DNA from: Acetobacteraceae bacterium
GTDB lineage: Bacteria > Pseudomonadota > Alphaproteobacteria > Acetobacterales > Acetobacteraceae
DNA length: 42,844 nucleotides
Direction: 5' to 3'
Assembly (NCBI GenBank): GCA_025354865.1
Contig: JANXMB010000090.1
Location: 1-42,844, forward strand
Below are positions 1 through 42,844 of this stretch, piece after piece. Numbering within the stretch: the first letter of the stretch is position 1; every line of letters begins with the position of its first letter. Below the pieces are notes generated by a model. The model saw nothing but the letters and a program-made list of their open reading frames with translations. It searched no databases and was not told where the DNA came from. The position numbers and the translations under genes were made by a program.

Positions 1-168
1 GGGTCGCGCGATTCAGACCTACGGCGATGCCGCCTTCGGTCATCGCGCAACCTGCTAATCCGGTCGCGCGATTCAGACCTACGGCGATGCCGCCTTCGGT
101 CATCGCGCAACCTGCTAATCCGGTCGCGCGATTCAGACCTACGGCGATGCCGCCTTCGGTCATCGCGC
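1..168 (+). repeat. Tandem array of a structured hairpin repeat, 60-bp period, three copies visible
   Basis: Three copies, with hairpin cores at 6-48, 66-108 and 126-168. Copies 1 and 2 are identical across the 60-bp unit from base 2. Copy 3 matches until the end of its core and then diverges. The window starts inside the array, so more copies may lie upstream. Each 43-nt core can fold as outer stem GCGCGAT/ATCGCGC, a one-sided TCA bulge, second stem GACC/GGTC, a 3x3 internal loop (TAC/TTC), top stem GGCG/CGCC and loop ATGC. A 17-nt spacer separates cores. The array lies beyond the fusA terminator. It is related to the repeats at 24929, 38309 and 40315. A REP-like element is the closest known class; that assignment is inference. 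Confidence 0.9.
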
Positions 169-176
169 TCCGCCAC

Positions 177-208
177 AAAAAAAACGCGGACGATTGCTCG
201 CCCGCGTT
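177..208 (-). terminator. Intrinsic terminator of fusA
   Basis: On the minus strand a stem AACGCGG/CCGCGTT (arms 202-208 and 183-189) closes a 12-nt loop. It is followed at once by an uninterrupted run of eight T (177-184 on the plus strand as A). It begins 28 bases after the fusA stop codon. This is the textbook rho-independent form, and the clearest terminator in the window. Confidence 0.85.
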
Positions 209-236
209 GTCCGTCGTGCCGTTGCAGCCGAAGCGC

Positions 237-2324
237 TTACGCGCTTTTGGCCATGATTTCGTCCGCAATGTTGCGCGGGACGGGATCGTAGTGATGGAAC
301 TGCATGGTGAAGGACGCGCGCCCTTTGGTCATCGACCGCAGGTGGGAAATGTAGCCGAACATTTCCTTCAGCGGTGCCTGGGCGCGGACGATCACGGTGG
401 ACCCCGAGTTTTCCTGGTTCTGGATCTGACCGCGGCGGCGGTTGAGATCGCCGACCACGTCGCCGACGTGATCCTGCGGCGTGGTGATTTCCACGTCCAT
501 GATCGGTTCCAGAATGATCGGGCTGGCGAGTTTCATGCCCTCGCGGAAGCAGGCTTTGGCGGCGATTTCGAAGGCCAGCGCGCTCGAATCGACGTCGTGG
601 TACTTGCCGTCCACCAGGGTGTATTTGAAATCGACGGTCGGGAAGCCGGCGAGCACGCCGGTATCGGCCTGCACTCTGATGCCTTTTTCCACGGCCGGGA
701 TGTATTCGCGCGGCACCGATCCGCCGACGACCTTGTTTTCGAAGTTCACGCCGACATTGCGCTCCTGCGGCTCGAACACGATCTTGACTTCGGCGTACTG
801 GCCGGACCCACCCGACTGCTTCTTGTGGGTATAGGTGTGGGTGATCGTCTTGGAGATCGTTTCACGATACGCAACCTGCGGCGCACCGATGTTGCAATCC
901 ACGCCGTATTCGCGGCGCAGGCGATCGATGATGATCTCCAGATGCAGTTCGCCCATGCCGGACAGGATGGTCTGGCCGGTTTCCTGGTCGGTTTTCAGGC
1001 GTAGGCTGGGGTCTTCGCCAGCGAGTTTCTGCAGGCCGAGGGTCATCTTCTCGACCGCTTCCTTGGTGCGCGGCTCGACCGAGATGTCGATAACCGGAAC
1101 CGGGAACGCCATCCGCTCCAGCACCACCTGATCGTCGGCCGAGGCCAGGGTGTCACCCGTGCCGGTGTCCTTCAGGCCCACGAACGCCGCGATATCGCCG
1201 GCTTCCACTTCCTTGATTTCCGCCCGCTTGTCGGCGTGCATCTGGAACATCCGGCCGATGCGCTCGCGATGGCCTTTCGTCGTGTTCATCACGGTATCGC
1301 CCGACTTCAGGGTGCCCGCGTAAACGCGCACGAAGGTCAGGGTGCCGTATTTGTCGTTGATGATCTTGAACGCGAGGCCGGCGAACGGCGCCTTCGAATC
1401 GGCTTTGATCCGGCGGCGATCCGGGTGCAGCGACTCATCCACGCCTTCTTCCAACGCCACCGCGATGCCGGGCACGTCGATTGGGCTGGGCAGGTAGTCG
1501 ATGACCGCGTCGAGCAAAGGCTGCACGCCCTTGTTTTTGAACGCCGTGCCGCACAGCACCGGACGGAACGTGCCGTCGATCGTGCCGCGCTTGATGCATT
1601 TCTTCAGGGTTTCGATCGCGACGTCGCCGTTTTCGAAATATTCTTCCATCGCCACGGTATCGACCGACAGCGCGGTGTCCAGCAGTTCCTCGCGGTATTT
1701 TGCGGCGATTTCGACCATGTCGGCGGGAATGTCTTCGTAGTGGTATTTCGCGCCGAGCTCGCCGCCTTCCCACACGATCGCCTTCATTTCCACGAGATCG
1801 ACGACGCCCAGGAACTTGTCTTCGATGCCGATCGGCAGTTGCAGCGGCAGCGCGACGATGTCCAGCTTCTCCTTCAGCGTGTCGAAGGCGCGGTAGAAGT
1901 CGGCGCCGGTGCGATCCAGCTTATTGATGAAGATGACGCGCGGGACGTTGTAACGATCCGCGAGGCGCCAGTTGGTTTCGGACTGCGGCTGCACCCCGGC
2001 CACGCCTTCGATGATGAAAATCGCGCCGTCGAGCACGCGCAGGCTGCGGTTCACTTCGATGTTGAAGTCGATATGGCCGGGCGTATCGATGATGTTGATA
2101 CGCGTTTCTTTCCAGTTGCAGGTCACGGCGGCGGACGTGATGGTGATGCCGCGTTCCCGCTCCTGATCCATGTAATCGGTCGTGGTGTTGCCATCGTGAA
2201 CCTCACCGATCCTGTGAGATTCGCCTGTGTAATACAGGATACGTTCGGTCGTGGTCGTCTTGCCGGCATCGATGTGCGCGGTAATGCCAATGTTACGAAT
2301 CTTGTCGAGCGACGTGTCGGTCAC
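237..2324 (-). CDS. fusA: Elongation factor G
   Basis: Full-length EF-G of 695 residues, the GTPase that drives ribosomal translocation and, with RRF, ribosome recycling in the cytosol. GTPase motifs are intact: G1 AHIDAGKTT at 16-24, G2 RGITIT at 58-63, G3 DTPGH at 80-84 and G4 NKLD at 134-137. Domains II to V follow at normal length. The start is GTG at 2324, preceded at 6 nt by GGAGA; an upstream ATG at 2335-2337 is out of frame. The gene stands alone: the neighbours are a terminator and repeat array downstream and a divergent DUF1800 gene upstream. The usual str-operon partners rpsL, rpsG and tuf are absent. It is either a relocated housekeeping fusA or a second copy; sequence similarity to canonical fusA is high throughout. 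Confidence 0.97.
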
Positions 2325-2532
2325 GATGTGTCTCCATGCGGCAACGGGCGCTCGATCCGGGGGTTCACCCGCGCGCCCGCGTCAATCGTCCGGCACAAAG
2401 TGGGCCGGCTCCTTCTGGCGCGGTGACATGCGGCAGAAGCGTCCGATTTGCAAGGGTTGAATGAAGCTTTTCCGCGCATGGCAGGCGCGTAGCCGACACC
2501 CTTCGTCACACGATGCCACGCGGAAATCGGCC

Positions 2533-2538
2533 TATACT
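2533..2538 (+). promoter_or_regulatory. Possible -10 element giving a leaderless DUF1800 transcript
   Basis: TATACT ends 7 nt before the ATG at 2546. If it is a -10 box, transcription would start at or next to the start codon, and no Shine-Dalgarno sequence is seen between the two. No convincing -35 box is visible at the normal distance, so this rests on a single hexamer. Confidence 0.35.
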
Positions 2539-2545
2539 GCCCGCC

Positions 2546-3835
2546 ATGGACACCGCCCCCCTGCATGCCATGGCCCGCTTCGGCCTCGGTCGCCGCCCGT
2601 CCGATCCGTTGCCCGCCGACCCGAGCGGCTGGCTGTTAGGGCAGTTGCGCGCAGCCGATGCGCCGCGATTCGACACCCCGCCCAGCACCGCGTCCGGCCT
2701 TGCCGCGCTGAACGCCGATCGCACCGAGCGACCGGAACCCGGCAAGGGGAAGGGACGCGCGTTGTTTGTGGCGGAATCGACGGTGACGTTGGAGCATGCG
2801 CTGACCACCGCGACCCCGTTCCGGGAGCGATTGGTCTGGTTCTGGACCAACCATTTCACCGTCTCCCTTCGCCGGGGGGAGTGCGCGTCCGTGGCCTGCG
2901 CCTTCGTCGAGGAAGCCATCCGCCCCCATGTCGCCGGTCCGTTTTCCGCCATGCTGCTGGCGGTCGCCCGCCACCCTGCCATGCTCCTGTATTTGGACAA
3001 CGCCGGTTCGGTTGGTCCGAACAGCGCCGCCGGACAAGCCGGCCGGCGCGGCTTGAACGAAAATCTGGCGCGAGAATGCCTGGAATTGCACACCGTCGGC
3101 GCCGGCGCCGGCTACAGCCAGGCCGATGTGACGTCGTTGGCCCGCATCCTGACGGGATGGTCGATCGAAGTGCGCGGCCTGCCGAAAGGCTTTGTCTATC
3201 GGTCCCGCGCGCACGAACCCGGCGCCCTTATGCTGATGGGGCGCCGCTTCCCGGAAGGCGAGGAAGGCGGGCGGGCTGCCCTGCAATTTCTGGCCGAACA
3301 CCCGGCGGCTTACCGGTTCCTGGCCACCAAGATGGTGCGGCATTTCGTGTCCGACACCCCCGCACCCGCCGATATCCGCCGAATCGAGGCCGCGTTACGC
3401 GACTCCGGCGGCGACTTAGGCGTTGCCGCTGCGGCACTTGTGCGGTTGGAATCGGCCTGGCAGCCGGGCACCAAGCTGCGCAGCCCGCGCGATTTCGCCA
3501 TCGCCGCCGTCCGCGCTTTGGATCTGCCGCCAACCGAGCGTCCGTCGATCCCAGCGGTGCTGCGGGTGTTGGGGGAGCCGTTTATGAACGCTCCGGCGCC
3601 GAATGGCTGGCCCGACATGGCTGCCGATTGGTCTACCCCAGAGTCGATGGTACGCCGGATCGATTGGGCCAATGCTTTCGCCCAACGCCTGGGTTCCCGC
3701 GACCCGGTGGAGGTCGCCGACCTCGCGCTGGGACCTATGCTGCGATCGGCGACCCTGGATGCGATGCGTCGCGCCGGATCGCGCCGCGATGCCTTCACCC
3801 TGATGCTCACCAGTCCGGAGTTCCAAAGGCGATGA
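2546..3835 (+). CDS. DUF1800 family protein
   Basis: A 429-residue DUF1800 protein. Typical family segments are seen: the N-terminal HAMARFGLGRRPSD, the RLVWFWTNHFTVS block near residue 95, the NENLARECLELHTVG block near 175, and RILTGWS soon after. The function of the family is not established. These proteins are nearly always encoded beside a DUF1501 protein, as here, where the stop codon overlaps the next start (ATGA). I chose the ATG at 2546 rather than one 33 bases upstream because the family motif starts directly after it. No clear signal peptide is seen, unlike its partner, so it may be carried with it or act inside the cell. The pair forms a two-gene operon. Confidence 0.88.
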   Translation: MDTAPLHAMARFGLGRRPSDPLPADPSGWLLGQLRAADAPRFDTPPSTASGLAALNADRTERPEPGKGKGRALFVAESTVTLEHALTTATPFRERLVWFWTNHFTVSLRRGECASVACAFVEEAIRPHVAGPFSAMLLAVARHPAMLLYLDNAGSVGPNSAAGQAGRRGLNENLARECLELHTVGAGAGYSQADVTSLARILTGWSIEVRGLPKGFVYRSRAHEPGALMLMGRRFPEGEEGGRAALQFLAEHPAAYRFLATKMVRHFVSDTPAPADIRRIEAALRDSGGDLGVAAAALVRLESAWQPGTKLRSPRDFAIAAVRALDLPPTERPSIPAVLRVLGEPFMNAPAPNGWPDMAADWSTPESMVRRIDWANAFAQRLGSRDPVEVADLALGPMLRSATLDAMRRAGSRRDAFTLMLTSPEFQRR

Positions 3836-4971
3836 ATATCGCACGCCGCTCGGTTTTATCGGGCCTGACCGCCGTTGCCGCCGGTTGGGGCGGTGCGTCC
3901 TTGGCGCTGGCCGCCGCTCCCGGGGAGAAGCGATTCGTCGTCATTCTGCAACGCGGCGCGATGGATGGTCTGGCGGCAATCGTGCCGCACGGCGATTCCG
4001 GTTATACCGCTTTGCGTGGGGCGCCGCCGGACGGGCTGCTGGACCTCGACGGATTTTACGGGCTGCACCCGGCACTGACCGGCATGCACGCGCTCTATAA
4101 GGCCGGCTCGGTGCTGCCGATCCACGCCGTCGCCGGCCCCTATCGCGTCCGCAGCCATTTCGAGGCGCAGGACTATCTGGAAAGCGGCACCGATCATCGG
4201 CTGACCAGCGGCTGGCTCAATCGCACCGTCGCCGCGATGGGGGCGGACGCGCTGGCGGTCGGGGTATCCTTGCCGCTGCTGCTGCGGGGGGAAGCTGCAG
4301 TCGCCAACTGGGCGCCGCAAGGTATGGCCGAGCCGGCGCCGAACCTTTACGCTGCGATCGCTGCGCTGAACGCAAGCGACAGCACGATCGGCCCCGCCAT
4401 TGCCGCGGGGCTGAAGGAACGCGGGTTCATCCACCGCACCCCGATGGATCGGCCGGACGCCACGGATCGCAATAGTTTCCCCGCTTTGGCCGCTGCCGCC
4501 GGCGCCATGCTGCGCGCGCCCGACGGGCCAAGGATCGCCGCCATGGAGATCGGCGGCTGGGATACCCATGCCTTCCAGGCCACGCGTTTGGTTGGGCCGC
4601 TGAAGCAACTCGATGCCGGATTGGTCGCATTGAAAACCGCGTTGGCGGACAAATGGCAGCAGACCGTTGTCCTGGTCATGACCGAGTTCGGCCGAACCGC
4701 CCGGCTCAACGGCACCGCCGGCACCGATCACGGCACCGCCGGCGTCGCCTTTCTGCTCGGCGGTCCCGTGCGCGGCGGGCGGGTGCAAGCGGATTGGCCG
4801 GGCCTGGGGGCCGGGCAATTGTTCGAAGATCGCGACCTCGCGCCCACCACCGACCTGCGTGCGGTGGCGAAAGGGGTGCTCAGCGCGCATCTCGGGCTCT
4901 CGGCGAGCGTGCTGGATCGGGTGTTCCCCGGCAGCGGTTCGGCATCGCCGATGCTGCAATTGGTCGGGTAA
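3832..4971 (+). CDS. DUF1501 family protein with Tat signal
   Basis: A 379-residue DUF1501 protein. DUF1501 belongs to the alkaline-phosphatase/sulfatase-like fold group by family knowledge. The first 29 residues form a twin-arginine signal: ARRSVLSG, a hydrophobic stretch, and an ALAAAPG cleavage region, so export in folded form is likely. Family landmarks include VVILQRGAMDGL near residue 36, YRVRSHFEAQDYLESG near 104, GGWDTH near 241 and VMTEFGRTARLNGT with TDHGTAG near 282-302. The start overlaps the DUF1800 stop by four bases, which implies translational coupling. The 3' end is one base from the stop of the convergent MFS gene. The physiological substrate of the pair is unknown. Confidence 0.88.
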   Translation: MNIARRSVLSGLTAVAAGWGGASLALAAAPGEKRFVVILQRGAMDGLAAIVPHGDSGYTALRGAPPDGLLDLDGFYGLHPALTGMHALYKAGSVLPIHAVAGPYRVRSHFEAQDYLESGTDHRLTSGWLNRTVAAMGADALAVGVSLPLLLRGEAAVANWAPQGMAEPAPNLYAAIAALNASDSTIGPAIAAGLKERGFIHRTPMDRPDATDRNSFPALAAAAGAMLRAPDGPRIAAMEIGGWDTHAFQATRLVGPLKQLDAGLVALKTALADKWQQTVVLVMTEFGRTARLNGTAGTDHGTAGVAFLLGGPVRGGRVQADWPGLGAGQLFEDRDLAPTTDLRAVAKGVLSAHLGLSASVLDRVFPGSGSASPMLQLVG

Positions 4972-4972
4972 T

Positions 4973-6106
4973 TCAGCCAACCACGCGGCGAAGCGGGCGG
5001 ACCAAAAGCAGCGCCGTCGCCGCCACCAGCGCCATCGCCAGGAACGCCAGACCGCCGAAATGCGCATACAGCAGCCCGGAAACGAACATCGCCGCCCCCG
5101 CCGGAATGCCGTAACCCAGGGCGGCATGCAGCGCCTGTGCGGTCGCCGCACGTTCCGGCGGGACGGCGCGACCGAGGATCGCCATCGACGACAGATGCTG
5201 CATCGCGAAGGTCCCGGCGTGCAGCAACTGCACCGCGATCAACACCGGCAGCGCTGGGGCGAACGCCATCGTCGTCCAGCGCACGACCGAAGCCACCGCC
5301 GCGCAGGCGGTCAGGCCGGAGGGACCGAGGCGCTCGATCACCGCGCGACCGCGCCAGAACAGCAAGATTTCCACGACGATCCCCTCGGCGATCAGCAGGC
5401 CGATGGTGCCGTCGCTCAGGCCTTGGGACCGCCAAAGCAGCGCGCCGAAGCCATAATAAGCGGCATGTGCGCCCTGGATCAGCGCGGTGCAGCCGACCGC
5501 CAACCGAAATGCCGGAAGGCGAAACAGCTCCCACCCACCGAAGCTGCGGGCGCGGCTGGCGGCGAGATCGGCCTCGGGCAATACCCGGCTGAACACCGTC
5601 GCCGTGCCGTAGCCGATCGCCAGCAGGAACGGCACCAGCCAGGAACCGACCGCCGTCATCAGCCAGCCCGTCCCGGCGGTCGCCAGCATGAACGTCGCCG
5701 AGCCGACGGCGCGCACCGGCCCGTATTCCATCAACCCCTGCCGCGCGAGGGAAAGCGCCAGGGAATCGGCCAGCGGATTGATGGCGGAGGCAGCGACCCC
5801 CTGCCCCGCCGCAACCAGCAGCACCGGCCAGAATCCGCCGGTCAGCGGGAATAGCAGCACCAGCGCGGTTGCGGCGATCGTGGCGCCGGTCAGCACCGGT
5901 TTGCGTCGCCCCAGCCGATCCGCCACCCCGCCCCATTGCGGCCCCGCCAGCACCCGCAGGAACGACGCGGCACTCAGGATTTGGCCGATATCGCTGGGCG
6001 ACAGGCCGCGATCGGCGTACCAAAGCGGCATGAAGCCGGTGATGCCCATGGCCGTGAAATAGGCGCCAACGAACAGCCCGACCCGCATCCCGACCGACAG
6101 GGTCAC
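4973..6106 (-). CDS. MFS transporter, HcaT (3-phenylpropionate)-like
   Basis: A 377-residue major facilitator protein with about 12 hydrophobic segments. The N-terminal block GMRVGLFVGAYFTAMGITG followed by a PLWYADRGLSPSDIGQIL stretch resembles the HcaT/MFS_1-like group, and GVADRLGRRKP is the loop 2-3 motif. I set the start at GTG 6106, whose GTGA overlaps the sufE stop. The open frame runs further upstream, but only as the antisense-like extension inside sufE. It is the last gene of ligA-ligB-sufE-MFS, so uptake of an aromatic acid for the LigAB dioxygenase is a reasonable inference. The true substrate cannot be read from sequence. Confidence 0.8.
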   Translation of the reverse strand: MTLSVGMRVGLFVGAYFTAMGITGFMPLWYADRGLSPSDIGQILSAASFLRVLAGPQWGGVADRLGRRKPVLTGATIAATALVLLFPLTGGFWPVLLVAAGQGVAASAINPLADSLALSLARQGLMEYGPVRAVGSATFMLATAGTGWLMTAVGSWLVPFLLAIGYGTATVFSRVLPEADLAASRARSFGGWELFRLPAFRLAVGCTALIQGAHAAYYGFGALLWRSQGLSDGTIGLLIAEGIVVEILLFWRGRAVIERLGPSGLTACAAVASVVRWTTMAFAPALPVLIAVQLLHAGTFAMQHLSSMAILGRAVPPERAATAQALHAALGYGIPAGAAMFVSGLLYAHFGGLAFLAMALVAATALLLVRPLRRVVG

Positions 6107-6537
6107 TGCGAGGCGACTTCCCGCACTTTGCGTGCCATCGCCGCGATGCCGTTGCCGCGATTGGTCGACAGGGCCTCCAGCAGCCCGAGGTCCTTGAGAA
6201 ACACCGGATCGGTGGCCCCGATTTCCGCTTTGGACCGCCCAGAATAGACGCGCAGCAGCAGCGCGACCAGACCGCTTACGATCGCCGCGTCGGATGCCCC
6301 GGCGAAAAACAGACGATCGTCTTGAAACCGAACCTCCATCCAGACTCGGCTTTGGCAGCCGGGGACGCGGTGGGCGTCGTTGGCCCAATCTTCCGGGAAG
6401 GGCGGCAATTTGCGGCCGAGTTCGATGATGAATTGGTAACGTTCCATCCAGTCGTCGAAAAATTCGAGTTCTTCGCGAATCGCAGCGATGGCGTCGGCGG
6501 CCGTGGGTTCTTCCGGTTGGACGAAGGGATCGATCAT
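6103..6537 (-). CDS. sufE: SufE family sulfur acceptor protein
   Basis: A 144-residue SufE-family protein. SufE accepts persulfide sulfur from the cysteine desulfurase SufS and passes it to the SUF iron-sulfur scaffold. The acceptor cysteine lies in HRVPGCQSRVW, and the segment YQFIIELGRKLPPFP is typical. It overlaps ligB upstream (ATGA) and the MFS gene downstream (GTGA), so it is translationally coupled inside an aromatic-catabolism unit and not with sufBCDS. Either it is the housekeeping SufE placed here by chance, or it supports iron-sulfur enzymes of the same pathway. LigAB itself uses mononuclear Fe(II), not a cluster. Identity is firm; the reason for the location is not. Confidence 0.9.
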   Translation of the reverse strand: MIDPFVQPEEPTAADAIAAIREELEFFDDWMERYQFIIELGRKLPPFPEDWANDAHRVPGCQSRVWMEVRFQDDRLFFAGASDAAIVSGLVALLLRVYSGRSKAEIGATDPVFLKDLGLLEALSTNRGNGIAAMARKVREVASQ

Positions 6538-7385
6538 GCAGGCAGCGTACCCGTATCGGTGTTTTCCAGGGCCAACAGGCCGTAGCCGGTGGTGAAGGGC
6601 GCGGTGTAGTTGCGATGGACCCGGGTCACGCTGTCGCCGAGCGCGGCGCGCATGGCGAGCCAGAGGATCATCTCGACGCCTTCGGTGCCGCCGCGTTCCA
6701 TGTATTCGCGCAACGGCATATCGGCCAGCGGCTCCGGATCGGATTCCAGCCGGTCCATGAACTCGTTGTCCCACGCCATGTTTTTCTGCCCGTACTGCGT
6801 GCCATGCAGTTGATGCGTCAGCCCGCCGGTCCCGAAAACCACAACCCGTTTATCCGCCGGGTACGACTCCACCGCCGCTCGGATGGCCTTACCCAGCTTC
6901 CACATCCGCCGAGCCGAGGGGATCGGATGCTGGATGACGTTCACCGCCAATGGCACGACGGGAATTTTCCAGTCGGTATCGGTGAGCAGCGGCAGAAACG
7001 ACAGCACGCCGTGATCGACCGCCATTTCCTGGCAAACGGTGGGGTCGAACTCCTGCTCCACCAACGACCGCGCGAGGTGCCAGCCGAATGCGGGGTCGCC
7101 GGGCAGATCGGCGAGCGGGCGCTTGCCCCAGCCCTCGTCCGCCTGCGGATGGCCGGCGCCGACACCCAGCGCCAAGGTCGGCCATTTATCGAAAAAGAAG
7201 CTGTTGGCATGATCGTTATACACAATCACGAACAAATCCGGCTTCAACGCATCCAGCCAGGCTCGGGCCGGTTCGTAGCCGGCAAACAACGGCGCCCAGA
7301 GCGGATCGCTCTGCTGCCCCCGATCATAGGCCACACCGATGGTGGGCGCGTGGGAACTGCCGATGCCGCCAACGATGGTTGCCAT
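6534..7385 (-). CDS. ligB: Class III extradiol dioxygenase beta (catalytic) subunit, LigB-like
   Basis: A 283-residue catalytic subunit of the protocatechuate 4,5-dioxygenase family, which opens a catecholic ring next to the hydroxyls using Fe(II) and O2. Likely iron ligands are His12 (GSSHAPTIG), His59 (NDHAN) and the glutamate in EGVE near 234-237. His191 in GTGGLTHQLHG matches the catalytic base of LigB. His125 (VDHGVLSFLP) is also conserved in the family. The start lies 4 bases after the ligA stop and the stop overlaps sufE, so this is the second gene of a tight operon. Protocatechuate, gallate or a methoxylated analogue are all possible substrates; the family does not separate these by eye. 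Confidence 0.87.
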   Translation of the reverse strand: MATIVGGIGSSHAPTIGVAYDRGQQSDPLWAPLFAGYEPARAWLDALKPDLFVIVYNDHANSFFFDKWPTLALGVGAGHPQADEGWGKRPLADLPGDPAFGWHLARSLVEQEFDPTVCQEMAVDHGVLSFLPLLTDTDWKIPVVPLAVNVIQHPIPSARRMWKLGKAIRAAVESYPADKRVVVFGTGGLTHQLHGTQYGQKNMAWDNEFMDRLESDPEPLADMPLREYMERGGTEGVEMILWLAMRAALGDSVTRVHRNYTAPFTTGYGLLALENTDTGTLPA

Positions 7386-7389
7386 GGCG

Positions 7390-7689
7390 TTAACCCCTTC
7401 CGGCTGTGTGGTTGCCGATCGCCGGCAAAGCGTCGCCGGTGACGCCGCCGATTTTGATCGCGAGGTAGATGGACGCCCCGTGGTCCATCATCCCCTTCCA
7501 GTCGCGCCGACGCACAAGATCCTTTTCCGCCGCCGACAGGCCGAAGCTGTCCATGAAGGCTTCCTCGTCGGCCTTAAACGCCGCCCGATTGGCCGCATCG
7601 GTGAAGGCCATCGCCATTTTATTGAGGCGATAGGCCCGCGCCGAACGCTCCCCGGTGAACAAATAAGCGCCGGAAACGATGTCGTCCAT
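7390..7689 (-). CDS. ligA: Protocatechuate 4,5-dioxygenase alpha (small) subunit, LigA-like
   Basis: A 99-residue small subunit that caps the active site of the LigB-type dioxygenase. The LigA-domain hallmarks are visible: an N-terminal segment ending SARAYRLNKMAM, then a helical segment with FMDSFGLSAAEKDLVRRRDW and the DHGASIYLAIKIGGVTG stretch that lines the substrate pocket. It is shorter than Sphingobium LigA (about 139 residues) and lacks the longer C-terminal tail. A GGAG lies about 10 nt before the ATG. It directly precedes ligB and follows hslU by 42 bases on the same strand, so it may be read through from hslVU. Confidence 0.85.
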   Translation of the reverse strand: MDDIVSGAYLFTGERSARAYRLNKMAMAFTDAANRAAFKADEEAFMDSFGLSAAEKDLVRRRDWKGMMDHGASIYLAIKIGGVTGDALPAIGNHTAGRG

Positions 7690-7715
7690 TGCGTCGTACT
7701 CCGCTATTCGGTCGG

Positions 7716-7730
7716 GCGATCGGTTATCGC
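7716..7730. repeat. Minimal hairpin abutting the hslU stop, possible remnant of the window's repeat family
   Basis: Inverted arms GCGAT and ATCGC around the loop CGGTT, ending one base from the hslU stop codon. The arms are identical to the outer stem of the 40315-40422 repeats, and the position next to a stop codon matches the other copies. However, the TCA bulge and inner stems are absent. It could be a chance 5-bp palindrome. Confidence 0.3.
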
Positions 7731-7731
7731 A

Positions 7732-9057
7732 TTACAGAATGAACCGGCTCAAGTCGCCCTTCTTCGCCAAAGGCGCCACTTTCTCGTTCACATAGGCCGC
7801 ATCGACCTCGATCGTCTCCCCGCTGCGATCGGTGGCGGAGAAGCTGATCTCCTCCAGCAACCGTTCCAGCACGGTGTGCAGCCGCCGCGCGCCGATATTT
7901 TCCACCCGGTCGTTGATATCGGCGGCGAGGTCGGCCAGCGCGTCGATCGCGCTGTCGCTGAAGGTCAGCGTCACCCCCTCGGTCCCCATCAGCGCGGCGT
8001 ATTGCTTCAACAACGAGTGTTCGGGTTCGGTCAGAATGCGGCGCAGATCGTCGCGCGACAGCGGCGAAAGCTCGACCCGGATCGGCAGCCGGCCTTGCAA
8101 TTCCGGCAGCAGATCGGACGGCTTGGACAGATGGAAAGCGCCGGATGCGATGAACAGCACATGGTCGGTCTTCACCAGACCATACTTGGTGTTGACGGTG
8201 GTGCCCTCGATCAGCGGCAACAGATCGCGCTGCACCCCCTCCCGCGAGACATCCCCGCCGCGCATGCCGCTTTCGCTGGAGCGGCAGATTTTGTCGATCT
8301 CGTCGATGAACACGATGCCGTTGTTCTGCGCGCGATCCACCGCATCCTTGGCCAGACGATCGTTGTCGAGCAGGTCTTCCGATTCCTCGGCTTCCAGCAC
8401 CCGGCGGGCGGCTTCGACGGTCATCCGCCGTTTCTCCCGCTGGCGGCCGCCGCCCATCATGCCCTTCATCATCTCCGACAGGTTGATGACCTGCCCCGGC
8501 GGCATGCCCGGCAGATCGATCTGGCCGACCGGGTTGCTGCCGGCCTCCTGCACCGCGATCTCGATTTCCTTCTGCTCGAACTCCCCGGCCCGCAGCATGC
8601 GGCGGAATTTCGACCGCGTGTCGGCAGCGGCTTCTTCGCCGACCAGGGCGGTAATCAGCCGCTCTTCCGCGTTATGGGCCGCCTGCGCCTGCACTTCCTT
8701 GCGCGAGGCGTCCCGCAGCATGGTCAGGCTGGCATCGACCAGATCGCGGACGATGCTTTCGACATCGCGGCCGACATAGCCGACTTCGGTGAACTTGGTG
8801 GCCTCGACCTTCAGGAACGGCGCCTGCGCCAGCCGCGCCAAACGGCGGGCGATTTCGGTCTTGCCGCAGCCGGTCGGGCCGATCATCAGGATGTTCTTCG
8901 GGACCACTTCTTCCCGCATGGCTTCCGGCAATTGTTGCCGGCGCCAACGGTTGCGCATGGCGATCGCCACCGCGCGCTTGGCATCGTTCTGGCCGACGAT
9001 GAAGCGGTCGAGTTCGGAAACGATTTCCCGGGGCGAATAGGTAGGGGCGTCCATCAT
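7732..9057 (-). CDS. hslU: ATP-dependent protease ATPase subunit HslU
   Basis: A 441-residue AAA+ unfoldase that feeds substrates to the HslV peptidase in the cytosol. Walker A is GPTGCGKT at 60-67. Walker B is [13 protein letters not shown] near residue 250. The inserted I-domain lies between them, containing the Gly/Met-rich [19 protein letters not shown] region. The C-terminus is DLSRFIL, the tail that docks into HslV and switches it on. The start overlaps the hslV stop (ATGA), so the pair is coupled. A second ATG follows immediately and would change only one residue. Confidence 0.97.
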
Positions 9058-9620
9058 ATGGTCTCAACTACGACGTTGCCGTTGGTGTAAACGCAGATTT
9101 GCGCCGCGATCCGCATCGCTTTGCGGGCGATGTCTTCGGCGCCCATTTCGGGGATGTCGATCAGCGCGCGCGCCGCCGAGAGGGCGAAATTGCCGCCGGA
9201 GCCGATGGCGATCAGGCCGTCTTCGGGTTCCAGCACGTCGCCGTTGCCGGTCAGGGTGTAGCTGTGGTGCTTGTCGGCGACCGCCATCATGGCTTCCAAC
9301 CGGCGCAGATAGCGATCGGTCCGCCAGTCCTTCGCCAATTCGACGCAGGCGCGTTCCAACTGGTTGGGAAAGCGTTCGAGCTTGGCTTCCAGCCGTTCCA
9401 GCAACGTGAAGGCGTCGGCGGTGGCGCCAGCGAAACCCGCCAGCACCGAACCGCCTGCCCCGATGCGCCGGACCTTGCGGGCGTTGCCCTTGACGATGGT
9501 CTGACCGAGGCTGACCTGACCGTCGCCGGCCATCGCCACCTTGCCGTCCCGGCGGACGCACAGGATGGTGGTGCCGTGCCAGCCGATCGGATCGGCTGGA
9601 TTGGATGATGTGTTCTGCAT
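9054..9620 (-). CDS. hslV: ATP-dependent protease peptidase subunit HslV
   Basis: A 188-residue proteasome-type threonine peptidase that forms a double hexamer partnered with HslU. The catalytic Thr is expected at residue 17, in WHGTTIL, so the protein carries a 16-residue propeptide that must be removed. Such extensions are usual in alphaproteobacteria and differ from the two-residue start of E. coli HslV. The blocks [14 protein letters not shown] and [14 protein letters not shown] are typical. I chose the ATG at 9620; the open frame extends a further 69 bases but without family similarity. hslV lies 65 bases after an acyl-CoA dehydrogenase gene on the same strand. Confidence 0.96.
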
Positions 9621-9685
9621 GACGCTGCTAGATGGAGGTTCGATGCGGCCGGGGCAAGCCCTGGCCCCACCATATGCGATCCTGC

Positions 9686-10942
9686 TCACCCCACGAGATT
9701 GCGCGGCACGTCCTTGAACGGCTTCTCGGTGTCGCCGGTGCGTTCCCGCGGCATCTTCAGCACCCGCTCGCTGATGATGTTGCGCTGGATCTCATCGGTG
9801 CCACCGGCGATGGAGGTCGCGGGCACCGACACCAGGATTTCCGCGATCACCCCGTTCATCGGCCCGTCGTCCCCGGTCAGCAGCGCATCCGCCCCCGAAA
9901 TCTGCGTATGCACCCGCGCCGCCGCTCGGGCGATATGGCTGGACACCAGCTTGCCCAACGAGCCCTCGGGTCCTTGCGGCCGACCCTCCGCCTGCGCCGC
10001 GCGGGCGCGCCGCGCGGTCCACTCCGCCGCCTTGGACATCGTCAGCAGCTTGGCGATTTCCTGGCGCACCACGGGATCGGCGATTTTGCCGGTTTCCTTG
10101 GCCCGCGGCAGCACCAGATCGACCCGCCCGGCACGCTGCGGATACCATTTATACGGCTCCATCGTGGTGGCGATTTCGGCGCGTTCTTCCTCGTAGGCGC
10201 GTTCCGGTCGAGTGGACCCCTTGCCCCAGGTCCGCAGCCCGTCGGCGCCGCGCCGTTCGTGCATCAGGGTGGTGGTGGTCACCGCCCAGCCATCGCCGAC
10301 GGCCGAGACCAGAAATTCCGGCTGCACCGTGGCATCGCTGAGGAACACCTGGTTGAACGAGGCATGCCCGTTCATCTGCCGCAACGGATACACCGTCACG
10401 CCCGGCTGTTTCATGTCGATAATGAAATACGACAGGCCGGCGTGTTTTTTCGCGTCCCAATCGGTGCGGGCAAGCAACAGGCCCCAATGCGCCTTGTGCG
10501 CGCTGGTGGTCCAGACTTTCTGCCCGTTCACGATCCACTGATTGCCCTTCATCTCGGCCCGCGTCACCGCGCCCGCGACATCCGATCCGCTGCCGGGTTC
10601 GGAGAACAACTGGCACCAAGTATCCTCCCCGGTCATGATACGCATAAGGAATTTCTCCTTATGCATATCGGTGCCGTGCGCCAGAATCGTTGCGGCGGCG
10701 AGGACGCGGATCCCCGCCTCGGCCGGGCCGATGGCGCCGATACGCGCGAATTCTTCCTTGACGATGGGGACCAACCCGACGGGCAGGTCGCGGCCGTACC
10801 AACGGGATGGCCAATGCGGGTTGCCCCAGCCGGATTCGGCCAGCTTGTGCCGCCATTCCACCAGTCCCAGATTCGGGTCCCAGTTGGCGGTCAGCCAGGC
10901 CCGGCATTCGGCGCGGACGGTGTCTTCGTTCAATTCGGTCAT
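9686..10942 (-). CDS. Acyl-CoA dehydrogenase family protein, partner 1
   Basis: A 418-residue flavoprotein of the acyl-CoA dehydrogenase fold, which introduces a double bond alpha-beta to the CoA thioester and passes electrons to ETF. The middle-domain signature [15 protein letters not shown] is at 110-124, and the C-terminal [16 protein letters not shown] block is intact. A strong AAGGAG precedes the ATG at 10942; the upstream extension of the frame lies in the previous gene. It follows a second, divergent acyl-CoA dehydrogenase gene with 11 bases between. Such adjacent unequal pairs form alpha2-beta2 enzymes in steroid side-chain degradation (the FadE26-FadE29 type). A heteromer is therefore likely but inferred. 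The substrate is unknown. Confidence 0.9.
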
Positions 10943-10953
10943 GGTCCGCTCCT

Positions 10954-12051
10954 TCATTCCGCCCAATGCTTCATCATGTTCTCGCGATGGTAGAACGCAT
11001 CGCCGAACAAAACGTCGGAGCTTTTGCCGCGCTTGTACCAAAGATGGGTGTCGTTATCCCAGGTAAACCCGATCCCACCGTGAATTTGGATCGCATGCGT
11101 GGCGGTCTGCGAATAGGCATCCGACGCGCAGGCCTTGGCCAGCGATGCGGTCGCGGCGATATCGGCATCGCCCTCATCCAAGGCGGCGGCGGCGTAATAG
11201 GCGGCGGATTTCGCCAGTTCCACGTCCAGCAGCATATCCGCTGCCTTGTGCTTCATCGACTGGAACGACGCGATCGGCTTGCCGAACTGCATGCGCATCA
11301 TCGCGTAGGCGAGCGAATCCTCCCGCAGGCGTTCCGCGCCGCCGACCATTTCGTTGGACAGGCAAACGGCCGCCTCGATCGCCAGTTTTTCGTAGGCGCC
11401 TTCGGCCGAACCCAGGAAGGTCGATTCGACGTCGGAAAATTCCAGGCGGGCGAGTTTGCGGGTCGGGTCCATGGTTTTGAGCAGACGCCGGGTCAGGCCG
11501 GCGGCATTGCCGTCCACGGTGTAGAACGCCAGCCCGGACGGGCCGCGCGCCAACACGACGATCAGATCGGCGGTGTGCCCGTCCAGCACGAAGCTTTTGT
11601 GCCCGTTCAACCGGCCGGTGGCCGAGGCTGTCAGGGTGGTGGCGGCGGCTTCCCACGATCCGCCGTCCTCGGCCGCCGCCAGCGTCGCCACCGTTTTCCC
11701 CGACGCAATGCCGGGCAGCAGCGCCGCTTTGCGTTCATCGGAACCGGCATGCAGGATCGCGCCGGCCGCCAGCACGGTGGTGGCGAAATAGGGGGCGCAA
11801 ACCAAGGCGCGGCCCATTTCTTCCAGCACGATGCAATGCTCCCCGAAGCCGAAGCCGTGGCCGCCGTATTCTTCGGGAATGCGCACCGCCGCCAGACCGA
11901 GGTCGGCGTTCAGGGCTTGCCAACCCTCTCGCTCCCACCCGGCATCGGTTTCCATCAGGCGACGGGTTTCTTTGATCGGCGCGCGATCGGCCAGATAGCG
12001 GCGTAGGTTGGAGCGGAACTCGTCCTGCTCGCTGGAAAAACTGAATTTCAT
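10954..12051 (-). CDS. Acyl-CoA dehydrogenase family protein, partner 2
   Basis: A 365-residue acyl-CoA dehydrogenase with the N-terminal helical domain (RIPEEYGGHGFGFGEHCIVL near 57-76), a shortened and less conserved middle domain, and a C-terminal domain with RMQFGKPIASFQSMKH and IQIHGGIGFTWDND. The middle-domain signature seen in its partner is weak here (AAEDGGSWEAAA), which fits the lesser subunit of a heteromeric enzyme. An AGAGGGAC lies before the ATG. It opens the dehydrogenase pair, 65 bases after the upstream SDR gene. That gap carries a 6-bp hairpin. Confidence 0.88.
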   Translation of the reverse strand: MKFSFSSEQDEFRSNLRRYLADRAPIKETRRLMETDAGWEREGWQALNADLGLAAVRIPEEYGGHGFGFGEHCIVLEEMGRALVCAPYFATTVLAAGAILHAGSDERKAALLPGIASGKTVATLAAAEDGGSWEAAATTLTASATGRLNGHKSFVLDGHTADLIVVLARGPSGLAFYTVDGNAAGLTRRLLKTMDPTRKLARLEFSDVESTFLGSAEGAYEKLAIEAAVCLSNEMVGGAERLREDSLAYAMMRMQFGKPIASFQSMKHKAADMLLDVELAKSAAYYAAAALDEGDADIAATASLAKACASDAYSQTATHAIQIHGGIGFTWDNDTHLWYKRGKSSDVLFGDAFYHRENMMKHWAE

Positions 12052-12067
12052 CGAACGTCCCTCTTGT

Positions 12068-12087
12068 CCCGCGCAGTGTAACGCGGG
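12068..12087 (-). promoter_or_regulatory. Leader hairpin before the acyl-CoA dehydrogenase pair
   Basis: Perfect arms CCCGCG (12068-12073) and CGCGGG (12082-12087) around an 8-nt loop, 16 bases from the start of the first dehydrogenase gene. No T-run follows on either strand, so it is not a standard terminator. Upstream on the minus strand is an AT-rich TTTATATCC that could hold a -10 box. Role unproven. Confidence 0.35.
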
Positions 12088-12116
12088 CCGGATATAAATC
12101 TACCGCATGCCCGCCT

Positions 12117-12872
12117 TTATCGCATTCCCTGGGCGCCGTTGACCTGCATGATCTGCGCCGTCACCCAATTCGCCGCCGGGGACGCCAGGAACACCACAAC
12201 ACGGGCCACTTCCTCCGGCGTGCCGAGGCGCCCGAACGGAATATTGGCCAGGATACGGGCATACAGTTCCGGCGCGTCGGTTTTGCGCTGTTCCCACGAA
12301 CCGCCGGGGAATTCGATCGAGCCGGGGGCGATGCTATTCACCCGGATGCGCTTCGCCGCCAAGGCCACCGCCGAGGACTTTGTGTAGTGGATCACCGCCG
12401 CCTTCGACGCGCCGTAAGCGGGATTTCGCACGGCGGGGTTGATCCCTGAGCCGGAGGAAATGTTGATAATCGCGGGGTCGCGGCCCTGTTCCAGGAACGG
12501 CACAGCCTCCCGCGTGGCGCGCACGGTGGCCAGCAGATCGACCGAAAGACTGGCTTCCCAGCTTGCCTCGTCGTCCGCCCGCCCGAAGCCCGAGGCATTG
12601 TTGATCAGGATATCGATCCCCCCGCCCAGCGCCGCCGCCGCTGCCGGCATATAGGCGACAATGGCCGCGTTGTCGGCCAGATCGCACGACGCCGCGTGGA
12701 CCGTCCCGCCGAGGGCGGCGATCTCGCGTCGCGCCGATTCCAGCGCTTCGACGCCGCGGGCGCAGATCGACACTGCACAGCCTTCCGCCGCAAATCCCAG
12801 CGCGATCGCTTTGCCGATGCCCTTGCTGCCACCGGCCACCACCACGCGCCGGCCCTTCAGTCCCAATTCCAC
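12117..12872 (-). CDS. SDR family oxidoreductase
   Basis: A 251-residue classical short-chain dehydrogenase/reductase. The nucleotide-binding loop is AGGSKGIG at 13-20 (an unusual A in place of the usual T). NNASG is at 91-95, the catalytic serine is in ISSGSG near 139-140, and Tyr153 and Lys157 are in YGASK. The C-terminal VNGAQGMR end is typical. The start is GTG at 12872, preceded by AAGGGGGCGGGG. It heads the minus-strand run that continues into the acyl-CoA dehydrogenases, so oxidation or reduction of a hydroxy/keto-acyl intermediate is plausible. The substrate cannot be assigned. Confidence 0.88.
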   Translation of the reverse strand: MELGLKGRRVVVAGGSKGIGKAIALGFAAEGCAVSICARGVEALESARREIAALGGTVHAASCDLADNAAIVAYMPAAAAALGGGIDILINNASGFGRADDEASWEASLSVDLLATVRATREAVPFLEQGRDPAIINISSGSGINPAVRNPAYGASKAAVIHYTKSSAVALAAKRIRVNSIAPGSIEFPGGSWEQRKTDAPELYARILANIPFGRLGTPEEVARVVVFLASPAANWVTAQIMQVNGAQGMR

Positions 12873-12886
12873 GCGCCCCGCCCCCT

Positions 12887-12914
12887 TCTATGTTCCCGCG
12901 TCTATGTTCCCGCT
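12887..12914. repeat. Two 14-bp direct repeats in a divergent promoter region
   Basis: TCTATGTTCCCGC occurs at 12887-12899 and again at 12901-12913, a period of 14. It lies in the 88-bp space between the divergent SDR and GST genes, where both promoters must lie. It could be a tandem operator or a simple slippage duplication. Confidence 0.5.
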
Positions 12915-12960
12915 CAGGATGCGCTAAGCTCGCCATCGCGCCAACAGAGGACACCGGACC

Positions 12961-13635
12961 ATGATCTCGTTTTATTACAATCTCGCGCCGAACCCGACCA
13001 AAGTGGCCTTGTGCCTGGAAGAAATGGGGTTGCCCTACGAATTGGTGCCGGTCGATACCCGCAAGGGGGAGCAGCACCTGCCCGCATTCCTGGCCATCAA
13101 CCCCAATGCCAAGCTGCCGGCGATCGTGGACGACGGCACCACGGTGTTCGATAGCAACGCGATCCTACTGTATCTCGGCGAGAAAACCGGCCAGTTCATG
13201 TCGCCCGATCGTGGCGCGTTGCTGTCCTGGACGATGTTCGTTGCGTCCGGCATCGGCCCCTATTCCGGTCAGGCGGTGCATTTCAAGAATGTCGCCCCCG
13301 AACCCAAGGAATACGCCGTCAACCGTTATGTGTTCGAGGCCAAGCGCCATTGGGGCATTCTGAACGATCGGCTTGCGCAAAATCGTTTCATGCTGGGCGA
13401 TACTTACACGATCGTCGATATGGCGGTGTGGGGCTGGTCGCGGCTGGTGCCGTTCGTTCTCGGGCCGGACGCATTCGACGCGCTGCCGCATGTGAAACGA
13501 CACCTCGACGAAATCTCCGCTCGGCCGGCCGCCGCGCGCGCGCTGGCGCTGAAAGATCGTCATGCGTTCAAGGCCGAGATGGACGACGCCGCGCGCATCG
13601 CGATGTTCCCCCATCTGGCCGTCAAAACGGCCTGA
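12961..13635 (+). CDS. Glutathione S-transferase family protein
   Basis: A 224-residue GST-fold protein: N-terminal thioredoxin-like domain (residues 1-80) and an all-helical C-terminal domain. The segment NPTKVALCLEEMGLPYEL is followed by the glutathione-binding NAKLPAIVDDG and the DSNAILLYLGEKTG element. The N-terminal motif resembles the YfcG/YghU-like bacterial GSTs. These enzymes conjugate or reduce substrates with glutathione; the substrate is not predictable. A GAGGAC lies about 9 nt before the ATG. The stop is 4 bases from the next gene (MmgE/PrpD), so these are co-transcribed. Confidence 0.88.
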   Translation: MISFYYNLAPNPTKVALCLEEMGLPYELVPVDTRKGEQHLPAFLAINPNAKLPAIVDDGTTVFDSNAILLYLGEKTGQFMSPDRGALLSWTMFVASGIGPYSGQAVHFKNVAPEPKEYAVNRYVFEAKRHWGILNDRLAQNRFMLGDTYTIVDMAVWGWSRLVPFVLGPDAFDALPHVKRHLDEISARPAAARALALKDRHAFKAEMDDAARIAMFPHLAVKTA

Positions 13636-13639
13636 CGCC

Positions 13640-14971
13640 ATGACCGCCACCGAGGTACTGGGCCGGTTCGTCGCCGAATCGGAATGGACGGACCTGACCG
13701 ACACGCTGCGCCACCAAGGCCGCCGATCGCTGCTGAATTCCATCGGCTGCGCCTTGGGTGTTGCGCAGTCGGACCCGGTGGCGATGGCGGTCCGCACGCT
13801 GCTGCCCCTCAGCGGGGCCGACCGCACGACGGTGTTCGGGCGGTCGGAGCGGCTGGATGTGCTGGGGGCGGCCTTCGTCAACGCGATCGGCGCCAATTTG
13901 TTGGACTACGACGATACCCACCTGCGCACCGTCATCCACCCCGCCGCCCCCGTCGCGCCGGTCGTGCTGGCGTTGGCCGAGCAGCGGGGATTGTCGGGCG
14001 CGGCGGCGTTGCATGCGTTCGTTTTGGGGATGGAAGTCGCCTGCCGCATCGGCAACGCCGTTTCGCCCATGCATTATTCCCGTGGCTGGCACATCACATC
14101 CACCTGCGGCATTTTCGGCGCGGCAGCGGCAGCAGCAAAGTTGCTGAGCCTGACAGCGGATCAAACGGCGCACGCGATCGGACTGGCGGCCTCGGCTTCG
14201 GCGGGCGTCGTTGAGAATCTGCCGAGCGCGGGGAAGAACTTGAGTGTGGGGAATGCGGCGCGCAATGGGTTGTTTGCCGCCTTGCTCGCGCAACAGGGCT
14301 ACACCGCCGCGCCGGCCGCCCTGGAAGGCCCGCTGGGTTGGGCGCGCGCGATGGGCGATGTGCCGGCGACCGGCGAAATTGTCGGCGACCTCGGCACGCG
14401 GTGGGAAGCTGCTGCCAACACCTATAAGCCTTACCCCTGCGGCATCGTCATGCACGCGGTGATCGATGCGTGCCTGCAACTGCGGCGCGACCACGATCTG
14501 CGCGCCGAGGATATCGTTGCCGTTTCGGTATCCGGCGACCAATTATTGCTAGATCGCGGCGATCGGACGGTGGCGAACGAACGCGATGCCCGCGTCAGTA
14601 TCCATCATTGCGCTGCCGTTTCCTTCATGTTCGGCAAAGCCGGGCTGGCGGAATTCGAAGACGCAACGGCAAGCGACCCCGCTGTCGCCGCCTTCCGATC
14701 CCGTTGCCAGGCCGTACTGGATGCCGCAAGCCCGCGCGGGGCGGCAACCGCAACGGTCCGCACCGCCGACGGACGCAGCTTGACCGCCACCGTGCAGCAC
14801 CCAAAAGGCAGCCAGCAACAGCCGCTTTCGGACACCGAGATCGAGGCGAAATTCCGCGACTCCGCTGCCTATGGCGGGTTTGCCGGCCCGATCGATGCCG
14901 CGATCGCCGCCATCTGGACGATCGACACCGCGCCCGATATCGCGCCGATCGTGGCGCTGCTGAAATCGTAA
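13640..14971 (+). CDS. MmgE/PrpD family protein, copy 1
   Basis: A 443-residue member of the MmgE/PrpD family, whose characterised members are 2-methylcitrate dehydratase and cis-aconitate decarboxylase. Family landmarks are the LLDYDDTHLRTVIHPAAPV block near residues 92-110 (with the active-site Asp-His pairs), MHYSRGWHITSTCGIFGAAA near 150, SAGKNLSVGNAARNG near 198 and YKPYPCGIVMHAVIDA near 261. The ATG at 13640 is 4 bases after the GST stop. No prpB or prpC is nearby, so methylcitrate metabolism is not indicated. A dehydratase or isomerase step on an unknown polycarboxylate is the safe call. Confidence 0.88.
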   Translation: MTATEVLGRFVAESEWTDLTDTLRHQGRRSLLNSIGCALGVAQSDPVAMAVRTLLPLSGADRTTVFGRSERLDVLGAAFVNAIGANLLDYDDTHLRTVIHPAAPVAPVVLALAEQRGLSGAAALHAFVLGMEVACRIGNAVSPMHYSRGWHITSTCGIFGAAAAAAKLLSLTADQTAHAIGLAASASAGVVENLPSAGKNLSVGNAARNGLFAALLAQQGYTAAPAALEGPLGWARAMGDVPATGEIVGDLGTRWEAAANTYKPYPCGIVMHAVIDACLQLRRDHDLRAEDIVAVSVSGDQLLLDRGDRTVANERDARVSIHHCAAVSFMFGKAGLAEFEDATASDPAVAAFRSRCQAVLDAASPRGAATATVRTADGRSLTATVQHPKGSQQQPLSDTEIEAKFRDSAAYGGFAGPIDAAIAAIWTIDTAPDIAPIVALLKS

Positions 14972-14996
14972 AATAATTGGAACGAACGAGGAAACC

Positions 14997-15770
14997 ATGA
15001 ACCTGCAAGGAAAAGTCTGCGTCGTCACTGGCGCGGCCAGCGGCATCGGGGAGGCCGTCGCCCGCGCCTTCGTCGCCGCCGGAGCCGCCGGTGTCGTCGT
15101 CGCCGATACCAATCGGGAACAATTGGCTCGGGTTGCCGCCGAAATCGGTGCGCTCGCAGTGCCGACCGACGTGTCGAAGGAAGCCGACATCGTCGCCCTG
15201 ATCGCGGCGGCCGAGACCCGGTTCGGCCCGATCGACGTATTCTACTCCAACGCCGGCATCTCCCGCGCGGGCATGGAAGACGCGCCGGACGCAGATTGGG
15301 ACTTGAACTGGCGCATCCATGTCATGAGCCACGTCTTCGCCGCCCGCGCCCTTGTGCCCGGCATGCTCGCCCGCGGCGCCGGCTACCTGATCAACACCGC
15401 ATCCGCCGCCGGGCTGCTGGCGTCGATGAATTCCATGGCGTACGGCGTCACCAAAAGCGCGGCCGTGGCGTTAGCGGAACATCTGGCGATCCAATATGGC
15501 GACAAGGGCATTCGGGTGTCGGTGTTGTGCCCGCAAGCCGTGCAAACCGGCATGACCAGCGGCCGGCCCGGCGCGGCCAGCGTCGATGGCACTATGACCG
15601 CGCCGGAGGTCGCCAAAATCGTTGTGGAAGCGATAGAAGCCGAACGGTTCCTGATCCTGTCGCACGAAACGGTGCACGACTACGAGGCGCGCAAAGTGTC
15701 CAACCGGGATCGCTGGCTGACCGGCATGCGCCGCCTGCGCAACAAGATCTACGGCACCCCGGCGGCCTGA
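14997..15770 (+). CDS. SDR family oxidoreductase, probably NAD-dependent
   Basis: A 257-residue classical SDR. TGAASGIG at 11-18 binds the dinucleotide, and Asp37 at the end of the second strand (VVADTNR) points to NAD rather than NADP. The catalytic set is Ser136 (NTASAAG), Tyr149 and Lys153 (YGVTK). A GAGGAAA lies just before the ATG. It is 25 bases downstream of the MmgE/PrpD gene and closes the GST-PrpD-SDR operon. It converges with a CoA-transferase gene 22 bases away. Substrate unknown. Confidence 0.88.
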   Translation: MNLQGKVCVVTGAASGIGEAVARAFVAAGAAGVVVADTNREQLARVAAEIGALAVPTDVSKEADIVALIAAAETRFGPIDVFYSNAGISRAGMEDAPDADWDLNWRIHVMSHVFAARALVPGMLARGAGYLINTASAAGLLASMNSMAYGVTKSAAVALAEHLAIQYGDKGIRVSVLCPQAVQTGMTSGRPGAASVDGTMTAPEVAKIVVEAIEAERFLILSHETVHDYEARKVSNRDRWLTGMRRLRNKIYGTPAA

Positions 15771-15792
15771 AACAAACGCCGGGGAACGCGAT

Positions 15793-16986
15793 CTAAAGAG
15801 AACGAGCCGCCTTCGCATCGATCAGCGCCGCGATTTCTGCGTCGCTGAACCCGACCTCGGCCAGGATCTCCGCCGTGTGCTCCCCCAACAAGGGCACCGG
15901 CCGAGCAATGGCGGCCGGCGTGTCGGAGAAGCGGGTGGGGGGACGGGCGAGACGGACCCGCCCCTGCGTCGGGTGATCCAGCACCGGGAACATCTCCACC
16001 GCTTTCAAATGCGGCTGCTCGGTTACCTCCGCCATCCGGGTGAACGAGGTATGCGGCACATCGATACGGAGCAGCAATGCCTCCCATTCCGCGCTGGTGC
16101 GGGTCTGCGAGATTTCCCGCATTTTGGCATAGATCGCGCCGACGTTCCGGTTGCGCAACACGGGGTCGTTGACGCCGAATTCCTCGATGAGTTCGGGATG
16201 GCCCACCGCCTCAAAAAACGCGCACCAATTGGCGGCGGAATACGGCAGCATGGTCAACCAGCCGTCCTTGGTGCGCGCCGGTTTGCGTTCCCGCATGCGC
16301 TTATAGACCGGCGGGCCGACCGGGGGTTCGTAACTAAGTCCGCCCATCATCTCGACGCTGTTGAACGCCGCCAATGTTTCCAGCATGGGCACTTCGACCA
16401 TCTGGCCTTCGCCGCTTTGCGTGCGTTGAAACAGCGCGGCGCAGACCGCCGAAACCATTGCCATACCGGTCAGTTTATCCGCCACCAAACTGGGAACGAA
16501 TTGCGGTTCGTCGTCCGAACCCATGGCGCTGGCAAAACCGCTGGCGGCCTGGATGATTTCGTCGAACGCCGGACGCGCGCGCCACGGCCCGTCCTGGCCG
16601 AAGCCGGTTGCGACCGCGAAAATAATACGCGGATTGAGCGCTTTGCACGCCTCGTACCCGAAGCCCAGGCGGTTCATCCCAGCCGGTCGAATATTGGTAA
16701 CGATCGCATCGGCCGTCGGGATCAGGCGGCGCAGGGCGTCTTTCCCGCCCTCGGTTTTCAGATCGAGCGCAACCGAGCGCTTGTTGCGGTTCAATTGCAT
16801 GAAATTGGCCGCCATGCCGCGATTGCGGAACAGGCCAGAATTGCGGGCGGTGTCGCCGTTCAGCCCTTCGATCTTGATCACGTCGGCGCCCCAGTCGCCC
16901 AAAGTCTGGGTGGCGAAGGGACCCAACACAACGGTTGTCAGGTCGAGAATGCGGATGCCCTTGAGCGGGCCGGTTGCTTCGGTCAT
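15793..16986 (-). CDS. CaiB/BaiF family CoA-transferase, copy 1
   Basis: A 397-residue class III CoA-transferase, which moves CoA between carboxylic acids through an aspartyl-CoA anhydride mechanism. The catalytic aspartate is probably Asp142 in PAFDEIIQAASG. The N-terminal GIRILDLTTVVLGP, GADVIKIEG and NRNKRSVALDLK segments are family hallmarks. The chosen ATG at 16986 gives the family N-terminus; the frame is open 105 bases further but unsupported. It is divergent from a GMC oxidoreductase gene over 91 bases, which suggests shared control. It probably activates an acid product for the CoA-dependent steps encoded nearby. Confidence 0.9.
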   Translation of the reverse strand: MTEATGPLKGIRILDLTTVVLGPFATQTLGDWGADVIKIEGLNGDTARNSGLFRNRGMAANFMQLNRNKRSVALDLKTEGGKDALRRLIPTADAIVTNIRPAGMNRLGFGYEACKALNPRIIFAVATGFGQDGPWRARPAFDEIIQAASGFASAMGSDDEPQFVPSLVADKLTGMAMVSAVCAALFQRTQSGEGQMVEVPMLETLAAFNSVEMMGGLSYEPPVGPPVYKRMRERKPARTKDGWLTMLPYSAANWCAFFEAVGHPELIEEFGVNDPVLRNRNVGAIYAKMREISQTRTSAEWEALLLRIDVPHTSFTRMAEVTEQPHLKAVEMFPVLDHPTQGRVRLARPPTRFSDTPAAIARPVPLLGEHTAEILAEVGFSDAEIAALIDAKAARSL

Positions 16987-17077
16987 GGTTTCGTCCGTGG
17001 TTCCGTTCGGTCCGACCCAGGATAGTCGCGCCGTGCCTGCAAGGGAAACGGGCCGAAAAAACAGAGAGGAAACAGCA

Positions 17078-18694
17078 ATGACCGACGACATTTTCGACTA
17101 CATCGTCGCCGGAGCCGGCTCCGCTGGCTGCGCCGTGGCTGCTCGACTGAGCGAATCCGGGCGCCACAGGGTGCTGCTGCTGGAAGCAGGCCCGCCCGAT
17201 CGCAACCGCTGGATCCATGTTCCCATGGGGTTTTCCCGGCTGTATTCGGATCCGAAGGTGAATTGGATGTACGATTCCGAACCGGAAAAGCAACTGAATA
17301 ACCGCACCATGTATTCCCCGCGCGGCAAGACTTTGGGCGGCACCAGCTCGATCAACGGCATGGTCTACATGCGCGGCAACGCCGGGGATTACGACGAATG
17401 GCGGCAACGCGGCTGCACCGGCTGGGATTACGACTCGGTCCTGCCATTCTTCAAAAAAGCCGAAAACCGATTGAAAGGCGCGGACGCTTTCCACGGCGTC
17501 GGCGGGCCGCTGACCGTGACCGATCGCGAACCCGGACACGAACTGACCGACGCGGTCGTTGCGGCAATGGTCGAATACGGCTTGCCGCGCAATCCCGACG
17601 TCAACGGCGCCACGCAGGAAGGCGCCGGCTATTTCCAAGCCACCACCGGCAACAGCAAACGCTGGAGCACCGCGACCGCCTACCTCGCCCCCGCTCGGCA
17701 TCGCGCCAATTTGACGGTGCGAACCAATTCTCTGGCGACACGAATTATCGTCGAAAACGGCCGAGCGGTGGGGGTAGAATATCGCGAAAACGGGGTGCGG
17801 CGGGTGTCGCGCGCACGGGGCGAAGTGGTGGTCAGCGGCGGCGTTTTCAATTCCCCGCAATTGTTGCAATTATCGGGTATCGGCCCGGGCGCACTGTTGC
17901 GCCAACACGGCATCGATGTCGTGCGCGACACCCCATCCTGCGGTGCGCATATGCAAGATCATTTCTATGTCCGACATGCGTACCGAGCAAGCCGGGAGGT
18001 AACGATGAATACCCTGGCTGGATCGTTGCCGCGCAGTGCGTTGGCGTACGCGCAATATGTGCTGTTCGCATCGGGTCCGCTGGCATCGAACGGCGTGCCA
18101 GCCGGCGGCTTCGCGCGCAGCGATCCACGGTTGGAGCGACCGGATTTGCAATTCAATTTCTCCCCATTTTCCTATGCCACGCGCGGCCCGAAAGGGGCGA
18201 TCCCGCACAATTTTCCCGGCTTCAGCCTCAGCGCGATCCATCTGAAACCGGATGCGCGCGGGACCGTGATGCTGAAAAGCCCCGACCCTGCCATTGCGCC
18301 GGCGATCGCGTTCAATTTTTTGCAAACCCAATACGATTTGCAGGCTCTGACGACCGCGATGAAAATGGTCCGCGCCTTTGTCCGACAACCGTCTTTGGCG
18401 CCCTACGTGGCGGAGGAGGTCGTTCCGGGCGCGCGCTTCGCAACCGATGCCGATCTGGAACAGGCGATCCGCGAAAATGCGCAATCGAATCTCCACCCCG
18501 TCGGCACTTGTCGCATGGGGCCGGAGGGTAGCGACAGCACGGTCGATCCGCAGTTGCGGGTTTGGGGCATTGGCGGGTTGCGGGTGGTCGATGCCTCGGT
18601 GATGCCGACGGTGCCGGCGGGCAACACCAATGCGCCCACCATCATGATTGCGGAAAAAGCGGCGGCGACGATGCTCGCCGATGCCCGGGGTTAA
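17078..18694 (+). CDS. GMC family FAD-dependent oxidoreductase (choline dehydrogenase-like)
   Basis: A 538-residue glucose-methanol-choline flavoprotein that oxidises an alcohol to an aldehyde or further. FAD-binding AGAGSAG is at 11-17. GMC signature 1 is GGTSSINGMVYMRG, signature 2 is SGGVFNSPQLLQLSGIG, and the active-site pair is His473 (NLHPVGTCRMG) and Asn516 (PAGNTNAP). AGAGAGGA lies 7 nt before the ATG at 17078. The last 4 bases overlap the end of the convergent amidohydrolase gene. No betB aldehyde dehydrogenase or betI is near, so choline itself is unlikely. The alcohol is unknown. Confidence 0.9.
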   Translation: MTDDIFDYIVAGAGSAGCAVAARLSESGRHRVLLLEAGPPDRNRWIHVPMGFSRLYSDPKVNWMYDSEPEKQLNNRTMYSPRGKTLGGTSSINGMVYMRGNAGDYDEWRQRGCTGWDYDSVLPFFKKAENRLKGADAFHGVGGPLTVTDREPGHELTDAVVAAMVEYGLPRNPDVNGATQEGAGYFQATTGNSKRWSTATAYLAPARHRANLTVRTNSLATRIIVENGRAVGVEYRENGVRRVSRARGEVVVSGGVFNSPQLLQLSGIGPGALLRQHGIDVVRDTPSCGAHMQDHFYVRHAYRASREVTMNTLAGSLPRSALAYAQYVLFASGPLASNGVPAGGFARSDPRLERPDLQFNFSPFSYATRGPKGAIPHNFPGFSLSAIHLKPDARGTVMLKSPDPAIAPAIAFNFLQTQYDLQALTTAMKMVRAFVRQPSLAPYVAEEVVPGARFATDADLEQAIRENAQSNLHPVGTCRMGPEGSDSTVDPQLRVWGIGGLRVVDASVMPTVPAGNTNAPTIMIAEKAAATMLADARG

Positions 18695-19962
18695 ACCCGC
18701 CCCGGGCCGGGCGGTCGGCGGTCCAGCGTCGCGCGGTCGAGTTTGTGCGCGACGCCGCCTTTCCAGATGCCGACGATTTTGTTTCTATCCTGCAAAATAC
18801 GCACATCCGCTTCCGGATCGCCATCGACCAGGAGCAAATCCGCGAGGTAGCCCGGCCGCACCGCGCCGGCTTCGATCCCCATCAATTCGGCACCGTAGCG
18901 GGTTGCGCAGATCAACGCCTCGGTCGGCGAATAGCCGAGGTAGCGGATGAAATGTTCGATATCTCGCGCATTTTCGCCCTGCGGGGTGCGGGCGAATCCA
19001 TAGTCGCCACCGATCACAACCCGAATACCGCGCTTTTTCATTTCGGGGTACGCTCGGCTTGCCGCTTCCAGGCCGAGATCGAAACTCCGTTTCATACCCG
19101 GATGGAACGCGCCGGGCGGGGCTTCCTCCGCCGCTGCTTGCAACAAGCCGATCGCCGGCCCGACGAAGATGCGATCTCGGACGGATTCCAGCAGGTCCAA
19201 GGCTTCCTCGTCGGCATGTTCGCAATGATATATGACGTCGATACCGCAACGGACGGCGCGTTTGACGCTTTCCGCCGCCCTGCAATGCGCATTCACCATC
19301 CGCCCATAGTCCCGCGCAACCGCCACGCCCGCTCGGATTTCCTCCTCCGACATTACGGTGCGCGGCTTGTTGCCGCGTGCGGTGAAATCGTCGCCCGATA
19401 TATTCAATTTGATGCTGTCCACGCCTTCGCGCGCGCAAAGTCGTGCCAGTTTAGTAATTTCGACCGGTCCGTCGGCGACGATGGCGAAACTATCGCGGAA
19501 TTGATGCGCTTTGCGTTCGTCGCCGAGGCCGCCGGTGACGGTGATTTCCGGCCCGCAGGCGCGCAGCCGCGGCCCTGGCAGATCGCCGGCTTCGATCGCA
19601 TTGCGGATCACGACATCCAGCCGCAGCTTGGCCGATGCGGCGCTGTAGGCGCTGGTAAATCCGCTGTCGAGCAGAAGCCGAGCGTTACGGGCGGCGATCA
19701 AAGTGTGTTCTTCGGGCGGGGTGTCGCCGAGGTCGGTGGGGCGCGCGCTATTTATAAAAGTAATATGGGCGTGGCCTTCGACGAGGCCGGGCATCAAGGT
19801 CATGCCTTTGGCATCGATTATTTCCGCGCCCTCGGTTGCCGTTTGGTCCAGGGATGGGGCGACCGTGTGGATACGATCGTTTTCGACCAGGACCTCGGCC
19901 GGGCAGGACGCGCTGCCCGACCCGTCCCATAGGCGGGCGTTGCGAAACAGGATGCGGGTCAT
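18691..19962 (-). CDS. Metal-dependent amidohydrolase
   Basis: A 423-residue amidohydrolase-superfamily enzyme of the imidazolonepropionase/prolidase-like group. Metal ligands expected for a binuclear site are all visible: His64 and His66 (EGHAHIT), Lys185 (SIKLNISGDD, the likely carboxylated lysine), His226 (NAHCRAA), His247 (YHCEHAD) and Asp320 (VIGGDYG). The C-terminal RPGYLADLLLVDGDP block is typical. It is the last gene of the CoA-transferase, binding-protein, MmgE/PrpD, amidohydrolase operon, 12 bases after the PrpD stop. Hydrolysis of an amide, lactam or peptide-like bond in the imported compound is plausible. Confidence 0.87.
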   Translation of the reverse strand: MTRILFRNARLWDGSGSASCPAEVLVENDRIHTVAPSLDQTATEGAEIIDAKGMTLMPGLVEGHAHITFINSARPTDLGDTPPEEHTLIAARNARLLLDSGFTSAYSAASAKLRLDVVIRNAIEAGDLPGPRLRACGPEITVTGGLGDERKAHQFRDSFAIVADGPVEITKLARLCAREGVDSIKLNISGDDFTARGNKPRTVMSEEEIRAGVAVARDYGRMVNAHCRAAESVKRAVRCGIDVIYHCEHADEEALDLLESVRDRIFVGPAIGLLQAAAEEAPPGAFHPGMKRSFDLGLEAASRAYPEMKKRGIRVVIGGDYGFARTPQGENARDIEHFIRYLGYSPTEALICATRYGAELMGIEAGAVRPGYLADLLLVDGDPEADVRILQDRNKIVGIWKGGVAHKLDRATLDRRPPGPGRV

Positions 19963-19974
19963 CGTGCGGCTCCG

Positions 19975-21333
19975 TTACTGCAAAAGACCGATCAACGCCG
20001 CGACATTCGGTGCTTGTCGAAGCGTCCGCGCGGCGGTCAGGCTGGCCTCGACTGCCGCCGGTTGCAGCCCCGACGCCGGCACCAAAGCGCGGTATTTCGC
20101 TTCGATATCGGCCCAATCGAGGCCAAGCGCACCGGAACCGTGCGGCAGCAGCACCGTGCTGCGGGCGAAACGTCCATCGATGGCGGTAATCGTGACCGTC
20201 GCGCCTTGCCGGTACAGCGCGGCGTGCTCGGTCGGTTGCGGTCCGACACGGACTTTGTCGATCAGGCGATGCACCACGGGATCGGCGATTTTTTCCGGAT
20301 TGGCATTGATCCAACCGAAACCCCAATCGGCAGCCCCGGCCGCGAGGAAATTCGCCGGGCTGTGCGCCATGTCGATCAGATCGACAGGATGCAGCGGCCC
20401 GCTGAGTTTTGTCAGTCCGGGACGGGCAACCTCGATCGTGGCAATATCGTCCGGCGCGAATCCGCCGGCCCTCGCCGCTTTGGCTGCGGCTTCGGCGAAG
20501 GCATGGTAGGGGTGGCCGCCGGGCACCAATTTTATTGCCATGTCGGTCACGATGTCCCAGCTTTCGCCCAGGCCGGCGAGCGCGATTTTACCGGCTTCGG
20601 TGCCATCGACGCCGCCGAAAGCCTCAAAGAATCCCTGGTAGGTTTCCAGGATGCGTTCTTCGACCTTGAAGCCGCGTTGGGCGGCCAGGGCGGCGTTGAC
20701 GCCGTGCATCGCGGCCAACCCGGCATGGTATTCGCGGGCGACGCTGGTATCGGCGGCCGTTGCCAGACCGCCGATCGATACGGCGGTAATCGCGATCGTT
20801 TGGGCCATTTCTTCGGCGTTCAGTTTCAGCATTCTGGCACCGGCACCGGCGGCGGCCATCGCCGCACCGAGGCAGCCGTGGAAGCCGCGATTGCGGAAAC
20901 CGGGCGTGATGGGTTCGCTCAGCCGTCCGGCGACTTCGTAACCGATGACGATGGCATCGAGCACCTCTTCCCCGCTGGCACCCAGGCGTTCCGCCATCGC
21001 AAGGGAAACGGCGGTCAGCGGCGTGCCGGCGTGCACGATATTGCGTAGGTCGCTATCGTCGGAAGCGGCGGCGTCGGACGTCATGGCGTTGACCCGAGCG
21101 ACCTGGGCTACCGGCAGTTTCGTACCGGCATCGAACCAGATCGACGCATCGGGCCGTCCACCCTGCTCGCGACTCATTTCGCGTACAATCCGAGCAGATT
21201 GGATTCCGGTGCCGAAGGCGGCGCTGGCGAGGGTGCTGGCGACGACCATGGCGGCGTGGTCCATGGCTTGGGCGGGCAGATCGGCGGTGGAAACGCCGGT
21301 CAAAAATGTAGCGAGGGCGCGGGCAACTGTCAT
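19975..21333 (-). CDS. MmgE/PrpD family protein, copy 2
   Basis: A 452-residue MmgE/PrpD protein, quite divergent from copy 1 at 13640. Visible landmarks are DDSDLRNIVHAGTPLTAVSL near 92-110, YEVAGRLSEPITPGFRNRGFHG near 133-155 and VPGGHPYHAFAEAAAKAA near 270. The usual DYDDTH is replaced by SDDSDLRNIVH, so the acid/base pair may differ and the reaction may not be a dehydration. Third gene of the operon, 33 bases after the binding-protein stop and 12 before the amidohydrolase start. Function beyond the family level is not assigned. Confidence 0.85.
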   Translation of the reverse strand: MTVARALATFLTGVSTADLPAQAMDHAAMVVASTLASAAFGTGIQSARIVREMSREQGGRPDASIWFDAGTKLPVAQVARVNAMTSDAAASDDSDLRNIVHAGTPLTAVSLAMAERLGASGEEVLDAIVIGYEVAGRLSEPITPGFRNRGFHGCLGAAMAAAGAGARMLKLNAEEMAQTIAITAVSIGGLATAADTSVAREYHAGLAAMHGVNAALAAQRGFKVEERILETYQGFFEAFGGVDGTEAGKIALAGLGESWDIVTDMAIKLVPGGHPYHAFAEAAAKAARAGGFAPDDIATIEVARPGLTKLSGPLHPVDLIDMAHSPANFLAAGAADWGFGWINANPEKIADPVVHRLIDKVRVGPQPTEHAALYRQGATVTITAIDGRFARSTVLLPHGSGALGLDWADIEAKYRALVPASGLQPAAVEASLTAARTLRQAPNVAALIGLLQ

Positions 21334-21366
21334 CGTGGCATTCCTTGCTCTATTTCGGTCTCGATA

Positions 21367-22359
21367 TCAGCTTCCGTCCTTGCCCCACATATTCTCCCAC
21401 ACTAGATCCTTCCAGCTCTCCGCTTTGGTTTTAAGCGTTCCGGCCTCGAACATGAAATCCGCGCCTTTTTTGAAACCTTTCGGGGTCGAGCTGTAACGCA
21501 TGATGGCGGGGTTCACGATCATTGCCTCGATCCAGGCCAGGGCGCGTTTCTGCGGTTCGCGCGCGACATAAATCTGGGCGGATTCGTGCGGGTTGGATTT
21601 GATGAAGGCGAAGGCGTCTTCCATTGCGGCGGCGGTGGCGGCGTAGAGTTTGGGGTTGGCGTCGTGGAAGCGGGGCGCGACATAAAGCGCGGAGATGGAC
21701 GAACCGGCTTCGATATAATCCTCGGAATTCATCACCAGATGCACCTTGCCGGATTCCATCATTTCGTCGGCGAAGGGGGTAATCGCGAGTTGGCTGCGCA
21801 CCGCGCCCTGCCCGCTCAAGACGATCGCCATACCGTCGGGGTTGGACATCGGCACCAGATTGGAATCGAATCTAAAACGTTGATCCCAGCCATATTCCTT
21901 CGCAGCCGCCATCTGCATTGCCAGCGCCTGGGCGGTGACTTTCAGGGCACTGATGGCGATGCGATCGTTCGGTCCGATATCTTTGATCGTTTTAATTTTC
22001 GGATCGTTGGAAAGCAGCAGAATCGGCCCGCCCGACAGCGGCGTCATGATGCGGATTTTGCCCTTGGTCTTGTCCCACAGCACGAAGGCCGGCCCGAACC
22101 CGCCCATCGCGAGGTCGGCGTCCCCGGCCAGGATCAAATCGCTACTGGCCGGCCCGCTGGCCATATGGATGACGCTGACCTTCACGTCCCCTAACCCAGC
22201 GGCTTTGGCGCGTTCCTGGATGAAGCCGCGATCGGCGGCGACGTAAACCGGCAGGTAGCCAAGCCCGAAGGGCATGACGATGCGGACTTCGTTTTGTTCC
22301 GCATGGGCACCAGACGACAGCAGCAGGAGAAGCAGGGCAAAAAGGAGAAAGCGCTTCAT
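21367..22359 (-). CDS. ABC transporter substrate-binding protein (SsuA/TauA/NMT1-like)
   Basis: A 330-residue exported solute-binding protein. The signal peptide is residues 1-20 (KR, then FALLLLLLSSG, cleavage at AHA). The mature part starts VRIVMPFGLGYLPVYVAADRG, the typical opening of the nitrate/sulfonate/NMT1-like group, with later blocks GDADLAMGGFGP and NPHESAQIYVA. The start ATG overlaps the preceding CoA-transferase stop (ATGA). No permease or ATPase lies in this operon, so it must share a transporter encoded elsewhere or act as an uptake-linked sensor. The ligand is presumably the compound degraded by the operon. Confidence 0.86.
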   Translation of the reverse strand: MKRFLLFALLLLLLSSGAHAEQNEVRIVMPFGLGYLPVYVAADRGFIQERAKAAGLGDVKVSVIHMASGPASSDLILAGDADLAMGGFGPAFVLWDKTKGKIRIMTPLSGGPILLLSNDPKIKTIKDIGPNDRIAISALKVTAQALAMQMAAAKEYGWDQRFRFDSNLVPMSNPDGMAIVLSGQGAVRSQLAITPFADEMMESGKVHLVMNSEDYIEAGSSISALYVAPRFHDANPKLYAATAAAMEDAFAFIKSNPHESAQIYVAREPQKRALAWIEAMIVNPAIMRYSSTPKGFKKGADFMFEAGTLKTKAESWKDLVWENMWGKDGS

Positions 22360-23564
22360 GATTGTCCATCCGTGTTGACGATTTTGCGGGCGATCAGGTC
22401 GTCGATATCGGCGTCGTTCAGCCCGGCCTCGGCCAGGATTTCGCGCGTGTGCTGGCCTAGTCGGGGGGCGAATTTCTCCATCGGCTTCGGCTGGGTTTCC
22501 GTCCAGGTGCTGGGTTCGCGCATCGTGCGAAGGCGGCCCTCGGACGGATGATCGACCCAATGGAAGAACCCGGCATCGGCCAGATGCGGGTCGGCCATCA
22601 GGGTTTCCAGCGTGTGCGGCACCATGCAGGGAATATCGTTCTCTTGCAGCAATGTCAGCCATTCGGCGTTGGTGCGGGTTTTCACCTCCGCCGCGATCAT
22701 GTCGTAGAGCGCGTCGATATTGGCGGTGCGGGCACCGATATCGGCGAAACGAGGATCGTTTTCCAACAGATGCCCCTTGCCCACTGCTTGGAAGAACCGT
22801 TGCCATTGCCCATCGTTATAGGGCAGCACCGCGATGTGGCCGTCCTTGCTGGGATACGGGCGGCGGCTGCGCGACAGGGTGCGGGGATAGCCCGGCGGGC
22901 TGGTCGGCGGGTCGAACGTATGGCCCTGCATATGTTCGGACAGCACAAATTGCGCCATCGTTTCGAACATCGGGACCTCGATCATCTGGCCAATCCCCGT
23001 GCGGGCTTGCACCAACAGACCGGCCAGCAAGGCATTCGCCGCCGCGCCGCCGACGATGCGATCGATCGCGGCCATCGGGATGAAGCGCTGCTCCCCGGTG
23101 GATCGTTGCAACAATGTCGGGATCGCCGAGGCCGCCTGGATCAGGTCATCGTACGCCGGCCGCCCGGCATAGCGCCCGGCGCTGCCGTAACCGACCATGC
23201 TGAGGTAGACGATTTTCGGGTTGAGAATCCGGATCGACTCGTAATCGAGGCCAAGCCGAGCGAGGGCGGCCTGACGGATATTGGATGCGAGGGCATCGAC
23301 GTGGGGTATCAGACGCAGAATGGCGTCGCGGGCTTCCTTCTGCTTCAGATCGATGGCGATGCTACGCTTGCCGCGCGCGTTGTGCTGGAACGTACCGCTC
23401 ATGCCGCGATGCTTCGGCACGCCGGTATAGCGCGAGGAATCGCCGCCGGGCGCTTCGACCTTGATCACATCGGCGCCAAAATCCGCCATGATGCGGGTAC
23501 ACCAAGGCCCCATCTGCACCGTTGTCAGGTCGAGCAAACGAATACCGGCAAGCGGGCCACTCAT
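22356..23564 (-). CDS. CaiB/BaiF family CoA-transferase, copy 2
   Basis: A 402-residue class III CoA-transferase, related to copy 1 at 15793. The opening is GIRLLDLTTVQMGPWC, and the catalytic aspartate is probably Asp139 in GRPAYDDLIQAAS. DVIKVEAPGGDSSRYTG and NARGKRSIAIDLK are the CoA-binding regions. GGAGG lies 10 nt before the ATG at 23564; the frame stays open upstream but is unsupported. It leads a four-gene operon with the binding protein, MmgE/PrpD and amidohydrolase, and is divergent from the LLM monooxygenase over 110 bases. Confidence 0.9.
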   Translation of the reverse strand: MSGPLAGIRLLDLTTVQMGPWCTRIMADFGADVIKVEAPGGDSSRYTGVPKHRGMSGTFQHNARGKRSIAIDLKQKEARDAILRLIPHVDALASNIRQAALARLGLDYESIRILNPKIVYLSMVGYGSAGRYAGRPAYDDLIQAASAIPTLLQRSTGEQRFIPMAAIDRIVGGAAANALLAGLLVQARTGIGQMIEVPMFETMAQFVLSEHMQGHTFDPPTSPPGYPRTLSRSRRPYPSKDGHIAVLPYNDGQWQRFFQAVGKGHLLENDPRFADIGARTANIDALYDMIAAEVKTRTNAEWLTLLQENDIPCMVPHTLETLMADPHLADAGFFHWVDHPSEGRLRTMREPSTWTETQPKPMEKFAPRLGQHTREILAEAGLNDADIDDLIARKIVNTDGQS

Positions 23565-23674
23565 GAATACGTATCCTCCAGGGTTGGCCCGAGTATCTGC
23601 GCCCGCCGAACGCGCGGCAAGTTGCGCTGTCCGGCGCGTTGGGTATGAATCGCTCGCAAACCAGGAGTAAGCCC

Positions 23675-24913
23675 ATGTCCCGCCTTCGCTTCGGCGCCTT
23701 TCTCGCCCCGCACCACCCCATCGGCGAACACCCGATGCTCCAATTCCAGCGCGACATCGCCCTTGTCGAGCAGCTCGATAAGCTCGGTTACGACGAATTC
23801 TGGTGCGGCGAGCACCATTCTTCCGGCTGGGAAATGATTGCCTCCCCGGAAATGTTCCTTGCCGCAGCGGCGCAGAAAACCCACCGGATCGCTTTGGCAA
23901 CAGGCGTGGTGTCGCTGCCCTACCACCACCCGTTCCACGTCGCACAACGCATGGTGCAATTGGATTACATGAGCGGGGGGCGCGCGATTTTCGGATCCGG
24001 GCCGGGCGCACTGGCGTCCGATGCACACACTTTGGGCGTCGATCCCATGCTGCTGCGCGATCGCCAGGACGAGGCCATCGGCATCATCCGTCGGTTGTTC
24101 GCCGGGGAACGCGTGACCTACAAATCCGACTGGTTCCAAATGAACGATGCCGCATTGCAACTACTGCCGTTGCAGGCGGAAATGCCCTTCGCCGTGGCAT
24201 CCCAGATCAGCCCGTCCGGCATGACCCTGGCCGGCAAGCATGGCATCGGCATCATCTCGATCGGCTCGCTCTCGGATGAGGGCCTGAACGCCCTGCCGAC
24301 GCAATGGAGCTTCGCCGAAGCCGCCGCGAAAAAGCACGGGCAGATCGTGGACCGAGCCAATTGGCGCGTGCTGCTGTCCTGGCATATTGCGGAAACCCGC
24401 GAAAAAGCCCGCGAACAGGCGCGCGACGGGTTGCTGCGTCACCATAACGAATACATCGTCGATACCCTCCAACGCCCCGGTGCTCGGCCCTTCAAAGATG
24501 GGGACCGAGCGGTCGATGCCATGGCATTTTCGAAGGGAGCGGCGGCGACGATCGGCACGCCGGACGATTTGATCGAACGCATCAAGTCGGTGATCGATAT
24601 CAGCGGCGGCTTCGGCACCGTGGTCGGCTTCGTGCACGATTGGGCGAACCCGGAAAACACCGCCCGCAGTTGGGATATGGTGGCGCGCTATGTCATTCCC
24701 GAAATCAACGGCTACATGGCGGGTTTGCGCAAATCCCGCGCCTTCGTGGCGGAGAATCGGGAATATTTCGATCGTGCGCGGCAGGCCGTCATGGCGAAAA
24801 TTGCCGAGAACGAACTGGCGACGGCCGCCCTTGCGGTCACGAAGTCGCCGATGCTGGCGGCCTCGTCGAGCAACGTCCCCGACTTCGACGCGATGCGGAA
24901 AGCCGGGGAGTAA
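23675..24913 (+). CDS. LLM class flavin-dependent monooxygenase
   Basis: A 412-residue luciferase-like monooxygenase (TIM barrel, FMN as substrate). The opening RFGAFLAPHHPIGEHP and the blocks LGYDEFWCGEHHSSGWE and ATGVVSLPYHHPFHVAQRM are typical of the group that includes limonene 1,2-monooxygenase. The second half carries the GTPDDLIERIKSVIDISGG segment. CCAGGAG precedes the ATG at 23675. It needs a separate flavin reductase, and none is nearby. It is divergent from the CoA-transferase operon and may provide its first oxygenation step. Terpenoids or alkyl/nitrogen compounds are possible substrates. Confidence 0.88.
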   Translation: MSRLRFGAFLAPHHPIGEHPMLQFQRDIALVEQLDKLGYDEFWCGEHHSSGWEMIASPEMFLAAAAQKTHRIALATGVVSLPYHHPFHVAQRMVQLDYMSGGRAIFGSGPGALASDAHTLGVDPMLLRDRQDEAIGIIRRLFAGERVTYKSDWFQMNDAALQLLPLQAEMPFAVASQISPSGMTLAGKHGIGIISIGSLSDEGLNALPTQWSFAEAAAKKHGQIVDRANWRVLLSWHIAETREKAREQARDGLLRHHNEYIVDTLQRPGARPFKDGDRAVDAMAFSKGAAATIGTPDDLIERIKSVIDISGGFGTVVGFVHDWANPENTARSWDMVARYVIPEINGYMAGLRKSRAFVAENREYFDRARQAVMAKIAENELATAALAVTKSPMLAASSSNVPDFDAMRKAGE

Positions 24914-24928
24914 CGGGCCCGTTAGATC

Positions 24929-24971
24929 GCGCGATTCAGACCTCCGGTGATCCCACCTTCGGTCATCGCGC
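24929..24971 (+). repeat. Single copy of the structured hairpin repeat, between convergent genes
   Basis: A 43-nt copy with the same fold as the 1-168 array: outer stem GCGCGAT/ATCGCGC, TCA bulge, second stem GACC/GGTC, internal loop TCC/TTC, top stem GGTG/CACC and loop ATCC. Compared with the first array the top stem changes on both sides (GGCG/CGCC to GGTG/CACC), preserving pairing. It ends one base before the gltX stop codon (TAG, minus strand) and fills most of the 59-bp space to the LLM gene. A 12-bp perfect palindrome, AACGGGCCCGTT, lies at 24912-24923 over the LLM stop. It may serve as a terminator or mRNA end-stabiliser for both genes. Confidence 0.85.
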
Positions 24972-24972
24972 T

Positions 24973-26304
24973 CTAAGCAGCGGCGATCCGTAACCGGGTC
25001 GCCGCCCGAGCGCGACCGATCAACGGCAACAGGGCCTCCAGCGAGGGGCCCTGTTCCTCCCCGGTCAGGGCAAGACGGAGCGGCATCCACAAAGCCTCCC
25101 CCACGCGGCCGGTCGTCTGCGACAGGGCGTCCGTCCAGGACCGCCACACCGTTTCGTCCCAGGGTTCGGGGGGTAGCAGCGCCTCGGCGGCGGAAAGAAA
25201 GCGGGTTTCGCCGTCGATCGGGGGCGGCACGATGGTGCCGGCTACGACTTCCCACCAGCCGCGCACCTCGTTCAATAAATCCAGGCTGCCGCGCACCGCC
25301 AGCCAGAACGCTTCCGTCGCACCGCCCGGCAGCCGGTCGGCGATCGCTGCGAAATCCAGCCGTCCCAACGCCCGGCGGTTCAACCATAGCAGTTGCGACG
25401 CATCGAACCCGGCCACGGTTTGCGCCAATCGGCCGAGATCGAAATCCCGAATGAGGTCGTCCATCGCGGCCGGCTCGCCAAGATTGCCGAGACCGATACG
25501 CGCGAGGCAGGTCGCCAAAGCGGCGGGATCGACGCCGTCGCCGCGCAGGGCGCGAACCGACAGGCTGCCGACCTTGCGCGACAGGCGCACGCGGCCGGTG
25601 TCGGCCAGGGCCGGCAGATGGGCGAACTGCACCCGGGGCGGTTTGCCGGTCAAAGCCTCCCACAAATCGAGCTGCACGCCCGTATTCGCGGCATTGTCCT
25701 CCGCGCGGATGACATGGGTGATGCCGGTTTCGATGTCGTCGATCACGCTGGCAAAAAGCGCGGTCGGGGTGCCGTCGGCACGCATCGCCACGGGGTCCGA
25801 CACCGCAGTCAGCTTCGCGTGCCGCGGCCCGCCGATCCCATCGTGCCATTCCAGCGTGCGCGGCGACAGCAGGAAGCGCCAATAAGGCTGCTTGCCGTTG
25901 GCCTCGGCCTTGGCGCGCTGTTCCCCGGTCAATTTCAGCATCGCCCGATCGTAAATCGGCGACTTGCCGCGCTTCAGCCGCTGATCGCGCTTGGCCCGCA
26001 ATTCGTCGTCGCCTTCGAAACACGGATACAGCCGGTTGGCCGCGCGCAGCCGATCCGCCGCCTTGGTGTAAAGTTCCAGCCGATCGGACTGCTGGAACGT
26101 CTCGTCCCAGCCGATTCCGAGCCAGCCGAGGTCGTGGGCAATCGCCTCGGCAAAGGCCGGTTTGGCGCGATCGCGATCGATGTCGTCGAATCGCAGCAGT
26201 ATTTTGCCACCGTGGCGACGCGCGTGCAGGTAGTTGGCAAGGGCCACGCGGGCACCGCTGACATACAGGTGACCGACCGGGCTGGGGGCGAAGCGGACGC
26301 GCAT
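24973..26304 (-). CDS. gltX: Glutamate--tRNA ligase (GluRS), atypical active-site motifs
   Basis: A 443-residue class Ic synthetase that should charge tRNA with glutamate, acting in the cytosol. The overall fold is normal: RFAPSPVG at 4-11, GKILLRFDDIDRDRA near 33-47, and a DPVAMRADGTPTALFASVIDD block near 171-190. Key motifs deviate. HIGH is replaced by LYVSG (Tyr14, Ser16). KMSKS is RLSRKVG at 240-246. The usual GEDH is AEDN at 201-204. It may be a second GluRS with narrowed specificity, such as tRNA-Gln, as many alphaproteobacteria have two. The ATG overlaps the upstream gene's stop by one base. Confidence 0.85.
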   Translation of the reverse strand: MRVRFAPSPVGHLYVSGARVALANYLHARRHGGKILLRFDDIDRDRAKPAFAEAIAHDLGWLGIGWDETFQQSDRLELYTKAADRLRAANRLYPCFEGDDELRAKRDQRLKRGKSPIYDRAMLKLTGEQRAKAEANGKQPYWRFLLSPRTLEWHDGIGGPRHAKLTAVSDPVAMRADGTPTALFASVIDDIETGITHVIRAEDNAANTGVQLDLWEALTGKPPRVQFAHLPALADTGRVRLSRKVGSLSVRALRGDGVDPAALATCLARIGLGNLGEPAAMDDLIRDFDLGRLAQTVAGFDASQLLWLNRRALGRLDFAAIADRLPGGATEAFWLAVRGSLDLLNEVRGWWEVVAGTIVPPPIDGETRFLSAAEALLPPEPWDETVWRSWTDALSQTTGRVGEALWMPLRLALTGEEQGPSLEALLPLIGRARAATRLRIAAA

Positions 26305-26675
26305 CACTCGTCTGCCTCGTCGTCGTCCTGCCCGTCGCGCCTGGGATCGATGGCGCGCCAGTCCCGTTCTTCGATGCCGGCCAGAGTGTCCACGAAATCG
26401 CCGAGTTCGTTGGCGCTGCGCCAGCCGCCCTGCTCGGCATCGACAACCAGGGCGTCTTCGCCGAACGCGAACCAGGCTTCCAGCACGTCCTTGGTGGACA
26501 TGCCCGGCGCGCGGCACAATTCGACGGAGTCGCGGACATAGCGGCGGGCGAAGGCATTGGCGTGCATCAGGGTCGGAAAACCGGCGATTTCCTCGACAAT
26601 GCCTTCTTCGGCGCCACCGGAGAGATCGAGGATGCGGACCCGCCAGCCGCCATCGGGGGCAAACAGGTCGCTCAT
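26304..26675 (-). CDS. Hypothetical protein, 123 residues
   Basis: I do not recognise this protein. It is small and acidic, with no signal peptide or membrane segment. It has a WRVRILDLSGGAEE opening, a conserved-looking FPTLMHANAFARRYVRDSVE helix in the middle, and a strongly acidic DGQDDDEADE tail. The ATG at 26675 was chosen because upstream sequence lacks protein-like composition. Its stop shares one base with the gltX start, so the two are very probably translated together. A role linked to tRNA or translation is only a guess from that coupling. Confidence 0.7.
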   Translation of the reverse strand: MSDLFAPDGGWRVRILDLSGGAEEGIVEEIAGFPTLMHANAFARRYVRDSVELCRAPGMSTKDVLEAWFAFGEDALVVDAEQGGWRSANELGDFVDTLAGIEERDWRAIDPRRDGQDDDEADE

Positions 26676-26749
26676 GGTTTGTTGTGCGCGGTCGATTTCA
26701 TCGCAGCACGGTAGCGCGTTCGGGGCGGCAGGAAAACGTGGCCATTTCA

Positions 26750-26765
26750 CCACAGGGGACTGTGG
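26750..26765 (-). terminator. Hairpin downstream of the sugar-type ABC operon
   Basis: Perfect arms CCACAG (26750-26755) and CTGTGG (26760-26765) with a 4-nt loop, 22 bases after the permease stop. No T-run follows, so termination is a weak call. Confidence 0.3.
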
Positions 26766-26787
26766 CCGCGCCGCATCAACCCCGCCG

Positions 26788-27636
26788 CTACTGCTTCACC
26801 GCGCCGGCGGTCAGCCCGGCGACGTAGTGTTCCACGAAGAAGGAGTAAATCACCGCCACCGGCACCGAACCCAACAGCGCCGCCGCCATCAACTGCCCCC
26901 AGTAGAACACGTCCCCCTTCACCAACTCGGCGATCGCGCCCACCGGCACGGTGCGCACATCGGTTTGGGTCAGGAAGATCAGCGCATACAGAAACTCGTT
27001 CTGCGACAGGGTGAACGCGAAGATGCCGGCCGAGATGAATCCCGGCACGCACAACGGCAGGAACACCTTGATCATGGTCTGCAACCGGGTCGCGCCGTCG
27101 ATCCTGGCGGCGTCTTCAAGCTCGACAGGGACGGAGCGGAAATAGCCCATCAGCAGCCAGGCGCAGAACGGCACCAGCAGCGTCGGGTAGGTCAGGATCA
27201 CCGATGTCAGGGTATCGCCGAGATGCAGTTGGTTGATGATATCGGCCAACGGGATGAACAAAAGCGGTTGCGGCACCAGATAGGTCGCGGCCACGGCGAA
27301 GGATATCAATGCCGAGCCGGCGAATTTCATCCGCGCGAGGGGATAGGCGAGCATGGTGCCGAACACGAGGGAGATGGCGGTGGACACCGCAGCGACCAGG
27401 AAGGTGTTCCAGGTCCAGGTAATGAAATTCGTTTCGGTCAACAGATCGACATAATGTTTCAAGGTCGGATGGTAGACCACCATCGGCATGATTTTGCGAT
27501 TGTACAACTCGCTGTTCGGTTTGATCGAGGTGATCGCCATCCAATAGAACGGAAACAGCGTAAACACCATGAACGCCCCCAACGGGATCCACAATTTCAG
27601 TGCTCGGACTTTCCAGCCGCCGCGTTCGACGCTCAT
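26788..27636 (-). CDS. ABC transporter permease, MalG/UgpE-type
   Basis: A 282-residue inner-membrane permease of the carbohydrate-uptake class 1 (CUT1) family. It has six hydrophobic segments and the EAA loop, seen as EDAARIDGATRLQTMIKVF near residue 190, which contacts the ATPase. Its start overlaps the previous permease stop (ATGA). It ends the operon of binding protein, permease 1, permease 2. The ATPase that energises the system is not encoded next to it. The substrate is likely a sugar, polyol or glycerophosphoryl-type compound by family. Confidence 0.9.
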   Translation of the reverse strand: MSVERGGWKVRALKLWIPLGAFMVFTLFPFYWMAITSIKPNSELYNRKIMPMVVYHPTLKHYVDLLTETNFITWTWNTFLVAAVSTAISLVFGTMLAYPLARMKFAGSALISFAVAATYLVPQPLLFIPLADIINQLHLGDTLTSVILTYPTLLVPFCAWLLMGYFRSVPVELEDAARIDGATRLQTMIKVFLPLCVPGFISAGIFAFTLSQNEFLYALIFLTQTDVRTVPVGAIAELVKGDVFYWGQLMAAALLGSVPVAVIYSFFVEHYVAGLTAGAVKQ

Positions 27637-28550
27637 GATTTATGGGGCTTCATATAAACCGACATGGCAATGATGATCAGGGCGAGCGGCGGCAGCATGG
27701 CGAGTGCGACGGACGCACCCATACCCAACTGTCCGCCGCTCATGGCGATATCGAAGGCGTAGGTGGCGAACAAATGGGTGGCATTGGCCGGCCCGCCGCG
27801 GGTCAGCACGTAGACCAACTGGAAATCGGCGAATGTGAAAATCACCGAGAACATGGTCACGATGAAAATCACCGGCTTCAACAACGGCAGCGTGACGAAA
27901 CGAAATCGCGCCCAGGAGCCGGCGCCGTCGATCGTTGCGGCCTCATACAAATCGGGGGAGATGGTTTGCAGCCCCGCCAGCAGGGTGATCGCGTAGAACG
28001 GCAGCCCGCGCCACACGTTGACGATAATCAACGACATCATCGCCAATGTCGGATTGCCAAGCCAGGATGGGCCGGGATCGGCGATGCCGGTATATTTCAG
28101 GAACCAGTTGACGATGCTGAACCCGGGGTCGAGCATCCACATCCAGGCGATCGTGGACAGCACCGTGGGCACGATGAACGGCAGCAGCATCAGTGCGCGG
28201 ATGGCGTTTTTGAAGCGGAAATCCTGGTTCATCGTCAGCGCGAGCGCCAGCCCGCCGACCATTTTCAATATGGTCGCGAAAAACGTATACACGAACGTAT
28301 TGATCGCGACCTGCCAGAACACCGGATCGTGGAAATCGGCGACGAAATTCGCCAAGCCCACGAACTTGCCGGCGTGCGCGACCGGACGGTCTTCCAGACT
28401 GAGCCAGATGCCGTAGGCGAAGGGGTAGCCGACCAACAGGATCAGGAACAGCGTCGGCGGGCCGATCATCAGCCAACTGAACACCCCCTCCCGCTCGGTC
28501 CAGCGACGCAACCGGGAGGTCGGGCGCTGCTCGACGAATGTCGCCGACAC
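27633..28550 (-). CDS. ABC transporter permease, MalF/UgpA-type
   Basis: A 305-residue CUT1-family permease. A cytoplasmic N-terminus of about 30 residues is followed by six membrane segments. The EAA motif is EAATIDGAGSWARFRFVTLP near 205. FLILLVGYPFAYGIWLS is the first transmembrane segment. The start is GTG at 28550, one base after the binding-protein stop. The 3' end overlaps the second permease by four bases. It should pair with that permease to form the transmembrane channel. Confidence 0.9.
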   Translation of the reverse strand: MSATFVEQRPTSRLRRWTEREGVFSWLMIGPPTLFLILLVGYPFAYGIWLSLEDRPVAHAGKFVGLANFVADFHDPVFWQVAINTFVYTFFATILKMVGGLALALTMNQDFRFKNAIRALMLLPFIVPTVLSTIAWMWMLDPGFSIVNWFLKYTGIADPGPSWLGNPTLAMMSLIIVNVWRGLPFYAITLLAGLQTISPDLYEAATIDGAGSWARFRFVTLPLLKPVIFIVTMFSVIFTFADFQLVYVLTRGGPANATHLFATYAFDIAMSGGQLGMGASVALAMLPPLALIIIAMSVYMKPHKS

Positions 28551-28551
28551 G

Positions 28552-29847
28552 TCAGGCGGACTTGAAGATTTGTTTCAGTTGTGCATTCGCATCGGCGATC
28601 ACGTCCTTGGTGGATTTGCCGGCGCAGGCTTTGGCGAACATATCGACGACGACGTATTTGGCGACACTTTCCGATTGCGGCCGGCTGATCGGCGCGGGCC
28701 AACCGGGCAGATGCGAATTTGCCATCGAATCCCGATACGGCAGATTGCGCGGTTCCGTGTGCCAGAACGGTGCGTCGTCGAACATATGCAGGAACGGGCC
28801 GTAATAGCTGACGGCGACGTCGTACCAGCCGGTCACCTGCTTCGGGTCCATCAGCCACACCAGGAAATCTTTGGCGGCCTGCACATCCGGCGTATGGGTG
28901 AAAATACCGTGGGTCCAGGGGTTCAGCATATGGTACCGCTCCCCGGTCGGGCCTTTCGGATTCTGTGCCTGACCGGTGGCCTTGCCGATCTCCGGGAAGT
29001 CGCGCTTGGCGATGTAAAGAATGCTCTCGGCATTGTTGGTGCAGGAAATCTGCTCCGACAGGAACGCCTTGTTGTTGGAAACGTCGGTCCAGCCGAGGCA
29101 ATCCTCCAACATCGTTTTTTGGAAGAACTCGCGGCAGAAATCGATGGCTTTGGCGGTTTCCGAGGAGTCGATCGCCACGGTCTTCCCGTCCTTGGCGACT
29201 TCCATCGCGCCGAACGACCATAGCAGCGGGTAGAGCCAGCCGTGGTTGTCGCCGAACCCGTGCCCGAGTTCGAAGCCGAAGGGATGCCCCGCCTTTTTCA
29301 ACTTGATGCCGGCTTCCAGCAGTTCCGCCCAGGTTTCCGGGAAGGTCTTGACGCCCACTTCGTCGAACCAGTCGGTGCGATAATTCATCAACTGGCCGAT
29401 ATTGCCGAACGGAATGGCCTTCCATTTGCCGTTGACAACGACCGCTTCGGCCGAGTTCGCGTGCCATCCGCCGCCCTTCTCGCCGATGGTTTTGGCGATA
29501 TCGGTGACGTCGACCAGTTTTTCGTCGAACAGGAAGGGCCAGTTGAACGCCATCTGCGCCATTTCCGGGCCGGTGCCGGTTTCCGCCACCGTGGTATCGC
29601 GGGTCTGGATGCTGCCGACGCTGACGGTTTCGTAAACGATTTTGATACCGGTGGCTTTTTCGTAGGCCGGCGCGATGGTGTTCTTGAAATAAGCATCGTA
29701 GGCCGGGATGAACGAGCTTTCGTGCATCATCGTCATCTGTTTCGGCGACGCATTCGCTCGGGCCGCGCCCAGGATGCCGCCGACAGCCGTCGCCGCCGAG
29801 ATTTTCAGAATATCGCGGCGCGAAGCCGCCTGGATGATGTTCGCCAC
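28552..29847 (-). CDS. Extracellular solute-binding protein, family 1, with Tat signal
   Basis: A 431-residue binding protein for the CUT1 importer encoded downstream. The signal is a clean twin-arginine one, SRRDILKISAA at about 9-19, followed by a short hydrophobic stretch and an ARANA cleavage region. The mature part has the family 1 pattern, including YEKATGIKIVYE, a GNIGQLMNYRTDWF block and DFLVWLMDPKQVTGWYD. I chose GTG at 29847 because AGGGAAGG sits 7 nt upstream; a TTG six bases earlier is too close to that site. Tat export suggests folding before secretion. The ligand is not evident. Confidence 0.87.
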   Translation of the reverse strand: MANIIQAASRRDILKISAATAVGGILGAARANASPKQMTMMHESSFIPAYDAYFKNTIAPAYEKATGIKIVYETVSVGSIQTRDTTVAETGTGPEMAQMAFNWPFLFDEKLVDVTDIAKTIGEKGGGWHANSAEAVVVNGKWKAIPFGNIGQLMNYRTDWFDEVGVKTFPETWAELLEAGIKLKKAGHPFGFELGHGFGDNHGWLYPLLWSFGAMEVAKDGKTVAIDSSETAKAIDFCREFFQKTMLEDCLGWTDVSNNKAFLSEQISCTNNAESILYIAKRDFPEIGKATGQAQNPKGPTGERYHMLNPWTHGIFTHTPDVQAAKDFLVWLMDPKQVTGWYDVAVSYYGPFLHMFDDAPFWHTEPRNLPYRDSMANSHLPGWPAPISRPQSESVAKYVVVDMFAKACAGKSTKDVIADANAQLKQIFKSA

Positions 29848-29942
29848 GCCCAAGCCTTCCCTGTCTTCCGGCCCATCCTCGTGTCGGGATGGGTTTGCCG
29901 GAAAACAGGTTAGGGTGCGTCGAACCGCGAAGTCAACGCGAA

Positions 29943-29969
29943 GGGTTCAACCAATTGCTTGTTGAACCC
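29943..29969 (-). terminator. Hairpin after the tartrate-dehydrogenase-like gene
   Basis: Perfect 9-bp arms GGGTTCAAC and GTTGAACCC around a 9-nt loop, 13 bases beyond the stop codon. A second hairpin, CCCGGGG (29969-29975) with CCCCGGG (29986-29992), spans the stop and shares base 29969, so the two may compete. There is no T-run. Termination or 3'-end protection is likely, in a 134-base gap before the binding-protein start. Confidence 0.45.
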
Positions 29970-29981
29970 CCGGGGCTTGTT

Positions 29982-31052
29982 CTACCCCCGGGCAACGACT
30001 TGCGCGATGGCGGTGCCGACGTCCTGGGTGCCGGCCTGGCCGCCCATGTCCCGCGTCTTCGGCCCGTCCTCGCGCAGCAGCGTCTCGATCGCGGCGACGA
30101 TCGCAGCGCCGGCTTCCTGCTCGCCCAGATGGTTCAGCATCAACGCTGCCGACCAGATCTGGCCGATCGGATTGGCGATGAACCGCCCCGCGATATCGGG
30201 CGCCGAACCGTGCACCGGCTCGAACATCGACGGGAACACCCGTTCGGGGTTGATGTTGGCGCTGGCGGCGATCCCGATCGAGCCGGCCAACGCCGGGCCA
30301 AGGTCGGACAGAATGTCGCCGAACAGGTTGGACCCGACCACGACATCGAACCAATCGGGATGCTGCACGAAATGCGCGCAGAGGATGTCGATATGGTACT
30401 GATCGGTGCGAATGGCGGGGTAGTTCTTTGCCATCTCGGCAAAGCGTTCGTCCCAGTACGGCATGGTATGGATGATGCCGTTCGACTTGGTCGCACTGGT
30501 GACGTGCTTCTTGTCGCGGGTCATCGCCAGTTCGAACGCGTATTTCAGAATGCGATCGGTGCCATGCCGGGTCAGGATGCTCTGCTGGGAGACGAATTCG
30601 CGGTCGGTGCCTTCGAACATGCGCCCGCCGACGGACGAGTATTCGCCCTCGGTGTTTTCCCGCACGACGTAGAAGTCGATATCCTTCTCCGTCCGGTTGG
30701 CCAGCGGCGTGTAGACGCCCGGCATCAGCTTGCACGGCCGCACATTGGCATACTGGTCGAAGCCGCGACGGATCGGGATCAGCAGACCCCAGAGCGACAC
30801 GTGATCCGGCACGCCCGGCCAACCGACCGCGCCCAGCAGGATCGAGTCGGATCTCTGCAACTGCGCCATGCCGTCCTTGGGCATGAATTCGCCGGTGTTC
30901 TTATAGGTCTCGCACGACCAATCGTAGTGGGTCAGCTCCAGGTCGAAGCCGAATTTGCGCGCGGCGGCGTCGAGGACTTTCAGCGACTCGGGGACGGTTT
31001 CCTTGCCGATTCCGTCGCCCGGCAGCACGGCGATCTTGTGTTTGCGGGTCAT
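29982..31052 (-). CDS. ttuC: Tartrate dehydrogenase/decarboxylase-like enzyme
   Basis: A 356-residue member of the isocitrate/isopropylmalate dehydrogenase family. Landmarks are AVLPGDGIGKE at 8-18, WGLLIPIRRGFDQYANVRP, and the metal/NAD block GDILSDLGPALAGSIGIA with FEPVHGSAPDIAGR. The LLIPIRRGFDQYANVRP version is the tartrate/D-malate dehydrogenase type (TtuC, DmlA) rather than LeuB. The reaction would be NAD-dependent oxidation, often with decarboxylation, of a 2-hydroxydiacid. It is divergent from pyrE over 65 bases and lies upstream of the ABC importer on the same strand. The importer might bring in its substrate; this is inference. Confidence 0.87.
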   Translation of the reverse strand: MTRKHKIAVLPGDGIGKETVPESLKVLDAAARKFGFDLELTHYDWSCETYKNTGEFMPKDGMAQLQRSDSILLGAVGWPGVPDHVSLWGLLIPIRRGFDQYANVRPCKLMPGVYTPLANRTEKDIDFYVVRENTEGEYSSVGGRMFEGTDREFVSQQSILTRHGTDRILKYAFELAMTRDKKHVTSATKSNGIIHTMPYWDERFAEMAKNYPAIRTDQYHIDILCAHFVQHPDWFDVVVGSNLFGDILSDLGPALAGSIGIAASANINPERVFPSMFEPVHGSAPDIAGRFIANPIGQIWSAALMLNHLGEQEAGAAIVAAIETLLREDGPKTRDMGGQAGTQDVGTAIAQVVARG

Positions 31053-31117
31053 ATGGGGTGGTTCCTGGGCCTGTGATCCGTTATCGATGCACCCATTGGA
31101 TAGAGGACCCAACCCAT

Positions 31118-31858
31118 ATGGCCAAGCCCGCCCGAGCCGCATCGACCACGACGGAGTGGGATCGCGACGCTGCATTGACTGCTGCGCGCATCCTGCTCGA
31201 AATCAAAGCGGTCAATTTCCGTCCCGAGGAACCCTACACCTTCACCGCCGGCTGGAAGTCGCCCGTCTACATCGATTGCCGCCGCATCATCTATTTCCCC
31301 CGCGCCCGCGCCAAGATTTGCGATCTCGCGGTGGAAAAGATCGATCGCCACGTCGGCTACGAGAATATCGAGGCTGTGGCAGGCGGGGAAACCGCCGGCA
31401 TTCCGTTCGCCGCCTGGATCGCCGACCGCATGTCCGCCCCGATGGCCTATGTCCGCAAGAAACCGAAGGGCTTCGGCGCCAATGCCTTGATCGAGGGCGA
31501 TGTCCCCGTCGGCAAGCGCACGTTGCTGGTGGAAGACCTGACCACCGATGGCGGGTCGAAGATCAAATTCGCCAACGCCCTGCGCAACGCCGGGGCGATC
31601 TGCAACCACGCCTTCGTGGTCTTCTTCTACGGCGTCTTCCCCGGCGCCTTCGAAACCCTGGCGGAAATGGACATTCAACTGCACAGCCTCTGCACCTGGT
31701 GGGACGTGCTGGAAGCCTGCAAGGACCGGCCGTACTTCTCCGATGCGGCGATGTCGGAAGTGCGCCGCTTCCTGGAAAACCCGGTCGCTTGGTCCGCCGC
31801 GCATGGCGGGGTAGCATCGGCGGAGGAAGCGGCGGCAAGGCGCGCCGCGTCCGAATAG
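31118..31858 (+). CDS. pyrE: Orotate phosphoribosyltransferase
   Basis: A 246-residue type I phosphoribosyltransferase that makes OMP from orotate and PRPP in de novo pyrimidine synthesis. The PRPP-binding loop is LLVEDLTTDGGSK at 136-148. The orotate side carries FTAGWKSPVYIDCRR near 42-56 and GGETAGIPFA near 89-98. The ATG at 31118 is favoured because family similarity begins just after it. A TTC38-like gene follows after 12 bases, likely in the same transcript. Longer than the roughly 213-residue E. coli enzyme, with an Ala-rich C-terminal tail. Confidence 0.94.
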   Translation: MAKPARAASTTTEWDRDAALTAARILLEIKAVNFRPEEPYTFTAGWKSPVYIDCRRIIYFPRARAKICDLAVEKIDRHVGYENIEAVAGGETAGIPFAAWIADRMSAPMAYVRKKPKGFGANALIEGDVPVGKRTLLVEDLTTDGGSKIKFANALRNAGAICNHAFVVFFYGVFPGAFETLAEMDIQLHSLCTWWDVLEACKDRPYFSDAAMSEVRRFLENPVAWSAAHGGVASAEEAAARRAASE

Positions 31859-31870
31859 GGAGCGAAAACA

Positions 31871-33199
31871 ATGCTGAAAGACGCCCAAGGTCACGCCCTC
31901 TCCGGTGCGACAGCCGAGGCGGTTCAGCATTACGACGCTGGCATCGCCGCCTACAATCTAGCCTATGGCGATGCCATGGCCGGATTCGATGCGGCGATCG
32001 CGGCGGCACCGGACTTCGTCATGCCTCGGCTGGCGAAGGGCTGGTTGCTGTCGCAATCCCGCGATCCCCTGGTGGTGCCGAAAGCCGCGCTCAATCTGCA
32101 AGCGGCCGTCGCGCTGCCGATGAACGAGCGCGAACGGAGCCACGCCGCCGCGCTGACCAAAGCCATCGAGGGCGCGCGCTACACCGCCGTCGGCCTGCTC
32201 GATCGGCATCTGATGTGCTACCCCTTCGACACGCTCGCCCATCAGCTCGCTTTGCTGTCCGACCTCGCCCTCGGGCGCTCCCGCTGGATGCGCGATCGGT
32301 TGGGCCGAGCGATGCCGCTATGGGCGAAGGACCGGCCGGGCTATGCGCCGATGCAGACGTTCCATGCCTTCGGGCTGGAGGAAAACGCCCATTACGCCTG
32401 GGCCGAGGACCTTGCCCGGGCCGCATCGGAAACCATCCCGAACAGCTATTTCGTACACCATACCGTCACCCACGTGCTCGAAATGACCGGCCGACCCGAA
32501 GACGGCGTCGGCTGGATGGCCGCTCGGGAATCCCTTTGGGCGTCCGCCGCGCATCCGAATCGGGACCATATCTGGTGGCATAAGGCGCTGTATCACCTGG
32601 ACCTCGGCCAGTATGACGCCGCGCTGGCGATCTACGACGGGCCGTTCCTGGCGTCGGAAAAAGCGCTGGCGATCAGTCTGACGCATGCCTCGGCGCTGCT
32701 GTGGCGGCTGGACACGCTGGGCGCCGATGTCGGCGATCGCTGGGCGGCATTGCTGCGGCGGTGGGACGGACACGCCGATGGCCGCTGTCTGGCCTTCGCC
32801 GATCTGCACGCGGTCATGGCCGAATTGCGCGCCGGGCAGGAAGCGATGGCAGAAAAGCGGCTGGCGACGATGCGGGAAGCCGCCGCCGGATCGGATGAGG
32901 GCGCCCCGGTCTACCGCACCGCCGGCGTCCCCTGCGCGGAGGGTCTGATCGCCTTCCATCGTGGCGATTACCACCGGGCGATCGAGTATTTGCTGCCAGT
33001 GCGCTTCGACCTCTGGCAGATCGGCGGCAGCCACGCCCAGCGGGACGTGTTCGATTGGACCATCGCCGAGGCCGCCGTGCGATCAGGCCAGCGCGACATC
33101 GCAATGTCGCTCGCCAACGAACGGACGACCCTGAAACCGCGCAGCCACGTCAATCGCCGCTTCGCCCGCGCGGCCGAGGCACTGACACCGGGGAATTAG
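31871..33199 (+). CDS. TTC38-like tetratricopeptide-repeat protein
   Basis: A 442-residue helical-repeat protein resembling tetratricopeptide repeat protein 38, a family shared by many bacteria and animals and of unknown function. The helical-pair pattern runs over most of the length. Family stretches include HLMCYPFDTLAHQLA near 113, MQTFHAFGLEENAHYAWAE near 161, HTVTHVLEMTGRPEDGVGW near 197 and HIWWHKALYHLDLGQYDAAL near 233. No signal peptide or membrane segment is seen. AGGGAGC precedes the ATG by 8 nt. It follows pyrE closely but has no evident link to pyrimidines. Confidence 0.82.
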   Translation: MLKDAQGHALSGATAEAVQHYDAGIAAYNLAYGDAMAGFDAAIAAAPDFVMPRLAKGWLLSQSRDPLVVPKAALNLQAAVALPMNERERSHAAALTKAIEGARYTAVGLLDRHLMCYPFDTLAHQLALLSDLALGRSRWMRDRLGRAMPLWAKDRPGYAPMQTFHAFGLEENAHYAWAEDLARAASETIPNSYFVHHTVTHVLEMTGRPEDGVGWMAARESLWASAAHPNRDHIWWHKALYHLDLGQYDAALAIYDGPFLASEKALAISLTHASALLWRLDTLGADVGDRWAALLRRWDGHADGRCLAFADLHAVMAELRAGQEAMAEKRLATMREAAAGSDEGAPVYRTAGVPCAEGLIAFHRGDYHRAIEYLLPVRFDLWQIGGSHAQRDVFDWTIAEAAVRSGQRDIAMSLANERTTLKPRSHVNRRFARAAEALTPGN

Positions 33200-33215
33200 C
33201 GCAGCCGCGCCGCTA

Positions 33216-34079
33216 TCACATCTGGACCTGCTGGATTGCTTCCTCCATCTCCGCGAAGCTGGGCATGTGTTCGTTCGGAACCATCTTGCGGCCGGATTCG
33301 ATGCTGACCTGTGGCGCATTGCCGTGCAAATGCGTGACGATAACGGCGCGGATCACCTCGGTGAATTTTGATTCCTCCTCCACCACGCCTTTCAACCGGC
33401 TGGCGAAGGGGGCGAACATGCCATAGGCCAGCAGAATACCCAGGAATGTGCCGACCAACGCGCCGCCGATCATCGCGCCCAGCACGGCCGGGGGTTGATC
33501 GATGTGCGACATCGTTTTGATAACGCCCAACACCGCAGCCACAATGCCCAAGGCCGGCAAACCGTCCGCCATTGTTTGCAACGCGTGCGAAGGGTGCATT
33601 TCCTCGTTCAGGGTTTTTTTCAATTCCCGAGCCATTACGTCTTCGATCTGGTTGGGATCGTCGGCGTTCATGCCGACCATGCGCAGATAATCGCAAATTA
33701 GGTCGCAGGCATGGTGGTTGGCAACGATTTTCGGGAATTTCTGGAACGCAGTGCTGTCCGAGGGTTTCTCGATATGCGGTTCCAGCGCCATGTTGCCTTT
33801 GGTGCTGGCCAGCCGCACCAGGAAATACATCAGGCTCAACAGCTCGATATAATCGCTTTTGTGGAATCGACCGCCTTTCAGGATTTTGCCGAACCCGGCG
33901 ATGGTATGTTTCACATCGTGCATGGAATTCGACATCAGGAACGTGCCGATCGCGGCGCCGCCGATCGTCCACATTTCGAAGGGGATCGCTTCGATCAACG
34001 GTTCCATACTGCCGCCGGAGACGACGTAGCTGGCAAACACGCAGAAGAATACGAAGGCCAGGCCACCGATCGTGGTCAT
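33216..34079 (-). CDS. motA: Flagellar motor stator protein MotA
   Basis: A 287-residue stator subunit with four membrane segments. Segments 1-2 are at 5-50 (GLAFVFFCVFASYVVSGG and WTIGGAAIGTFLMSN). A large cytoplasmic loop follows, with EEMHPSHALQTMADGLPALG. Segments 3-4 include MIGGALVGTFLGILLAYG near 220. With MotB it forms the proton channel that drives rotation in the inner membrane. It lies after motB with an ATGA overlap, so the order is motB-motA. It converges with the TTC38-like gene 16 bases away. The start at 34079 was fixed by the overlap. Confidence 0.95.
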   Translation of the reverse strand: MTTIGGLAFVFFCVFASYVVSGGSMEPLIEAIPFEMWTIGGAAIGTFLMSNSMHDVKHTIAGFGKILKGGRFHKSDYIELLSLMYFLVRLASTKGNMALEPHIEKPSDSTAFQKFPKIVANHHACDLICDYLRMVGMNADDPNQIEDVMARELKKTLNEEMHPSHALQTMADGLPALGIVAAVLGVIKTMSHIDQPPAVLGAMIGGALVGTFLGILLAYGMFAPFASRLKGVVEEESKFTEVIRAVIVTHLHGNAPQVSIESGRKMVPNEHMPSFAEMEEAIQQVQM

Positions 34080-35116
34080 TGTTCGATCCGTTTCGTCCGC
34101 AGCACCAGAATCGCGATCCGCCGGTTCGCCGCCGCCATCGGATCGGCCGGCAACAAGGGGTCCTTGTCCGCATTCCCCGTCACCGACCGGATGCGCGCGT
34201 CCGGCAGCCCGCCATCGACCAGCAGGCGCCGGGTCGCGTTGGCGCGTTCGGCCGACAATTCCCAATTCGTCCGACCCGGCCCGGGAAACGGCACCGCGTC
34301 GGTATGGCCCGAGACCGAGATCCCCTCCGGCAATCTGGCCAGCACCGGCACCACTTTCTGTAACAAAAGCCGAGCACGCTCGTTCGGTTCGGCGGAGCCG
34401 GAGGCGAACATCGGCAGTTTTATTTCGTCCATAATCTGAATCCGCAGCCCCTCCGGCGTCATATCGATCGAAAGCTGCCGCGCCAGATCGGCCAATGCCG
34501 GATCCGCTTCCACCGCTGCTCGGATTTGTTGTGCTGCCGTTTCGAAAGCGGCTTTTTCCTGGCGTTCCTGCTCCGCTTGCAGTTCGGCCGCGGTCGGTTT
34601 GCGGCCGCCATCCTGCATTTTGCTATCCAGCACGGCGGCGGTTCCGGCGAGGCTCTGCGCATCGGGGTTGGGACCGACGCGCAAGGCCGCCTGCCCGGTG
34701 GCGGGCTTGCCGTGCGAATCCACCGCATCGGCGCTGGATGGGCCATGGCTGTCGGCGGCATCGGCCTCGGCATCGTCGGGCGGAGGGGTGGGCGGGCGCT
34801 TGCCGGAGACGATTTCCACCGACCCGCGATCCGACACCAGGGCGCCGTCGTCGAAGGCGGTATGCCCGCCGAACGGCTGGCCGGTGCCGGAAGACGCGTG
34901 GCTCAACAGATTGTTCGGGCTGAAATAGTCGGCGAGGCCTTTGCGTTGATCCTCGGTCGTCGCGTTGAGCAGCCACATCAGCAGGAAAAACGCCATCATG
35001 GCGGTGACGAAATCGGCGTACGCCACCTTCCAGGCGCCGCCGTGATGGCCGCCTTCGACGATCTCGTACTTCTTGACGATGACGATGACGCCCTTCTTGT
35101 CGCCGCCGCGTGCCAT
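34076..35116 (-). CDS. motB: Flagellar motor stator protein MotB
   Basis: A 346-residue stator protein anchoring MotA to peptidoglycan. A short basic cytoplasmic N-terminus precedes the single membrane segment AYADFVTAMMAFFLLMWLL at 33-51, with the proton-carrying aspartate at 35. A Pro/Asp-rich linker covers about 100-200. The C-terminal OmpA-like peptidoglycan-binding domain includes ISVSGHTDAVPF and NWELSAERANATRRLL. The sodium/proton type cannot be decided by eye. The RBS lies in the arm of a perfect hairpin (35120-35146), so translation may be controlled. Confidence 0.95.
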   Translation of the reverse strand: MARGGDKKGVIVIVKKYEIVEGGHHGGAWKVAYADFVTAMMAFFLLMWLLNATTEDQRKGLADYFSPNNLLSHASSGTGQPFGGHTAFDDGALVSDRGSVEIVSGKRPPTPPPDDAEADAADSHGPSSADAVDSHGKPATGQAALRVGPNPDAQSLAGTAAVLDSKMQDGGRKPTAAELQAEQERQEKAAFETAAQQIRAAVEADPALADLARQLSIDMTPEGLRIQIMDEIKLPMFASGSAEPNERARLLLQKVVPVLARLPEGISVSGHTDAVPFPGPGRTNWELSAERANATRRLLVDGGLPDARIRSVTGNADKDPLLPADPMAAANRRIAILVLRTKRIEQ

Positions 35117-35119
35117 GCG

Positions 35120-35146
35120 ATCCTGCCTCGGTTACCCCGGCAGGAT
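35120..35146 (-). promoter_or_regulatory. Hairpin sequestering the motB ribosome binding site
   Basis: Perfect 8-bp arms ATCCTGCC (35120-35127 on plus) and GGCAGGAT (35139-35146), with an 11-nt loop. On the motB transcript the 3' arm reads GGCAGGAT and contains the AGGA that lies 4-5 nt before the ATG. When folded, the RBS is hidden. Opening by temperature, a protein or a small RNA would allow MotB synthesis. The pairing is seen directly; the regulatory role is inference. Confidence 0.55.
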
Positions 35147-35186
35147 GACGCGGAATGGTTGATAAAACGTTAACGGTTCGCCGAGT

Positions 35187-36503
35187 TTATCGCGCCGGTA
35201 GCATTTTTCCCGCCGCCGCCGTGCGTGGCATCCACAGCGCGCAGCACAAAGCGGTCAGGGTCGAAACCGCCGCCGCGCCGGCCAGGACATACAACCCGAT
35301 CTCGAAGCTGCCGGTTGCATCCTTGGCCGCACCGACCGCGATCGGACCGAGGTAGCCGGCGAAATTGCCGATCGAGTTGATGAACGCCAATCCCGCCGCC
35401 AACGCCGGGCCGGTCAGGAAGGTCGAGGGCAGCGGCCAGAATGGCGATTTCATGCCGTAAAACCCGATCGTCGCCACCGAAAACGCTGCCAGCACCCAGA
35501 TACTGTCGCGCAGCATCGCCCCGCCGATCATGCCCAGCATGGCGCAGCCGCAGGTGACCGTCAGGATCCAATAGCGATCCTTGATACGATCCGACAACCA
35601 GCCGCAGAACGCCATAGCCAGCGTGCCGAACACGTAGGGGACGGCGGTCAGCAACCCTGCCTCGTTATTCGTCATCCCCTGGCCTTTGAGGATTTGCGGC
35701 AGGAACAGCACCAGCCCGACGCCGGCCATGCCGATGCCGGCGAAGATCGTGGTCAGCACCCAGATCCTGGGATTGGCCATCGCCGACCAGATGGAATGCG
35801 TGCGCACCGCCTCGATCGCCCGGCGTTCTGCGGCCAATTCCCCGTCGAGCCAGGCTTTTTCCTCGGTCGTCAGCCATGCCGCCTCGGCTGGGCGTTCGGT
35901 CAGATAGAACCAGACGGAGATGCCGATCGCCGCCGTTGGCAGCCCCTCGCCCAGGAACATCCATTGCCAGCCGTGCATCCCCATGACGCCGTCCAGTTGC
36001 AGGAAGGCGGTGGACAGCGGCGCCCCGATCGCGATTGCCAGCGGCAGGCCGATCAGGAAGGCGCCGGTTACCCGGCCGCGATGGCGCTGCGGGAACCAGC
36101 GGTGGAAATACAGGAGTATGCCGGGAAACAACCCGGCCTCCGCCGCACCGATCGCCACCCGCACGGCGAAGAAGCTCCAGGGTCCGGTGACGAGGGCGGT
36201 TGCGGCGGACAGCAGGCCCCAGGTCACCATGATTCGGGTGATCCACGGCCGCGCGCCGACTTTCTCCAGAATAATGTTGGAGGGGATTTCCAGCAGGCAG
36301 TAACCCCAGAAGAATGCGCCCGCCGCCAGACCGTATGTATAGGCGCTCAGGCCCAGGTCCTTGTTCATCGTCAGCGAGGCGAAGCTCACGTTGATGCGGT
36401 CGATGTAACAAAGGATGTAAAGCACGAAGCAGAACGGCACCAAACGCCAGTACACTTTGCGTAAGGTGGTGCGTTCCAGCCGCTCGGTGTCGGATACGTC
36501 CAT
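35187..36503 (-). CDS. MFS transporter, anion:cation symporter type, copy 1
   Basis: A 438-residue major facilitator of the ACS group (glucarate, phthalate, tartrate and similar organic anions). It has 12 hydrophobic segments. Hallmarks are ILCYIDRINVSFASL near 30-44, the RVAIGAAEAGLFPGILLY signature near 112, and a long central loop. AAGGAGG lies 8 nt before the ATG at 36503. It sits between the flagellar pairs, upstream of motB on the same strand with a 70-base gap, and divergent from fliK. A related gene is at 40426. Substrate unknown. Confidence 0.9.
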   Translation of the reverse strand: MDVSDTERLERTTLRKVYWRLVPFCFVLYILCYIDRINVSFASLTMNKDLGLSAYTYGLAAGAFFWGYCLLEIPSNIILEKVGARPWITRIMVTWGLLSAATALVTGPWSFFAVRVAIGAAEAGLFPGILLYFHRWFPQRHRGRVTGAFLIGLPLAIAIGAPLSTAFLQLDGVMGMHGWQWMFLGEGLPTAAIGISVWFYLTERPAEAAWLTTEEKAWLDGELAAERRAIEAVRTHSIWSAMANPRIWVLTTIFAGIGMAGVGLVLFLPQILKGQGMTNNEAGLLTAVPYVFGTLAMAFCGWLSDRIKDRYWILTVTCGCAMLGMIGGAMLRDSIWVLAAFSVATIGFYGMKSPFWPLPSTFLTGPALAAGLAFINSIGNFAGYLGPIAVGAAKDATGSFEIGLYVLAGAAAVSTLTALCCALWMPRTAAAGKMLPAR

Positions 36504-36705
36504 GGCGATGTCCTCCTTCGGGCCATTTGCGGCCTCTCCGACCCCTACGTTACGAGCCGCCTTCCGGCGCGGCAAGATCGGCCTTTGCGGATCGGCATTT
36601 GCTGCCGGGCGGCGGCGATTGCAGCGGTTGGGGACAGGGTTTCGGCCGAAAACCGGGGGATTGGCGATGGCCCCCGGATTGCGAGGCAGCGGGCGGAGGG
36701 CCGCA

Positions 36706-38304
36706 ATGCCAACACCGACCGCGATTCCGATGCCGACACCGCAGACTGCGCTCGCCCCTGTTCCCGGCGGACGCCCAGGCGCACGTCCTTTCTCCAGCGA
36801 CACGATGGCGCTGGGCGGGGATATTACCAACGAATTTGCAACGTATCTGGTGGCGGCACTGCCGTCCGAGCGGGCGCAGGCGGCTGCGGGGCAGCCTGCG
36901 GTCGCGCAATCGTTCCAGGTCGTTCCGACTGAGAAACCGTTGTTTGGAAAACAGCCTGAGCCTGCGCGGGCGGGTCCCGCCGATGCGTTGCCCCCTGCGG
37001 TTCCTGCGGCCGGGTTGCCGCCGGATCGGTCCCTCCCCCCCGAACCCAATAGCCTCGGGTCGAATCGCCCTGAACCGGCGCTAAACCAGCACGCCCAGCC
37101 ATCGGCACAACCGCCGACGGCCCCAAATTCGGTTGCGGGCGGGGTGCCGACCGAGACGCCGGCAACGACTGCGTCAATTAGGTCCGGAACCGCAACAAAT
37201 GAACATCCGGCGGCGATGGGGCGGGGGCAGCTACAGGGCGGCCTCGAACGGCCAACGACCGAGGTCGCAACGCCGCCGGATGCGCCCCCTGCCCCGCCCG
37301 TGCCCGCCGCCTCGGCACCCACGCCATCGCCACCCGAAGCGACACCCGACGTGCCGGCGGCCCCGGCCGACCGCAATGCCGCGCGCCCGATCGCCGCCGC
37401 CGCCGCCCCCGCCCCGGACACGGCTGGACCGGCACCGGCCTCGGTCCGCCATCGCGCGGCGGCCTCGAACGCGACCGATCGCAAGCCGGCAGGAGCGGAT
37501 AGACCGACGCCGGAGGCAGCAATCCTGCCGCCGCTTGCCCTGCCGCCGGTCGCGATCGATACGCCGCACGATGGCTGGCAGCCGCACCCACAGACCGCAA
37601 CGACCGCCGCGCCCGTGCCGGCGGTATCGGACGCGCCCGCCGGCCCCGCTGCGTCGGGACTTGCCCCCCTTGTGCCGGAGACACACCAGCCGGTCGTATC
37701 GCATGCGTCATCGTTTCCGGCGCCCGATCCGATGGCACCGGCCGGCCCGCCGCCGCTGCTGCCGGTAACCGCAGCAACGACGCAGGCGGACGCACCCCGC
37801 AGCGCACCGCCGCCGGCTACGGAACAATTGGTCCCCGTTCTAGTCTCGGTGTTTCACGATGCGGCGCATGTCGGGCACATGACGCTGCAATTGCAGCCGG
37901 ATGCGCTGGGGCATGTGCAAATCCAGATCGATCGCGGACCGAACCAACCCATGCGCATTCGCATCGACGCCGAACGCCCGGAGACCGCTTTGTTGCTGGA
38001 ACGCGACGCCCCGCAGCTCGAACACGCGCTCGACCGCGCCGGCATTGCTCGGGATGCCATGACAGTAGCGTTTCATACGGCGCCGCATGTCGCGCCGGTC
38101 GCGGCCGAGCAGGATTCGGGTCAGACGTCGTGGCAATTTCTCGGCACCGGGCAGCCGCATCAGGGTTCCGGCGGGGGGCGACCGCCGTTCGATAGCCGGC
38201 CGACCGGCGCCTCGTCGTTCGCCCCCGCAGCGTCGATCGAGGAGGCTGCCGACGCCGCGCCCTGGGCGCGAGCGGGTCGCACGGGGCTCGACATCGTTGC
38301 GTAA
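36706..38304 (+). CDS. fliK: Flagellar hook-length control protein FliK
   Basis: A 532-residue FliK-type protein, exported by the flagellar secretion system to measure hook length. Residues 1-430 are low-complexity, rich in Pro, Ala, Gly and Thr, as usual for the ruler part. The C-terminal Flg_hook domain (about 430-510) carries MTLQLQPDALGHVQIQID, the LxLxPxxLGxVxV pattern that switches secretion specificity. I chose ATG 36706 because GGAGGG lies 6 nt before it. An ATG at 36667 in the same frame is possible but has a weaker site. The stop is 4 bases before a repeat array, and flgD follows. Confidence 0.82.
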   Translation: MPTPTAIPMPTPQTALAPVPGGRPGARPFSSDTMALGGDITNEFATYLVAALPSERAQAAAGQPAVAQSFQVVPTEKPLFGKQPEPARAGPADALPPAVPAAGLPPDRSLPPEPNSLGSNRPEPALNQHAQPSAQPPTAPNSVAGGVPTETPATTASIRSGTATNEHPAAMGRGQLQGGLERPTTEVATPPDAPPAPPVPAASAPTPSPPEATPDVPAAPADRNAARPIAAAAAPAPDTAGPAPASVRHRAAASNATDRKPAGADRPTPEAAILPPLALPPVAIDTPHDGWQPHPQTATTAAPVPAVSDAPAGPAASGLAPLVPETHQPVVSHASSFPAPDPMAPAGPPPLLPVTAATTQADAPRSAPPPATEQLVPVLVSVFHDAAHVGHMTLQLQPDALGHVQIQIDRGPNQPMRIRIDAERPETALLLERDAPQLEHALDRAGIARDAMTVAFHTAPHVAPVAAEQDSGQTSWQFLGTGQPHQGSGGGRPPFDSRPTGASSFAPAASIEEAADAAPWARAGRTGLDIVA

Positions 38305-38308
38305 CGAG

Positions 38309-38463
38309 TTCCCTTCACGGTTCCGGCGCAACCGCCTCCGCCGCCCGCATGCACTATTTCGTTCCTGCGATTCACGGTTCCGGCGCAACCGCCTCCACCG
38401 ATCGCATGCACTATTTCGTTCCTGCGATTCACGGTTCCGGCGCAACCGCCTCCACCGATCGCA
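38309..38463 (+). repeat. Tandem array of the structured hairpin repeat, 57-bp period, three copies, between fliK and flgD
   Basis: Cores at 38309-38349 (degenerate), 38366-38406 and 38423-38463. The intact 41-nt core folds as outer stem TGCGAT/ATCGCA, TCA bulge, second stem CGGT/ACCG, internal loop TCC/TCC, top stem GGCG/CGCC and loop CAAC. All stems except the top one differ from the 60-bp array but remain paired. Copy 1 has lost the outer stem; its second stem survives with a G-T wobble (CGGT/GCCG). The array begins 4 bases after the fliK stop and ends about 5 bases before the flgD RBS, so three hairpins would lie inside a fliK-flgD mRNA. Confidence 0.88.
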
Positions 38464-38481
38464 TGCACAGAGGAAACCAAC

Positions 38482-39132
38482 ATGACCGTCGCCGCCGTGA
38501 CCGCAACGACCGCTGCCGCCAAATCGACCGATCCGCTGGCGTCTTTGACGTCCAACATGACCGATTTCCTCAAACTGCTGATGACGCAGCTGAAGAACCA
38601 GGACCCCACCACCCCGATGGACACCACCCAGTTCACCGCCCAACTGGTGCAATTCGCCAGTGTGGAGCAGCAGGTCAACATCTCCTCCGGCGTGCAGTCG
38701 CTGATCCAGCTCGCGCAATCCACCAACGTGCTGCAAGCCTCCGGCCTGATCGGCAAGACGGTCACCGCGCAGGCGTCGCAGATCGCCTTGCAGAGCGGAA
38801 CCGGCAGCCTCCAGTTCGATACCCCAGCCGCCGAACCGGTGACCGTCACCGTGACCGGTAGCAATGGGGCAAGGGTTGCGCAGGCTTCCCTCACCAGCAC
38901 CGCCGGACACAACACCTGGACCTGGGACGGGCGCAACAGCAGTGGCAGCACGATGCCGGATGGCGCCTATGCGGTCTCGGTCGAGGGCGGAACGATCGGC
39001 ACTGTCGCCAAGCCGATATCGTTCACCATCACGGGCAAAGCGACGGGCACGACCACGGAAAACAATGCGCAGAAAGTACAAATCGGGCCACTGAGCTTGC
39101 CGGTCGCCGCTATCCTGGCGGTAACGAATTGA
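38482..39132 (+). CDS. flgD: Flagellar hook assembly scaffold protein FlgD
   Basis: A 216-residue hook-capping protein that directs FlgE assembly and is itself removed from the mature flagellum. The N-terminal export/cap domain has DFLKLLMTQLKNQDPTTPM at about 28-46 and LVQFASVEQQVNIS. A FlgD Ig/Tudor-like domain follows, with NTWTWDGRNSSGSTMPDGAY. AGAGGAAA precedes the ATG. The last 23 bases overlap the end of a convergent glycosyltransferase gene. The hairpin array upstream separates it from fliK. Confidence 0.93.
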   Translation: MTVAAVTATTAAAKSTDPLASLTSNMTDFLKLLMTQLKNQDPTTPMDTTQFTAQLVQFASVEQQVNISSGVQSLIQLAQSTNVLQASGLIGKTVTAQASQIALQSGTGSLQFDTPAAEPVTVTVTGSNGARVAQASLTSTAGHNTWTWDGRNSSGSTMPDGAYAVSVEGGTIGTVAKPISFTITGKATGTTTENNAQKVQIGPLSLPVAAILAVTN

Positions 39133-40258
39133 TCCGGCGCAGTACCGACACGAATATTGCGATCGCGATCGGCGCCGCCAGCGGGATATGCAGCCACAGT
39201 GCGGTGGCCGAGGATACCGCCGGCAGCGCAAAACCGAGCATGAGGATGCATTTCTCCCACGGGAGAAAGCGGCTGGCCCGGGCTTCGCACCAAAGCCACA
39301 GCAGCGGAATCGCCAGAAGCACGAAATCGTATGCCAGCAGAAACGGACTGGCCAGCAAAGCTGCGGCCGCGAGGGCGGCACCGATCGCCGGCGCACCGGG
39401 ACTTTTGCGACAGGCCGCCGCCAGCCCCACAGCGGCAGTCAACGCCAACAGGGCCTGCGCGACGTAACCAAGGGTCGCGCTGCCGCCGAACAGGCGGATC
39501 GCGGCAAACAGGCTTTGCATTTTATAGTCGCCGACCATGCCATGCTCCAGCACCGCGCGTGCCACGGCGGTGCTGCCCCAGAACCCGACCCAGGCGCCCG
39601 GCCCCAGCACGGCGACCGATAGCGCCACCAGCGCCGTCGCCGATCCGATGGCCGCGAAGGCGGTGCGCCAACGCCCGCCCGCCAGCAGCGCCACCGGCAC
39701 CATCGCCAGGAAATGCGGCTTATAGATCAGCCCGCCGAACAACAGCCCAGCCAGCACCGGGCGCGTGTCGAGGTAACGGATTCCGCCCGCAAACAGCGCC
39801 GCCGTCAGGAAGCCATTCTGGCCATGCCCGACATTCGACCAAATCGCCGGGAAGGCCAGCAGCGCTCGGTATTGCCCCCGAACGCCGTTCCCGATCGCCG
39901 CGAGGAACAACAAACCGGTCGCCGCCAGCCAGGCCGCCAAGGCCCAGCCGTACGGCAACAGCGCCAAGGGCAGGCAAATCGCCAGGAACACTGGGGGATA
40001 GAAAAACGCCGTGTAGTTCAGCGCCGCTCCGTCGAAGGCGGCACGCTGCGCTTCCATGTGCACCGCGACGTCGTAGACCCGCGCCGGCCCATCGGTCAGA
40101 GCGACCAGCGAGGCCGCCCAGAACGAGACAAAATCGGTCCCCAGCGGCCGTCCGACGAAGTCCAACCCGCCGTGGGAGCCGCCGACCACGACGACCACGG
40201 CCAGCGCCTGCACGACCAGGAAAATATCGCGGTAGGCGGACGCCCGCGCCGGGGTCAT
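39110..40258 (-). CDS. GT87-type membrane glycosyltransferase (DUF2029)
   Basis: A 382-residue polytopic protein with about ten hydrophobic segments, resembling the GT87/DUF2029 group of polyprenyl-phosphate-sugar-dependent transferases (mannosyltransferases of the PimE type). The GTDFVSFWAAS stretch near residue 42 in the first periplasmic loop holds the probable catalytic aspartate. The loop with NYTAFFYPPVFLAICLPLALL follows. I chose ATG 40258 because GGGAGG lies 8 nt upstream; an ATG 33 bases earlier has no RBS. The 3' end overlaps flgD. The acceptor is unknown; surface polysaccharide or flagellin-related glycosylation is conjecture. Confidence 0.75.
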   Translation of the reverse strand: MTPARASAYRDIFLVVQALAVVVVVGGSHGGLDFVGRPLGTDFVSFWAASLVALTDGPARVYDVAVHMEAQRAAFDGAALNYTAFFYPPVFLAICLPLALLPYGWALAAWLAATGLLFLAAIGNGVRGQYRALLAFPAIWSNVGHGQNGFLTAALFAGGIRYLDTRPVLAGLLFGGLIYKPHFLAMVPVALLAGGRWRTAFAAIGSATALVALSVAVLGPGAWVGFWGSTAVARAVLEHGMVGDYKMQSLFAAIRLFGGSATLGYVAQALLALTAAVGLAAACRKSPGAPAIGAALAAAALLASPFLLAYDFVLLAIPLLWLWCEARASRFLPWEKCILMLGFALPAVSSATALWLHIPLAAPIAIAIFVSVLRRINSLPPG

Positions 40259-40314
40259 CCAATTGGCCTCCCGCAGCCAACTCAACCCCATGTCGGCTGC
40301 CGCGGGGACGCCGC

Positions 40315-40422
40315 GCGATTCACGGCGACGCCGATCGCACGCCCATATCTGTGCGGGCGATTCACGGCGACGCCGATCGCACGCCCATATCTGTGCGGGC
40401 GATTCACGGCGACGCCGATCGC
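40315..40422 (+). repeat. Tandem array of a short hairpin repeat, 42-bp period, three copies
   Basis: Cores at 40315-40338, 40357-40380 and 40399-40422, identical to one another. The 24-nt core folds as outer stem GCGAT/ATCGC, TCA bulge, second stem CGGC/GCCG and loop GAC. The internal loop and top stem of the longer forms are missing. It keeps the GAT-TCA junction and the closing ATC of the other family members. An 18-nt spacer with CATATCTGTGCGG repeats with it. The array fills most of the 167-base gap between two minus-strand genes and ends 3 bases before the MFS stop codon. Confidence 0.88.
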
Positions 40423-40425
40423 ACG

Positions 40426-41736
40426 CTAGGCCGGGATCGCGACCGTGCGCGGTTGGTTGCGCCCAACCATCGCCACCGAGATCGCCCCGATCGCCGCAAC
40501 CACCGCGATCGGCATGATCGCCAGCGGGAAGCTACCGGTTTCGTCCTTGATCCAACCGATCATGTAGTTGAAGAAAAACCCCGACAAATTGCCCAGCGCG
40601 TTGATCTGGGCCAGACCGGCGGCGGCGGTCGTGGCGCCCAGCCACTCCGACGACAGCGCCCAGAACGGGCCTTTGCTGGCATAGGTGCCGGCCGCAATCA
40701 GCGTCATCAGCGGGATCACCACCCAGATATCCTTGATGAACCAGAATGTTGCCACCATAGCCACAACCATCCAGGCCAGCGGCAGGGCGTTGTGCCACAC
40801 GCGCTCCCCGGTGCGATCGGAATTGCGGCCCCATAGGATCATCCACACCGCCGCGATGCCGAACGGAATGGCATTCACCAGACCGGTCTGGAAATTGGTC
40901 AGGCCGAACGATTTCACCAGCGCCGGCAGCCACAGCGCCAGGGAGGTCGAAGCGCCCGCCGCACCGGCGTAGACCAGTGCCATAACCAACACGTATTTAT
41001 TGCGCATGACCTTCCACACCGACTGGTGCCCGATTTTCGACTGCCGCCTTCCCTCGGCCGCCAGCCGGGCGATCAGCCATTGTTGTTGCTGCGGCGGCAG
41101 CCAGGGCGCGTGCTCCGGCCGATCCGTCAGCCAATAGAACGATGCAACGCCCAGCAGCAGGGTTGGCACCGCTTCGAGGATGAAAATCCACTGCCAGCCG
41201 CCAAGACCGAGCACCCCGTCCATCCCGAGGATGGCGCCGGAGATGGGGGAGCCGATCAGCCCGGCCACGGGGATTGCCACCATGAAGATGCCGACAATTT
41301 TCGCCCGATAGACCGCCGGGAACCAATACGTGAGGTAAAGGATCACGCCGGGGAAGAACCCGGCCTCGGCCGCGCCGAGCAGGAAGCGCAGCACGAGGAA
41401 GGAGGTGGGACCGCCGATCAGGGCGAAGGCGCCGGAAATGACCCCCCAGCTCAACATGATGCGGGCGATCCATTTGCGGGCGCCGAAACGTTCCAGTCCC
41501 AGATTGCTTGGCACTTCGAGGATGAAATAGCCGATGAAGAAGATGCCGGCGCCCAGCCCGTAGGTCTTGGGGTCGATGCCCACGGCCTTGTTCATCTGCA
41601 ACGAAGCGAAGCCCACGTTGACCCGATCGATGTAACAAAGCAGGTAGGCCAATATGAGAAAGGGCATCAGTCGCCAGGAAACCCGGCGCATGGTAGCGGC
41701 CTCCAGGGCCTTATCGTCGAGCAAGCTGTCAGCCAT
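40426..41736 (-). CDS. MFS transporter, anion:cation symporter type, copy 2
   Basis: A 436-residue ACS-type major facilitator, a paralogue of the gene at 35187. LLCYIDRVNVGFASLQMNKA near 33-52 and RFLLGAAEAGFFPGVILYL near 112 are the family marks, with 12 membrane segments. AAGGGAG precedes the ATG by about 8 nt. It lies between two glycosyltransferase-like genes on the same strand, 40 bases after the upstream one. The downstream gap carries the 42-bp repeat array. Organic-anion uptake is expected; the substrate is not predictable. Confidence 0.9.
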   Translation of the reverse strand: MADSLLDDKALEAATMRRVSWRLMPFLILAYLLCYIDRVNVGFASLQMNKAVGIDPKTYGLGAGIFFIGYFILEVPSNLGLERFGARKWIARIMLSWGVISGAFALIGGPTSFLVLRFLLGAAEAGFFPGVILYLTYWFPAVYRAKIVGIFMVAIPVAGLIGSPISGAILGMDGVLGLGGWQWIFILEAVPTLLLGVASFYWLTDRPEHAPWLPPQQQQWLIARLAAEGRRQSKIGHQSVWKVMRNKYVLVMALVYAGAAGASTSLALWLPALVKSFGLTNFQTGLVNAIPFGIAAVWMILWGRNSDRTGERVWHNALPLAWMVVAMVATFWFIKDIWVVIPLMTLIAAGTYASKGPFWALSSEWLGATTAAAGLAQINALGNLSGFFFNYMIGWIKDETGSFPLAIMPIAVVAAIGAISVAMVGRNQPRTVAIPA

Positions 41737-41776
41737 CGCAACGCTCCCTTATCCGTTGAGCGGAGCCTAGGCACAG

Positions 41777-42844
41777 TTACCGGCATTCGGCAAATGGCCG
41801 ATGCGGCAGCGCGACGGCGGCGGCGCGCCCGACCACCCGCCACGCCCGGTAGCGTTCGTTGCCGCCTCGGTCCAGGAACCCCAACGGCTCGGCCGACGCC
41901 CAGGTCTGCGGATCGATTGCTTCGCCGCGATGTTCCGCTCGGAGTAAGATGCCGGTGCGCCCGGCCATGTCGGCCGCCGGCAGTGCCATGGGGCGCAGCC
42001 GAGCCTCGATGCCGACGATGGGCATAGTTGCGGGGGCGGTCCAGGCGAGTTCGGCGATCAGGGCGTATTCCTCGGCGACGACATAGGCGGCATCGTTGCG
42101 TTGGCGCAGCGCTTCGGTTTCGCTGGCCAAACGGCACCATCCCGCCAGTTGCCGCGCGGCTGGGTCGGATTTTGGCGGCAATGGCACAAACCCGGTCGCC
42201 GCATGCACCAGGACGATGGCCGACAGGACGAAACCCAGACCGACGGACGGGCGGACCAGCCGGGTCCAACGCGGCGACAGCAGCCCCGCTGCGGCGACGA
42301 TGGCGGCGGGGTAGACGATCGCCGGCCAGTTGCCCTGCACCCGATCGCCAAATGCGTGCTGCACGAACACCGCTGCGGGCAGCACGGACAGTGTCAACAG
42401 CAACCGAGCCAATGGGCGCCCGGCGGGGATATCGCGGCGAAACGCAGCGACCACGCCCGCGACGCACAGCACCCACACGCCGGGGGTCGCCAGTCCGATC
42501 TGCCCGCCAATCAACTCCGCGAGGAAACCGGCCGCTCGCTCCGGCCGCCAATCGGCAACCCGCCCGCCTTGCTTGACGAAGCTGGCCCAGCCGTGCTCGG
42601 CATTCCACAGCACGACGGGCAGAAACACCGCCAATCCCGCCAGCGCGCCGATCCAGGGGGCGGGTCCGCGCAGCCGGCGGCGCCCGTCCGGGGTTGCCAG
42701 CGCCCAAAGGCCGATCCCGACCCAGAGCAAGGCGGCGGTGTATTTGCTGGTCAGCGCGAGGCCGGCGCATAAGCCGGCTACCAGCCACCAGCGGGAGGGT
42801 CCGCCGGTCGCAACATGCACCATCGCCCAGAGCGTGGCGCACCA
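41777..42844 (-). CDS. GT39-type membrane glycosyltransferase, 5' end cut by the window
   Basis: The last 355 or more residues of a polytopic glycosyltransferase of the GT39/PMT-like (DPM-dependent) type. The opening WCATLWAMVHVATGG runs into GLCAGLALTSKYTAALLW, the typical segment before the second half of the membrane domain. Then VFLPVVLWNAEHGWASF and several further membrane segments lead to a soluble C-terminal part with WAS-rich turns. The N-terminal loop with the catalytic Asp-Glu pair lies outside the window, so activity cannot be judged. The frame is open to the window edge. It is 40 bases upstream of the MFS gene. Confidence 0.75.
   Translation of the reverse strand, partial: WCATLWAMVHVATGGPSRWWLVAGLCAGLALTSKYTAALLWVGIGLWALATPDGRRRLRGPAPWIGALAGLAVFLPVVLWNAEHGWASFVKQGGRVADWRPERAAGFLAELIGGQIGLATPGVWVLCVAGVVAAFRRDIPAGRPLARLLLTLSVLPAAVFVQHAFGDRVQGNWPAIVYPAAIVAAAGLLSPRWTRLVRPSVGLGFVLSAIVLVHAATGFVPLPPKSDPAARQLAGWCRLASETEALRQRNDAAYVVAEEYALIAELAWTAPATMPIVGIEARLRPMALPAADMAGRTGILLRAEHRGEAIDPQTWASAEPLGFLDRGGNERYRAWRVVGRAAAVALPHRPFAECR

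Follow-up and report, generated by a model that had tools for sequence, protein, structure and literature searches.

The window analysed here, the whole 42,844-nucleotide stretch of an Acetobacteraceae contig, carries short bulged hairpins, termed H2, at four sites (Table 1). Site A occupies the contig end, downstream of an EF-G gene (237-2324, minus strand; Pfam). Because contig C188 carries the other flank of site A together with two copies, the count of three copies at this site is provisional. Site B is one of 10 listed H2 copies in the source genome with a TA immediately to the left. Site C sits between fliK-like and flgD-like genes (Pfam), and three relatives have no site C repeat between these genes. 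The short form at site D lacks the top stem and has CTAG as its right end; in 8 of 10 relatives, the ones for which the gene end was located, the adjoining MFS transporter gene has its stop at this codon as well.

Table 1. Repeat sites in the window and the stop codons that they supply
Feature	Position	Strand	Description
Site A	6..168 (hairpins 6-48, 66-108, 126-168)	+	three tandem H2, 60-nt period; R1 69.7 bits each
Site B	24923..24975 (hairpin 24929-24971)	+	single H2 between TAs (24923-24924, 24974-24975); R1 70.6 bits
TAG stop, class I Glu/Gln tRNA synthetase gene	24973..24975	-	supplied by the right-hand TA of site B (gene by Pfam)
Site C	38315..38464	+	57-nt-period array; intact hairpins 38365-38407, 38422-38464 (R1 52.6 bits each)
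Site D	40313..40428 (hairpins 40313-40340, 40355-40382, 40397-40424)	+	three short-form copies, 42-nt period; R1 22.8-24.2 bits
TAG stop, MFS transporter gene	40426..40428	-	supplied by the right-hand TA of site D (gene by Pfam)

Fold and layout of the repeat

The original prediction held that ten copies at these sites share one fold. A full-sensitivity scan with the covariance model R1 recovered all ten, nine with the full bulged fold; the exception is the first copy of site C (38315-38343), which has lost its outer stem and scores 21.4 bits over model positions 8-36 only. R1 was built from 40 sequences of the source genome, three of them from the window, so window scores are high by construction. 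As an independent control, we looked across the window for every 5+4-bp stem that carries a 3-nt bulge of whatever sequence on its 5' side, yielding 54 matches. TCA was the commonest bulge, with 9 matches that are all claimed copies, followed by ATC with 5. When one copy per site was folded as DNA, the stems came out as described; for the four sites 1, 3, 8 and 1 of 200 shuffles fold equally well, and folding is weakest for the short form of site D (z -1.7).

The mark of H2 is an invariant GAT-TCA...ATC bulge, around which the stem letters vary and the shape is kept. At each of the five pairs that our search left free, base pairing is kept in 70-76 of 79 distinct sequences; the shuffle means are 40-62. 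In alignment A1, 8 of 15 pairs display two-sided change, with 35 cells against 9.5 in shuffled alignments, and 0 of 500 shuffles scored as high. The covariation originally seen by eye is thus real. Maintenance of stems by compensatory change is a feature common to DNA hairpins and is hence not specific to RNA.

In many cases H2 makes up the right-hand half of a composite of ∼104 nt with the layout TA-H1-TA-linker-H2-TA, in which H1 is a palindromic hairpin and the linker to H2 is mostly 14 nt. Three sequence families have this single layout. H2 itself occurs in three arrangements: alone (∼50 nt between two TAs), behind H1, or in tandem linker-H2 arrays. The first description took in one half of the usual composite: H1 and the linker are missing from it, as are the TA ends and the two sister families.

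Genomic setting, ends and spread

A pattern search of the source genome returned 201 matches, and the reversed control returned 0. The matches are evenly divided between strands (104 forward, 97 reverse), so that the plus-strand position of TCA noted at all four loci holds within the window and not genome-wide. Of 105 clusters, 43 are flanked by codirectional genes and 40 by convergent ones (83 together), and 3 lie inside a called gene. Orientation of the 43 codirectional clusters relative to the genes is mixed, with 19 the same and 24 opposite, which speaks for a unit that acts at the DNA level. In the broad sense of a high-copy, intergenic, palindromic repeat of 20-65 nt, these sequences are REPs. 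No replication-strand bias was detected in the single-contig genome G252, where 37, 34 or 33 of 75 clusters are on the leading strand under three origin/terminus placements read from a weak GC skew. Contig-wise strand concordance in the source genome was 58 of 100 pairs (shuffle P 0.07). Stem mismatches, an ambiguous clue to strand, number 33 A-C and 15 G-T, 17 of the A-C mismatches falling at one pair.

Element ends favour YTAR. Among 69 H1 candidates, the left arm is preceded by CTA in 25 and by TTA in 19, and the right arm is followed by TA in 59. Terminal family-1 H2 tails read TCTAN or TTTAG in 59 of 104, among those listed, and the tags of these commonest tails are CTAG (23), TTAG (18), ATAG (8), CTAA (5) and GTAG (5). 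TA flanks at both ends are a feature of the element without being found in every copy, as degenerate or array-internal ends lack TA. Abutting elements share a single CTAG at three loci (L010, L020, L127). Among element ends that a gene reaches, the terminal TA coincides exactly with the stop codon for 28 of 45 on the right and 10 of 19 on the left; the figure for YTAR sites elsewhere is 25 of 93. The suspected association with stop codons is borne out, and the codon would survive insertion because the element begins with G or A after TA. The proposed REP-like or MITE-like character of this structured family is supported.

In a sample of the Acetobacteraceae, 101 of the 249 genomes had the family, as did 49 of the 102 genera. 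The suggestion that it may be new to this lineage does not hold, and the expectation of further copies was borne out by the source genome, by R1 matches in 12 of 23 other congeners and by copies in other genera. Own-genus relatives were too distant for empty sites (67-84% identity), and genus g61 was taken instead. Copies differ between species that are ∼94% identical. Over 220 kb of aligned sequence, G252 and G162 are set apart by 13 indels that carry H2, each at its own locus, and by 4 changes of array length; the 13 include event 1, probably a remnant, and a 266-nt indel containing N that was counted but unread, and indels of 233 and 78 nt that are not repeats were left out. Of the 12 events read, events 3 and 7 have empty sites CTAA and CTAG with imperfect flank copies, the junctions of events 5 and 6 lack TA, and the majority of the junctions do not settle the target. 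A literature search, limited for subscription journals, gave no paper on these repeats among the matches listed.

Candidate movers and relation to known repeats

A link to a REP-associated transposase (RAYT) had been proposed. The Y1_Tnp profile had 0 matches in the source genome, with 5 of 14 control genomes positive, and matched in 4 of 23 congeners, all four without an R1 match. RAYT as the mover is unsupported by these searches. The 4 DDE_Tnp_1 matches of the source genome have no matching ends. To look for a partner gene beside the repeats, we also compared 6,364 open frames all against all, drawn from the 254 loci that remained once nine duplicates had been dropped from 263. On visual inspection the 45 largest clusters resemble common host genes; one small cluster among them is transposase-like (L007, L261, L263), with L007 and L261 being the same place, where a short-form H2 adjoins.

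IS630 elements, whose transposase was named by NF033545, have ends of the signature YTA[G...C]TAR in 7 of 9 read in the genus. Three of these elements start GAGCGC, GAGCAC and GAGCGG, and the repeats have 5-9 terminal bases in common with the three copies, with no longer match found; no IS630 copy bearing the ends of the repeats was found. Copy number does not track IS630 genes: G010 combines 132 repeats with no DDE_3 match, G015 combines 112 with one, and the source genome at least 150 with two.

GTAG-tagged REPs and REPINs with their RAYT (PMC3733652, PMC3116915) are, in the text available, similarly small extragenic palindromes of high copy number, found as pairs or arrays between codirectional and convergent genes, and their GTAG ends often supply a TAG stop codon (PMC3733652). 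In contrast, the first tag base is variable here, the TCA bulge is invariant and the source genome yielded no Y1 transposase; the equivalent of the GTAG tag, a TCTAC tail, ends 5 of 104 terminal tails. The CGTC REPs of alphaproteobacteria, described with stems of 8-9 bp, a CGTC tag and a CCA-like tail, resemble our family in being alphaproteobacterial and in having no known dedicated transposase, and are given as missing from Acetobacteraceae in the available text (PMC3733652). Compared by eye with that description, copies of the source genome have neither the CGTC tag nor the 8-9-bp stem. Br-REP1 and Br-REP2 of Bradyrhizobium (PMC5082802) are likewise multi-hairpin alphaproteobacterial repeats in the 3'-UTRs of convergent genes, but their consensus sequences, as displayed, depart from ours in both sequence and layout. 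TA-ended MITEs moved by IS630 or Tc1-mariner transposases share TA at both ends, ends that match within a family, and YTAR sites like those of the IS630 copies in the genus; our repeats differ in being much smaller and strongly folded, in their invariant bulge and in their arrangement as two hairpins, and no autonomous partner with the same ends was found.

Copy number, covariation, ends, stop-codon coincidence and presence or absence between close species are established by the comparisons above. We put at about even the chance that these are very small, non-autonomous mobile elements of the REP/MITE kind, directed to YTAR and moved in trans by an enzyme other than RAYT, with an IS630-type transposase as the best single candidate. 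Units would settle at YTAR, chiefly at the 3' ends of genes and often in the stop codon itself, and TA would be duplicated on insertion. Judged from ends and target alike, an IS630 (Tc1/mariner-type) transposase acting in trans is the leading, though unproven, candidate mover, and the bulge may be its recognition mark. Counting against IS630 are the copy numbers, the short terminal likeness and the junctions lacking TA described above; single-hairpin units of ∼50 nt also look too small for the synapse of double-strand cut-and-paste. Additionally, binding of terminal repeats alone does not explain an invariant TCA with covarying inner stems.

Instead, the bulged hairpin could be recognised by an enzyme that reads structure and has no relation to IS630, possibly with single-stranded DNA as its substrate, a possibility that we regard as somewhat doubtful. 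The non-TCA strand reads 5'-YTAG and then the bulged hairpin, the geometry of REP substrates; in TnpA-REP substrates a tetranucleotide marks the hairpin's 5' foot, as far as the available text describes them (PMC6006769). The small size of the units and the constancy of GAT-TCA/ATC, with stems and ends drifting between families and species, favour such an enzyme, but neither the source genome nor its repeat-rich congeners have a Y1 transposase, and the strand data above reveal no leading/lagging bias. It appears improbable that RNA structure in transcript 3' ends, for stability or termination, is the main reason why the repeats persist, with mobility old and secondary. Their position between codirectional or convergent genes and their covarying stems would suit this role, and REPs have been described as RNA elements (PMC3733652); however, orientation to genes is not constant, close species differ in sites, and Rfam has no family at its cut-off in the window. 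Spread of old copies by slippage, recombination and gene conversion, with no transposition at all, is very unlikely. It would account for tandem arrays of identical units and for array lengths that change between close species, but not for dispersed copies with a constant type of end, nested elements sharing CTAG, or single copies in one species with both flanks intact in the other.

Tentatively, and at less than even chance, the mobile family may represent a third large REP-like class beside the GTAG and CGTC classes, family-wide and aimed at stop codons, whose mover reads a folded mark, the invariant GAT-TCA/ATC bulge, and not a fixed terminal sequence. If so, stems and ends would be free to drift and new sub-families would keep arising. 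How alphaproteobacterial REPs move without a dedicated transposase was left open in 2013, in the text available (PMC3733652). In this family-wide class the ends are defined, a target is favoured and some closely related species carry different copies, so a direct search for the mover is possible. Its habit of landing on stop codons illustrates how an element directed to TA can establish itself in gene-dense genomes rich in GC while doing little harm.

Copies in the window and the genome

All ten hairpins (H2) of the original prediction are present in the window; nine have the full bulged fold, and the copy at 38315-38343 is missing the outer stem. TCA was the most frequent 3-nt bulge on 5+4-bp stems in the window (9 of 54 matches), and all nine TCA-bulged matches are named copies. 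Genes flanking the sites matched Pfam families for EF-G, luciferase-like monooxygenase, Glu/Gln tRNA synthetase, FliK-like, FlgD-like, GT87 glycosyltransferase and MFS transporter proteins. Because array A (window 1-168) is cut by the contig end, and another contig, C188 (L401), carries the same right flank with two copies and a left flank, the assembly is ambiguous there.

The predicted further copies were found across the own genome, an assembly of 4.76 Mb in 190 contigs. The pattern GCGATTCA-N8..38-ATCGC gave 201 matches (104 forward, 97 reverse; reversed control 0), and among the half or so of them listed, a few are chance or overlapping; covariance model R1 gave at least 150. The stem covariation was likewise borne out: five pairs unconstrained by the scan were Watson-Crick in 70-76 of 79 distinct matches, against shuffle means of 40-62 (76 vs 62, 76 vs 41, 75 vs 42, 74 vs 49 and 70 vs 40). 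In the repeat alignment, 8 of 15 pairs show two-sided changes, GAT/ATC and the three outer pairs next to it being fixed or nearly fixed by the selection of sequences. Outer stems in congeners read GCGGGAT/ATCCCGC or GCGTGAT/ATCACGC, with inner stems CGCC, CGGC, CGTC or CCGC.

Anatomy and families of the element

The typical family-1 element has the form YTA-[H1]-TAR-linker-[H2]-TCTAR, where H1 is a second, palindromic hairpin; one example (L006) measures about 104 nt from first TA to last TA. H1 is exemplified by GATCGCGAT...ATCGCGATC, and its arm varies with pairing preserved (GATCGCGAT, GACCGCGAT, GCGTGCGAT, GACCACGAT, GATCTCGAT). Among 69 H1 candidates, 53 have a linker of 14 nt. Under a stricter definition, 29 H1s adjoin GATTCA and 2 are solitary in the own genome, with 29 and 7 at the named loci (shuffled controls 0). 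TA stands immediately left of H2 in ten own-genome copies, and therefore single-hairpin units exist, site B being one. TA-bounded palindromes with no nearby GATTCA, starting for example TAGAGC or TAGGGGGG, occur in Acetobacteraceae records (L158, L159, L160, L170, L183).

In 104 own-genome sequences picked for carrying copies (322 kb in all), hairpins with distinct contexts numbered 149, of which family 1 accounts for 140, family 2 for 5 and family 3 for 4. Common to the families are GAT-TCA...ATC, the layout and a linker carrying TTTGTTTG or a sequence near it; stems and ends differ. In L120 a family 3 composite is fused at TCTA to a family-1 linker-H2, and L062, from another species, holds a relative of the family 2 composite with an altered yet paired stem.

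Locations of the repeats and of other features (window positions unless a locus is named)
Feature	Location	Description
Site A	6-168	
Site B	24923-24975	
Site C	38315-38464	fliK-flgD array
Site D	40313-40428	stop of MFS transporter gene
Minus-strand gene pair	15793-16986; 22356-23537	78% identical stretches in common (repeat families D10, D14); probably paralogues
Family 2 composite	L004, L010, L020, L115, L140	CTAGTGGTC... ends; long inner stem CCTAACGCTTG/CAAGCGTTAGG; H1-linker-H2 layout
Family 3 composite	L043, L096, L120, L127	left end CTAGACCATGATC...; inner stem GAGGTTGA
66-nt repeat within coding gene of G162	L392:3313-3443	length multiple of three; missing in G252

Insertion sites and stop codons

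The site C array is absent from three relatives. Between the close species G252 and G162 (90-95% identical; 12 stretches, 220 kb aligned), H2-bearing indels occur at 13 separate loci, and array length changed in 4 cases. Junctions were read for twelve events. The empty site of event 3 is GAACCTAACCCC and the filled site GAACCTGA...GGTCTAACCCC; that of event 7 is the stop codon GTCTAGCCC, filled as GGGTAG...TTCAGCCC. No TA was found at the junctions of event 5, next to a start codon, or event 6, which lies within a gene and has a length divisible by three (66 nt). Event 1 looks like a remnant, and the other junctions reveal no clear target. The in-gene repeat of G162 recalls Rickettsia palindromic elements, likewise inside genes. 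Clusters on the G252 chromosome are uneven, with 38 of 75 in 2.4-3.6 Mb and 1 of 75 in 1.2-1.6 Mb.

The most frequent terminal family-1 tails (n=104) were TCTAG (23), TCTAA (18), TCTAT (8), TTTAG (5) and TCTAC (5), and adjoining elements at L010, L020 and L127 have one CTAG in common. With genes called by a home-made codon score, 45 of 74 right ends with YTA are reached by a gene. In 28 of these the stop codon consists exactly of the terminal TA and the element's first base; in 15 it comes earlier and in 2 it is inside. Genes reach 19 of the 45 composite left ends with TA, the stop coinciding in 10. At YTAR sites away from elements, the stop coincided in 25 of 371 overall and 25 of the 93 gene-reached. 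Of 10 relatives compared at site D, 8 have the stop at the same codon; in the other two the gene end was not located. Since YTAR is scarce in window coding DNA (11 in 27.7 kb) and TAA or TAG ends 14 of the 22 genes used, stop codons are natural landing places.

Distribution and candidate movers

At E <= 0.001, R1 matched 12 of 23 other genomes of the genus (132 in G010, 112 in G015, 1-21 in the remainder) and was without a match in 11. At E <= 1e-5, R1, whose E-values are rough, matched 101 of the 249 genomes and 49 of the 102 genera sampled in the bacterial family. Among 16 genomes belonging to other families of the class, one gave a match, single and weak (E 1.2e-4). In the 80 records listed by the scan that left the five pairs unconstrained, titles name Acetobacteraceae, Acidisphaera, Acidocella, Asaia, Rhodospirillales, Alphaproteobacteria or Proteobacteria.

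The original prediction suggested looking for a RAYT gene, and REPs of hairpin-bulge-hairpin shape are linked to Y1 enzymes in PMC6006769. A RAYT as mover is not supported: the own genome has 0 Y1 transposase matches, and the four congeners with a Y1 match have no R1 match. GTAG REPs, as described in PMC3733652, share the stop-codon habit and placing of these repeats but differ in their fixed GTAG tag and RAYT; the same paper reports CGTC REPs missing from Acetobacteraceae. The repeats of G252 show no leading-strand bias.

Twenty of the 23 congeners carry DDE_3 (IS630) matches, out of step with the repeats. Terminal repeat candidates were found at 10 of 32 IS630 loci; among nine elements read out, seven lie in a YTA[G...C]TAR setting and three start GAGCGC, GAGCAC or GAGCGG. 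IS630 is known to prefer CTAG. The likeness between IS630 ends of the genus and the repeats stops after 5-9 bases, and a fold-recognising enzyme of another kind would be the next candidate. Because the IS630 setting YTA[G...C]TAR is also the signature of the repeats, an IS630-type enzyme acting in trans is, judged from sequence, the best single candidate for their putative mover.
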